A DNA stretch of 64,000 bases from Macrotis lagotis (lineage: Eukaryota; Chordata; Mammalia; Peramelemorphia; Peramelidae), in the NCBI RefSeq assembly GCF_037893015.1, contig NC_133660.1:283271534-283335533 (forward strand), in the 5' to 3' direction. Shown here one piece after another: positions 1 through 64,000 of the stretch. The notes beneath the pieces are model-generated. The model made no database searches, had not been told where the DNA came from, and was given only the letters and a program-made list of their open reading frames with translations. Position 1 is the first letter of the stretch. The number at the start of each line of letters is the position of its first letter. A program made the translations under genes and the position numbers.

Positions 1-2600
1 TTTAGCTCTACTGGTTCCCCCTCCCCAATACTCATTCTTTGCCAATTCCCCCTTCACCCCCACCCTGATTTGAGCCAATTCTAATGAAGGTCATTCACGA
101 GACAGAAGCCTAGGAGGTCAGTGCCCAATGAAGACAAGCCTTTCCCTTGGCCAGGATGCCCCTGAATGCTCTCCTATAGAGTTCTCAGCTGCTCCATCCC
201 TCCCCAAGAAATGGCCCCCAAGAAAATCTTACCAAGCCTGCCTTGAGCTGCTCCTCTTTTTCTTTTACTCCTGTTGAACCCCAGGAAGGAAGGGAATGGG
301 GGAGGGGCACCCCAGGAGTTGGCTTGCTTCCTTCTCCTCCATTCTAGCCCTGACCTGGCTCCAGGTTCTCCACAGGCCTCATCCTGGTACCTGCCATCAC
401 TTTTGGTGCTCACAAGGGCTCCTTGGCCTTTTAGGGTTCAGAACATAACTTACTTCTAACAGTGGTAATTCACCCCTTCCTTACGTCCACACTTGCCCCC
501 AATATGTCGTACAGACGAGGAAATCTCTAGAGATAGCAGATGCCAATTGTGCCCAGCCAGCCATCTTTCCCCTCTCTATACCATTGTTCTCCTCCCTGCC
601 CAAGACCACATGGTAAAATCCAGCCAAGGGGACAGAGCCACCAAGGACATTCTGACCATAGCAGACACCCTCCCAATCAAGGCTGGTATCTCCAGGGACA
701 CCCGACTGGGCCCTTTAAAGATGATTGAACTAATTCCCTCAATTTATAATTTAGGAAACAGAGGCTAGAAGGGACCTGTCCAAGGTCCCACGGTCAGTAA
801 GTTACAGAGCAGGTTCCGAACCCAGGTTTTCTCCCAATTGACTCCTAAGATGACACCCAGGCAATGCTAGCCCCCCCATCACAATTCTCCCTCTCCCCCC
901 ATGCCCAGGCCCCACTCACTGCTTCCCTGAAGGGTCCTGCTTGCTTGCTTCCACAGGGGATTGGAGGGATGGTCTCACATCAGGTGGTTGGAGGACACAG
1001 TGGAGTAGCCAGCCTTGTCTCATTCTGGAGGAGCCTCCTAAGCAGGCCCTCATGTCATTCCCCTTGACTGGGGAGCTGCCCGGGCCACAGAAGAAATGCA
1101 GGGGCCAACACACCTCTTGGCCTCCTTCCCAAAGATACAGGAGTACAGGGAGTGGGGTGGGGAAGAAGGGGAGCCAGGGTCCACGGGAAACTTTCCAGTT
1201 GGGGGAGGGTAGTGAGGGTAGAGTCAAGGGCTGGGGGAGGCAGGGAAGCCAAGAGATGGTACCAAGCCGGCAACCTCCCCATTGCCAGGCTGCCAAGGAG
1301 GCTTAGGGGCGGGTCAAGGGCATGCCAGCTCGGGCCTGCAGTCTTAAGGGTCGGGCATCCAGCATGAAGTTTGGAAGGAAGGCATTCTGATGAGAGCAAG
1401 GACAGTCAGTCAGGTGAGGGAAAGGACAGCTCCGGATCATTCACTTCACTTCTTTCCAGGTTCCCTTCCTACCCAAAGAAGAATTAGATTTATAACAAAC
1501 TCCAGCTGTCCAATCTGGTCAGGGTGAGCAGAACAGCCAGCAAACCTGAAGACAGTCATTCAGGGGTACCACTTGTGCCATGCTAAGGGTGCAGACGGTA
1601 CAGAGGCTTCCTGGAGGGGAGGGGGATTTTATAGATCAGGACATCAATTGGGGAGGCGGGAAAAGGGGAGGATTGTGCAGTCTTAGGAGCTTTGGAGGGG
1701 AATGGGCAACAGGAGGCAGTTCTGGGAGCTGGAGGCTGAACAGGTTACATCCTTGAGACCATGTACAGGGAGACTGTGCTTGGAGAAGAGGGCAGGTTGG
1801 TGCAATTGCGTTAAACCACACTATCTGAAGGGATGCCTTGGAAGGCTGAGACAAAACAAAATCCATTTGAAGAATAAAAGGGCATGAGAAACTCATGAGA
1901 AACAAAGGGGAACACTGGGGTGGGGGGCTTGGTCCTGCTAGCTCTCAGACTACCGTCTGAGGTCAGCGGGCTAACAGAAGGCAAGGCAACAGGACAAGTA
2001 AGTGGAAGAGGCAGGCCAGAGGCGAGCTAGTAGGGCAATGTATGGAAAAGCTAAGGTTAGAACCGCATTTCACGCCAGCATTCTCAGAAGGACAGAGCCC
2101 CCCCCCCCCAGCTCAGTATGAAGAGTCCCCCATGAGTTAGAATAGAAGTATGGACTGTTCCCAATGATAGGAGGAACCACTGCCAAACATGGCCTGGAAG
2201 TCATCCAATATAAAACACTGGCCTATAAGACCCAAAACATAGAAGCACCAGACAAACAGAATGGTAGTTAAGGAGTCAAAACGAGTTAAGGAGTTAAAAT
2301 GAGAAAAGACACCAACAGTCATGTGAACAGTGTTCTATTGATTAAGCTCAAATAAACATGGTGTTCCCTCTAGAGCATGGGACAAATCTGCCCATATAGA
2401 GCTAACAGAGGCATGAGGGTCCAAAATTCAGGAAAAGTTTCTAATGAAACTCAAGCCAATTAAACCCAAGGAGGTTGAGGGCAGAGAAGACTATGTTGGC
2501 TAAAGAATATTAGACCAGCCCTTCCAACCACGTACCAGATAAGCTCCAAAGCAACCCATGTGTCAGGTAAAGGCCATCTCCTCTTAGATCTATGGAAAGG
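1..2600. other. Flank with no recognised gene
   Basis: I see no coding exon, RNA gene or recent transposon here apart from a MIR-type SINE at about 735-860 and a run of ten or eleven C at about 2,100. Base composition is mixed, and it changes sharply to A-rich at about 2.6 kb where L1-like modules begin. If the NEAT1 call to the right is correct, the RNA's 3' end could lie here or left of position 1. I looked for a tRNA-like fold following an A-tract on the minus strand and found none. Confidence 0.5.
735..860 (-). repeat. MIR-type CORE-SINE fragment
   Basis: The block reads as a MIR in reverse orientation. It runs from 'ggaaacagaggctagaagg' through 'caaggtcccacggtcagtaa' to 'ttccgaacccaggttttc', matching the familiar reverse MIR series of gaaactgagg, aaggtcacacagc and cgaacccagg. 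It is old and diverged, with no visible target-site duplication. Confidence 0.75.
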
Positions 2601-2639
2601 GAAAAGTTCACTACTAAATGGGAAATGGAAATGATCACA

Positions 2640-2900
2640 TGATAAAATGGGCAGTTTTGATCAAATGAATTTTTAAAAGTTTTTGCACAAATATAATAAA
2701 ATCAGAAGGGGAACAGGTTGATAGGAAAACTCTTTGCAGCAAGGTTCTGTTAAAAAGGTCTCATATTCAAGATGAGCCTTTCTCAACAGACAAGTTGATC
2801 AAACAATATGAACACATAGCAAAGTAATGGAAAATTATATTGGAAACTGTCTAAATCACTAATAGAGAAAGGTAAATTAAAACAACTTTTAGACAATATA
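2640..2900 (+). repeat. L1 ORF2 fragment
   Basis: The stretch around 'aaaagtttttgcacaaa' and the following 'atcagaaggggaacaggttg', then 'aggtaaattaaaacaactt', matches the order of motifs in the C-terminal part of L1 ORF2. The frame is lost. Confidence 0.65.
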
Positions 2901-4789
2901 GTATCTAACAATTGGAAACCAAGCACATTATGATTTATGAATAGATTATTACAGGGCTGAAAGAAATCTGGGAACTTGTCTGAATAAAGTGCCTCAATCT
3001 TTCTAGAACAATTTATATAATGACAATATTATAGAGAAAAACCAATAGGCTTTAGAATTCTGAGCAACAGAATGATATAGCAAAATCCAGAGAAGTAAAT
3101 AGGAAACCCACCAGTCACCTTTAGAAGTCATGAGCTTACAATATATTTGGGGACATGGTCCATGGCATTATTTGTTCTGTTGGACTCTGCATCTTTATAT
3201 CTTTTGGAGGGTAGATTACAGGGAAAAACAGTTCTGTTCCTATTGTGGTGACAGAGAAGTCAAGAAGTTCACTATGAAGGTTAGGTTTACAGCAAAGGGG
3301 ACAATATTACCCAAATTCCTCTATTGAGCTGGTATTCCATTAGACTTGAATTAGAAAAAATTTCCAACAGATGACCAGTATCAGAGAAAACTAGAAGATA
3401 GGGTGTTTAGAAGAAGGATTTGTATGAGGAAATCTCAAAAGTATATAAAAAGTAGTAATCAAAAGCATGTAACTCCAGGTAGTAGACAGATTAAAAAACA
3501 AATTAGGCTACCTTCAGCTAGAACCAACCAACAGTTTGACAAATCCACGATCTTAATATATCAGGGAAGATACTGAATTTTTTAAAAAAGCAGAAAATTA
3601 AATTTTCGTGTAGCAAAACCTGTGTTGAATTCATCTCACATATCACAATTTCAATTCCAATTATATCAATAAAGTTACTGAAAAACTAGAAAATTCTTCT
3701 GATTCCAATAGACAAGTTATTTGATTATTAAATTGTACAAAATGAACTATATCCAAATAAAAAAGAAAAATGAAGGAGAATTTAAAGATAGAATCTTTGC
3801 AGTAAAAACTCCTGTGGACAAATAACCATAATCTCTTCTCAAGGCATATAACATTACTTTGTTAGGAGTTAAAGAAGTTACTGACCAAAGAAGAAAACTT
3901 TTTGTATCTAATATTCTTGGTTCTAAACAACCTGAGGCAAGGGACTGAATGAGTCTGCAAGTCAACATCCAGGAGTCTGTCCCCCAAGATATGATAACTG
4001 TAGTTTAGAGATATATGGGAAGAAATAAGGAAACATTAGTGAAGAAAGCAGAACTAAACCAATACACATACTGCCTGAAATTAAGTTTACAAAACTTGCA
4101 ATACCTGAGAGTTCAGGAAAATACCATGAGATAAAATAGAGGATAGCAGCCCTGGCCCAGAAAAAGGCTTTGAATAGCATCATGTATGTCCCACAAGCTT
4201 TGGGCAAGTCCGATGCTATGATATAAGCAGTTACAAGGGATGGGGAGGGTTCAGTTGACTGGTTAAGTCCATTGGAGGAGAGGGAAGATTGACTACCTCA
4301 AAGACACACTAGGGAATCTTTAAGGGGCAGATTATGAGGGGAGACTGGGAATGAGGCAAATGGCTTCACTGAAACATATTACCAGGAGATGCAACCAAAA
4401 AAAACCCTTAAAACTGAGATAGTGAGATAACTCAATTTTAAAATAATTTTGTCACAAAAGACAAGGAGAAAAGACATTTGTAATAATGGTAATATAGCAA
4501 ATACCAGGACATTTATCTACCAAGACACATAACTAGACCTATAAGACATTTTAAAAGTTGAGTATTTTAAATTTAAACATTTACTTTATACTAATATTAA
4601 AAATAAATATTTCATGTTATTTAAGTATTTTAGAAAAATAGAATAATTCAATAATTTTAGAGATTCAATGTGCATGGCTAGGTGAAATGAATATATTCTA
4701 CTTGTAATATGTAAAAAATGAATTTGCAAAAAAACCAAATAGTCAAAGGAAATTATGAGAAGGAAAAAGAAAGGTAGATTTGTATGACA

Positions 4790-5280
4790 ACATTTTTGAA
4801 TATATTATGTATCAGTAATCAAAACAACATGGTACCAGTTAGGAATAAGAAAAGGACATGGATATAAAAGGTCACTGAACCAAAATCAAACATGTAAGAA
4901 TAATGACAATAATAAGAAAAATGTATAAGACTATTCCATGATCAGAAAAACTGATGTTTATAAAATAAAACATTCAATAAAAAACACATCAGGTAGAGAA
5001 GACAAAAATTTTTTTTAAAAAATGTTTAGTCAGGTTATCAAGTCACCTAAACTATGATTACAAGTGTGCCACTGTCCTAAATTGTGACAAAGAAACCAAG
5101 AAATTAAGGGAAAATATTTGCAAAATACATTTGGATAAAAATCTGACACCTAAATTTATAGTGTTATGATTCATTAACCCAAAAGACAAAAAAATGGTCA
5201 AAGGAACCGAACAGGCAATTCTCAGAAGAAAACAAATCAATAACCACATGAATATGCTCAAACTCTAGCAAAAGGAATGT
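4790..5280 (+). repeat. L1 ORF2 C-terminal fragment
   Basis: The order 'cagtaatcaaaacaacatgg', 'tggtaccagtt', 'acacctaaatttatagtgtt', 'tggtcaaaggaaccgaacag' and 'gcaattctcagaagaaaaca' follows the L1 ORF2 region that encodes the segment before the end of the protein. It is diverged, carries many breaks, and has the same orientation as the other modules in the array. Confidence 0.75.
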
Positions 5281-7084
5281 AATTTAAGCACTAGGATGTT
5301 CTTCTACTATTCATAGGGAGAAGTTAGTGAAAATATAGAATCCAAAGATGGTGGGGACTGGGGTAAACAGATTTACTATTCCCTGGTTGCGAGAAATTTT
5401 TTTTTGAATGTGATACGAGGTTATTCATAGCAAAATGAGAAATAACTCATTCCTTCTACAGCTCTAACATCATACATTTTTACTGACTGCAATACATAAA
5501 TAGCAAATCACATAAAAAAAAAACAGAAAAGTTTAGACAGGACAAGGAAGAGAGGAAGAATGTACCTTTTTTTAATGTATCTTTCTTAAAACCTATTGCA
5601 AGAATAGAAGTTTAAAGATTTCTTTAGATTTTTTTTATTTATTGACAGTAATTTTTTTTAAAACAAAGAATAAATGAATATTTATTATAAATGACAAAAA
5701 TATATTAAGTACCCTCTCTTTTAGATGTCTTTGGAAAGTTTGGAGAAATTAGGAGTTAGTCCAATGTAGTAAACTTTAGATGGCAACATTACTCACACTA
5801 CTTGTAATATGTAATATGGTATTGCATTAAACTTCTATACCAACATGCTGCTTTCACAGAACTTGATGAAAATAGAATACCCAAAATAGGACATTATTGT
5901 CTCAAAAATGATTTCTCTGGAAGTGAGGGATACTTGAAACATGTCCAGATGCTAACACGTGCCCTTTAAATCTCTTTATCAAAGTTACCTATTTTCAAAT
6001 AATATTAGAAAAGGAGAACAGAAAACTGAAATAGAGATGAAATAAACTGGTATTGGAGAAGATCAAAATTCATGATACACTGAGGAAAGAATATGACAAA
6101 TATACTAGAAATTTTAATTATCTCAAATTATAAGAACTGGGAAAGAATGGAATGCTGTAGTTAACTTTGCTTCAAAATTCTCAAGTATTCAACCAAGAGA
6201 GAAATCACAGGCAGAAAAATGCAAGTTGTCAGAAAAGAAACTATTAAGATTGCTTGCCATCTTGGGGATGAAAGAAATCTGAACCTCAATCTTATGAAAA
6301 AGGTTGTTGAAAGCCATCTTTACATATAATTGAAAAAATATTGCTTACCAAAAAAAGGACGAGATTTGCCACACATATTTGAGTCTGTGATCTGAAATCA
6401 GTACTTTTAAATGGTCAAAGGACATTAATGAACAATCTGAGAAGGAAAAGTATTGAATTTTCATACAAAGAAAAATACACAGACAAGAGCTTCTCTTCTC
6501 TAAGAGAGCCCAATCTGGGGGCTAGGGGGATTTTAAATTGGTTTTGAGGAAAGGCTCATGGGAGAGGAAAAAACAAAGGTAAATCAGGAAATAACTGGCA
6601 CATAATTGAATGAAATGAAATGACCTAAGCAAAGCTCAAAGAGTCAGCCTGTCCACAGGTAAATTTGTATGGAATCTCTGTTTTTTAAGTAAATAATAGC
6701 ATATTAGAAGTAAATGAATCTATGTAGTTACATAACAGCAAATCATTTAAGAAATCAAGGGCTACTTTGTTACTGCTTTGTTAAAATTATAGAGATTTTT
6801 TGAAAAATCTTATTTTGTTGATCCTTAACTACTAATACTTCTATGGTACAGTTCTATAATACAATACTAAGTTAGTTGTAAGGCACCGAGTTAGATTTGA
6901 AGAGTGGAGCACCATCAGCTGGCGTTGTTTGACACAATGCTAACCTGAAGCACATGAAACCTTAGAAATAGAACATTGCAACAACAGAAAACACGGGGGC
7001 ATTCACCTAGACATACATGTAACCTGTAATCAACTTTACCAAGTGCTAGATATGTCAGAGATTCAATGAACCAGATGGCTTCTC

Positions 7085-7285
7085 CCCCCTTTAGTTGTTT
7101 TTTCTTTCACAATATGACTAATATGGAAATATGTGAAACAAGATTGTCCATGTATAACCTATGTCATTTTTATGATCATAAGGACGTAGAAAAATATAAG
7201 ATTCAAAAGCTTATATAAAAAGATGTTGAAAAACATGTTTTGCATGAAATTGAAAAAATAAAATTATATAACTTTAAAAATAGAA
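7085..7285 (+). repeat. L1 3' UTR end
   Basis: The block 'ttttttctttcacaatatga', 'ctaatatggaaatatgtgaa' and 'gtccatgtataacctatgtc', ending in 'gaaattgaaaaaataaaat', is the characteristic 3' UTR and tail of marsupial L1. It is one of the better preserved L1 ends in the A-rich region. Confidence 0.75.
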
Positions 7286-7510
7286 TTAGGAGTCAAGGGC
7301 AATCCTATACTATTCATCAAGTAGAAGAATTATAAGAAACAACACAAATGGATTTTATCATGTGAGAATAAAGAGCTATCGTAAGCAAAATTTAAAACAT
7401 CAAGGGGAAAAAGGCAAGCAAATGTTTGGGGTTAGGGAGGGAGTATATCTTGGGAACAAAGAAAATTTCTTATCCAAATGTAAAATATTCATTTTTCAAA
7501 TAATTAGGAT

Positions 7511-7698
7511 ACATTCATTTTTTTTTTTTGCAAGACAAATGGGGTTAAGTGGCTTGCCCAAGGCCACACAGCTAGGCAGCTAGGTAATTATGAAGTGTCT
7601 GAGACCGGATTTGAACCCAGGTACTCCTGACTCCAGGGCCGGTGCTCTATCCACTGCGCCACCTAGCCACCCCATGCCACCTAGCCGCCCCCATTCAT
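7511..7698 (-). repeat. tRNA-derived SINE (WSINE1-like) with doubled head
   Basis: This is a reverse copy of the abundant marsupial SINE. A T-run is followed by 'gcaagacaaatggggttaag', 'gcttgcccaaggccacacag', 'ccggatttgaacccaggtac' and 'tatccactgcgccacctagc'. It is flanked by a short repeat 'attcatt' on each side. The head of the element (the right end as drawn) is present twice, 'gccacctagccacccc' then 'gccacctagccgccccc', a small local duplication of the 5' end. It lies within the putative NEAT1_2 body. Confidence 0.9.
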
Positions 7699-7799
7699 TC
7701 TTAATAGAAATACAAATAACCTCATGGAAGTCTTTAAACAAATGCAAACTAGAAAAACTGCCTTAATATTCTCATAGTCCAACTGGCCAAGATTGTGAA

Positions 7800-8145
7800 A
7801 GACATCATTCAGTTCTGGTAGAGCTGTGGCAAAATGGACACACTGCACTGGCACTGGGGCAGCTGGAAAGTGGCATGATCCCCTCAATGCAATATGGTCC
7901 CATACAATAAAGAGCTGCCACACTTCTAATGCCTGATTCCACTCCTAGGGCTATGCTTCAAGCAAATATTTTAGCAGGAATAAGATTATTCCAAACAACA
8001 AAAATCTAGAAATCCCCATGTCTAACAAGTGAAGAGTGGCTGAACAGAATTAATGACTGGACAATAGCTGAACTCAATCATAAACAATCTATTTGGAAAA
8101 AATAACAAAATATGAAACTAAAAGGATTATCACATTGACCATAAT
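7800..8145 (+). repeat. L1 ORF2 end-fragment
   Basis: The text runs 'tctggtagagctgtggcaaa', 'gattccactcctagggctat', 'gaaatccccatgtctaac' and 'gtggctgaacagaatt', in the same order as the last 300 bases of L1 ORF2 ('tggtagagctgtg', 'attccactgctagg', 'atgcccatcaattgg', 'aatggctgaacaa'). It is diverged. Confidence 0.65.
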
Positions 8146-10069
8146 TATATATATCTATGTTCAAGAGACAATTGTTATGACTATTTAAAGAATACAAATC
8201 TTGGGGTTTTTTAAATTTTGAAAACTGCCAACTGCCCAATACATTATAGTATATAAACCAATGGTTGTCATTTGAAGCCTGGGAAAGGTCACTACCTCCT
8301 GGACAGTGGGACAGGGGAGAGAATAGAAGATGTGAATGGAGGAGACAAAAACCATTTCAAAGTTACATAAAAAGCATATGGGAGGTAGGCATCTGGTTTG
8401 GTACAAAGTCTTAGGAGGAAGAAGGTTATCAACAGCTGGGCTCAGTACAGGGCAGGGGCAGGTTGTGAGCCTGTTGATACAGTTCAAGGGAACCAATATG
8501 TTCGGTAACCACACACCACAAAGAAAAACGGCATCTACGTGTTCAGCAATAAATGATGCTTTCCAATGTATTTAGAACCATGCTTAGAAGGGACATGTGA
8601 ATTCTTTTTTTTTTTTTAAATAAAGGTGCTGAAAAATTTCAAATCAACAAATTCTGAAATAAGCACTGAAATACAACTCTGAAAATGACCACCAGGATCA
8701 TAGAAACCAAGCCATACTACCAAAGGGTTATTATGCTCTATCACCAGGTGAAAACTACTAATAATAGCAGTTAGTAGTTTTGGAAAAATGGAATGTAAAG
8801 TATACACAAAAAATAGTCAACATTTCTATATGCAGTCTCTGGAAGAAAGCATTTTAAAACTGGTTTGTTTCAATGGAAAGGTATTAAGAACTAGTACTCC
8901 AGTCTAAAACCTGGACGTGAATGTGAAGAGCTATGAATAAAGAGAGAATTAAACTGAAAACATAAAAGAGTCCTTTCATCATATGGAATGGATTAGGATA
9001 TTGTTCACAGGGAGGCAACCCTTTCCATCTTGGAGGACGGTATTAGAAGAAATTGAGTAAAATTGTCTTAAGTGACCATTGTTCTCTTGTAGATGGAGTA
9101 GAAGAGAAACTCAAAATTGGATTTTTTTTTTTTATCTCTGGTTTATGCTGTTCTATAGTTCAAAGGTCCTAGAAATGTCATCTCAGACTGTCTTGGTATA
9201 GAAGACTATATTGTATATGAGAGTATTTCTCTAAGATAGAAATGTTTGGATATATACACACACATATTATATAATTACAATTTAGAAAAAGAATTAAAGC
9301 AGATAAGGAAACAATGCACATGACTGAAATCAGCATTTTAAAAAGCACACTAATTCATCATTTTGTTGTTATACTAAAACTTAGCATCCCGGGACTATCT
9401 CTGATAACAAAACTATAGAAATGCTCGATAAAAGAGAAGAAAAATCTACCATCAACAATGAAATTTGGTGGGTTTTTGTATATTTGTTGTTCAAGTTTAC
9501 CTATCACTTAGAATACATTAATTGAATCATACCAATGACTGTTCCTGGTTGAAGCCCAAGAAAGGCCAAGAAACAAACACATCAAAGAGAAACACAGGTA
9601 AACACACAGACATACACATGTTACAGAAAAGACATATAGGCTTTTGGAGCAGTAAATGGATTTGTCTTCTAAAGGGGTAGGGTTCTTTCAGGATCATCCC
9701 TTGGGATTCAGTTCCCACAATTCTATGCATCTATGGTTTTTAGAGTCCAATGTTGGGGCAATCAAAGCTTGGATTAGACTTTAGTGTGGTCTATATACCA
9801 CCTCCTCAAAACACAAAAGAAAAACTAATCTAAACTGTAAGTAATCTTAGCAAAAACAGGATAAAACTACAAAACCAAACATTTTACAAAAATCTTTTCT
9901 TAAATAGATGTGTAGAAATATCATTTTCAAAGACATAATAGATATTTGAGTTCGGTTATGAATGCACTTTAGATACATAAAGCCGATCATAGATCAACCA
10001 ACTGGAGGAAGACAACATTGTAGGGAGGGCAAAACCATGCCTAGTTACATTCAATTTGCTTTTTCAGAG

Positions 10070-10520
10070 CCTGGGTGTCAAGGCTCCTTCACAGACCATT
10101 CCTGATGGGTAGCAGGTTCTGCTGAGTTTGAGTACTTCCTCAAGCAACTATGGGACGTGGGATCTTGGGCAAGTCAGTGACTCTAAGGGTGCTTTTCTTT
10201 TCAAAAATACAGATCCTAGGATTTGTCTCTCAACACATTCAATTTTGATCAGTGTATAGCATGGAAACAATGTAAAGATGACCAGACTGCCTTCTGTGGG
10301 AGGAGAAAATGTGTAAAATTCAAAACCTTACCAAAAAAATGATCAATAGAAATTATTACTGTACATAATTAAAAAACAAGTAAAATATTTACATAATAAA
10401 AAACCAGATCCTGTCACCTACCTTCAGAGATTATAAAGAGGAACAAATCAAACAGCTTGTGTATCGCTCTTTGCAACCTTAAAAGTGCTGTATAAGTTTA
10501 GCTATTATGATTACTAATAA
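10070..10520 (+). repeat. CORE-SINE (MIR-type) copy
   Basis: The tRNA-like part is eroded, but 'cttgggcaagtcagtgactc' and the tail 'ccttaaaagtgctgtataag' followed by 'tttagctattatgattact' identify a CORE-SINE in plus orientation. Similar copies lie at about 14.3 and 17.8 kb, in the same orientation. Confidence 0.6.
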
Positions 10521-11686
10521 ACAACATTTATACACCAAATGGAAATGTTCATGAGGGAGAAGGGGGAATCTAATACAACTAGATCTCAAAATATATTCTA
10601 AAGAAAGAATCAAAACCACATAATAGACATTTGTATCAACAGATCAGAGAAAATCACCTAAGTGGTGCCAAAATATTAAACTGAAAATGCTAGTATTTCA
10701 CAGGGAGATAGAGTCAAACACTGGGGAAGGGATCCATTATTCAATATACAGAAAACTGGAGAGCCAAAAGCGGCAGTCAGACATCAATACCACAACACCT
10801 GCCTCAGTGGGTTGCAAATGCAGGTCACCTATTTTAAAGCTATATCTTAAAATATTAGGACCTGATAGAATGCTATATCATAGTTATATGCCGGGGAGAA
10901 ATTCTTAGCAAATCAGGATAATCTAAATTTGATGAAATTTTTTTAATGTGGAAAGAAGTGAAATATTAAATTCATAATGACCATGATTATACAAACTATA
11001 AACATTAAGGGAAAAATACACAAATGTTTGGAAGATTATGATCGTTATGGCTTTTTAGAGGAAAAAAATTTGTCATACATAAAAAAAGCTTGGTTTTGTT
11101 GTTTAGTTCTAAGTTCTTATATTCTAAAATTAGCAACCTCTAAGTTTACTGCAGAACTGAAAATCCAATTACTAGTACTTGAAGCTCGGGAAAGGTCAGT
11201 GCAGAATAAAATGGTGGATCAGGGAAGATGCCACTAGCAAGCAGTATTTGACATGGGCTTTAAAGAGTTTTGAGGGAAGAATTTCACAGACATTTGGGGG
11301 GGGGCAGGTGCTAGGGAGAAGGTTGAAGGGTTAGATCCATGGAGATCATCAGAATAACACCTTATAAATATCAAATACAAGCCTAACCCTTCCCTGTATT
11401 ACTCCTGGCAAAGTTTTCAAAAGAGGCAGGAGGAGGGTGGGGGTTGGCAGGGAGAAAAGTTGGGCAAAAACAGAATAAACAATGTTTATTTGAAACATAA
11501 CTTTTGACAGAGAGAAACAGATGGGGTACAAGGCCGAGAGGAGAGTCACGATCAGCTGGGGCTATGAGGGCTAATATATACATATCAAACTGAGTGGGGG
11601 GGACTCAACATCAAGACAATATCTTGAAATCTTGGGGTCCTCAAGTAGGGGAATTGCGGGGATGTACCACAGCCCTATTAGGCTGT

Positions 11687-11717
11687 ACATACACACATAC
11701 ACACACACACACACAAA
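11687..11717 (+). repeat. (CA)n microsatellite
   Basis: A run of CA dinucleotides with two interruptions. In a minus-strand transcript it would read (UG)n, the preferred binding sequence of TDP-43, which is a known NEAT1-binding protein in eutherians. Confidence 0.9.
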
Positions 11718-12379
11718 CAGAATCAGAGGGCAGCAAACTCACTTTCCTCCTCCTTCCTAGCAACACTCAGAGGAAGAGCTGAGGTAAATGAGTTTCATGG
11801 GATTCAATTCCAACACCGTTAAGCATTTCCTATTCACAGATCCTTAAACTGACTAATTTGGGGAAAATAAAGAAAAAGTGAGATTGCAGTCAATCCCCCA
11901 TTACAACCATGACTACTAATACCATAACACAAAGAGATAAAAAAGCAACTCATCAAAACACAGTACTAAGTAGATTTAGCAAAAACAGGATGCCAGGAAG
12001 CCCATAAGACTGTCAACATCCCTATAGCATTCTCTAAGTAAAAACAGCAGGAAGAAAAAACTAATCAAAGACCATTTACAACAATAGAATCTGTTAACTT
12101 ATTTGGGAATTCATCAAAAAACATGTATGCCTTCAGTCAATAATTAAACTAGACAGAGTTAATGTACATGATTACCAAAAGAGTTCATTGAATTTTGCTG
12201 CCTTCAAACCAAAAAATACTCTAAAGGACTAATCAAAACTAATATTAAATAATATACATGTATTATGACTACAGAGTTATATTAGATAAAAATAAGAAAT
12301 GAGCTGTAAATCAAATGAAATAACCCTATATCAACTAAATGCATGATTTTAATGACCAAAACTATCAAAACACCAGGGA

Positions 12380-12830
12380 AAGGATACATTATCTTACAGA
12401 CTGGAGAGATCTCACAGTATACATTCCAAAACAAGTTATCTAAATGTTTTTAATGACTGAAATATCTAATGATCAAACTGGCAAAGATAACAATAAAAGA
12501 CACACTGGTAGTAGAGCTATGATAAGAGACTCATCATGCTGCTGCTGGAGGAATTTCCTCAGTGAAACACAGATCATACAATGAAAAATGCAAGGTTACT
12601 TAGACCTTTTTACCACATGGACTGGTCTCATTCAGCTATGCAAGGCAGCATTATCTATAAGAAACCCCTGGAAATCCACATGTCTAACCAATGGGGAGAA
12701 GTCAAAACAATTGGAATACGATGGAACATTGTTGTACCATAAGAAATAACAGTCATGAATAAAACACGAGAAGATAATTAAATACTGTAGAACCAAAATA
12801 ATACTCACATAGACCACAGTTTTATATTTA
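12380..12830 (+). repeat. L1 ORF2 end-fragment
   Basis: 'gatcaaactggcaaagataa', 'ctggtagtagagctatgata', 'ctggaaatccacatgtctaa', 'ccaatggggaga', 'gatggaacattgttgtacca', 'taagaaataacagtcatgaa' and 'tagaaccaaaataatactca' lie in the exact order of the L1 ORF2 3' end. This is the clearest single module in the array and a good reference for aligning the others. Confidence 0.75.
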
Positions 12831-13712
12831 AACTACAAATGCTAAGGGAGATGGAGGGAAAGATAATGCTTATTAAAGAGAATTTTAAAATTATAATTAA
12901 TGGGTTTTTTTTATAAACCTTTTGTTTTATAGCCTAAAATTGCTGGCATATGTTATACAGCTAAAAAACGTTTTGCTTCTCAAGGCCCAAGAAAGGTCAT
13001 TGCTGAATAAATGGAAGTAACTGCTTTAACAAGTTTGGAGGATTCTAATTCCTGAGTATGGAGGGAGAGTGGAGAAATGGCTCAGGGAGAAGACAAATCA
13101 ATGGCAACTCGAAGGTAAACCTAATAATCTAATAATAATAGTCAATAATAGTAAACCTAATAATCTAAAGACATTATAAGGGAAGTTACAAGAAACCAGG
13201 TACTCTGGGTAGCAGGTGAGCTGGGGTTAGGAGTTGGAACACATACATATAAAGGTTGAAGACTCAGGGGTTGAAAAGCACACAATATGGGAGACTCAGA
13301 TAACGGGTTGAGGGGACATGTGGGCAGTCACATGTACATACACACCTAACAAAAGTTTGCCTGGAATTCAGAACAGTAAATGGATTATGATCTCATCTAA
13401 CAGAGAGAGCACCCTCGGAACAATACTATGGAGAATAGGGTTCCTTCAGAGAAATAAGGACACATGATCTTCCAAAGGGATAGAGTCTTTATGGTCATCT
13501 TTGGCATCTATGGGGTGTATCTATGGGTGGGCAGCTCTAGTACTGAGAGCAAATCAAAACAAGGATTAGGTTCCATTCATGGTCTGTGGGACAACGGTGA
13601 CTAATAGATCATATTAGTAAAAAGACAATGACAAAATGGATTTGTCAAGAGAAACAAGATGAATATGAAACTATAAATCATTCTTTTAAAAATACTGTTC
13701 TTGACCAAAAAA

Positions 13713-14175
13713 GAAATTGATGAAGATACCATTTATGATAACTGAATACACACTTCACCCACCAAGACACAATAGGTTATATAATTCAAACTCAAGTCTT
13801 TGGGTAACTTTTTTTTTTTTAAAGAACCATAGCAAGACATTGGTGATATTAAAGTGGATTCAAAAGAATATTTGCAGGGGCCAGATTCATAATGACCTCA
13901 TATACCAGGAAAAAATACAAATATTTAGGAGATAATATTTTTTAGAGAAATTGATGGAAATACCATTTATGACACAATTCACAATTCACCTAAGACACGA
14001 TGGGCTTATATAATTCAAACTAAGTCTTTGGATAATTTTTTTAAAAGAACTATGACAAAACATTAATGACATTAAAAGCAGATCCAAAAGAATATTCACA
14101 TGGGCCAGAAGTCTAATTATTACATATACCTGGAAAAAATACAAATATTCAGGAGATACTGCTTGTTTTTTAAGA
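13713..14175. repeat. Direct tandem duplication, two units of about 234 and 229 bp
   Basis: Unit 1 (13,713-13,946) and unit 2 (13,947 to about 14,175) both begin 'gaaattgatg' and then 'ataccatttatga'. Both share 'ttatataattcaaact', 'aagtctttgg', a T-run followed by 'aaaga', 'ccaaaagaatatt' or close to it, 'gggccaga' and 'ggaaaaaatacaaatatt'. By eye identity is in the range of 80-90%. The units abut without a gap, so this is a local duplication and not two insertions. They contain one of the recurring array anchors. Confidence 0.85.
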
Positions 14176-14269
14176 GAATACAAATATACTTTAAATAGAG
14201 ATTATAAAACTCTCCTTTTACAGTTGATTTTATATTGCATTCTTAGTCCCTAAATTACTTCCCAGACCA

Positions 14270-14475
14270 AGGCAGCAGGGTGGGTGGAGTCAGTGAAGTC
14301 TGGAGTTTGAATCCTGACTGAAATTTACTAGCACGATAGTAAGTCCCTTAAATCTCTCAAGGCTTCAATTTCCACAACCATGAAACAGGGAAAATAAGGA
14401 TCAAAGGAAAAACCTTAAGTAAAACTCCTTAAGAACCTTAAAGGTTATCCAGAAGCTATCATCATCATCATTAAC
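14270..14475 (+). repeat. CORE-SINE (MIR-type) copy
   Basis: 'gtctggagtttgaatcctga', 'taagtcccttaaatctctca', 'ggcttcaatttcc' and 'aaccttaaaggttatccaga' give the MIR series in plus orientation, including the conserved tail. A TCA repeat follows it. Confidence 0.65.
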
Positions 14476-16559
14476 AACATTATTCACACTGAGAAAGGAA
14501 GCTAAATTAGGAGGAAAAGGAGGCTGAGGATACAACTTGATCTCAAAATCTAAAGCAGTAATAATGAAAACCAATCAGTATTCATGAAAAGATGATGTCA
14601 CCCTAGGTAGAGACAAAAAGAAAAATTTAGTAGCCCAAAGCCTTGGGGAAGGTATATGTCCTGTCACCTCATCTCTGGGGAGCAACTCCCAATTAACCTA
14701 ATTACTTCTTAAACTATCCTTAGAAATAAGTAGATAATGGAATTTTACATCACAATAACACAGGTGGAACTTCCTTAGTTATTCAGCTAATAAAACAATT
14801 ACAGGAGAAAATAAATTGGCTTATTATAAAAGACCAGCATCATTTTAAGAGTAATATTCCCCAAAAGATCTCAGAGTCAAAAGATATAAATATGTAGATT
14901 CAAAATACAAATTATTAACTTCAGGAAAGCATTCCAACCATTGGAAGAATTGGGACCATTTCAAATTCTGCAACCTCTGAAAGTTTTAGAACATGTATAG
15001 GAGAGGAAGGACCTTGCCAGTATGGAAAGCTACCTAGCAGCAAAACCAGGGGAACCCTGAAGTTTCAGGACTAGGAAATGGTCCAACAAGCTATACTACC
15101 AGAATGAAATGGAACTGGTATTCTAAAAGAATCGATACAAATTTTAAAGTTAAAAAAAAAACCCCTGAAGATTATTCACATTAGCCAAAATCGTATAAAC
15201 TATAAATACCATACTACAAACATCTATACAATCAATCAATATTGCTTTAGCATAAATAAACTGAATTTGCTTTTGTGATTTTTTTCCTGCAATATTTTTT
15301 AGCAACTAGACAGTTGACTATACTATAAACAAAGGCTGCCACTTGAGGTCCAAGAAAGGTCCCAGTGTCCCAGTGGTGTTTGGGGCAGGGCTGCAGGAGG
15401 CAGTGACCCAGCTGTGTTTTAGAGCTTGGGAAGGAATTCCAAGTTGAGCACTTAGAAGTTAGGCCCAGGAGAACGAGGCCCACAGTCAATGATAACCTTT
15501 AATTATCAAGGGGAAATATGAATATTGTCCCCTTCGATTCAAGAGCTCTCTCTCCACAGACACCCTGGGACAGTGGGATGGATGGCCTCTTCTTGGCCAC
15601 TCAAGTCCACAAACACTTGACCTCTCAGGTCAAGCATAAAGACCAAAGTTTACCATCGATACAGATCAGAGGGGGATGAGACACAAAAGACTCAAATCCA
15701 ACATCTTTCAAGATGTGTGAAAGGGAGGAACCAGAAGCTAGGTCAAGTCTAAGAGGGAAGTCCTGGTCATGGGGGGGGGGGGCGGAGCTATGAAGAACAG
15801 GGTGGCATTTGAGGTGTGGGTGGGGAGAGGAAGGTAAAGAACAAAGGACTGAAATCCTGCATATGGAAGATGCCAACAGTCAGTCAGTCTAGAAGCTGGA
15901 AAGGGAAAATGGCACCTGAAAGAAGCTGGGGCAAACAAACAAAAGCAATAAGAGGAATATAGCGGCCCCCTGCACTCACAGCAACACCATGAAGACGGTC
16001 TCCTCAGAGAAGGAAGGAAAATAATTTGATCTCCTTGAGGTATTCCAAAGGGAAGAACCTTTATGGTCATCTCAGGAGATTCCAACAGGGGCAGCTTCCT
16101 CTATACCATGGTCATCCCATAGGATGAAACTCCACTATCATGAAGCACCTATCTTGCAGGTGTCTGGCTAAGAACTTGGCAAGAGAAGGGGAAAAACTAA
16201 GATTAAGAGCTGGCCTCTATCACCATGATACCCTACCATGGACTAAGAACCAAAGTCCTATTAATACCAAAGTAAAATGTGCCAGACACAGGAGTAAGCA
16301 GCAAAAACAGGATACTGGGTAACCCATAACAATAGTCAACATTTCTGTGTCATTCTCTAACAAAATCACAATTCACAGAAAGAACATTGAAAACAGCATG
16401 GTACTTGGGCCTTCACCTCCCAAGACACACATTGGACCTATACACTCAACTCTTATCACAATTTTCAAAGAAATAATTAAGTTGGACATAGTGTCAATAC
16501 AACACATGGTACCCAAATAATTCATTTGTTGAATAATGAAATAAATTTATAAATAAAAT

Positions 16560-17665
16560 AAAATTTAAACAATAAATGAGGTGAAATAAGGAGAGAACTT
16601 AAGGGATATCTATGCAACTAGATCTCAAAATTACTCAAACAGTAAAGAAATCTACATATAAACAGGAAAAGATTGATGAACCAAAATCAAGAAAACTTAG
16701 ATAGAACCAAATCAATACAGCATTTGATAGAATAAAAAAAATACTAAAGCACCAGAAGGGTTACACGATCAGAGAGGGAAAACCACAGGTTTTTTTGTGA
16801 TAAAGTGCAATTAGTTGTACCTTACAACATATAGTCCAATAAAATCACAAGTATAAGTGATGTAAATATTTTAAACCATCATAAAGAATTTAATAGAATA
16901 TTATTCAGAATACCATCCAGAAATGTAGGAAATTAAAACCTATTTAAGGCAATTAACTATGGGAGACAAAAGATGAATCTAGATAAGGCAACTTTTAAAA
17001 ATATAACAGAAATACAAAATTCCAAGGAAAAAAGATAAACAGATAGGAGGGAGGGTATGAATTTTACAAGATTTAATGTCTATCATCCAAAATATAAAGA
17101 ACCACAATATTGTCACCAAGTGACAAATGGTCAACAGACAAAATACACATTTCTCAAAAAATGTCAATCTAAATGGAAATGTTCAAACTAGTGAGAGAAC
17201 CAAAGACAAGAATTCGGATAATCCAATCAAACAGGCCAAGATGGGCAAGTCCACAGCCAATACTGGGAAAACAGAGGTAAAACAGCCCCATTGGGCTGTA
17301 GCTGGGAATAGCTCTACTTTTTCTCAATGAAAAGGAGATTACACGATCAAGAGCTACAATGCTCCTTGGACTTTTTTACTGTAGGGATTCACCTACATCC
17401 TCTGCTGTGCAGAAATGTTAATAGAGGGGAAAAAAGACCTCGCTGTAGATGGTATGCATTGTATTATCATCAATAAAGAAAACTCGAGAAACCAAGGCAC
17501 CCAATGGAGAATGGCTGAACCAGATGTGGATCAAGGTGTGACAGGGTCCAGGATGACTAAACTCCTGTCAAGAGTGTGGTGGCTGGGCCAGGATGCCCCC
17601 ATAGCTATCATGGCAAATAAGAATACAGGAAATGAAAATAAAGCAGAACCAAAATAATAAATGCA
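16560..17665 (+). repeat. L1 ORF2 3' portion, long decayed copy
   Basis: It begins near 'actagatctcaaaattactc' (the L1 ORF2 motif that normally reads 'ctagatctcaaattatac'). It continues through 'aaatggtcaacagacaaaat', 'attctcaaaaaatg'-like text and 'caatggagaatggctgaacc', and ends at 'aaagcagaaccaaaataata'. About 1.1 kb of ORF2 order is preserved with heavy decay. It has the same orientation as the rest of the array. Confidence 0.65.
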
Positions 17666-17779
17666 AAAGGGTTTGGGAAAACTCAAGGTACAGGAGAGAA
17701 CGATTCTAACTGCTGGCGAAAGTTCACTAAAACCTGCCATCAAGGTTCTAGACCTCAAAGCTCTTTTCCTCCGTAACAA

Positions 17780-17940
17780 ACCCGGGAGACCCAAGTTTCA
17801 GTGCTGCTTCAGATCTCTACTAGCTGTGTGACTCTGGGAGATCATCAGCTTCTTCATTTGTAAACTGGGGAAGAACGGTGCCTTTCTCCTAAGGATCCTC
17901 ACAAGGAAAATACTTTACAAACTTGATAAATGCTACTAGA
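17780..17940 (+). repeat. CORE-SINE (MIR-type) copy
   Basis: 'ctagctgtgtgactctggg', 'cttcatttgtaaactgggga', 'agaacggtgcc' and 'actttacaaacttgataaat' form the MIR body and tail in plus orientation. Confidence 0.75.
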
Positions 17941-19126
17941 ATGAAATAAAATCTGTACAACAAAGTAAGAGGAAATGAGTTATATTTATTAAGTTAGATT
18001 GCAAAATAGTCTAATAAAACTCTAAGGTCAATGAAACAGGTTGTCAAATGGAAACAGGCCTATACAGGGCCGTTTGAGAAACTCAGTATCACAAAGCATA
18101 TGGGAAGGGATGCATTATTAGACAGGAAAACTCAACAGTAATTGCATATGGAAAAACTCACATTATGTGTCCAATTAAGCTACAAGCCTCTAAGTGATCT
18201 CAATCATAATTATACAGGTGGGAAATCCTTACCTACTCAGAACAAATAGCACTATTATGAAGACTAAGTAAATATGCTTTATCTTAAGTCTGGCATCCAA
18301 AACAAAGAATTTATACATGATCATTTTTCAAAAGATAAAAACAGGCAGAGGATTTAAAGATGCCATTTCCAAAATGACAATCAGGACCTAGACAAAAGCA
18401 TTCAATCAAGTCAGAGTAATGCCAACTGGATAAACACTGGACAATGGCACAACACACCAAACAGCTGAGGATCCCCACAAGTATGTGATGTGATAAGTAC
18501 AGAACTAGGGGAAATGAAAATAAAGCAGAACAGAAAGAATGCAAACTCTAGGGGAAAAAACAACCAAAGGCAATAACGATACTTCCTCACATGGGAAGGA
18601 TTAAGGTTAGAAAGGAGACAGTGGATAGGGTTGTCTTTAGGTTCAATTCCTACTAAACCTGGGCTCTTTGCCCAGGGATACTGACCTTCCTGAAGTCCTT
18701 CACACCAGCTCCTGCACCTCCCAGTTCTGGCCATTTTAACTATCCATCTCCTATGCTTCCACCTCACTGACTCTCCAGTCTAGATCTTGTGTCTTACCAA
18801 AAGGCAAGGAAAATCTTGCCTCTTTATATCTCTAGAGCTTAGCTCAGGGCCTTACAAGCAGTAGTTGTTGAAATAAATACTGATAACTTCTTGACGGATA
18901 AATAATAAGTGAAATATTTACAACAGAACGCACAGAATATTTGGACTTGCAGAGAAATCAATTGAATAGTGACTGTCAATACGCACAGCTAGATTCAACC
19001 TGATGACAAAAATATTAAGACCAAAATTGGTTCATCGATTTTGCATCATTATACTGAGTCTCTGTAACCAGACTACCTTACTGAATTTAAATAAAATTTG
19101 TGTAACATATGAAAAAGGAAATCATG

Positions 19127-19309
19127 GAGAGAAGGGAGACTTAGGGCAGATAGAGCACCAGCCCTGGAGTCAGGAGGACCTGAATTCAAATCCAGACTCA
19201 GACACTTCATAATTGCTTGGCTGTGTGACCTTGGGCAAGTCACTTAACCCCACTGCCTTGCAAAAACCAACAAGAAAAAAAATGAAAAAAGAGAGAGAAG
19301 GGAGACTTA
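19127..19309 (+). repeat. tRNA-derived SINE (WSINE1-like) with 17-bp target-site duplication
   Basis: The full tRNA-related body runs from 'gcagatagagcaccagccct' to 'cttaaccccactgccttgca' with an A-rich tail. A perfect 17-bp direct repeat, 'gagagaagggagactta', flanks it at 19,127-19,143 and 19,293-19,309. This marks a fairly recent retrotransposition into the putative NEAT1 body. Confidence 0.93.
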
Positions 19310-22113
19310 AAGCAGTGATCTAACTACTCAACATTAGTCATAAAAATGAAAATATCTGTGAACACTTAAGTGACCTTCAAGTAGAATTGAATCTCTATAT
19401 GACAACAAAGGTCTTCTATTACTCAATAAAGGTAAACTGATGGCAGTATTTGGGGTGGGAGAGGACAGACAAGAGCACATGCTCTATTTCAAATGAGGAG
19501 ATAATAGATTACTGGACCTATCCCATTGAGTTAGGAAAATTTTCAGCTGGAAATTACAGGAAATAAAGTAAATGATTGCATAAGAAGTTTTGAATAAGAA
19601 AACACAAAACTCTACAATAAAAAGGGCAGGAGAAATAAGCAAAAAAGAAAAAGAAGCAACACATCTACCAGCTCAAAGATGACTCCATAGAACAAAGGTT
19701 TCTCATGGAGCCAACAAGGAAGCCAGGACAGATGTTGGGCCTAGATCATCCACATGGCTAGCCAAGGATGGTAACCAGGTTTTTGCTAGTTGTTCCCACC
19801 AAGGAGTGTTTGGGAATGACAGTGATGGACAAAAGGCTGCAAATAAAACTACATAGACACACGGCTATAAATCCTTTAACTGTAAAAGGCTCAGCTACTC
19901 ATGTTAACAATGACACGGATTAAAGTAGGATTTTTCCTACAATATGTTTGTTTTGCATGACTTCCTCTCTCTATATATAATATTTTCTGCTTTCTCATTG
20001 GGATGGAAAAATGAAAAGGACCCAAAACTGAAAATAAATTGGAAGAAAAATGGAAAGAGCCTTATGCTTTCTACCAAACACGTGCTCTATGTAGCTCACA
20101 ATCAGACAAGAGGCACAAAATGTAAGAATGAGGCAGTGATGATTAAGTTGGGGGAGATTAGAAAAAACAGGAGACAAGGCAGTGAAGGGATGGGAGGAAG
20201 GATGGATGACCAAGCAGGCACAACTAGGCATGGCAGCTTCCTCCCCAGGAGCTTCAGGAGAGGAAGCTACCCCTTGAGACCATGAGCACACAATAGACTA
20301 CAGGATAAGTTAGAGAAGGGTAGCCTGAGTCTCAAACAAAGGTGAGCTGATGAGAACCTCCCAGATACAAGGCCTGCCTTCCCTGTGGACCAGAGTCCTT
20401 CAGTCTCTTATCCAGCTCCCAAAACACCTCTTGGGAGGGAACAAAAGCAGAAAGGCCTTGACCCAGCTTAGTCCAGGGTCTTAGCAGATCAAACAAGAAA
20501 GGCAGCTCCTGACAGGAGCCTGTGAGGACTTCTACACCTCAATCTCTAGCTGTTCCTTCACAGGTCTCTACAAGTGGACTGATGGGTGGTTCAGAAGCTA
20601 ATGACTCCTCAGCCTCAAGTCTTTACCAACAGTGCCAAGTATAGGAGAAAGCCATATGAAACCCCAGAGGACACGAGGGCACACCGACAAGAGCAAATTT
20701 CTCTGACCCAACACCCTGGTTACTTAGAGCTCCCGGGAAGCAAGCTCTTGGGGTGGCTCTATGGCAAAGCAGCCTGGGAGGGAAACAGGCCTGTTCAGCA
20801 CTAAGCTGGGATGGAAGAATACGCAGTGGGGACCAGCCAGCCACAAAGCAGTTCAGGAAGAACAGGTAAACCACAGGTTTATTTATGACAACCAGACTGA
20901 GGTTTAACAAGAAGGATCCCAAGCCCTTTCCTGGACTGGGCCTACACAAGCTCTCTAAACTAGCATTCAGCAAGATTAAGAATCTTGTGCTAACTTAAAT
21001 TTTCTTCCAAATAGCAACATGTTAAGTCCCTGTAGCACATGACACCAGTGGGATTATTTCTTAATACAGGTTTGCTTAGACAAGTCACTTAAACCCCATT
21101 GCCCAATAAAAACAATTTTTAAATGGGAAGGGCGGAATCAGATATAATTGACATGGGAGCCCTTGAAAAGGCTTCCAGTCCCCGAAGGACACCATTTGTC
21201 CTCACTGCTTGGCTAGTTTACCAAGGCCAGGAACCTTTGCTCCACTCCCAATTTTCCCACCTGACATTGTTTCTGAACCATTATCACTTGTATTATTTTT
21301 TTAACCCATCAGCTCTTTTGCATTATTTTCTGAATTATTCAAAGTAAACTCAAGATTATTGGTTTCTGACAGCTCCCCACCTAGTACAGAGGCAGAAAGG
21401 CAATTTCAGAATTTCACTTTATCACAGGATCCAGCATCATAGTAATATCATATCAGTGAAACCAGGGATAAATATTGGCTCACCTGAAAACTCCAGTCTG
21501 GCACTAAGGAAGAAAAAACAATTTAGAGCTTACTTACTTGTATTCTGGGGACATCTGGACTTGCTCTAGATATAACGGGTGGGTGAGATTAGGTCTTATT
21601 TTGACCTAAGGTAAAACCCTTGGAGAGCATGTACCCCTAACCACTCCCCAAACCAGTTGGTTCATTACTCAGATTCAAATTCAATCTTTACCTTTGGATG
21701 GGGAGTCAAAAGTTTCAGAACATCTATAGCCCTTAGCTTCAGTTTTAGGCTATTTTGATAAGCAACCAATACATATTTACCATTTAGATAATAAAATTTT
21801 AACTCCAATAGTAAGTATCCTGATGCAATTAATAGCATCTAAAATAGTACAGGGGCTTCAGGTCTTGACAGCTTTGTTGCTAAGACCCGAGCCTGGGTTC
21901 TCTCCCCCAAGAGGCCAAAAGGCTGTAGCTATCAGATTCACATATCCCCAAGTGCAAAAGAATCATTGAGAGAAGATGGCACCAAACCAGAAAGGAAGCT
22001 AAGAAGTTGTTCACAACTCCTCAAATTCCCCTAACATTCCACATTTCAGATCTGTTACCACCCTGAGTTTGGCACCCAGAAGTCTCAAGTAACCCCAGTC
22101 CTAGAGAGGAATA

Positions 22114-22119
22114 TTTATT
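22114..22119 (-). terminator. Candidate poly(A) signal AATAAA
   Basis: Minus-strand AATAAA about 3.69 kb from the predicted NEAT1 start, close to the human NEAT1_1 length. A moderately G/U-containing stretch follows it. It is one of four competing signals. Confidence 0.3.
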
Positions 22120-22641
22120 TTCTATAGAGTGTTATGAGATCATCCTGCTCCTGAGACGAACTCAAGCAAAAGCTCAGATCAAACCAAAATCATCCATTCC
22201 GATGCCCCAAGGCAGAAATGCTACTGTATTGGTTCAATTCACTGCTGCCCATGTATCCTTTGAGGATGTTTTCACATTATCAGGTACCAGTAAGTAAAAT
22301 TCCCACCTGTCCCATTAATTCATTTGCATCAGAAACACTTGGAAGTATTAGAAATACAAGGCTCATAGCCTCTCTGAAGCAGTTCTTTAAAGACCCTTAT
22401 AAACACAAAGAGGAATACAACCAAGCAAGTTTGACACAACTCCACCAGGTAACCCAGCTCACCAAGTACATATGGGTTAGGTCATTAAAAGAAGTACAAT
22501 CTCTTCACAATATTGTATTATTAAAAAAGCAAAAAAAAATACCATATTCCGCATCCCAACTGATCCGACAATTAACAGTAAGTAGCACTCATACAGGTAC
22601 AAAGATGTGAGAAATACAATAGCAACATGACAAATTAAATT

Positions 22642-22647
22642 TTTATT
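22642..22647 (-). terminator. Candidate poly(A) signal AATAAA
   Basis: Minus-strand AATAAA about 3.16 kb from the predicted start, near the mouse Neat1_1 length. It is followed on the minus strand by a U/G-rich stretch ('gtcatgttgctattgtattt') that would serve as a downstream element. Confidence 0.35.
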
Positions 22648-22781
22648 TGTGCTGTTTAAAGGAGAAAAATGTTACCCAGTTACAAGAGACCCCCAGTTCA
22701 AATCAAGATACAATAACCTAGACTTATACATTTCTAATACTTTCTACCTTGTCAAGTAAACTAAGAAAACTTCCTGTTTAG

Positions 22782-22787
22782 TTTATT
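22782..22787 (-). terminator. Candidate poly(A) signal AATAAA
   Basis: Minus-strand AATAAA about 3.0 kb from the predicted start, with a U-rich stretch downstream ('gttttcttagtttacttg') and no UGUA motif immediately upstream. Confidence 0.25.
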
Positions 22788-23156
22788 TGTATCATGCACC
22801 AATTCTCAAATTCACCTAAAGACTTGCCAAGTCACAAAATGAAAAGATGGCATTAGATGAAAGGCAAACTTGGACCATCAGGGCTTACTGGCCTATGATC
22901 CTTCAAAGCTGTTTTGGCAAAGGAACAAGATACAAAGTAACTAATGTTCTAAGCAGTAAGTTAGAGAACACTTTAAAAAAAAGCAAACTTATAAAAGCAA
23001 CTAAGGACAATGTAGTCCCCCATTTCCTCCTTAGAATTCTAAGTTAAATCTATTTCACAGTTTTCCAGACCTTAGTTACAAGTCATCCAGTCCAACAGTC
23101 CAAAAAGCACATCCCTTTGTTCCCCCCAAATTCACAGGACAAGGAGTTGATGATAC

Positions 23157-23162
23157 TTTATT
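23157..23162 (-). terminator. Candidate NEAT1_1 poly(A) signal with UGUA cluster
   Basis: AATAAA on the minus strand, preceded by 'tgtgtatgtatgaac' and 'cattgtaaatctc'. That gives three UGUA motifs within about 45 nt upstream, the last less than 10 nt from the hexamer. Downstream, 'ccttgtcctgtgaatttggg' is G/U-rich. UGUA is the binding site of the CFIm subunit NUDT21, which promotes NEAT1_1 processing in human cells. Confidence 0.45.
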
Positions 23163-23548
23163 GAGATTTACAATGACCCATGGAGTTAAGTTCATACATA
23201 CACACCATATCCTTGCCTTCCCAATGAATGGCCATTAAAACCCCAGGCATCCTAGAGAAAAATTCTTGGTTCTTAAAACCTTTTGTAAAAGCCATTTTTG
23301 TCACCTGTTTGCCATGAAACTTTAAGTAGAGAAAGTCCACCTTCCTAATTTCTAAGTCATTCTTTGTTGCCAATGAGTTAAACCCTTTATACGGCTGGTC
23401 TAAGAAAATTGTACTGTTACTTATCAAAGCCCAAGATGAACCCTTTTCCTATGTTCACAACTGCCCGGATAGGCCTCACTTGCCAAAGCAAGTTCTCTGA
23501 TGGCCCCAAAGGCATTTCTATCTCGCATCCATTACCAACTAAGTTTTT

Positions 23549-23727
23549 TGCTTTAGATTTGTTTTTTTTTAGGTTTTTGCAAGGCAAATGGGGTTAAGTA
23601 GCTTGCCCAAGGCCACACAGATAGGCAATTACTAAGTGTCTGAGACCAGATTTGAACCCAGGTAACTCCTGACTCCAAGGTCGGTGCTTTATCCACTACG
23701 CCATCTAGCCGCCCCTGCTTTAGATTT
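23549..23727 (-). repeat. tRNA-derived SINE (WSINE1-like) with 12-bp target-site duplication
   Basis: A reverse SINE copy from a T-run and 'aggtttttgcaaggcaaatg' to 'tatccactacgccatctagc'. The direct repeat 'tgctttagattt' lies at 23,549-23,560 and 23,716-23,727. It is a young insertion about 2.1 kb into the putative NEAT1 transcript, in the same orientation as that transcript. Confidence 0.93.
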
Positions 23728-25829
23728 CTTTCTGGCTGCATCAGGTCTAGTTCATTTGTGGTGCTTCTAGCAACCTCCCCCCTCCTCTCCCAACATCCAC
23801 TGGGCTCCACCCTAACCCTGCCCTCCCATGTTTATCTCCCAAACCCAGCCTAGAAGTTTGCCCTCCCCTCCCCAATAGAGGAATAAATACCCTGTCCCTT
23901 CCCCTCCCACTCAGATTTGGTCCATATTCCAACCCCCCCAAAGCAGCTAAGCAAGTCAAATACAATTAACTGACCAGCTTGCCCTTACTCATTAGGGTGA
24001 CTGAGGTAATTACCTCCATTTAACACCCTTCTCTGTAGATCTTAAGACCCAAAGGGGCCAAGTTCCCCATGAAGACTAATCCAACCTCAGGATTCTTGTG
24101 CCCACCCACTTCTATTGTCTAGACCCTCTCTTCCGAACTGCCTGCCCAGTCCCCCCATGTAGATAATTCTTCTGTTCCACCGAACTGCATCAGCACAAAA
24201 ACCACCGGCCACTCTAGTAATGAGGTCCGTCTCAAGTTCAGATTTTAGAGTTTGTAGCATCAAGACAAGTTTTACTGCTGTCTTCTTGCAGAAAGAGTTC
24301 CTTATCACCAAACTGGAATTAACTTCTGCGAAGAAGCCTCAAATTTGGAAGATGACACCTGACCAACCCAAGCCCCTCCCACCTCAGACACTTGAAAAAG
24401 CTCAGCAGGTCTGCCAGCCTCAAAAACCACATGGCAGAGGGCACCAAAAACTTCAGGGCAGCAAGCAGCCCACCCCCAGCAGATAATGCAGGGATGTGAG
24501 CTGGACTCCTTTCCTGAGGTGGCTCACTGACAGCTGAGGTCGAATTAAAAACACACCCATCTGAACATTTAAAAGGCCAGCAGCCTTAATTGCAGAACTT
24601 CCTGAAGGGGCTCTGCCAACATTAAGCTGCTGGAACTTTCTTTACAAGACAGGAGGCATCAACTACGAGGGCTCTGAAGACAAGGGAAGCTTGCTCCTTC
24701 GGCTCTCTCCCTGCTGAACTGCTTGCTAGGGACTCACATGGGACAAACCGCTCCATTTCTGATTGGTCCGGATGAACACTACAATCAATCATGTTCCAAA
24801 AGGCATTTACTTAACTGCAATACTCACTGAGGAATTTGCCACCCAAGCCCAAGATCAGCAAGTCAAATCGGGTTGGAGCCCCGCCCACTGCCCATATTGG
24901 GATCTGGGGTGGGGGAGGGTCTTCACTCTTAGGCTCCTGCCCCACCCAAGGGCTCAAAAGAGCTCTCCCTAGCGCTGCTGCCAAGCCTCTGGTTCAACCC
25001 ATCCTGATGCCAGGGGGAACCAATCCAGAGGCACCGCTGAGGGCAGAGGATGGTTTACTTACGCCTCCCCCGAACCACAAAGACCTAGACACCCCAAACT
25101 TAGCGACTGACACCCTCGGGCAATAAAGGAGAAGCAGAGTAGAGGGAGCAGGCTGGGGCGCCCCTAAGGAGCCCTGGAAGAACCTGCAAGATAAAAGCCG
25201 TCAGACCGCGCCCCCCGGGCCGGCCCCGCAGCGGGCGGCCCCTAGGTCCTCCTCGGCGGGCGCACAGGGGCTGCTGGGGGGCGCCGCCCGGCCCCCCTCG
25301 CCCTTACCTACCACCCTGAGCCTGCAGGGCTAAGTCCTTTCCACCAGCGCTGTGCTCGCCAGCACAAGCTCCTGGGGTTTGCCAGTCTCGCACCCCAGGC
25401 CGCTCCACCAACCCTTTGCCTAGAAGAGAAAGTGACTGCTGGGATGAGCCGTTCCGACTCAGCGCCCCCTCCCCACGGCCTCCGGGCGCCCCCAGGCCGC
25501 TGAGCCGGCCAGCGGGTCCCGCCCGGGCCTACAGCCCAGGCCCCACGGGCCGGGGTCCCCCCGGGCCCCGCTTCCTCCCTCCATACAAACCGGGGCGCCC
25601 GTGTGGGAAGCGCCCTCTCCCTTCCCTCCTCCACCGGGCATGCCAGCAGCGGTGGCGGGGCTCGGCCCCCTCCCGCTGCCCGCGGCCTCCGCGCCTGCGC
25701 TCTCCTCCGCCCGCCCCTCTGAGCTCCCCCGCCAGCGGCCCTCGCTCCCGGCCCCGCCCCCGCCGGCTGCGGCCCACGCGCCTGCGCTGTCGCCCCCTGC
25801 GCTCTGGTCCGCGGCGCCCGCGGGGCCGC

Positions 25830-25836
25830 TTATATA
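25830..25836 (-). promoter_or_regulatory. TATA box (TATATAA)
   Basis: The minus strand reads 'gcgtatataagcggcc' here. A consensus TATATAA in a CpG island sets the predicted transcription start about 25-33 bases downstream, near 25,803. Confidence 0.6.
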
Positions 25837-26392
25837 CGCTCCGGACGCGTCACTCGCTGCGCGCTCATCGGGACGATTCCTCCGCAGCCTCCTAAAAAGG
25901 AGTCCCTTTGTCCTCGCTTCCCCTTTGCCCACCCTCCAGTTCCTTCCCCCTAAGATTTTGAAATTCCAGATTCGGGGTTCGGGGGAGGGAGCCCCGCACC
26001 CCTCCACCGCACTGTGCCCCCGAAGACCTTGAAGTTTTGCGATACGAGACACAAAGGTTAAGGACGGTGACTAGAAATGTTTTTGAAGGGGAAGGGGCCT
26101 CAGGCCTCCGGGCAAACCTCGGGGAGCCCGCTTTTGTGTGGGGAGAGCCCCCCCCCCCCGAACCCCACTCTGACCTAGTTTCTCCACTTTCAAAACAAAG
26201 GGAGAAAGAAGAGCCGGCGCTGCCCAGGGCGCGGCCGGCGGACGGGTTCGTGCGGAGGGCCGCATCACGCGTAACTCGCCGCGGGCGGGGTGGGGGCGGG
26301 GAGGAAGATGCCCAGTCATCCCGGGCCGCGTGCAGAGAGGCGCGTGACTGCGGGCGGGGGCGGCAGCAGCTGCAGCCTCGTGATCTGCCCAT

Positions 26393-26400
26393 TGACGTCA
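26393..26400. promoter_or_regulatory. Palindromic CRE (TGACGTCA)
   Basis: A perfect CREB/ATF full site, 26 bp left of the 64-bp array and about 0.6 kb upstream of the predicted NEAT1 start. Confidence 0.75.
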
Positions 26401-26425
26401 CGCGGCCCGCTCCCCGGGGGCCAGG

Positions 26426-26681
26426 GCGGAGGCTCCGTGCGCGTGCGCAGAAAGCGCCCCATGCAGGCCTAGCGGGGGTGGGAGCCCGGGCGGAGGCTCC
26501 GTGCGCGTGCGCAGAAAGCGCCCCATGCAGGCCTAGCGGGGGTGGGAGCCCGGGCGGAGGCTCCGTGCGCGTGCGCAGAAAGCGCCCCATGCAGGCCTAG
26601 CGGGGGTGGGAGCCCGGGCGGAGGCTCCGTGCGCGTGCGCAGAAAGCGCCCCATGCAGGCCTAGTGGGGGTGGGAGCCCGG
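26426..26681. repeat. 64-bp tandem array, four copies, each with an NRF1-like palindrome
   Basis: Four copies at exact 64-bp spacing begin with 'gcggaggctcc' at 26,426, 26,490, 26,554 and 26,618. They are almost identical; the last differs where 'ctagcggggg' becomes 'ctagtggggg'. Each contains TGCGCGTGCGCA (26,438-26,449, 26,502-26,513, 26,566-26,577 and 26,630-26,641), which matches the NRF1 consensus. The unit length is not a multiple of three, so the repeated open frames across it are not a protein repeat. Confidence 0.95.
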
Positions 26682-27394
26682 CAGAGTGGTGGGTTCGACA
26701 AAGAAGGCCGAGTCTGGGGTCGGAGCCGGAAACCGAGGAGGGCGGGGTCATCGCCCCGGGGAAAGGGCCCCCAGCTTGTCTGGTCCGGTGACCCTCATTG
26801 TACATGAAGGTAAACTGAGGCAGACAAGGTGAGGGTGCGCAGAAGGGTCAACTGAGCCTAAAGGCCCCAGCCAGTCCCACCTTCCAGAGGGGGCCTGAGC
26901 TCTCTGCCCAAGTTACTCCCTCTTAGCTCCAGGGCCCAAGACAAACCCCACACTTCCTGCTGGTGCCCCCATCCCTGCCCCTGCCAGAGAGCTAGCCTGC
27001 CCTGGATCAGGCTGGCCCTCCTATGAGGCCAGGCCCAGAGGGCTGTCAGCTAGTTTGGGAGTCTGTCTGAGGCCCGGCCTGGGCCCTGGGCCCTGGGACT
27101 GGGGGGGGGGGGGGCATGGCACAAGTGCCCTGTCACCAGTGCCCTGGCAGAACCAAGGCCTTCTCTGCCTCCCAGCCTCTGGGAACCCCCCCCCCCCCCA
27201 ATCTTCCTGAAGCTTCTGCAGATGGTAGAAAGGAATGAAAATACATTTATGTAAAGCCTATCTGCCGGACCGCTCATGGGGGGGGCAGACCCTGAGCAAG
27301 GTGGGAGGGAGGGGAGGAATCAGCCCCTCCTCAAGCACCTTCTATAGCCTGGTACTCTTCTCAATATCTCCTTTCTTCAGTCCTTCCAAGAGGT

Positions 27395-27790
27395 AGGAAC
27401 TGTTACCCCTGTTTTACAGTTGAAGAAACTGAGGCAAACAGGTAAACTGAGGTTCAGTCATTTTTTCAGTCATGTCTGACACTCCATGACCCCATTTGGG
27501 GTTATCTTGTGGTTTTGCTACTTCCTTCTCCAGCTCATTTTATAGCTGGGAAGCCAAGACAAGCAGGTTAGACTTGCCAGGGTGACAGAGCAGCTTGTTA
27601 GGGTCTAAGGGGAAGCCAGACACTGCAATGGATAGAGTATCCGGGGCAGAAGGAAAGGACCCAGATGGCTCTGCAGAAGAAACTGAGGCTAGTGCCTTAG
27701 CACAGTCCCCTCCAGTCCAATCCATGTAGTGGTCATGGCCTCACCTCTCTGATGCCGTGATCTTTGAAAATGAAGGACAAACATTATTAG
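27395..27790 (-). repeat. MAR1-type CORE-SINE, reverse orientation
   Basis: 'cagtcatgtctgacactcca', 'tgaccccatttggggttatc', 'ttccttctccagctcatttt' and related text are the reverse of the opossum-type MAR1 3' part. The copy is broken up by a repeated 'aaactgaggcaaacag' segment. Confidence 0.7.
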
Positions 27791-28679
27791 TGGCTAAGGC
27801 CAGTTGATCTCAGGTCTTCCAGACTCCAGATATGACCCTTTACCCACTGTGCCAACTGACTAGCATTAACTGGAAAGGCCATCATCAACAAATTTGGGGT
27901 TGGGCAAGACTTTTAATCCCTTCCAATGCATTTCCTTGGATTATTTTAAAAACTGAATTTGAAGGAGGGGCTCCTTGGTTTCCCTGGACTGGCAGCCAAG
28001 CCCATTTGGTTCAACCCTCTCATTTTACAGAGGAGTAAACAATCCAGAGAAGGGAAGGGTAATATGGGATGGACAGGATTGAACTCTAGGACTCTGAGGC
28101 CAGTATTCTATCCACTACATTAAGATGCTTCGTCCCCTAATTCTGCATCTGGTTACAGAGGGGGAAACTGAGGCTGGAAGAGGGAAGTAATGCGCCCATG
28201 TCATGTGGGTACAAAGTGGTAAAGATAAGATGTGAATGCCTATTCAAGTCCTTGGCGAGGGGCTGGGAGAGCCTAAAGAGGGCTCTGGGCCAAGCTAATC
28301 AGACTAGGTGAAAGAATCCTGGCATCTGACATTGCTCACCTGTGGTGGCCCTGCCCCACCCCCTGGGCTGACTGGCTGGGGAGTCAAAGACCCTTTCTCA
28401 GAATAATGTTTTTAAACAATTAGAGGAAATGCTGCATTTTAGTTTGATTAGGGAAATTAGCCAGGTGAGATTTTCCCCACCCAAGTTCACCTACTCTGAC
28501 ATCTGCCCACAGTGCCCTGCCCTGCCCAGGCCCCATCTGCCCTGTGCCTCCCTGCCCATCCCCCTTAAGGAAGGAGAGGACCTTGACTTCCCAAAGTCAC
28601 CCAGAGTCTCAGGGGAAGCTGACGGCATCCACATCAGGGGCCACGGGTAGTGCCATGCTGCTCTGGTGGAAGGAGGGGG

Positions 28680-29780
28680 GCGTGGGCCCCTCTAGGCCAC
28701 ACAAGGCCAAGCCCCTGGCCAGAGGAGGGAGGCCATTTTGGGTAATGATTCATCGGCATGAGGTCCTCCACCCAGAGCCCTCAAAATGAGGACAAACAAA
28801 AAACAAGCCAAGTTCCTGGTAACTGGGTGGGGAAGCTGTGGGAGATGGTAAACAGCAGAGGAAGCATGCCTTCTAAGATGGCGCCTGGGCTGGCAGCCAA
28901 AGAGCCACCGCCCCTCGTGGGCAGCCGCAGCCCTTGGAGCTGGTGACAGCTGTTCTGGGTGGGGGTGGATGGTTCTAGCTCTCCTCCAGGCCCCCAGCCC
29001 TGGGCCTCTAAGCTGCCAGTCTGACCTGTGCTGAGACAGGAGGAGGTGGGGCAGGGGGGAGGGTTGCCCCCTGCCCCAGGAGCAGGAGGGGCACAAAGCC
29101 TCTGCAGTGCTTGCCTCTCCCGGAGGGTTTGTGGGAAGAGGAGGGGTGGGGGAGGCCAGAGCCCCCCAGAGGGAAGGGGCGGGCAAGTTCCTGGCTGCCA
29201 GGCGGGAAGACCACATAGAATTACATAAGAGAAAACTGTGGGGCAGTCCGGACCCAGCAACCCTTCAATGGGGGCCAGGGCCTGGGTGGTTGGCACCAAG
29301 AAAACTCCCCCAGGAAGAACCGTGGGCATCGCCCCTGGCCACAAGTGGGGTGGAGGGGACCCGAGGGCCACGGGCTCTGGCTGCTTGTCTCTGTCTACCC
29401 ACTGCCCAGCCCTGCCCAGAGCTGGCATTTGGCCCACGAGTGGGGTCCCCTGGTGGGGGGGTGGGGCCGGGGCTGGTTTTCCGGGAGGACATTTGTTTGT
29501 TGTGGGGGGCAGATGGAATGGGGTGAGGCTCCGGGCGGGCACCCAGCGGGCACCCGGCCCCACCCCCGTGGGCAGCCTGGCGCCATCTGCTCCCCGCTGC
29601 CCCTCCCCCCGCTGCCACGTCACCTGGCCCCGGGTTTTTACCCCTTTGGGAAGACTGGAAAATTCCACTCCTCCCCCTCCCGCGGCCCTCCCAGCTGCTG
29701 GCCCCGGGCGGGGGGGGGCTGGGAACTTTCCACAGACTTGGGGGGGATGGGGGGGGACCCGGGCCGGCTCCGGTCCGACA
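28680..29780. promoter_or_regulatory. GC-rich block with NF-kB-like sites, candidate enhancer
   Basis: An island of GC-rich, largely repeat-free sequence between repeat-rich flanks. It holds GGGAACTTTCC at 29,721-29,731 (a canonical NF-kB form), TGGAAAATTCCA at 29,656-29,667, a CACGTCA plus CACCTG cluster near 29,615 and a YY1-like 'aagatggcgcc' near 28,876. It lies 3-4 kb upstream of the putative NEAT1 start. Function is inferred only. Confidence 0.35.
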
Positions 29781-29799
29781 GGCACCCCAGTTGTTCTGT

Positions 29800-29960
29800 T
29801 CTGTGCCACCCTTGGTGACCCCGTTGGGGGGGATCTTGCGGGGAGGGACGCTTTGCCACTTCCTTCTCCAGCTCGGTTTACAGATGGGTGAAGTGACTTG
29901 CCCAGGGTCACACTGCTAGAAAGCATCTGAGTCCGGATTTGAGCCCGGGCCTACCTGAGC
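29800..29960 (-). repeat. MAR1-type CORE-SINE, reverse orientation
   Basis: 'ccacttccttctccagctcg', 'gtttacagatgggtgaagtg' and 'acttgcccagggtcacactg', then a 'gagtccggatttgagccc' tail, identify a reverse MAR1 copy. Confidence 0.75.
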
Positions 29961-30091
29961 CTGGGCCTGGCTCTGCTTGTGTCATGGGGGACGGGAACCC
30001 ACAAAGGGGATCAAGAAGATGGGGAGGGGAGGCCTGTGTGGGGGCAGAATGGGGTGAGATCTCCCCTGTCAGAGTCCAGGGTTGGGGAGTG

Positions 30092-30135
30092 AGGGGGAGG
30101 GGGAGGAGGAGGAGGAGGAGGCGGAGGAGGAGGCT
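30092..30135. repeat. (GGA)n purine-rich microsatellite
   Basis: A run of GGA triplets with one GCG interruption and G-rich flanks. Confidence 0.9.
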
Positions 30136-30429
30136 TGGAGGACCAGGATGCATGTCTGCCCATGTGGCGCCAGGTCCTGCCTGGACTTGTTGAGTGACAA
30201 TGCCTCCTTGCTGCTGAGGTCTTCATGAGCTGGCGGACTCCCCAAAAAAATGACTCCCCAGATGGCCAACTTTTCCTTCCTCTGCTCCAGTTTGTCCACA
30301 TCAATAAACAAGCATGTATTAAATTCCTATTGTATACCAGGCTTGCACATTAGGCCCTGGGTCCCTGCCCTGAAGTTTCCAGTTCATTGGGGGAGATGGC
30401 ACGAGTGGGTACTGAGACACAGACCATAA

Positions 30430-30570
30430 GAATAACTTAACACTCATTCCTATGGCACCTACTCTGGCAGACCCCGTACAAATATGATCTCACTTGGCTC
30501 TCACCACACCCTTCCAGCTAGGTGGGATCATCCCCATTTTAGAGATGAGGAAACTGAGTCAAACAGACGC
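30430..30570 (-). repeat. MIR-like fragment
   Basis: 'tatgatctcacttggctctc', 'catccccattttagagatga' and 'ggaaactgag' follow reverse MIR order. Confidence 0.6.
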
Positions 30571-31348
30571 AGAACACAAGGTAGCTTGGAAATAGGGGGA
30601 AATGAAGGAGCTGATCATGATAGAAACCAGAGATTCCTGGAGGCAGAGGTAAGGGGTCAAGATTGGGGATGACCAGTCATTTGATCCAAAGGTACAGGGT
30701 AGGAAGATGGTGGGTCACGTATGAGAAGCAGCCAGAAAGTGTGACCCAGGGGGGTCGTGGGTACTGCCCAATCCTCTCTCCTTTTTGGGAATGGGGGACC
30801 GGAGTATGTGAAGGCCACCACACCATCAAGTTGGCTAGTTTAGCAAAGTCACTTTTCTCCTGTAACTTTTGACAAGGGTGGGCCTGTAGGGAGGAGAGAC
30901 GAGGGAGAAGTATTCAGAAGAAGGGCTGATGTTAAAATAAACTATTGATAAAAACCAAGGTTTAAAAGAAAAGAAATGTGGTGCCCCCAGCCTAGTCGTA
31001 GCTTTCTTGCAGTCAAATGGCCCTAGCTGCCAGGAGATCATGGTCAGTTTGATTCTCTTATTCTGGCTGAGAATGGACAAAGCCGCCATTTTGAAGACAA
31101 CTCAGTTCCTATTGTGGGAGGCAGCCCCCTTAGATGCAAGGGCATTCCTTCCGGTGCCAGCTTTCTCATAGCCTCCGTTCCTTTGTAAAACAGGGGAGTT
31201 GGCATGGGTGACCTCCAAGGTCATTCTTAGGTCCTCAGAGTGGGACTTTAGCCCTGTAATCACTGAAAAGTCCCTGAATGAAAGGAGGGAAGAAGGGGAG
31301 AAGGATAGGGAGAGCAATCAGAAGGCAGTTCTGAAATGGAGGGTTATT

Positions 31349-31468
31349 TTTTTCAAGGCAATGGGGTTAAGTGGTTTGCCCAAGGTCACACAGCCAAGTA
31401 ACTATTAAGTGTCTGAGGCTGGATTTGAACTCAGGGCTTCCCGGTGCTCTAACCACTGCTGCCTGGAA
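31349..31468 (-). repeat. tRNA-derived SINE, reverse, older
   Basis: 'tcaaggcaatggggttaagt', 'gtttgcccaaggtcacacag', 'ctggatttgaactcaggg' and 'ggtgctctaaccactgctgc' form a shortened, more diverged SINE copy. Confidence 0.8.
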
Positions 31469-32747
31469 ATGGAGAGATTTTAAAGGAGACACTTTCCATG
31501 GTGAACAATCAACAAAGATTTATTAAGCACCTACTAAGTGTCTAGGCAGGGATACAGAGGATAAGCTGGGGAGAGTCAGGAGGCCACCAACCCCCATCTC
31601 CTCAGTATTCATTGTGGGGAAGTGGTTAGACTTCTTGGTCTGGTTTCTGCCCCAGCTGTGGGCAGGTCCTGCAGCCTCTCCAGGTCCTAAGGCACAAATT
31701 GGAGACCAGTTGTATCCTCAAGGGGAGGTCTGAACCCCACACCGGGAGCCCCAGCACCCACAGAGTCAGAGGACTTTGGGGGTCCTGATGGCCTTCCAAT
31801 CACTCTCCGACTCTTCATCAGACATGCCCACACGGTGAGTCACAAACCAGCTTCTGGGATGCCAGCTCACCCTTTCTCCTCTGGATGGGTTTGCCCTGTT
31901 CAGCTTGCAAAGTTTTATCTCAACTGTCATCACCAGAAATAAGGTGATATCTCTAACATCTGGGGGTGGAGTTCCAGAAAGTTCCCTCCTTGTGTGATTC
32001 AGGCCAAGTTCCTACCCCCCTCTGAGCCTTAGTGTCCCCCTCTGTAAAGTGGAGCATGGGGTGTGTCTTCAGGTCCACTTCTGATTTCAGAGAATCTGTA
32101 AATTTGAATGGGAAACATGTACTTTCTTTTCAATTTTCTGTAGTTTCCTTGTCTTTATGACAGGTGCCTCCTGTTCCTCAGTCCAGAAGGTCCTGAATCT
32201 CCCAGCATTTCATGACATTCTGTTCATTCCCTGCCCCTGCCCTTCAGAGCCTGCATTCCATGGGAGAAAGAAGAGGGCCACTCCTGTCTATCTACAAAGT
32301 CCTTGGGGAGGAGGGCGGAGAGAGAGCACTAGGGGCAGGAGCGGCCTGGGGAGGAGGTGGGGAGCCTCCAAGGGAGCCAGAGGAACCCTCTCCCAGATTT
32401 CATCATGTCTTCTGCTTCAAAACCCAAGGTGGTTCCCCATGGAAACAAGGCTAAATCGCCCAGGGCCCACCCAGCTTGGCCAATCCTTTTCCCATTTCTC
32501 TTGGCATAAACCTACCAGGGGCCTTTAGTGCCAACTCTTTAGTCTGGCATTCAAGGACCTCTACAACCTTTTCAACCTCATCCCATATGGCTCCTTCTAC
32601 ACGTACTCTGCCTTCCAGTCAACCTGGACAGAATCTGGGCCTGCTCTCTTGCTCCAGAGCCTTGATCCACTCTGTTCTCCACTTGGATCTTGAGTTGCGG
32701 TGTTAAATAATATTTTATTTTTTCCCCTCAATTATATGTAAAGACAA

Positions 32748-32941
32748 TTTTCAATGTTCATTTTCTTTTTTCTTTTTTTTCTTTTTTTTAGGTTTTTGCA
32801 AGGCAAACGGGGTTAAGTGGCTTGCCCAAGGCCACACGGCTAGGTCATTATTGTCTGAGACTGGATTTGAACCCAGGTACTTCTGACTCCAGGGCCAGTG
32901 CTTTATCCACTATGCTACCTAGTCACTTTCAATGTTCATTT
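32748..32941 (-). repeat. tRNA-derived SINE (WSINE1-like) with 15-bp target-site duplication
   Basis: A reverse SINE with T-rich tail, flanked by a perfect direct repeat 'tttcaatgttcattt' at 32,748-32,762 and 32,927-32,941. Confidence 0.93.
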
Positions 32942-33384
32942 GCTGAAAAAATTTCAAGCTCCAGAATTTTCTCCTTCTCTTCCCCATCTCCAAGACAGCA
33001 AGGAATCTGATACTGGTTATTTATGTGCAGTCTTGTAGAACATACTTCCCTGTGAGTCATGTTATGAAAGAAGAAACAAGGGGAAAAAACCTTGAAAAAA
33101 AATAAGGGAAAAGAGGCTGCCTCCATCTGCCTTCAGACTCCGTCATCAGTTCTGTCTCTGGCGGGGAAGGGTTTTTCTGTCATGAATCTTGGAATCACCT
33201 TGGATCACTGTTGATCAGTGCAGAATATTAGTTACTATGTACCATGTTCTGGTTCGACTGACTTCACTAGTACTATACATTCATAAAAGGTGACTCCAAG
33301 CCCAGTGACTCTAGCAAAGCTTCCCTGTTCTCCAGCCCCCACCTCCATCTTGGTCATGACATTCCTCTTTAGACCTTGTTATTT

Positions 33385-33535
33385 ATTTTTTTTAATTTTG
33401 TTTTGCTTTTTTTTTTAAGACAAGGGGGTTAAGTGGCTTGCCCAAGGTCACACAGCTAGGTCATTATCAAGTATCTGAGGCCTGATTTGAACTCAGGGAC
33501 TCCTGACTCCTGTGACCCATCCACAGCTTCCCCCC
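33385..33535 (-). repeat. tRNA-derived SINE, reverse, truncated head
   Basis: A T-run, then 'gttaagtggcttgcccaagg', 'cctgatttgaactcagggac' and 'tcctgactcctgtgaccc', after which the head is degraded. Confidence 0.8.
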
Positions 33536-34204
33536 AGACCTTTGTTATTAATTGAGTAAGGTTGGGTATGGAAGATCCCTGGGACAGTGAGGCCAAAGGA
33601 CAGTGTCTTCCTGTGAAATGCAAATTAGGAAATCTGCCTATTACCAGACTTGACTTTTTAGCTGAGGCCTGCGATGAATTATTAGATTTAATTAAACTAG
33701 CTTGTATTACTAATTTATCAGCATTTGACTTCCTCAATTTGGAGAGCCCAAGTGACGTCTTTTGTAAGATTCCCCTTTACTGCATGAGTCTGAGTTCCCC
33801 TTTTTCTTATGTGAGTTAATTCCTCATTTGACTCCCGGAAAATCACCCCTTTCCCCATGATGCTAAATTCTAATGTTGGCAGGGTGACTGCTGCTGAGCA
33901 AGAAGCTTTAGGAATGTCCGGCCTATCAGAGAAAAGGGCAGCTTCCTCCCCAGAGACCATCCCACTTAACAGCCCTGCCTCTTGTCCTTGTCCGAGAGGC
34001 CCCAGAGCTGTAATCTACTTTGGCCTTCGTGCCCTCTATGCCAACAAGCCAGGTGGCAGGAACAGCTGTGTTACTCAGGATGTTGTCTCTTGCCTCCGTT
34101 CCTCTTTGTGGACTCTGAGAAAACTGCCAAGTCTCCATGGGGGTGCTTGGTTAACCAAGGGGGCTTGGGGCCCTGTTTATTGGTCATTCCTAGCCTGGCT
34201 GAGA

Positions 34205-34440
34205 GGCAGCTAGGGGGTGCCATAGGGCACAAGGCTCTGGGCCTGAAGTCTGGGGGAAACGAGTTGAAATGAAGCTCTGGATGCTACCAAGTGGTGTGAC
34301 CCTGGACAAGTCACTTCATTACCTGTAAAATGAGCTGGAGAAGGAAATGGCAAACCATCTCAGGCACTCTTCCAAGAAAACAAGCCCTCAATGGGCTCAC
34401 GAAGCACTGGGCACAACTAGGCCACAGCTCTGCTAATAAA
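34205..34440 (+). repeat. MAR1-type CORE-SINE
   Basis: 'gtgtgaccctggacaagtca', 'gtaaaatgagctggagaagg', 'aaatggcaaaccatctcagg', 'ccaagaaaacaagccctcaa', 'tgggctcacgaag' and 'gggcacaactaggcc' match, in order, the marsupial MAR1 SINE, whose 3' end is shared with its RTE partner. Confidence 0.85.
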
Positions 34441-34829
34441 TGGAACAAGCTCAGTTTCTCTTTGCTGCCCATTTCAGTCCCTGCCCCAGGGCTCAGCACA
34501 GCTCTTTAAACAAGAGGGGCTTAATAATTGCCTGTTGTCTTACAGATTAGAGCCTGTTGACAGGACTTTGAGAAGATTCTTCTGGACTCTAGAGGCAGGA
34601 ATTCAGGGTGATGGGAAGGTTTTAGGCCCACTGACTTTTAGGTCAAATGAGATAGTAGTGTAAAAGACAAACATTTAAGTGGTGCTTAGTATACAGCACT
34701 CAATAAATGTTACCCCTTTAGGTGTCCTGGCTTTGGAGGCAACAAATTGACTGGGTTCAAGGCCCAGTTCCAGTGGATTTGGCATTTTCCCTTCTCAGAG
34801 ACTCACTCAGATTCCTTCTCTTTTTCCTC

Positions 34830-34935
34830 CCCCCCCCTATTTTTTTTGTGGGCTTGTGACTTGCCAAAGGTCACACAGCTGATAAATATCAAGTGTCTGA
34901 GGTCAAATTTGAACTTGTATCCTCGTCATATCTGT
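34830..34935 (-). repeat. Decayed SINE fragment, reverse
   Basis: 'gtgacttgccaaaggtcaca', 'cagctgataaatatcaagtg' and 'aggtcaaatttgaacttgta' retain the SINE core. The ends are lost. Confidence 0.65.
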
Positions 34936-35094
34936 GCTGCATTTACTACATTTCTCTCTTCCTCTCTCTCGCTTTGGTTAAAAAACTGCCTACTCTGGTA
35001 AGCCAGTGACTTTGTCTGGGATACTCAAGTCCCCAGCTTATTGTTCCCCACAGCATAGAGGCACAGAAGACCTGGTATACAGGAGGCACTTAAT

Positions 35095-35292
35095 AACAGC
35101 CCTTTAAGGGGTGGCTAGGTGGCGCAGTGGATAGAGCACCAGCCTTGGAGTCAGGAGGACCTGGGTTCAAATCCAACCTCAGACACTTAATAATGACCTA
35201 GCTGTGTGGCCTTGAGCAAGCCACTTAACCCTACTGCCTTGCAAAAACTAAAAAAATTAAAAAATAAAATAAAAACAACAGCCCTTTAAGGG
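35095..35292 (+). repeat. tRNA-derived SINE (WSINE1-like) with 16-bp target-site duplication
   Basis: A full-length plus-strand copy beginning 'gtggctaggtggcgcagtgg' and ending in an A/T-rich tail. The direct repeat 'aacagccctttaaggg' lies at 35,095-35,110 and 35,277-35,292. Confidence 0.95.
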
Positions 35293-35699
35293 ATGGGAGT
35301 CTTGACCTTCCCAGAGGTCTCCAGAACACAGACCTCCTGGCCCTGCCTGGCCTGGGCCCTCAGGCCTCTTCTGGCCCCTCCTGGCCCTCCCTAGAAGGGC
35401 AGTGGGCTACTCTGGGGGGGGGAGGGGTCAGTCAGAGGCTTCCTGTGCCAGACTGCAGGCTGTTCCTGGCCCTGCTCCAAAGAACATTCTGTCCCTGGTT
35501 AAAAATAGTAAAAAAGCTCCTGTTCCAGTTCGTGGGGAGAGGGAGCCAGGAGGAGGGGGCACAGACCAGGGCTCCAGGCAGCCCAGGCCCTTGGCCCCTG
35601 GGAAGGGCCTGGAGGGTCTCCTTGGCTCTCCAATGCATGAAGATAATAAGAAGACACATTTCTATAAGCCGGGCCTGTTATAAGAGCTCTCTCTGCTTA

Positions 35700-35830
35700 T
35701 GGCCCAGTTTAGTCATCCCTGCAAGCCAGGGAGGGAGGGTTGGGTGACTCGCCCAGAAGCTAAGATGGGCTGAGGCTGGGTTTGAATTCAGGTCTTTTTG
35801 ACTCCCCTTGAACCACCCAGCTGGCCAGAG
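35700..35830 (-). repeat. CORE-SINE/MAR1 fragment, reverse
   Basis: 'gggtgactcgcccagaagct', 'gaggctgggtttgaattcag' and 'ccttgaaccacccagctggc' show an eroded reverse SINE. Confidence 0.6.
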
Positions 35831-36314
35831 GATGAGTCCCCGATAAATCCTCACAGAACCCCAGGGCAGTCTGGGCAGCTTGGGCATCCTTTGGGCCAGT
35901 CTAATCCTCAGATCTCAGAACCCCTAGGGCCATAGTCCTGGCCTGCCTCCCCCGGCCCCAAGGGCCCAGCTGCTGCCCCCGTGCAGAGCCAGCCTGGCCT
36001 CCAGCTCTGGACTCCAAGCGCCCCTCCCAGCATGGCAGCCTGGGGCTTGACTCAACTTCCCTGGGCTCAGTTTCTCTTTGGTAAAGTGAGGAGCTCTCAG
36101 AGCCTCGGGCTGGGCCCCCGGCTCCCTTTCTGTCCTAAACCTTGCGCCTGCCCCTTGGTCCCCTTCTGTCCCCACAGCCCCTCGCCTACTCTGCTGCATT
36201 GCAGTGGTTGAAGAGCAAGGCCAGTCAGAGAAAGGAGAATGGGGCTCAGCTGCCATCTGCTGGCCAGACAGTGCGGCAAGCCCTGCGCCCACACCTTCCC
36301 TCTGCCTTGGAACC

Positions 36315-36490
36315 ACCTCTGGGCCCACCTCCATAGGCCCATCTCCCTGGTCCCATCTCCATCTCCATCTCCTCATGCCCACCTCCCCAGGTCCATCTCT
36401 TTAGGCCCGCCTCCTTAGGCCCACCTCACCATGTCCATCTCCTTGGGCCTCCCTCCCCAGGCCCTCCTCCCTGTACCCAGCTGAGCCTCC
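36315..36490. repeat. Degenerate pyrimidine-rich minisatellite
   Basis: At least eight loose repeats of 'cc(c/a)(a/g)(t/c)ctcc(t/c)..gg(c/t)cc', seen as phrases such as 'ggcccatctccctggtccca' and 'ggcccgcctccttaggccca'. Unit length is about 18-24 bp. The C/T strand bias is strong. Confidence 0.75.
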
Positions 36491-36604
36491 CTCCAGGCCT
36501 CCCCTTCCCTTCCCAGTCTCAGGAAGGATCCCATGCCATCTAGGCCAGCCTGTACCAGGAGCAGGGGCTCCTCACCTGGGGTGGGGCCATGGGCCTGTTG
36601 TTAA

Positions 36605-37108
36605 ACCATCCCATCAGGATGATGAACTTGTCTCTTCTCCGCCATACAGTGCGTGGCCCAAGTCAGTTGGAAAGGCCCATGATGGGGGACGCCATCCACG
36701 TCCGCAGAATGAACATGGAGTCTGAATGCAGGCCCGTGTGAATGATTTTCAATTTTGTTTTTTTCTTTCTTGCAGTTCTTCCCTGTTCTAAGTCTTCTTT
36801 TACAACATGGCCAATATGGAAATGTGTGTAACGCGGCTGTGCACATTTAACCCCTATCAGATCACGTGCTCTCTTGGGGAGGGGGAAGAAAGGGAGAGAG
36901 GGAGAAAATGGTATTCAAATGAACGTTGACTGACTACTATGGAAATATGTGAAACATGAACATGCCAAACTATATCAAAATGTCTGCTGCCATAGGGAAC
37001 AGGGAGGGGAGGGAAAAGGTGGAATTCAAAAGCTTGAAAAAGGATGAGTGGCGAAAACTATTTTGTGTGTATTTGGGGAAAATGATTGGAGTCATTGAAA
37101 AATAAAAA
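36605..37108 (+). repeat. Two stacked L1 3' ends
   Basis: The first L1 3' UTR runs from 'ccatacagtgcgtggcccaa' through 'aatgaacatggagtctgaat' and 'acaacatggccaatatggaa' to about 36,930. A second, shorter copy follows from 'tactatggaaatatgtgaaa' to 'gaaaaataaaaag'. Both are in plus orientation. Confidence 0.8.
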
Positions 37109-37420
37109 GAGAAGATGGCGTGATGAGGAGCTCTGACAGACTTAGCTCCTCTCAACAATACAGTGACCAGAGACAGTTCCAATGGACAATGTAGATGGAC
37201 AGTGCCTTCTACAACCAGAGAGAGAACTATGGAGTCTGAATGCAGATCAGAGCAGAGCATTTTCACCTATAAAATTTTTTTTGTTTGTTTCTCTCTCTCT
37301 CTCTCCCCTTTTGCTTTTTACCCTGATTCTCCTTTCACAACATGACGGATATGGGGGAAAATGAATGTTAAAACTATTTTTATATGTAATTGAAACAACA
37401 TAAATAAAAAAACTAAAAAC
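37109..37420 (+). repeat. L1 3' end
   Basis: 'ctcaacaatacagtgaccag', 'gagagaactatggagtctga', 'atgcagatcagagcagagca', 'tttcacaacatgacggatat' and a final 'aaataaaaaaactaaaaac' tail make a third L1 3' end directly after the previous pair. It contains a CT microsatellite. Confidence 0.8.
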
Positions 37421-37829
37421 ACCCCATTCTGATCCCATGTCTCAATAGTTTTGGTTTCCTCTGACATCCTATGCCTTTTGTCTTATGTATTTATTCTGAA
37501 TAGTCCCTAGAGTACTCCAGGGCACCCCCACAATAAGATCTCCAGTTCTTCCTGTCTGAACTTAGAGGGAAGCCTCCATTAGCATCATGGGAAGGAGAGC
37601 TATCAGTTGATCAGCCTCCCCCCATACGTGTTGGGTGCTCTGCTGCCCAAGGAGACAAGAAATGGAAGAAGACCCTGAGGTCATGGAGGTGATGCCACGA
37701 CATGCTTGTGAACTGGATTTGAGGAGGGCTGTGCTAAGTCCCCAGCCTCACTTTCTCCTCCAGAGCCAGCTGGGTCTAGGGGCCAGATAGGAATCAGGAC
37801 GACTGGAGGTGGCCTGGGATGTGAGGCAA

Positions 37830-37945
37830 TCAGGTGAAGTGACTTGCCCAGTTAGTGCAAAGTTTCAGAGGCTGGATTTGAACTCGGCTTCTCCTGACTG
37901 GAGGGCCTGGGCTCTAGCCACAGCACCACTAGCTGCTCCAGAAGA
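37830..37945 (-). repeat. SINE fragment, reverse
   Basis: 'ggtgaagtgacttgcccagt', 'ggctggatttgaactcggct' and 'agccacagcaccactagctg' show a reverse tRNA-derived SINE without its tail. Confidence 0.7.
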
Positions 37946-38224
37946 CATGGGGATCTAACTCCCCACCGAGGGTTACCCAGTGTGTGGTTGCCCGGGTGGG
38001 GTGGTGCAGAGTTCCACCTGCACTTGAGGAAGATCCCTTTGGCCATGTGTGACCACCGGCCTCCAGCTTTGGGAGCCTTTTCTGCTTTTGGACAGTGACA
38101 CATTTTCCTTTTGTTGAGCTGACAGCTGCCTCTGTAACTTCATGGCAGAAGAGATCTCTGGAGCTGGGCAAGAGCAGCCAAGTGAGATAGCCAGGGCTTC
38201 CAGACAAGGCAGTGGCTGGAGGGG

Positions 38225-38330
38225 CCAAGTCCAACTCCCTCATTTACAGATGGAGAAACTGAGGCCAGGGACTCACCCAAGGCTGCATGAGTAACAAGTG
38301 TCAGTGGCATAATTTGAACCCAGGTCTTTT
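38225..38330 (-). repeat. MIR fragment, reverse
   Basis: 'catttacagatggagaaact', 'gaggccagggactcacccaa' and 'ataatttgaacccaggtctt' follow reverse MIR order. Confidence 0.75.
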
Positions 38331-38649
38331 GCGTACCATCCTATTAAAGTAGATTCTGGATGAGAGGGGCCCTGCCTGTTGCCACCATGGGTTACTTCTG
38401 GCTTTGCTCTTTGGGGACAAGCAGGACAAATCAAACACATGGGGGAGCTGCATGAGACAGTAAGATAACTTTTGAACTTGGAGCCACAGGCCCTGAATTC
38501 TAATGCTGACTAAAGCACTTACTTCTTGTCTGACCCTCAGTAAGTCATTTGGTCTCTGGACCTCAGGCTCCCCATCTGTAAGATGGGGAGGTTCATCTAA
38601 ATGACCTCTCCATTCCTTTCCAGTTCTGGCCCAGATCTTGCAGACCACA

Positions 38650-38660
38650 TTTTTTCTTTT

Positions 38661-38738
<78 letters not shown>
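38650..38738. repeat. (TTTC)n microsatellite
   Basis: Nearly pure TTTC repeats of about 20 units joined directly to the tail of the SINE on the right. Read on the SINE's strand it is (GAAA)n, so it probably grew from the SINE's A-rich tail. Confidence 0.95.
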
Positions 38739-38740
<2 letters not shown>

Positions 38741-38885
38741 TTTTTTTTTGCAAGACAAATGGGGTTACGTGGCTTGCCCAAGGCCACACAGCTAGGGAAT
38801 TATGAAGTGTCTGAGACCGGATTTGAATTCAGGTACTCCTGACTCCAGGGCCGGTGCTTTATCCACTGCACCACCTAGCCTCCCC
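38739..38885 (-). repeat. tRNA-derived SINE (WSINE1-like)
   Basis: A reverse copy with all blocks present, from 'gcaagacaaatggggttacg' to 'tatccactgcaccacctagc'. Its tail merges into the (TTTC)n tract. Confidence 0.92.
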
Positions 38886-41055
38886 TGCTGACCCTATTTT
38901 GCCAGCTCTTCCCATCACATCCCTTTGAGCAATTGCAGATGGCCAGCATGTTCTACAGCTCCCAGTCCCTCCAATGATGCCATTTCCTGTCTGTTATTAA
39001 TAATGAATCAAAGAGGGTCCCCCTTCGGCATCCAGTCCTGGGAGAGTGGTGTCTATCCTTGCTTCTAAAGGCTCTCCTGCCCCCCCACCTCCTCCCACTC
39101 CTGCAGGAAGCCAGGCCAAGAACCGCTCTCTTCTCTGAATGAGGCAATTGTCCATCAGAGCCATTGGGGACCCTGGGAATCATGGAAACTTTGAGGCAGG
39201 GGGAGGGCCATGGTCCATTGGTCCATCCTGGAGGTGTGAGCCATCTCAACAACATTCTGGACAGCCCCACCCTCTCCACCCCCACAGGGCCCTGCTTGGC
39301 CTGGCCACAGGAACCCATCTGGTTGTGAAATTTAATTTAATTGGACAAACATTTATCCAGTACCTTATTCTGGGCTAGCAGCTGCCTTCAGCTCAAACTC
39401 TACCTTCCACAGGTCAGCTTTCCTGGAGCCCCTCCTTGACCCCCCCATGCTTCCCTCTGGGCTTAGCTCCTCTCTGCAGCTGATCTGGTATGTGAGTGTG
39501 TGTGCCTACATAACTATACACCTCATACACACATACCTATAGGACCACCTCTCACCCCCATTCAGGGTCTCTGGGTGGCACCAACATCCTGGAGAGGGAA
39601 GGTCACATGCTTGGTGGAGGTCCCTCTGGACAGATCTCCAGGGAGGTGACTGATCCCCAGTCCCATCCTGAGTTGAGGACTACTCTTCCTTGAGGAAGAA
39701 GAGTGCTTTGGAGAAGGCCCCAGCCTCAAGTTGTATCTTTGGGGGGCTTGGTTCTCTGGCAAGACCCTCCCCCATGCTGATCTGCAAAATCAAGAAGCTT
39801 AGTGAAATATGAACAAATGTTTTGTTAACCTGGTTCTGTTTTGCTCTTTCTTGGGGTCAGACTGGAGATTCATCTTTGTTCCTTTTTAGGACGAACTCTG
39901 AAGGTGAACACATATTTAATCTAATTTTTATTTTTAAGGCCAAATTCACATTAATCCTTAATACCCTCCCCCCCACATACATTCCCTTACATGTGCTCTC
40001 CTTTATGTGTTTGTTATTGGGTGGCACAGACAAGTTCTCCTCATGGAGAGGAAGAGTTGAACAGCTGGGGATTGGGAGGGTCAAGGAAGGCCCCTGTGTG
40101 GAAGAGGAGGGTGCCATGGGCCAAGAGGAGGAGGGGGTGCCTGCCCCGATGGGGGCCAGCCTCTATAAAGTCACTGAGGGGTGGGCAATGTCAAGGTTAG
40201 CTGCCCGGTGTGATTAAGAGGTTGAAGGAGAACAGTGGGCAACATGGTTGCAAAGGTCTAAGGAGGGCCTTAAAAGCCAGGCTTTGGGGTTTGGGTCTTG
40301 CCCATGAGACCCCTCAAGTTTTCTAAGTAAGGAATGAAGTGGTGCAGGGTGGCTCAGGGAGCCATCTTAAACCTTGACGTCCAGAAGGCTAATGATAGAT
40401 CTGGACAACCAAGGGGCTTACAAAAAGACAGGGAGGCTCAGTAATGGGGGAGAGGGTGTGGAAAACTGTTGGTGGCTACAGGTCCATGGTCCTGGGAATT
40501 GAGGGGATGCTTCCCTTTCCCCCCCGAACCCCCCCAGAGATGGCTGGATCACAGACCCGCCCTGCTCTCCCTGGGATGGTTTAATGTCTCTCCTGGCACA
40601 CTAATTCTGGAGCACCCTATCATGTTCACATTCTCCCCGCCTGAGATCTCCTTTCCCCCCCTCTCCCTCTTCACCCCTTCGCCCGCCTCTGTCCTCCTCA
40701 GCCTCCTTACCATCCCCACTGTCTTTCCTTCCCACCCCTTCCAAGTCCTGGTCTAAGCTCACATCAGCTTTGCTACTGTCCCTGCATGGGTCGAATCAGT
40801 CTGCTGCCCATGCCCCCTACTCACCATCCCTCTAACTTTCCAGCTGAGACTCCCCTCCCTGGCCAACAGGTTCCTAGAAGTATTGTCTCCCCCGGGTGAA
40901 TGTGGGTAGAAAGAGAGGTGGAAGGGGGCAGCTTGGTATTGTTAGCTGTAGAAGAGGAAATGACTTCTGAGTGTGATTCCAGATAGCTGTGAGGGAGGGA
41001 CGGGGCTGGTCCTGGGGAGGCAGAGGCTCTCTAAAGCTGGAAGAAGCAAACAGAG

Positions 41056-41250
41056 AAGCACTGGGTGGCACAGTGGATAGAGCACCGGTTCTAGAGTCAG
41101 GGAGACCTGAGTTAAAATGTGACCTCAGACACTTCCTAGCTGTGTGACCCTGGCCAAGGCATTTCACCCTTTTGGCCTCTGTTTCCTTATCTATTAAATG
41201 AGAGGGTTGGCCTTGAACTTCTCTGAAGTCCTCCCTGGCTCTGAATCTTT
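41056..41250 (+). repeat. CORE-SINE (MIR/MAR1-like)
   Basis: 'gggtggcacagtggatagag', 'gagtcagggagacctgagtt', 'cttcctagctgtgtgaccct' and 'ctgtttccttatctattaaa' show a tRNA-like head joined to a MIR-like core. Confidence 0.8.
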
Positions 41251-41788
41251 GTGATCTGGGTGTGTGACCTCAGTGGGGTCTGCGAGTGGGAGCTGGGGGG
41301 GCTGGAGTCAGGAAGGGTGTGGTGCTCTCCTGATGACTCCAAGCTGTTCTTCCCAAACCCTCCCCAAGGCTGATCTCACTCCTGGGACAAAGAACAAAGA
41401 CCCAGCTGCTGCCGCCAGCGTGGGGAGCTCCTGGTGCCGGACACGAAGCATGAGCTCGGGGCCGAAAATAAACCTTCCCCACCCTCCTCATGGGAGTTGG
41501 TCCCAGTGAAGCTCTCCAAGGCTCAGCCCAGAATTCAAATCCTGCCCTCTGGGGGGTTTTCCAGCTCCCCTCCCTTCCCCACACCTGGTCCCTTCTCTAT
41601 CAGATGGCCTTTGTCCATCTGCCCGGTGCCCGCCCTGGTCTCTCCTTCGTTAGAATCCCCTGGGGAAATTTGTGGGGGTGTGGAGCCTAGAAGCACAACT
41701 ACATCGTGCCCCGTCTTGAATTCAGGAAGGAAGCTGACCTCTGGCTCTTGGCGGTCACTGTAGCTAGACAGAGGTCCGGAGGAAGCTC

Positions 41789-41951
41789 TGTGTGTGTGTG
41801 TGTGTGTGTGTGTGTCTTTGTGTATGTTTGTGTCTGTGTGTGTCTGTGTCTGTGTGTGTGAGTGTGTGTGTATGTGTGTGTGTTTGTGTATGTGTGTCTT
41901 TGTGTGTGTGTGTGTCTGTGTGTGTGTGAGTGTGTGTGTGTGTGTGTGTGT
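41789..41951. repeat. Compound (TG)n microsatellite, about 160 bp
   Basis: TG dinucleotides with frequent TT, TC and TA interruptions. It is long enough to adopt Z-DNA-prone structure. It lies about 2.2 kb beyond the predicted FRMD8 3' end. Confidence 0.95.
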
Positions 41952-44159
41952 CCAGGATTCTATCTCCTGCAAAGAGCTATAGGCTCAGCCTGGGAAAGAA
42001 CCTTAGAGGCCACTGAGAGCAAAGGAGGAAACCGAGGCTCATAGCCCTTGAAATGCTTGTCCAAGGCCACAGGTTGTCATCCACAGAAGAGACCAGTTTG
42101 CTTTCCTGAGGGTTGCAGGACTCTTCCCACTGGACCACCCTGCCTCTAGGAGGCACAGTTGTCAGTCAGGAAAGAACATACTCGCTAATTTTCTTTCTGC
42201 CAAGAGACAGGTCTTTCCCTAGGCTCATCCTCATGAGGTCTATCCCCCTCCCCACCTAACTCACCTGTCAGTGATCTCCCAAACCTTCATTTTGGGGGGA
42301 TATTTTTTGATAATAATAAATGGAACCCAGATATCGCTGGCATGTTTGGCAAGTGCTTTCCACTTCCCCCAATAACCTTGTGAGGTGGTAGAGGGATTAG
42401 ACTCTACTTCATTCTCAGAGGTTTTCAGGTACCTGTGGGGGCACAGTGCCAAGTGCGGGGGGCTGCTGGATTCTAGTTAGGTCCAACGTTCTATCTACTA
42501 AATGGTGCTACCCCCATTTAGCCTCTGCTGGCCTCCGATCTCACACCCGGGCCACCTTCAGGCATCCTGAATGGATGTCCAATAGGGATGGTAACTCAAC
42601 CTATCCAAAACTGAACACAAGCTCTTTCCCCTGTAAGTCCCAACTCCCATCTCTTACTGTGGAGGGCAACACTCTCCCGCCAGCCCCTCAGACTTGCAAC
42701 TGAGGAGTTGTCCCTGACTCCTCACCATCTCTCCCTCCCCTTCCTCCATCCAATATGGTGCCAAGGCCTGTCCGCATCACCTCTGTAGCATCTCTCAGAT
42801 ACTCGCTGATGTGTCTCGACTGTAGCAGTTAGTCTCCTCCCACTCCTTCACCTAATCATGTCACCTTTGCCTCCCCCTCCATTCAATAAACTTGTTTCTT
42901 CCAAGCCCTGCCATCTCTCCCCTCTGCTCCTTTTCCTAGCCGGATCCCCAGGCTTGGGGCTCATTTCTTCTCCATCTGTGACTCTTGGCTTCCCTCCGTT
43001 TCCCACAAGGAGCCTCTTGCTTCCCCTTCATACTCGAGCCTTCTCTGGTTGAGAGTGATGATCTTCTGCCCCAAGGCCAGGGCCTGACGCGGAGTAAATC
43101 TTGGCTGATTGGACTTGTCCAACCTGTGTCTCCCCCCCCCCCCCCCAGCACCTAAGCTGGAGGATGGGAGTTGTTTGGTCTTTTTGGTCACAGGGCCTAA
43201 CAGGTATCTTGTTGAATGAGTAGATAGAAAATACCCATTTCAGAAGTGCAGGCCTGTTATTAGCAGTGTGGTTCAACAAGTCAGTCAATTGGCAAGACTA
43301 CCGACATTAAGACACTGACCACGTCCACATTCTGGACCACTTGCCTCCACCAGGTATGATATCTGGGGAGTTTCTTTGGTCCTACCCAAGCAAATTCAAG
43401 ATGAGTCTGGGCCACAAGCTAGCACTGAGCAGCGCTGACCAGCTGTGGGATTGGGACCAAAGTCTGTGTCCTTGGACCTGAACTTCTTCCACCAGGTGGG
43501 TGGGCGAGGGTGCTCTGTAAGGATGGGTCTTCAGAGGTTCACGGATTTGAGGAGTTAGGGCTGGAGAGCAGCAGTGAGCAGGCCAATCTCCTAACTTTAT
43601 AGAGAAGCAAACCCAGACCCAGGAAGGGCACAGATTGAAGATAACCACTGAGGCCATCAGGCCCCTCTCACTGTCTGGTCTCACCCAGAGAATTGAACTT
43701 GGAAGGGACCTCATCAATTACCCAACTTCCATGAAAGGAATCCTCCAGAGCACCAACTGCGGCTCTAGATGAGAGGTAAATTGTCATTACTGATGATATG
43801 AAGAGGTGGGTGGTCTTCACTATGAACAGGACTGGTGGCCCCTAGATACCCATCACAGAGGCCTGTTTAGAGAGGCCCCAAGCTAGAACCCATTCTTTTC
43901 TTCTTGGGTGTAGTCCAAATGGGCAGAGCCCTCTTCTCCACCTCAGGTCTGAGGCAGGGTCTTACCTCAACCTCCAGCCAAAAAAAAAAAAAAGGGTGGG
44001 AATAACTGTAGGCCCAGTCAAACACACCGAGGATATGTCTTTTTGGGTTCTCAACTGGCCAATGTCTAAGTGACCCAAGGATCACTATACCTTGGATTCC
44101 TGATTAGTGTCTAATAAATTCCCCAAAGTACAATACTCTCATAATTTTGTCACAAACCA

Positions 44160-45972
44160 TTCCAAAATGTGCTAGAACAACCTTTATTATTAAAAGTCAT
44201 TTATGGAATACAAAAAATTAGTATGTCCATTAAAAAAGAGTAATAATAATTAGTAAAAGAAATACCACTTGTTTCTAAGTAGAGAGAATAAAAGAAAACC
44301 CATGAAATAGGTAGCAGAATTCCATCACTGACCCGCATCCCTTCTCCTCCCCAAGAAAGGGCTTGCTCATTTACCAGCATTCCCACTGAGGACCAGTGGG
44401 CAGTTTTGCTCACAGGTTGGGCCAGGAAGAAGAGTCTCTGGAAGAACGGACTACCCAGAGAAAGAGCTTCCACAAGTGCCAATGAGGGGGTGAGGGGGGT
44501 ACCAGGTTCTCCTGGCTCATCTCAAACTCAACAGCTTTGATGTGTTTTTTAAAAGGAGGCAATAAAGTCACATTGGAGATGATCTGAGAGAATAGGAGCC
44601 GAGAAACTCTGCCGAGGACACACCTCTGGTCCCTTTTCCCAGCAGCACGAAGGGGACACCAAGTAAAGTCCAGTGGTGACACTTGGCCCTTTCCCGTAAC
44701 ATTTCTTTTTACTATGGGATCGGGATTAGTAGTGACAGGGAAGTCTTGAAAGAAATCCCAAACCCAGTTTTGAGGGTGTGGGGAAAATGTTCTTGCCTCT
44801 TGAAAGGTTTGGTCTGTTGGCCTTTTTTGGGGGGGGAGGGGGAAGCAACCAAAACATGATTAGAAAGTAATTTTTTCTGAAATTTATGTGTCTATTCAAA
44901 TTGTGTTTCAGAGAAAGTGAAGGTGTGGCATTAAGCCGTCTGTCCAGGGTGGGTACAGGCTGGCAGGGAGGAACTCCCTGCTGACCAGCTTGCAAAACAA
45001 AACCAGCCAACCTCCCCAGCTGAGCCCAAGGACTGGGTTGTTGTCTCCAACCTAAAGGATGTCCCCGAGCCAGCCGGAGGAAGCCAATTGCTCTTGGCTC
45101 AGTGGGGGCCTGGTGCCCTTGAAAGAGGCTCTGGGTAAAGTGCTGGGGTTAAAAGGAGTTCCCAGAAGCCTCTGGTAGAACAAGTAAGGCTATGGGCCGT
45201 GGGTGGCACAGCCTCTGCCCAGAAAGCGAAACCTCTATGGGGAAGAACAACAGATTGTTCCTTGGTGAGCAACTGGCATTCCAAACCCACCAGAGTGCCA
45301 TCAACCCACCCTTGTTTCAGTCTCCTGTCTCGCAGCAGCTGGCGAGCAGAAACATGCCCCAGGAAAGGTTGGGGCCTCCTGGAGGAGGCTGAGAGCAGAG
45401 CAGATGTGGAGGGCTGTTCTGTTCTCCCCAGCCATCCGGCAGCGGGGGCGAGAGTTTAGAGCATCATCCGGCAGCAGCCTGGGGGCTGGTTCCTTCCCTT
45501 CCAGCAGCCCCAGGAGGGGAGTGTGACAATGTGTTTAGCAGAAGGAATGTGGATGATGCAGATGCCAAGCCTGCCAGGGTCAGAGAGGGGACCTGAACAA
45601 GTCTCTGCTGTTCTGATCCCAAACTGGAAAATTCTTTGGCTGCTTTTTCAGGATCCAGCTTGTTCAGACAGTAGGAGGCACTTTGGGGAGGGGGAGGGTA
45701 CAGAGGCCTACAGACCCAGGCAAGAGAGCAGTGGAGACTCTGCCCAAGCCCAACCTGGGTGGTGGGGCCCCACAATTCAGCCAAGATATCTAAAGCCAAG
45801 AACCAAGTTGTCTGGCCCCAGATGCCCATAAGAGGGAAGGAAGTACAGACATAGAGGAATAATTTAGCAGAGCACGAGTCTGTTCCCTGGTCAAGGATGG
45901 GACAGACAGGGCTGGTGCCCCAAATCCAGTGCTGGCTTCGGTTCAGGCAGGGGGCTCTGTTCTCTCTGCCCT
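44160..45972 (-). other. FRMD8: FRMD8 3' UTR (predicted)
   Basis: The interval from the FRMD8 stop codon to the first AATAAA on the minus strand. No coding sequence or SINE is seen in it. A single exon-like UTR of about 1.8 kb is assumed; no splice sites are needed. Confidence 0.6.
44183..44188 (-). terminator. FRMD8: FRMD8 poly(A) signal AATAAA
   Basis: The only consensus hexamer on the minus strand between the stop codon and this point. It is followed by G/U-rich 'ggttgttctagcac' and 'ggaatggtttgtgaca', so cleavage near 44,165 is likely. Confidence 0.6.
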
Positions 45973-46091
45973 TCAGCCCTGTTCTAGACTGTCCGTGGGC
46001 TGAACTGCGGCATAGGTTGCTGGGCCCAGGGACAGTTGGCGACTGAAGAAGGATGTTGTTCGTTTGGGCTTCACTCGTTTGATCTCCTTGC
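45973..46091 (-). CDS. FRMD8: FRMD8 coding exon 10 and stop
   Basis: 119 bases encoding [20 protein letters not shown], then [18 protein letters not shown] and TGA. Acceptor TTCCAG. It closely matches the human C-terminus. Confidence 0.97.
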
Positions 46092-49000
46092 CTGGAATTG
46101 AGAGGGAAGGAAAAAATTTGGCTCAGTGGGGGCTGGGATTGCGACCCCTTTGCTCTGGGCTTCTGTAAACCTATCTTGGTCCTCCCTCCCTCACCCCCTC
46201 CTGTCTCAGCTTGGGAAGGAAGGTAGGGGGTCCAGAGAGAATGGGACACTGTCCTACTCTGGGCCAGAGAAGGATTGCCACTGGTCAGGCTTAATTACAG
46301 CAGCACCCATGGGGGGCTGTGGTTTTGGTGGAAGCCAAGGTGATTGCAGATGGCATCTGTAAAGGAGAGTTGGCTTTCTAGAAGTTACTTCAAAATACAG
46401 GAATAACAGGTCCCTGGCCAAGGATGGAGGATAGCTAACAAGGGGGCAGTTAAAGATATAACTGCCTGGTGAGATCCACAAAATAGAATTAAAAGATTGA
46501 AAATGAAAGGGAAGGAAGGAGAAGACTGACTCCATTATACTGAGATTCACCTGGCCCCAAAAGGCCCAGGAAAGCAACCTGCCCAGTGTGCCTGTCCCCT
46601 TTCTCCCTCCTGAGATGGATACTGACCCCTTCCAAGCCCCAAACCTTTAGGAGGGGAACCCAACCAATCCCTGATCTACTCTGACACTCTGGCCCAATGA
46701 TAGTGGGCTGAGCCTGGAGTCAGGAAGACTTGAGCTCCAATTCGGCCCCAGATTCTTAAGAGTTATGTGGTTCACTTGACCCCCTGCCTCAGTTTCCTCA
46801 AATGAGGAAAAACATGAGAAAAAAATGAGAATAGCAGCACCTCCTACAAATGAGAGAATGTCAGTAAAGTGCTTAGCCTACCATAGGTGCTTCATAAATA
46901 GTCCCTTGCTTCCTCCTGTCCTAATAAAATTCTCATCTTCAGATTTATAAATACACAAAGGACAGCTAACATCCAAGATGAAGGAGAGGCCCTAATGCAA
47001 GAGAGGCCTCAGGGAGCCTTAAAGGGATGATATGTCTGTGACCATGGCTCTAGAAAGGTCTGTCTTCTGAAGAAGGGGGGCAGACACAGAGAAGACCCAC
47101 CCCCCCCCGTTTGAGGAGCACAGTAGGTCTTCAGTGAAGGCCTGCAGAAGGTGGATGGGAGAAGAGCATAAAGAGAAGCACTAATTATCCTCTATGTCCC
47201 CCAGACACTGAAGCAGAGGGGACAGATGAAAAGACAGGGACAAGTCTAGAACTTGGGCACGGCTTGGGGGGGGTGGGGAACACCTCATTGTCCAGATAGC
47301 TGCCGAGACCATCCCTCTGCCTTAAGCAGACAGGGTTTTCCCTTCATGAAAATTTTACCCTTCAAAAGACAGAACCAACACCCAAAGCTGATGCTGAGCT
47401 CCTCTGCCTGCATCTCATGTGGACCTGGTGGTGTTCCTCATCTTCCTCAGTGGAGGAAAGCTTCCTGAGGGCAGGGCCCGTTTGTGCTTCTTTAGTGCCT
47501 CTCATAGGGCCTCGTGCACAGTAGCTTACTAAACGCTGCTTGAATCACTGTTTCACCAATAAGAGGGACTGATGGCTCGGACTGGGGGATAAAATGGCTC
47601 CTCCATCTTAGAATTTGGGAGAGTGCAGCAGAGTCCACCATGGGTTCAAAAGAGATGGGGGGAGGTTGGATTCCTGAGGATCATCTCAGGAGGGCGGGAA
47701 GCCCTCAGGAATGAAGTTCTAATGATAAGAAGAGAAATCAAGATAATCAGAAGGAAAAGGGGACGGAAGGAAGGAGAGTTACCTAGAGACTTCTGGAGAC
47801 AAATGGGAATTATTAACCAATCCAGGTTTTTCTAAAAGACAGGATCAGGGAATCTTTTAGGGGAAATTCAGTGATTTGTTATTTGTTAAGTGAAAGGTGA
47901 GCCACTGAGGACAGATGGCTCTGACTTAAGAAGAGATAGGAGGCAAGGGCTGAGGCCGGTGTGGTGACTGGGACCTGGCCAAAGACTCAGGAGCAGTCAG
48001 ATGAGAGAAGGCTTCAGTTCGGAGGCTCACAGGGGAGTCCCACCCAAATGAACAGCAAAGCACCATTCCAAGGCCCCTTGTAAGGGGGACTGTCAGTTGG
48101 GCCCTCGCAGTGGCCAGAGCAACAGCCTCCTGTGTGGCAGATATTCCTGAATAAACCAAAGGCTTCAAAGTCAGAGTGAGGCTGAATTTGCACACTTCCC
48201 TGGCAGGTTTTTACAAGCATGGTGACATTGAGGTTAGAAAGTGACCCAGGGGCGGCTAGGTGGTGTAGTGGATAAAGCACCGGCCCTGGAGTCAAGAGTA
48301 CCTGGGTTCAAATCTGGTCTTAGACACTTAATAATTACCTAGCTGTGTGGCCTTGAGCAAGCCACTTAACCCCATTTGCCTTGCAAAAAACTAACTAACT
48401 AAATTAAATTAAATTAAAAAAACAAAACACAAAACAGGGTCCAAAGTGTGAAGACCCAGAGATACCTGAGGCTGGGAGGGAAAGTGAAGAGGAGGACCAA
48501 TGAGGCAGAGATTTTGTTTGAGTTTGAAAAGGTGGGCTAGTGCCAGCTCAGGGCAGAGAGGATGAAGGAGGTGAGCAGAGCGGCTGAAGGCTCATTTTGC
48601 TGTCAAGAGAACAGACGTGACTAATTGGGAGCTGCTCCTCAACACAAGTCTATGGTGATGGGAAGAAGGTCAATGGCCATCAAAGAGCTTAGAGGACAGA
48701 CAGGGATGAAAGAACTGACCGAGGCAACTGCCGAGAGAGACTGAGCTTGGCCCAGGCCTGGGTGAGAGTCTGCAATATGCCATTTAAGGCATCAGGGGCA
48801 ACTAGAAAGTTATGAAGAACTGGCATCAGGACCAGAGCAGACCAGACTGACCTCATTTCTAATTTTGTGACAAGATCATTAAGATTGGCAACTCAAAAGA
48901 CCACAACAGAGAAGGCATTTATCTGCATTCTGGCAAAATATCACGTCTCTCATGTAATTAAATGTGTGTCTGTGCAGCGAGGATGGGGAGAGAGAAAAAG

Positions 49001-52000
49001 AGAGAGAAGCCAGGCCAGTGTGGTCAGGCTGAATGACCAGTCCCGGGGGCAGCAGGGCAAGGCTTCATTCTCTAGTCTCTACGTGTGTAGAGGGTCTGAG
49101 CTTGACTTGGACAGAAGCCTAGGAGGTTGACACACTCTTCTAACCCGCAGCTGCCACAAAGCTGTAGGGAATGGTCACCCTATTAGATGACAGAATTCAA
49201 AAAGGCCAAAACACCAGGCAGCATCTACTAGAATGATGCTGAATAGAGGTAAATGGAAATCCTTCTTCTTGGGCTTCCCAATACAGCATGGGGGTGGGGA
49301 GGTATGATGGGACAGCCAAGGCTCGAAGAGTAACAGTCAAGAATGAAAATGTAGGTTGCAAGAAGAGACTGGCATGACTAGGCCCCTCTGCGTGTGTCAG
49401 ACGGACTCTGGACATTCACTGGGTGTCCTATTTTAGAGAAGCCATTGACAGAGAAGGCAGAGCAGATGATGAGTCCTTAAATGGTGCTACTGGAAGACTG
49501 GGAAAGTTTATGTGGCAGAAGAGAAGATGGGCGGGGGGAGAAATGGCAAAGGGATCAGAGGGAGGGGGGCTGCTCTGCTTGGTCTCCAGAGGTCAGAGTT
49601 CAATGGAGGAACACTGTGAAGAGGTCTTGGCCTTGGTATATTAAGCTTGAGACTGAACCCTTATGTGTAGCTAACAAAAGCTGAAGAACATCAGGGATTG
49701 ACTCAAAATTCAGGTGTGTGGCTTCCTCTACCTCCAATCAAAGGCTGCATGTCCACTTGCTAGTGGGCTGTGCAGAGACCTGGTTTGGGCCTCTGAGTGC
49801 TCAGATGGCTCCATCATCCCTCTGGCTCCAGAGCCTTGGATCAGGTTTTCTTCTTGTTGGGAAGCCACTCACCATCATCCACATAGTCGATGGTGGCCAG
49901 GTGCTGAATTCGGCTGCAGACCACACTGCTCTGCCTCCGAAGCTTGTGGCGCTGAGAGGTGGTGGGAGGCTGTGGGCCGGGGACAGCCGTGGGGCTGACC
50001 TTTGTCTCCTGGCCTGGCACAGGCTCCTTGGCTAGGCTCAGCTCGATACAGTACTCGATGAGGCCACTCATCAGCTCTGCCTAGGAAAGCCAAAGAATGG
50101 AGATGATAAAAGAGCGCCAGCGTCACCTTCTGATGAACTGTGGGAGGTGGGGGACCAAGCTAATGACTCCAACCTAGATGGGCCTTGGGAAGTCTAGAGG
50201 AGACCAAGCTCTGCAAAAGGTGCCACTCAGAGCTCTGCAAGGCTGTGGCCATCCCTGCATGAAGGGTACTGTGAGACAGAGGACAGATGGAGCTGCCCCT
50301 GCTCTGGGAGGGGAGGCTCGATCATTTCATCACTATTCACAGGGTTCTATAGTTAGGCAACCTTGGTTGTAAATCCAAGTATAAATGAGTTTGACCACCA
50401 CTGTCTACGGAGAGGGGGACTGAGGAGCAACACAGGACAAACACGATCATGAAAGGATGGAATAACTCCCTAAAACCTCCCCAAAGGTCTTCTGTCGTGC
50501 CCTGCTCCCTGTGGAGTTTGGATTCTTTCCTGGGTTCTGAAGGAGTCACTTCCACTTTCAAAACAGCCAAAAGGCTGGAGCAGGGCAAGGAGCTGAGGAC
50601 TGGGGCCCCCAACAATCCAGGGCTCCTGGGGAGAGGTGGCAAGGGAGGTACCAAGCTAGACTTTCATGGGCTGCCCACAATATGCACACAATGACCAGAG
50701 CCCTGGCCTGGCTCAACCTTCCTCTTGGCCTGTGGGCAGGCCACTGGCAGTAGAGTCCTGGACATCACAGCCACCAGGCTGGATTCCTGACCCCAGATCT
50801 ATATATGCTGACCCATCAAAGTTCTCTCCTGGATTGGGGGGGCGTGCTCAGACAACTGGAGCTGATGCCAGCCAGTGGAGGTCACCTTGGTGTAGACTGT
50901 CTCAGCCCAGGGAAGAACTTGAGGCTCTGGGTTCAAATCCTAATCTGGCCTTTGGGACATTACCTGCTTGGAGTAGACCTTCAGCAGCTTGTTGACAGGT
51001 GTGCCCTCGCTCTCCCCATCAAACTCCAGCCATAGGATGGGCTCATCGTCTCCAGAGCAGGTGTAGTCCCAGGAGAGCTCTTGGAAGCGCAGGCCCAGGA
51101 GTACGTGCTGCCAACAGGAAGGGGAGGGAAGGGTCAGAGGGGAGGGGCCATTGACCAGGGAGACCATGGGATGACAGAAGGACTCAGGAAAAGGCCAATG
51201 CCAGGGGCAGGATGAAAATCTGCAATCACAGTCCATCAGCTAACAGAAATGAGAGGATTCTCTAATCTGGGAGCTCTGAGATTCCCCATGGAAGCCTTCT
51301 CTCAGACCCAGGGAAGGGTCTTGGGGTGGTGAGAACAAGGACAGCAAAGGAAGAAGAGGTGGGGAGATGGGCAAAGGGACCTTGCTCCTGAGTCTACACT
51401 ATCCCTCTGTGAGAGAAACCATCAAGGTCGAGGAACTGATTTGGAGCCATACCAAACTGCCAAGGGCTTTGCATATGACCTCCTGTAGTCCCACAATCAT
51501 CCTAGGAGGTCAATGCTCCCCACTTTATGGAGAAGAAAACTGAGGCACTGGGAGAAATCAAGGCCTACTAAGTGTCATATAGAACCCAGCACTGTCCACT
51601 GCCCTGGTACAATGGGCAGAGCAAATGTGAGTCACTTTGTAAACTGTGCCTGGAGAAGGTGTCTCCTCAGGTCCACTCCACATCCTGATGAGACCCCCAG
51701 GATATCCAGAGTGGGCTCCAGCAGACCATACCTTCTCCTTGAGGTCGATGACATGGACGCCCTCTAGGTTGATGGCCACAGTCACGGGCTTGCGCCCACC
51801 CCGGTGCAGGAAGCCCTGGGCTGGCTTGTCAACCTCACCACTGAAGAATGCACACCTGGGGACACAGGGGTGGTCGTGGTTAGGCTCAGGCATTGCTGGC
51901 TCAGAAAGCCCCCTCCCCACACTCACCCATAATAGGGCAGCTCATGGCACTTGTGTAGGTAGGCCCGGTAATGCCTGGTGAGCAGCTCTGCCTCTGGGCC

Positions 52001-55000
52001 TGCCACCTCTTCCTTCACCTCCTGATAGGCACTCAACAGGCCCTGCTCCCCTGATACCAGCCGGGGACCCCGGTTCCGGAAGGCTGTGAAGAGGCCGTGA
52101 GATCGCTTGCAGAGATGGGCAGGTAGGAAGGAGTCGAGCTTCTCTCTAGAAGGCAAGATGGGCAACATCAGGGGCACATGTGGCCTCATGTGCAGCCTCA
52201 CTAAGGGAGCAAAGCCCCAGAGCCCCACAGGGAGCAGCTCTTGGCCTCTGGGGGTCAAGTTGAGGGCACTGGTTCTGGTGCAGTCTCTTTCCCACCTGGG
52301 GAAATGACCCCTGGCAGGTGCCAGGAGGAGAAGGCCTTCTGAACATCTTGTTCTTTTTTGGGTCGGTCCCTACTTAGAAAGTGTCTCATAAGGGGTGGGC
52401 TCTGGGGATCTGGCTAGTGCTCTGCAGACAGGAAGTAGATGGCTCCTTAGGGGGAGAGGACTGGAGAAGGCCTGAACTTCTGGGCAGCCCCAAGGGTTTA
52501 GAGAGAACAGGGCTGGACAAGCAGGTCACCTTCGGAGGTCCAATGTCCCTCCCTGAGCCGGCTTGGCCTTGGAACCTCAGGTCTGTATTAACTCGAGGAC
52601 ATAGATAACCCCTCAGTCCATGAGTGTGTCGGGGCAGGGGGTCCAGGGCTTAGCGAGGGCCTGATCCTGCCTCCCTCAGAACATTGGGGTTTAAGCTCTG
52701 GGGTGGCCGCTCCCTTGCTGGGCTCTCCTCTCTGAGCCTCCTGCCTCACCTCGGTGAGACTGCTCCAGCAGTCTTTCTGGGAAGCTGGGGGACCCCTTTC
52801 CTCACAATGTTTTTTAAATACAAGAAGGCTACGTTAAGAGAAAGGTGAATATGCCTTCCCCTCCCCCAGTTCATGGAGTCCTGCTCGGGCCTTACTTTAC
52901 GGCACACACCGTCTGCTGGCCTTGGCGGTAAGGGCCCAGTTCTAGCCGGCACACCAGGGCCCCAAGCTTCTCACAGTCCTCCACATCACAGGGATAGCGC
53001 ACTTCCAACACATTGAACTTGGCCTCTTCATACAAGAGCCTCAAGATGTCCTCATTATTGACCTAGGAGGCAAAAGGCCCTCAGACAGAGGCCTGGCCTG
53101 GGAGGCCTGAGCAGGACCATGGGACCTGTAAAGGATGGAGGGAGATGGGAGAGAGGGCAGAGACAGCAAGTGCCCCGGAGCGGGGGGTCCTCTCCTCACC
53201 TGCAACTCCTTCCGCTTTGGAAAGAAGACATTCCTTCGGAACTGCAGAGAAGGTTCATCTGGGGACAGAGAGGAGACAGGTTGGCCCAGTCTAGCCTGGC
53301 ACACCTCCTTGCTCCTGGGCTCCCCCGATGCCCCAGATCTTCATCCAGCCTTGTTTCTCTTGTTCTGCCTTCACTCCCATCCTACATTCCTGCCTCACGT
53401 GCCATATTTTGAGTGGACTCATCAGGACACTAGAGAGAAGCTCTTTCCAAGGCTCACCTTTAAGTAGAGGGAAGGGATGATGGCAAGGCATTCACATCAC
53501 CTGTCAGCCGTAGTGACATAGGCTGGCTGGGTGGTAGAGCCTCCAGGAGGCTTCTGCTCCTTTCAGACCTGTTCTGTCAAACCCAGCCTGATGAGGTAAG
53601 AGTCCAGCTGAGACCTAGCTGGCCAGCCGCTGGTCAGCAGAATGGCATGCAACAAGGCCAGGACTTTATGGCTACAGGTACCATGACATGCTCAGGCTTT
53701 AATCAGGTGAAAGTCAACATTTTCCCTCTGATTCCATGATTAGAGAAGAGGACTTATCTAAATAGGAACCTGCCCCTGCTAACCAGAAATGGAAAAAGGA
53801 GGGGAGAAGCGGGGAGGGCAAAGAAGAGTCCCAGGGTTGCAAGAAAGAAAAGTGCTACAGACCCACAACGATGTCATCCTCTGAGGCATCCGTGAAGCGA
53901 AACAGCAGGTCCGGCCACTGTCGGCACACCTTGTATGGCTGGTGTTTGGGCTTCAGCTGCACCTCTGCCAAAGGAAAGGGTGGAGAAGGTGCCTTGGGAG
54001 GGGCTCTGATTCCTCAGGATACCCCCAACAAGGCTGAGCCATAGGGAGAGCAGGACTGGGCCGCTGCTTAGGCTGCCATGGGGGTCCAGGCTGAGCCCAG
54101 CCCAGCAAGGCTCCTCTCTGCAGAAACCAAAGGTCAAGTGGGCCTACATTAAGTATATGAGCCTCCAACCTCCCTCTTCTGAGGGCTTCGCTACACTGTT
54201 CTTGTCCTTGATTTACAGAGACTGTCCTCCAGAATCTGAGTACAGTGGAAAGGGTCCTGGACTTAAAATGAGAGCAATGATGGGGTCTGGATCCCATTGC
54301 CGCCTCTATCCCAGCATGTAAGTTCTTGGGTCTCAGTTTCCTCCTTAGGAAAACAAGGAGCACAAACTCAATGGCCTCTGGGGCTCTTCTCGGCCTATGA
54401 GCCTGTGATCCCCAGGAGTGTCTCCAGCACTTCCACACTGCTCCCCTCATTTTACTCTGCAGTACTTCTCCAAGCGACCCCTTCCATCTTCCTCCCCCAG
54501 CTGTCCCCATCCAGACCCTCAGCTCTGATTCCCCCCCGGCTTCATGTCTCTGATCTGCCCTCCTCAGCACCAGTGGCCTTCAGCAAGAGCATCAAGAAAG
54601 AAAATCAAAGTTTGAATTTGAGTTTACGGTTCACAGCAGCCCAAAGACCCCTAATGGACCTGGCTTTCAAATGGGGGGATTATGTGAGCCATCTCCCTTG
54701 AGGGGCATGCAAGGAACCCTTCCCTAGGCCCCAGATAGCCAGGCATACTTTCTCCAGCACCATCAGCTGCCATTCTCCTAGGGTACCAATGGAGAAACTG
54801 AGTCTGAGAGAAGCAAAGGGAACTGCTCAAGGCCATATATCATAACCAAGGATTTGAACCCACGTCTTTGGACACCAAAACCAGAAATAACAGGAAAAAG
54901 GCTCCTGCTTCCAAAGGCTCAGGCCTGGTTTGGTCCTTATAACACAAAAGGGCTCTTGTTCTCATTACCCCCATCTTAAGGATGAGGAGCCTGAGGCTGA

Positions 55001-58000
55001 CAGAGATCAGGTATCTCAGGTCACTCTTTCTAGGCCTGGCAGATCAGTGGTGTGGAGGTGGTGTCAGATCCACAGGGCACAGCACACGTTCTTTGTCCTG
55101 CCCACCCCCCCCAACGTAGGAAGTAAGGGAAAAAACTAACATGTGGAGTCTGACACTTCCAGACTGTTGGGAGGCTTGGAGACCCAAGTCTGGAAAGTCC
55201 TTTGCCCTCCCTAAAGGGGCCCACAATGCCAGTGAACTTCACTGATGCCGGTGATCTCCACTGGTGCCAGTGATCTTCACTGATGCATGCCCAGTTTCCA
55301 CTTGGACAGTTGGGGAGCTGTCGATCCCCCCACTCTGGTGCTTCTTCTTGTCTCCCCCATCCCCCTCTTTAAGTCGCTGAGTCCTCTGGAAATGGTGATT
55401 CTTTACTCAGCCACATTGGGCTTCATCCCTGGGTCCAAACTCATGCACCTTCTGCTCATCTCCCTGCTCCCCTTGTAACCTTGGTGGGGGTGTGGGGGGA
55501 CCTGCAAAGCCTTCCTGGTTAGCTGATTTACCAAGTTCTCCACTGGAGGCTGTGAAAACCACCTCCATGCACAACATTTTGCTTCCAAAAATAGCTCTTC
55601 CAATGTTTCAGTTCATAGCATCATGGGTCTAGAGTCTGAGGGACCCTTCCCTTCATTTTACAGGCCCAGAATGACTAGGGAGTCCCAGGTAGTGAATGTC
55701 AGAGGTAGGATTTGAATACAGACCCACTGATTCCAAAGTCAGCCCCCTTTGAACTGCACCCAGATGGCTTTGCCCTAAGGGTCCTTACCAAGTAAGGGTG
55801 AGATGAGCCAAAGGGCAAAGGCCTCCATGGCAATGTCAGGGAGCTGCAGGGCCTCCCGGATGGTGCGGTGAAGGTCCTGGGCGGTGACAGAGGCTACATT
55901 CTCCATGGCCAGGGGCAGCACTGTGTCATCCATGAGGTACACAAGCACGTCAGCTGCTGTAACACAGATGAAGGCCAAGCTGCCATGGCTCTGACCTCTG
56001 CCCCATGACTGCCCATGTGGCTTATGGGCAATGGAGCCTTGGAGACCCAGAGGGAAGTCTCTTCTCCATGGGGACCTGCTAAGCTGAGACGGTGCTGAGC
56101 TCAGCACCCCTCTCCAGGATGGCCAACCCCTGCCAAATACCCCAGGGAAACAGGCATCCTTCTGGCCACAAGGTGTCTGAACCAGCCTGCAAACCTAAAC
56201 CAGATATTATCTTCATAGGCTTCCAGGGATTGGGCCTCAGAACCCAAGAGCTCCCTGCCCAATCAGGCAGGTTAAGATCTCCCAGGGGTCAGCATGGTGG
56301 TGGGGAGGAAAAGACAGGATGCACTGAGATGGAGTGGAAAGAACCCTGGGCGAAGGCTCATCTCCATCACAGCCTCATTCCCTTCTTAGCAGGACCCTAG
56401 AGGAGACGGGAGGGGCTGTGGCAGAGGGCCATATGAAGGCACGGACTGGGAGAGCAGCAGGGGAGCTCTGTGGTTCTCCCTGCCCCCTAATCTCCATCCA
56501 CCAGCCCGGCCTTGGATCTTGCTGCTGGGTCTTTCACAGTTCAGTCAAGAATTACTTTCCGTGAGAAGCCCTTACTGATTTCTGCAGCTGCTTCCCCCCA
56601 CCACCAAATCATCTTCATTTCCTCTCTCCATCTGTACTTGAGAAAGGGGGAAGCCTCCTGAGGGTAGCCCTGGATTCATTTCTGTCTCTGTGGCTAGCAT
56701 GGGGCTTTGCATACAGAGGGGGCCTCATAAATGCTGGCTCAATGATCGAAGTGCAAAGGCATCTCTTTGAGTCCTGGCCTGATGTCCGTTGGGCTGTGAG
56801 CCTGGGCAAAGCTTTGAACTTTCCTGGGCCTCAGTTTACTCCTCTGGAAAAGGAGGACACTTGCATTCCCTACCACAGAACAAAGAGATGGCTTTTTAAG
56901 GCTTCCACTAGCACAGCCACACCCCAGCTCTACCCTCACTAGCTGGGCAACCTCAGGCAAATCCACTACCACCCCCAGCTTTCATCTCCTCCTTTATAAA
57001 AACCATGACTGATGTTAAGGGTCACTGATGGAGGGGCTGTGGGAAGACAGCCCAAGGCCTGTAGTCCTGGGAGAGCTGGCCCCCACCCCCAATTCTGGCA
57101 AATTCTCTGGTGTCACACTAGAATTGTGCAGTCCATTTGCTTGCTGATGCTACTCTGAGTTCCTGCCCCAGGCTGCCAGCAATGGAGGGGGGCACAGGGC
57201 AGGAGAGCCAGCCGCAAACAAGAGGCCTCCTCAGGGGAGGGCTCTGCAAACTGGGAGAACGGAATTGGTGCTCTAAAAACTAGAAATTTGGAGAAGTGCA
57301 CAGTTAGGGGATACCAGCCGGTAGGCCTAAGGGTAGAAGACCCAGATCCCTGTGGTGGGGGGCCATGAAGCTCAGAGACCCTCAGGAGGATCTGGCCTGG
57401 CTGCCTGTCCCAAGGGTTTGATCTCCCCTCTAGGGAGGGTTCCGGGGGTGGGTAGAATGGGAAGGAAGAAACGCTAAGTATTTCACATCATCCCAGTCAC
57501 GTCCAGTGGTAAATAGGAAGTCTGTTTAGTCTATTTGGCCTTCATAGCCCTTCCTCACCTTCCCAGGCTCCCTACACCACTCTCCCCACCACATCCTCTA
57601 CCCTCTCCCAACTCAGGCCTGGAAGAGTCTCCCTCTTGTACTCCCACCTCCTCTCAGCTAAATTCCCACCTTCTAGAGAAAACCATCCCCAGCCCCCTCA
57701 ATTCCGGGGTCTTTCCTCCTCATGTTTAGTTTTCTTTCCCAGGTTCCTCTGACCTAACCCAATGGGGGCCTGGTCCACTTGAGGTCCAGTGGCCTTGGAC
57801 CAGAGTCACAAGCCAGGCTAATAAGGGGAGGCCATAACGAGCCCCCTGGGAGCCCTGAAGCTCCCTAAGACGGGGTGAGCCACAGGAAGAACAGAGGCCT
57901 GGGGGCAGGCGTTTCAGCCAGTCCCAAGTGCCTGTACATAGCCCTGGCCACTGATCCTGGCCAAACCTGGACTGTTTGACCACCAAGTCAAGCTCCCAAA

Positions 58001-58963
58001 GGGCCCAGGGAGATTTAAGTTCAAAAACTTAGGAGTGTTGCAAGATGTGTGGGGAGCCCCGCAGTGCCCTCCCTTCCCTGGCAAAGTGGACACTTGGCAC
58101 CTCTTGGGACCTTAAGTCAGTCCCCCACCTGGGCCTCAGGTTCCTCCACAGAATGTGGAGCCTGGATGGCCTTGAAGGGCTTTCCTGCTCCTTGACCCTA
58201 GGATGACGTCCCTATAAAATCCCTGTTTGTGAATCAAGGGAAGAAAACCTTGGCGAGGTCAGGAGGGTCGGGGAAAGCCAGCTTCTCCTACACGGACAGG
58301 GCAGGATGGATGGGACCAGGCCGACTGGGGCTCCCAAACCACCGCCGGGGGAGTCGAACAAAGGGGGGCTCTGGGGAGCTGGGCTTGGGGTTGCGGGGGG
58401 GAAGAGACCCAGGGCCAGGGCCCCACATGTGGAGCCACATTTCCCAGCCTTGTGAAGCCCCTCAAGGCTCCCAGAGGACACTGTCTACTGGCACATCAGA
58501 GATGACCTGGGACTCCCTGGGGGTCGGTCTGGAAGAAGCGCCTGAATGGACCTTCAAATCTCACCATAACAAGGATGATGATGATGATGATGGTGAGAGC
58601 CCGCCCCCCAATGCCCTGTGTTTTAAAGGTTTCCAGTTTGTCTGAGAACTTCCTGGGAGGGCGAAAGGGAAGTGACTGGCCCAGGGTCTCACAGTGCCTA
58701 AGTCTGAGGCAGGCTACAGCTTAGGTCAAGCAATCGATCCTTATGAAACCCCACCAGCAGCCAAGTCCAGGGCCCCCCCAGCCCCCTCTGGGGGGCCGGC
58801 TCTCCCCCGCCCAACCTCTCCCCTCCCCCACCCCGGATCCCGAGCCCCCCAGGGAGGGCGACCCCCCAAGCCCCGAAGAGCACCCACCTCGGGCTCCCAC
58901 GGAGGACACGCTGCTGCGCTGGGAGCGCTCCGAGGGGCCCGGGCCCCCCTCGCTGCAGTCCAT
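45973..58963 (-). CDS. FRMD8: FRMD8, FERM domain-containing protein 8 (iRhom/ADAM17 cofactor), 10 coding exons
   Basis: FRMD8 (also iTAP) binds the cytoplasmic tails of iRhom1/2 and keeps the iRhom-ADAM17 sheddase complex at the cell surface, supporting TNF and EGFR-ligand release. It has also been reported to bind LRP6 and dampen Wnt signalling. Ten exons with GT/AG ends join in frame to 461 residues, against 464 in human. The order is an N-terminal serine-rich tail ending [17 protein letters not shown], a FERM region (about residues 25-375) with motifs such as [54 protein letters not shown] and [16 protein letters not shown], then a basic tail with [16 protein letters not shown] ending DSLEQG. 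The ATG at 58,963 matches the human start (MDCSEGG against MDGTEGS). No premature stop is seen. Identity is certain. Confidence 0.98.
46690..46930 (+). repeat. MIR-type CORE-SINE
   Basis: 'agcctggagtcaggaagact', 'ccctgcctcagtttcctcaa' and 'gtaaagtgcttagcctacca', 'taggtgcttcataaatag' follow plus-strand MIR order. Confidence 0.8.
48249..48430 (+). repeat. tRNA-derived SINE (WSINE1-like) in FRMD8 intron 9
   Basis: A full-length copy from 'ggggcggctaggtggtgtag' to 'aaccccatttgccttgcaaa' with an AAATT-rich tail. It is antisense to FRMD8. Confidence 0.93.
49873..50080 (-). CDS. FRMD8: FRMD8 coding exon 9
   Basis: 208 bases encoding [20 protein letters not shown], a proline-rich linker, and [13 protein letters not shown] then [14 protein letters not shown]. 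Acceptor CCTAG, donor ATG|GTGAGT. Reading through the donor would add EWLPNKKKT and then a stop. Confidence 0.96.
50964..51107 (-). CDS. FRMD8: FRMD8 coding exon 8
   Basis: 144 bases, exactly 48 codons, encoding [30 protein letters not shown] and [10 protein letters not shown]. This is the PH-like F3 part of FERM. Acceptor TGGCAG, donor CAG|GTAATG. Confidence 0.97.
51480..51590 (-). repeat. MIR fragment, reverse
   Basis: 'tcccacaatcatcctaggag', 'ctttatggagaagaaaactg' and 'aggcactgggagaaatcaag' follow reverse MIR order, inside FRMD8 intron 7. Confidence 0.6.
51732..51855 (-). CDS. FRMD8: FRMD8 coding exon 7
   Basis: 124 bases encoding [20 protein letters not shown] and [18 protein letters not shown]. 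Acceptor CCCCAG, donor AAG|GTATGG. Confidence 0.97.
51927..52145 (-). CDS. FRMD8: FRMD8 coding exon 6
   Basis: 219 bases encoding [30 protein letters not shown] and [15 protein letters not shown]. Acceptor TTCTAG, donor GG|GTGAGT. Confidence 0.97.
52896..53062 (-). CDS. FRMD8: FRMD8 coding exon 5
   Basis: 167 bases encoding [33 protein letters not shown] and QTVCAV plus two bases of a lysine codon. Acceptor CCTAG, donor AAA|GTAAGG. Confidence 0.97.
53200..53258 (-). CDS. FRMD8: FRMD8 coding exon 4
   Basis: 59 bases encoding [19 protein letters not shown]. Acceptor CCCCAG, donor CAG|GTGAGG. This is the shortest coding exon. Confidence 0.97.
53863..53964 (-). CDS. FRMD8: FRMD8 coding exon 3
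   Basis: 102 bases encoding [18 protein letters not shown] and [13 protein letters not shown]. Acceptor TGGCAG, donor TGG|GTCTGT, a weaker donor than its neighbours but in the right frame. Confidence 0.95.
55225..55285. repeat. Short minisatellite, about three units of 18-20 bp
   Basis: 'atgccagtgaacttcactg', 'atgccggtgatctccactgg' and 'tgccagtgatcttcactg' lie end to end. Confidence 0.85.
55620..55760 (-). repeat. MIR fragment, reverse
   Basis: 'cttcattttacaggcccaga', 'gtaggatttgaatacagacc' and 'ctgattccaaagtcagcccc' follow reverse MIR order, just downstream of FRMD8 coding exon 2. Confidence 0.7.
55789..55956 (-). CDS. FRMD8: FRMD8 coding exon 2
   Basis: 168 bases encoding [15 protein letters not shown] through ALWLISPLL, the ubiquitin-like F1 start of the FERM domain. 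Acceptor TTACAG, donor TTG|GTAAGG. Confidence 0.97.
55957..58887 (-). other. FRMD8: FRMD8 intron 1 (between coding exons 1 and 2)
   Basis: 2.9 kb with no further exon recognised. It holds a GAT triplet run at about 58,575-58,592 and a MIR-like remnant at 58,640-58,720. Confidence 0.7.
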
Positions 58964-59580
58964 CTGCGGGAAGAGGGGCGGGGTCACGGGGTCAACAATG
59001 GACAGAGGCGCCCCCTCCGGCCGGCCCCCGGCCTGGGGGTGCAGCGAGGGAGGGGCCTGGGGGAGGGGTGGGCCCGGAGCCCAGCTGGGGGAAGTGGGGG
59101 GTCAGAGTGGGGGCGGGGAGAGGCCAGCTCGGCCCCGGTGGAAGCGGCAGCCGAGGGCTGAGCAGCCGAGCTCGGGGTCGGGGCTCCCCGCGGCTGCCCC
59201 GGGCCCCCCAACCCTCCTCACCTCCAATCAGAGCCGGCGACTCCGCTTTCCCCGAAGGGTCCGGAGCAGGAAGCGCCAAGCCCCGCGGCTCCCGCCCCCT
59301 CGGCTCAAGAGAGCCAATGGGAGGCCAGAGCCGCCGCGCGTGCGCATCCCCGCGGCGCCTTCGGCTTGGGGCCCGCCCCTTCGCCCGCCCACGTGGTGCT
59401 GGCCGCGGGGCGCCGGCCTGGAGCCTGTGGAGCCCCCCGGGACACAGAGACCCCCGGGCGAGTGGCTGCCGCGCTAGTGGGCATGTTTCTTTTGTGCTTC
59501 GCCCTGGAAGAAGCCCGGGACAGCCGGGAGCGGAGGCCGGACGGGCCGGGAGCCAGGCGGCTGGGCTAAGGCCCCGGCCT
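58780..59580 (-). promoter_or_regulatory. FRMD8: FRMD8 CpG-island promoter
   Basis: A GC- and CpG-rich block covering coding exon 1 and its upstream DNA. An NRF1-like site lies at about 59,336-59,348 ('gcgcgtgcgcatc'), with CCAAT motifs at about 59,225 and 59,313. A strong minus-strand donor GAG|GTGAGG at 59,222/59,221, paired with the CAG|ATG acceptor at 58,964/58,963, predicts a non-coding first exon ending at 59,222 and a 258-bp intron. No TATA box is seen. Confidence 0.75.
58888..58963 (-). CDS. FRMD8: FRMD8 coding exon 1
   Basis: Encodes the first 25 residues plus one base, from [14 protein letters not shown] to SSVSSVGAR. The donor is GAG|GTGGGT. The ATG sits directly after a pyrimidine tract and CAG, so this exon probably has its own acceptor and a separate non-coding exon lies upstream. 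Confidence 0.95.
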
Positions 59581-60236
59581 CACCTCCTCCTCCGGGGCCT
59601 CCTGGGACCAGTGGCCAGATAGGCAGCAGGACTGCAGGTGACCCTGAATGTGGGAAGAATGGGGCAGAAGTGATTTGCCCAGGGTCACACAATGAGCAGG
59701 AATCAAGTGCCCGTCCTCCTGACTCCCAAGGCCACCGCGGCGCCAGCAGCTGCCCACCAGGCCCGTGGCTTGGGAAGGGCCTCATGGAACAACAGTTCTA
59801 GGCACCCAATGAATAGTTCTAGTCTGTCTCCTACTGTCCTGGAGCCTCTATTCCACCATGACCAGTTAAAGGAGTATGGCCCTAGGCAACCAAGGAAGCC
59901 AAATTGTGGAACCTCCCAGTGGGACCAAGGAGAGAACTGTTTTGTCCTTCCCTGCAGCAGAAGGCCCATTGACCTGATTATTCTAACAGAGGGAGAGGAA
60001 GACAGTGAGCCCCATGGGCAACCGTCAGATGTCCAGGCCTTGAGCCTGCTGGATGACTGAGGCATCACTCAGTGGGCAGCATGCTGGGTCTAGGCTGGTT
60101 AGAGGTACCTGGCCTGTCCCTGAATGACTCACTCCAAGTCCTGTAACACTACAGTCTCCAGGAACCAAGACTGAGGATCGCTGAGAAGGCAACAAAGAGG
60201 TACAGAGTGGGTAGGCTGCACCACATGACTATGAAC

Positions 60237-60420
60237 TCCAAGGAAGAGCCAGAATTAAGGATGTCACTGAAAAAGCATATTATCTCAAAGGAAGATGAGT
60301 TGGTCATGTGGCAAGATGGGCCTCAGCGGAGCCCCAGCAATGTCAAGAGAAGACAAGCCCCCACCCTCCCAGCGACGTTGGGCGGATCCTTGTGTCAAAC
60401 TCATTGAAGGACATGGATGA
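60237..60420 (+). repeat. RTE-type LINE 3' fragment
   Basis: The DNA reads 'gatgagttggtcatgtggca', 'agatgggcctcagcggagcc' and 'gcgacgttgggcggatcctt'. One frame gives RRWADPCVKLIEG after an LVMWQDG-like stretch, the familiar end of RTE/BovB reverse transcriptases (a GHV.RM then RW.D pattern). It is broken into frames and truncated. RTE supplies the machinery for MAR1 SINEs in marsupials. Confidence 0.6.
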
Positions 60421-61019
60421 GTGTTAACCAAGACAAGCAGGCCAAGGCTACAGTCTGCATCAAGTTGAATGGAAAATCAGAGTATATTAGCTATAGTGAG
60501 TCAGTGTTTATATAGGTCTTTGACACATATCTCTTTGATTATCTGATTGACTTTGGGAGGCTTGGAAAGATACTGCCAATGAAGTCTAGACTTGAAGGAG
60601 AGGAAAGGACTAGTCTGGATCACATTTCAAACATTGTGCCTGTGACAGAAAAGCTCATTAATTTTTAACATGAAGATTCTGGGGATACAAATCACAGAAC
60701 ATCAGAATCTCCAGAATTATGGGTGAACCAAAATATGCATGATGAGAGAAATATGCAGGATGCAGCCCATAACCAGTCATATTGCCATATGACTTAGGCA
60801 TAGGGAGTGGTATAAAGGCATACATTTTCTAGCTGATGATCAGAAAAGGAGTTACACTGATCACGAACGCATAAGGACAGACAGACAGTCTGGGTGCTAC
60901 CTGGACAGTCACAAGCTAAAAGATCTAGAGGAAAACTTCCAATGTCTCGAGTAGGTCTTCTAAGAATTTCTGAGAGGATATGGACAAGAATCACATAGGA
61001 TTAAAAATAAAAAAAAAGC

Positions 61020-61470
61020 AAGGATGAAAGCAAACAGATAAGTCAAAGGAGATGAGTGGTTTTCAAAAGAATTGCATACCATCAGCCACCAAATGAAAGG
61101 CCTCCAAGATAATAAAAATAAGAGATGTTTAAATTAAAACAACCTAAAGTTTCATTTCATACCTCTCAAGATAAGAAAAATGATCAAAGGTGTTAGTAGT
61201 CAATACTGAAGGACTATGGGAAGAGAGACTTGATTACGTTGCTTCAGTATCATCCTTATAGGAAATAATTTTTAATTGTGTGAGAAAACTCATTCCATTG
61301 TTAATGGAAAACACTTAATAAATGTTGATTGACTACTACTGAACTTTTGAGTTAAAAGATAGTCCCTCTATGCACCAAGAAATTCAGAGCAGCCCTTTTT
61401 TTGTGGTAGCAAAAACAAGAAAGAGTAGATGTCCACTGATTGAGGGATGGGGAACAGGATAGATATGCCT
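61020..61470 (+). repeat. L1 ORF2 C-terminal fragments
   Basis: 'tgtttaaattaaaacaacct', 'aaagtttcatttcatacctc', 'aattcagagcagcccttttt', 'ttgtggtagcaaaaacaaga' and 'gatgtccactgattgaggga' follow L1 ORF2 order. Confidence 0.7.
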
Positions 61471-64000
61471 ATGTCATACCTATTATTGTTCCTGTTTCCC
61501 CACATGTTCAGGAAGGAGTTCTGAATTGTTCCAGTATATTGATAGTCAAGAAACAGGAATCTTGGAAACCTGGGGCAAAAGACAGTCATTCTTGTCTGGA
61601 AGTTGCTGGCTGGACTAGATGAACTTCTCTCTTCCTTCCACAGGAAAAGTCATTCTCTCTCCTATCATCTTCCAGTGGATGGATGAATACTGAGGATATA
61701 CCTAGAAGGGAGATCCTTGTCTCTGTTTTCAGCTCCCTAGCCCCATGAAAGCTCTCATTGTACACACTGAATTACCTCACCGAACAATCTATGAGGTAAA
61801 TGGTATCTTCAGAGGTAGGATGAAGTCAATCAATCCTAATGGAAACCAAGCCTGGGAAAGTCTTGGATATTGGCCTTCAGTTAAGAGGAGACTGCAGGCT
61901 CAGGTTGTGGGAATAAAACTATGGAGGGAACCCTTGGGGTGAGGGATTAGGAGAAGACTTGGAGGTGAGCCCCATTCCTCTATTGATAAATAGAAGGAAG
62001 GTTGAGGTTGACTCATTGGCTTAAGGGGACATGGAGGAGGTTGGTGAGTAGGGAGAGACTGAGAGCAAGGCTGGACCACAGGATCTAAAATAGGAAAAGA
62101 CCCCAGAGACCATCCAGTTGAGTTCCTTGTGTTATGGACTCCTCTGGAAGTTTGGTAAAGCCTGGGGTAAAACCTTTCTCAGAATCCTCCTATTAGATGC
62201 ATAAAGTATACACTATAAGATTACCTATTTAAAATGTTCAAATTATTTTCAGGGCACAAGTTTATGGGTCTCAGGTTAAGAACCCATGATCAAGTCTAAC
62301 TCTGACTTTATAGATGAGATAATGGGCCCAAAGTGAGAAAGCAATTTACCCAAAGTTCCAGGATTTGGACACAGTTCTTCTGACTTCCCAATCCAGCCAG
62401 TGCTCTGGTCCTCAGAGCCAGTTCAGACATTCAGCAGAGTTCTGATGGAGGGCTAACTTCCCTGCCTCCTCAGCATATGGCAGGGGAAGGAGCTACAACC
62501 TCCCTGGTACCTGTGAGGATGAGGAAGACAAGTGGCTCCAGGGACTAGGTAGGGCAATAATAAGATTCACAGCTCATCTTCACAAAGCATCTTGTTTTAG
62601 TTTCTCGACATTTTGGGGGTTGTATAGTATAGAGGGTGGTCCTTCTGCCCTTATTATGTCTTAGGAAATGAAGACTCAGAGATCACACAGTAAATGTCAG
62701 ACAGATTGTGGTCCCAGGTCTTCCCAAATGCAAGTCTAGGACTCCATCCCATCACTGCCACCTTGCCACTTCACTCGTCCCAGCTGTTCTCAGGTCACTC
62801 TCCTATTCAAGTAACTTCAGTAGCTCCCACTTGCTTCTTCAAGTCTAACTCCTGTCTACCTCGCAGGAGGAGGGTACATCCTCATTCTCCATTCGGGGCA
62901 AATTGGTCTTTTTTCTATTCTCTCATCTTGGGCTGTCCTTCATATCTCCCTCCTAGCATCCTTAGCTTCTTTTGAAGTTCAGTTCAAGGACCACTGTAAT
63001 CAATGGGGAAATAGCACTAAAGATGTCATCCAGAAACTGATCAGAAGAGAAGATGGGTTGAGGTGGTAAGGGTGAGGGATGGCAGGTGAGAGTTGGAGTT
63101 CAGTAGAAAAAGTCCTGTCATTTACTCCCTGTGTGACTTTAAGACAAGTCTCTTAGCTTTTCCAGCCTTCAGTTTCTCTGTCTGTTTAACCAGGGCTTGA
63201 CTAAATGGCCCTTCAGGTCTTCTAGGTGAGGATCCTATAGTTATGATCCCATAGATGAGGAAACAGGCCCAGAAAGACTTGAGAAGGGTAGTCAAAGCTG
63301 CTTGTCAAACATAGTCAAGGCTCCTGGTTTGAGGCCCTGCTCCCAGTGATAATGAGGAAATCGCTGGAAGTCTGGTTAGTGTCTGGCAAGAAGACTTCAA
63401 GATTTAAGTCCAGGGAGAGAGGATCCAGGGTCCTCCACCTAGAGCAGGACAGGACATCTGGCCTGCAAAATCATTTGGTCCGGCACTGTCATGGCCACCA
63501 CAGGTAGGACTCGAAATTCAATAAATCTAGGAGTTTTTTTAGGGGTGAATTAATTAAAAAATGACCAAATATAGCAGCAAATATTTTTTAAGTTGATAAT
63601 TGTGTATGACCCACAAATGATGGTATAAATATCCAAATGGCTCTAGGCAGACAAAAGGTTCCTCCCCGCTGACCTAGAGTATACCACTTGGCAGGGCCTC
63701 CTTCCTTTGCTCTCCTGCATTCTTGGGCCCTCTCCCTTGTTTTGGGCTGTGGCTGTGCAAAGGTCATTTGGGAACCTCAGCCTCTACACCCAAGGCCCTT
63801 GCCCTTTCCAGGGACTCCATCCCTACACAAGGCCTGTGAGGCAGGCAGGCATAAGAATCATGGAAAGAGAGGTTGAGTCATTCAGATGTGGGGGGTGTAA
63901 ACAGCCCATCCTCTACTCTGGTGGGTGATCCTCATGGATGTGGTGTCCTGCTTCCTACCTGCTCTGTGGCCTACAGTGAGTTTGCATTGCCATCTAGTGG

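Follow-up and report, generated by a model that had tools for sequence, protein, structure and literature searches.

The window (the whole 64,000-nucleotide stretch of Macrotis lagotis DNA analysed here) is best explained, taken as a whole, by a peramelemorphian NEAT1, that of the greater bilby, lying on the minus strand with its promoter at about 25.81 kb, and with an assembled length of 44.9 kb that is most likely due to a false duplication. We hold this reading with high confidence. The window is predicted to contain the 5' end and nearly the whole of the gene. NEAT1 RNA is the builder of nuclear bodies named paraspeckles. A sequence-only reading had already proposed a marsupial NEAT1 here, and this identification is supported by ordered matches to two conserved NEAT1 regions, by FRMD8 upstream on the same strand, and by a putative menRNA with a triple helix downstream, with MALAT1 beyond. 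Marsupial NEAT1 has already been published from opossum, koala and other species, and the present locus would be a further marsupial member; our literature search found no published account of NEAT1 in a bilby or a bandicoot.

Promoter, conserved 5' regions and the predicted short isoform

A CpG island (25041..26860) spans the predicted promoter and 5' end, as identified in 200-base sliding windows over 24001-28680 with GC > 0.55 and CpG observed/expected > 0.6. Within it, as the sequence-only reading had described, the TATA box TATATAAG expected of a NEAT1 promoter occurs on the minus strand at 25836-25829, and we place the putative start site about 30 bases downstream, at 25806.

Behind the TATA box, on the same minus strand and downstream of FRMD8, are matches to NEAT1 conserved region 1 (NEAT1_1, RF01955; 25303..25442; 34.0 bits) and then, in the expected order, region 3 (NEAT1_3, RF01957; 24591..24781; 31.5 bits). 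Both fall below their gathering scores of 50 and 55; E-values are 0.012 and 0.32 in a scan of 1-30000, and 0.0017 and 0.043 in a scan of 21800-25900. In the former scan they have the top two bit scores among 13 Rfam matches, with 4227 families searched, and rank first and third by E-value; in the latter no other of the five matches has an E-value as low as theirs. The earlier statement that no primary-sequence match was recognisable therefore needs amending, at scores below cut-off. The NEAT1_2 region (RF01956) gave no match at E <= 10 in either scan, and neither Rfam at gathering threshold nor ARAGORN found anything within the window. Whole-genome searches, intended as independent proof, are only consistent with the identification: the locus was first of seven places reported for NEAT1_3 (19.7 bits, E 1.8) and fourth of seven for NEAT1_1 (18.6 bits, E 5.0; three other places score higher), at a loose threshold at which 2 of 14 and 5 of 14 prokaryotic control genomes, respectively, also had matches.

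The predicted short isoform (also called NEAT1_1; 22119..25806, minus strand) would be polyadenylated at one of four AATAAA signals, at 23162, 22787, 22647 and 22119. Their distances to the predicted start are 2645, 3020, 3160 and 3688 nt, as in the sequence-only reading (2.6-3.7 kb in), which suits a short isoform of ~3.4 kb. Their number is statistically not unusual (four in nt 1-3800 vs a shuffle mean of 1.5, range 0-5, n = 200 shuffles), so they count as polyadenylation signals by position alone. Over the long part, 14 polyadenylation signals occur in the sense direction vs 24.5 expected (5 of 200 shuffles were as low), and the antisense strand shows no depletion (69 vs 59.5 expected); the sense-strand depletion lends weak support. 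A young SINE (23564..23715, minus strand) lies within the predicted short isoform; all 40 genome places scored, out of 4747 first-look candidates, match it, namely itself and 39 others at 93-96% identity. Its position is mildly unusual, since a 2025 NEAT1 survey reports transposable elements in the short isoform in only 49 cases (PMC12941219).

The 3' end, neighbouring genes and other readings of the locus

Searching the whole genome (3.66 Gb; 68 of 902,276 first-look candidates scored) for mascRNA-menRNA (RF01684) returned two places at E <= 0.001, both on the minus strand of the window's contig, 43.6 kb apart, and both above the gathering score of 42.5. The site outside the window at C3:283252453-283252402 (64.2 bits) is the predicted NEAT1 menRNA, marking the 3' end of that gene, and the other (79.1 bits) the predicted 3' end of MALAT1. 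With both sites so assigned, this search points to no NEAT1 homologue placed elsewhere relative to FRMD8, the finding that the sequence-only reading had named as contrary to it. The NEAT1 triple helix, located by a pattern scan from C3:283252537 on the minus strand (also outside the window), comprises in order U-rich 1 TTTCTTTT, U-rich 2 TTTTGCTTTT and an A-rich tract AAAAAGCAAAA abutting the tRNA-like element, under what we take to be the definitions of these motifs. This pattern, composed after viewing the two 3' ends, occurs twice in 134 kb (both strands), each time immediately 5' of a tRNA-like element. That scan found no full signature in the window, where searches for 3'-end motifs gave scattered single motifs only. 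Beside the second tRNA-like element is a MALAT1 Rfam match of 56.0 bits (cut-off 70). MALAT1 resembles NEAT1 in its triple-helix core, tRNA-like element and strand, but is a separate neighbour with its own mascRNA and its own, albeit sub-cut-off, Rfam match.

Because the menRNA and triple helix lie beyond the window, the 3' boundary previously drawn at 2600 appears to be wrong: region 1-2600 would still be within the gene, the predicted RNase P site is outside the window, and the long isoform (NEAT1_2) would occupy 1..25806 of the window on the minus strand, with its 3' end beyond base 1. Region 1-2600 is GC-richer and becomes G-rich approaching base 1. Both gene ends are G-rich, as has been described for NEAT1 (PMC12941219); a strict G-quadruplex count, which is not comparable with published pqsfinder counts, gave four sense and two antisense. 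The earlier claim of 23 kb without coding sequence held up in a Pfam scan of stop-to-stop frames of >= 70 aa in 1-26000 (60 scanned out of 67); only one of the 60 had a match at E <= 0.01, a marginal one (0.0035).

Upstream, the minus-strand FRMD8 of the sequence-only reading is borne out by two putative exons with a FERM C-lobe (50940..51941). Two minus-strand frames there match the halves of KRIT1_FRMD8_FERM_C (PF24522) in order, at 51558-51941 (profile 2-21, E 0.0022) and 50940-51239 (profile 21-60, E 0.00014), each singly below the curated cut-off. Among 10 whole-genome matches at E <= 10, both halves occur only here and at one place on contig C7, which is probably KRIT1. One FRMD8 frame compared with solved structures gave a single irrelevant match (E 0.3), and 10 frames scanned for the gene beyond FRMD8 (all nine of >= 70 aa starting right of 60000, plus one more) gave one marginal Pfam match (E 0.096) and no identification. 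The NEAT1 locus thus sits between FRMD8 and MALAT1, all on the same strand, an arrangement that matches published synteny in order and strand (PMC10869381, PMC12941219).

From the sub-cut-off 5' Rfam scores one could argue that NEAT1 is confined to the menRNA end beyond the window, and that the region itself is unrelated intergenic DNA or some other lncRNA. We consider this very unlikely, given that the NEAT1 regions hold the top two bit scores in the larger scan, in order and on the predicted strand, and given the conserved order and strand of the three genes. Less probable still, to the point of being hardly credible, is that FRMD8 itself extends into this stretch, as a long 3' UTR or by read-through; the two are adjacent and on the same strand, but the CpG island and TATA box intervene, and the NEAT1_1 match begins 364 bases past the predicted start site.

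Probable false duplication across the gap, and gene length

Self-comparison revealed that the stretch 1..14291 (minus strand) occurs twice, on either side of a gap of 4,115 Ns that bounds the repeat, with 99.72% identity over 14,304 columns. Eight substitutions and 24 indels separate the copies. One indel is 8 bases long and the other 23 span one or two bases; among these 23, 19 adjoin an identical base and four do not. A 1801-base piece of the repeat is found at two genome places, and a control of 1601 bases, taken from unduplicated sequence, at one. NEAT1 is 44.9 kb as assembled and about 26.5 kb with the duplicate collapsed, which replaces the ~23 kb of the sequence-only reading and puts the gene end ~0.7 kb past the window's left edge. 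The published range of 14.5-36.5 kb includes the collapsed length and excludes the assembled one. It was the self-comparison that led us to abandon 44.9 kb, which we had initially accepted. Since near-identical 14.3-kb stretches flank the gap, we judge this length most likely false; the repeat probably represents two overlapping contig ends left unmerged. The authors of the assembly suspect residual false duplications, and report a BUSCO duplication of 4.9%, possibly due to low HiFi depth (PMC11239497).

It is also conceivable, but in our view unlikely, that the NEAT1 identification is right and the duplication real, i.e. a recent tandem duplication of ~18.4 kb yielding a NEAT1 of ~44.9 kb with a doubled core, longer than any in the survey. 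The assembly as given does show two copies, and since long near-identical repeats do cause assemblers to break, even a real junction is expected to carry a gap. If the junction lay in the gap, a genuine tandem duplication would look identical to an unmerged overlap; the repeat limits at the gap edges fail as an argument to separate the two. What weighs against a real duplication is that 44.9 kb exceeds the survey maximum of 36,456 bp for NEAT1 and lies ~3 SD above the mean of 30.7 +/- 4.6 kb for three marsupial orders (PMC12941219), whereas 26.5 kb fits marsupial lengths; the scarcity of substitutions, the predominance of one- or two-base indels and the BUSCO figure point the same way.

Proposed function and comparison with known NEAT1

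Under the preferred reading, with an unmerged overlap, we hypothesize that RNA polymerase II would start within the CpG island, from the TATA promoter at ~25.81 kb, and read leftwards. The short isoform would end at one of the AATAAA signals, and passing them would give a transcript of ~26.5 kb. RNase P would cleave this ahead of the tRNA-like menRNA, and a U-A.U triple helix would shield the new 3' end. The long RNA could then scaffold paraspeckles, its G-rich ends forming the shell and its U-rich middle the core. NEAT1 is typified by an abundant, unspliced nuclear RNA that nucleates paraspeckles with NONO/SFPQ, and the putative bilby transcript would be of this type. Transcription, isoforms, cleavage and paraspeckles are extrapolated here from other mammals, and the model is anchored in observed gene order, sub-cut-off 5' regions, triple-helix and menRNA sequence, and composition.

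The NEAT1 of the opossum Monodelphis domestica (KX036207.1, Cornelis et al. 2016), for which paraspeckles are reported, has a pair of active polyadenylation signals spaced by about 500 bp (PMC12941219). The bilby pairs 2645/3160 (515) and 3160/3688 (528) are similarly spaced, although the opossum belongs to another order, Didelphimorphia, and was set beside the bilby by description rather than alignment. Other marsupial NEAT1 loci (koala, survey genomes) share the gene order, triple helix, menRNA and, once collapsed, the length. Likeness to human and mouse NEAT1, taken from papers and Rfam rather than from alignment, extends to the NEAT1_1 and NEAT1_3 regions, the 3' processing elements and the neighbours; however, the bilby 5' regions are similar only below cut-off, and the NEAT1_2 region was not found in the two scans.

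The survey covered 545 genomes and searched 17 marsupial genomes of four orders for NEAT1 and MALAT1; the orders named in its methods do not include Peramelemorphia (PMC12941219). The present locus would add this order to the NEAT1 record, with the layout of both gene ends. A NEAT1 length taken directly from the assembly would be a record 44.9 kb that is probably false; were it true, a NEAT1 of this length with a doubled core would be a natural test of how NEAT1 length sets paraspeckle size.

Neighbouring genes and the 5′ end

NEAT1 is already known from marsupials, with reports for opossum (2016) and koala (2024) cited in a 2025 survey of the gene that covers marsupials of four orders and looked for NEAT1 and MALAT1 in 17 marsupial genomes (PMC12941219). 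Peramelemorphia, bandicoot and Macrotis are absent from the survey's text, and a literature search with most subscription journals and all supplements outside its scope found no paper on bilby, Macrotis lagotis, bandicoot or Peramelemorphia NEAT1.

According to the accessible survey text, FRMD8 adjoins NEAT1, SCYL1 adjoins MALAT1, and NEAT1 and MALAT1 share a strand (PMC12941219); FRMD8-MALAT1-SCYL1 on one strand is given as the order in most tetrapods in the part consulted of PMC10869381. In the bilby, 98 minus-strand frames of 70 aa or more overlap 26000-64000, and we scanned 67 of them. The KRIT1/FRMD8 FERM C-lobe is divided between two collinear frames at 51.9-50.9 kb, the only two of the 67 with this family, and another marginal match occurred in one frame. 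Among 10 whole-genome matches, both halves lie together at only one other place, on contig C7. These frames bear out the minus-strand FRMD8 proposed in the sequence-only reading, which also correctly noted a CpG island with a minus-strand TATA box at the predicted NEAT1 5′ end; the island spans 25041-26860 and the box (TATATAAG) lies at 25836-25829. A 64-bp minisatellite (4.2 copies, 98%; 26416-26681) lies inside the island, ~0.6 kb upstream of the predicted start.

That reading had recognized no sequence match to NEAT1. An Rfam search of 1-30000 at E up to 10 did identify NEAT1_1 (25442-25303, minus; 34.0 bits, E 0.012) and NEAT1_3 (24781-24591, minus; 31.5 bits, E 0.32), though both are below their cut-offs. 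The two are collinear and have the top bit scores among 13 matches; a plus-strand KCNQ1OT1_1 match (E 0.055) pushes NEAT1_3 to third by E-value. Confined to 21800-25900, the search gave them the lowest E-values of five matches (0.0017 and 0.043). NEAT1_2 (RF01956) was not found in either interval at E up to 10. In differently scored whole-genome searches, among the best 46 of 315,471 and 37 of 169,602 candidates scored, the locus ranked fourth of seven for NEAT1_1 and first of seven for NEAT1_3, neither significant by itself. At the same threshold, of 14 prokaryotic genomes used as controls, 5 match the NEAT1_1 model and 2 the NEAT1_3 model. The weight of the 5′ evidence lies in two putative NEAT1 regions located where the neighbouring genes predict them.

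The 3′ end, MALAT1 and gene length

The mascRNA-menRNA model reported two places genome-wide (E <= 0.001; best 68 of 902,276 candidates scored), both on the minus strand of the same contig (C3) and outside the window, which occupies C3:283271534-283335533: C3:283252453-283252402 (64.2 bits) and C3:283208782-283208726 (79.1 bits). Two archaeal control genomes match below the cut-off. Because a MALAT1 Rfam match (56.0 bits, E 0.00014, under the cut-off of 70) lies 3.5 kb upstream of the 79.1-bit site, we assign that site to MALAT1 mascRNA and the other to NEAT1 menRNA. A triple-helix pattern, composed after inspection of both 3′ ends, occurs twice in 134 kb scanned on both strands, each time immediately before a tRNA-like site. 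Together with the 5′ regions, the menRNA and triple helix uphold the proposal of a minus-strand marsupial NEAT1. A sub-cut-off MIR5062 match (37.7 bits) at locus L005:8987-9194 (minus) appears by eye to be two inverted SINE pieces, not a microRNA.

The NEAT1 3′ end is thus outside the window, and the end formerly placed at 2600 is wrong; the GC-richer 1-2600 is still inside NEAT1 and grows G-rich toward the 3′ end. With the second copy of a 14.3-kb stretch removed (the collapsed gene), G fractions are 0.13-0.20 in the 6-24 kb bins and rise from 0.24 through 0.32 to 0.37 across the three bins that close the gene (final bin 486 bases). G enrichment and G-quadruplexes are described for both NEAT1 ends in the survey text consulted (PMC12941219).

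From the predicted start to the RNase P site, the assembly has 44,886 bases, including a run of 4,115 N (C3:283267419-283271533), either an assembly gap or withheld sequence, whose last N directly precedes the window's base 1. In self-comparison, transcript positions 11516-25806 recur at 29922-44206 with 99.72% identity over 14,304 columns (8 substitutions, 24 indels). A 1801-base piece of this stretch has two genome places (E <= 1e-20), and a 1601-base NEAT1 piece outside it has one. The available text on the assembly (PMC11239497) gives gap sizes as estimates and a BUSCO duplication of 4.9%, "possibly" from low HiFi depth limiting false-duplication removal. A true tandem duplication would give the same picture; we consider it very unlikely, mainly because the assembled 44.9 kb exceeds the survey's longest NEAT1 (36,456 bp; PMC12941219), whereas the collapsed 26,486 bases fall within the published marsupial range. 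With a probable false duplication, the gene would be 26,486 bases long, and neither this nor the assembled length agrees with the ~23 kb first proposed, which ran from 25803 to 2600.

Short isoform and repeats

The poly(A) signals anticipated for a short isoform are present, with AATAAA at 2645, 3020, 3160 and 3688 nt from the predicted start and GTGTGTATGTATG ~40 bases upstream of the first. Pair spacings of 515 and 528 among them resemble the ~500 bp between two polyadenylation sites in opossum, an arrangement reported for every marsupial that the survey covers (PMC12941219). In the long part, 14 sense poly(A) signals were seen versus 24.5 expected (5 of 200 shuffles equally low). GTGTGT occurs 22 times in sense versus 0 in antisense, and TGTGTG 17 versus 3, a bias due in part to strand composition. 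The gene body also contains an imperfect tandem pair at 13712-14158 (224-bp unit, 79% matches).

The predicted short isoform contains a young SINE (23564-23715) with 93-96% identity to 39 other scored genome places. An inverted relative lies at 6.5 kb, itself inverted to another at 18.1 kb (82-83%). By analogy with human NEAT1, whose inverted Alu pair is described in the survey (PMC12941219), these inverted SINE pairs may work in a similar way in the bilby gene.
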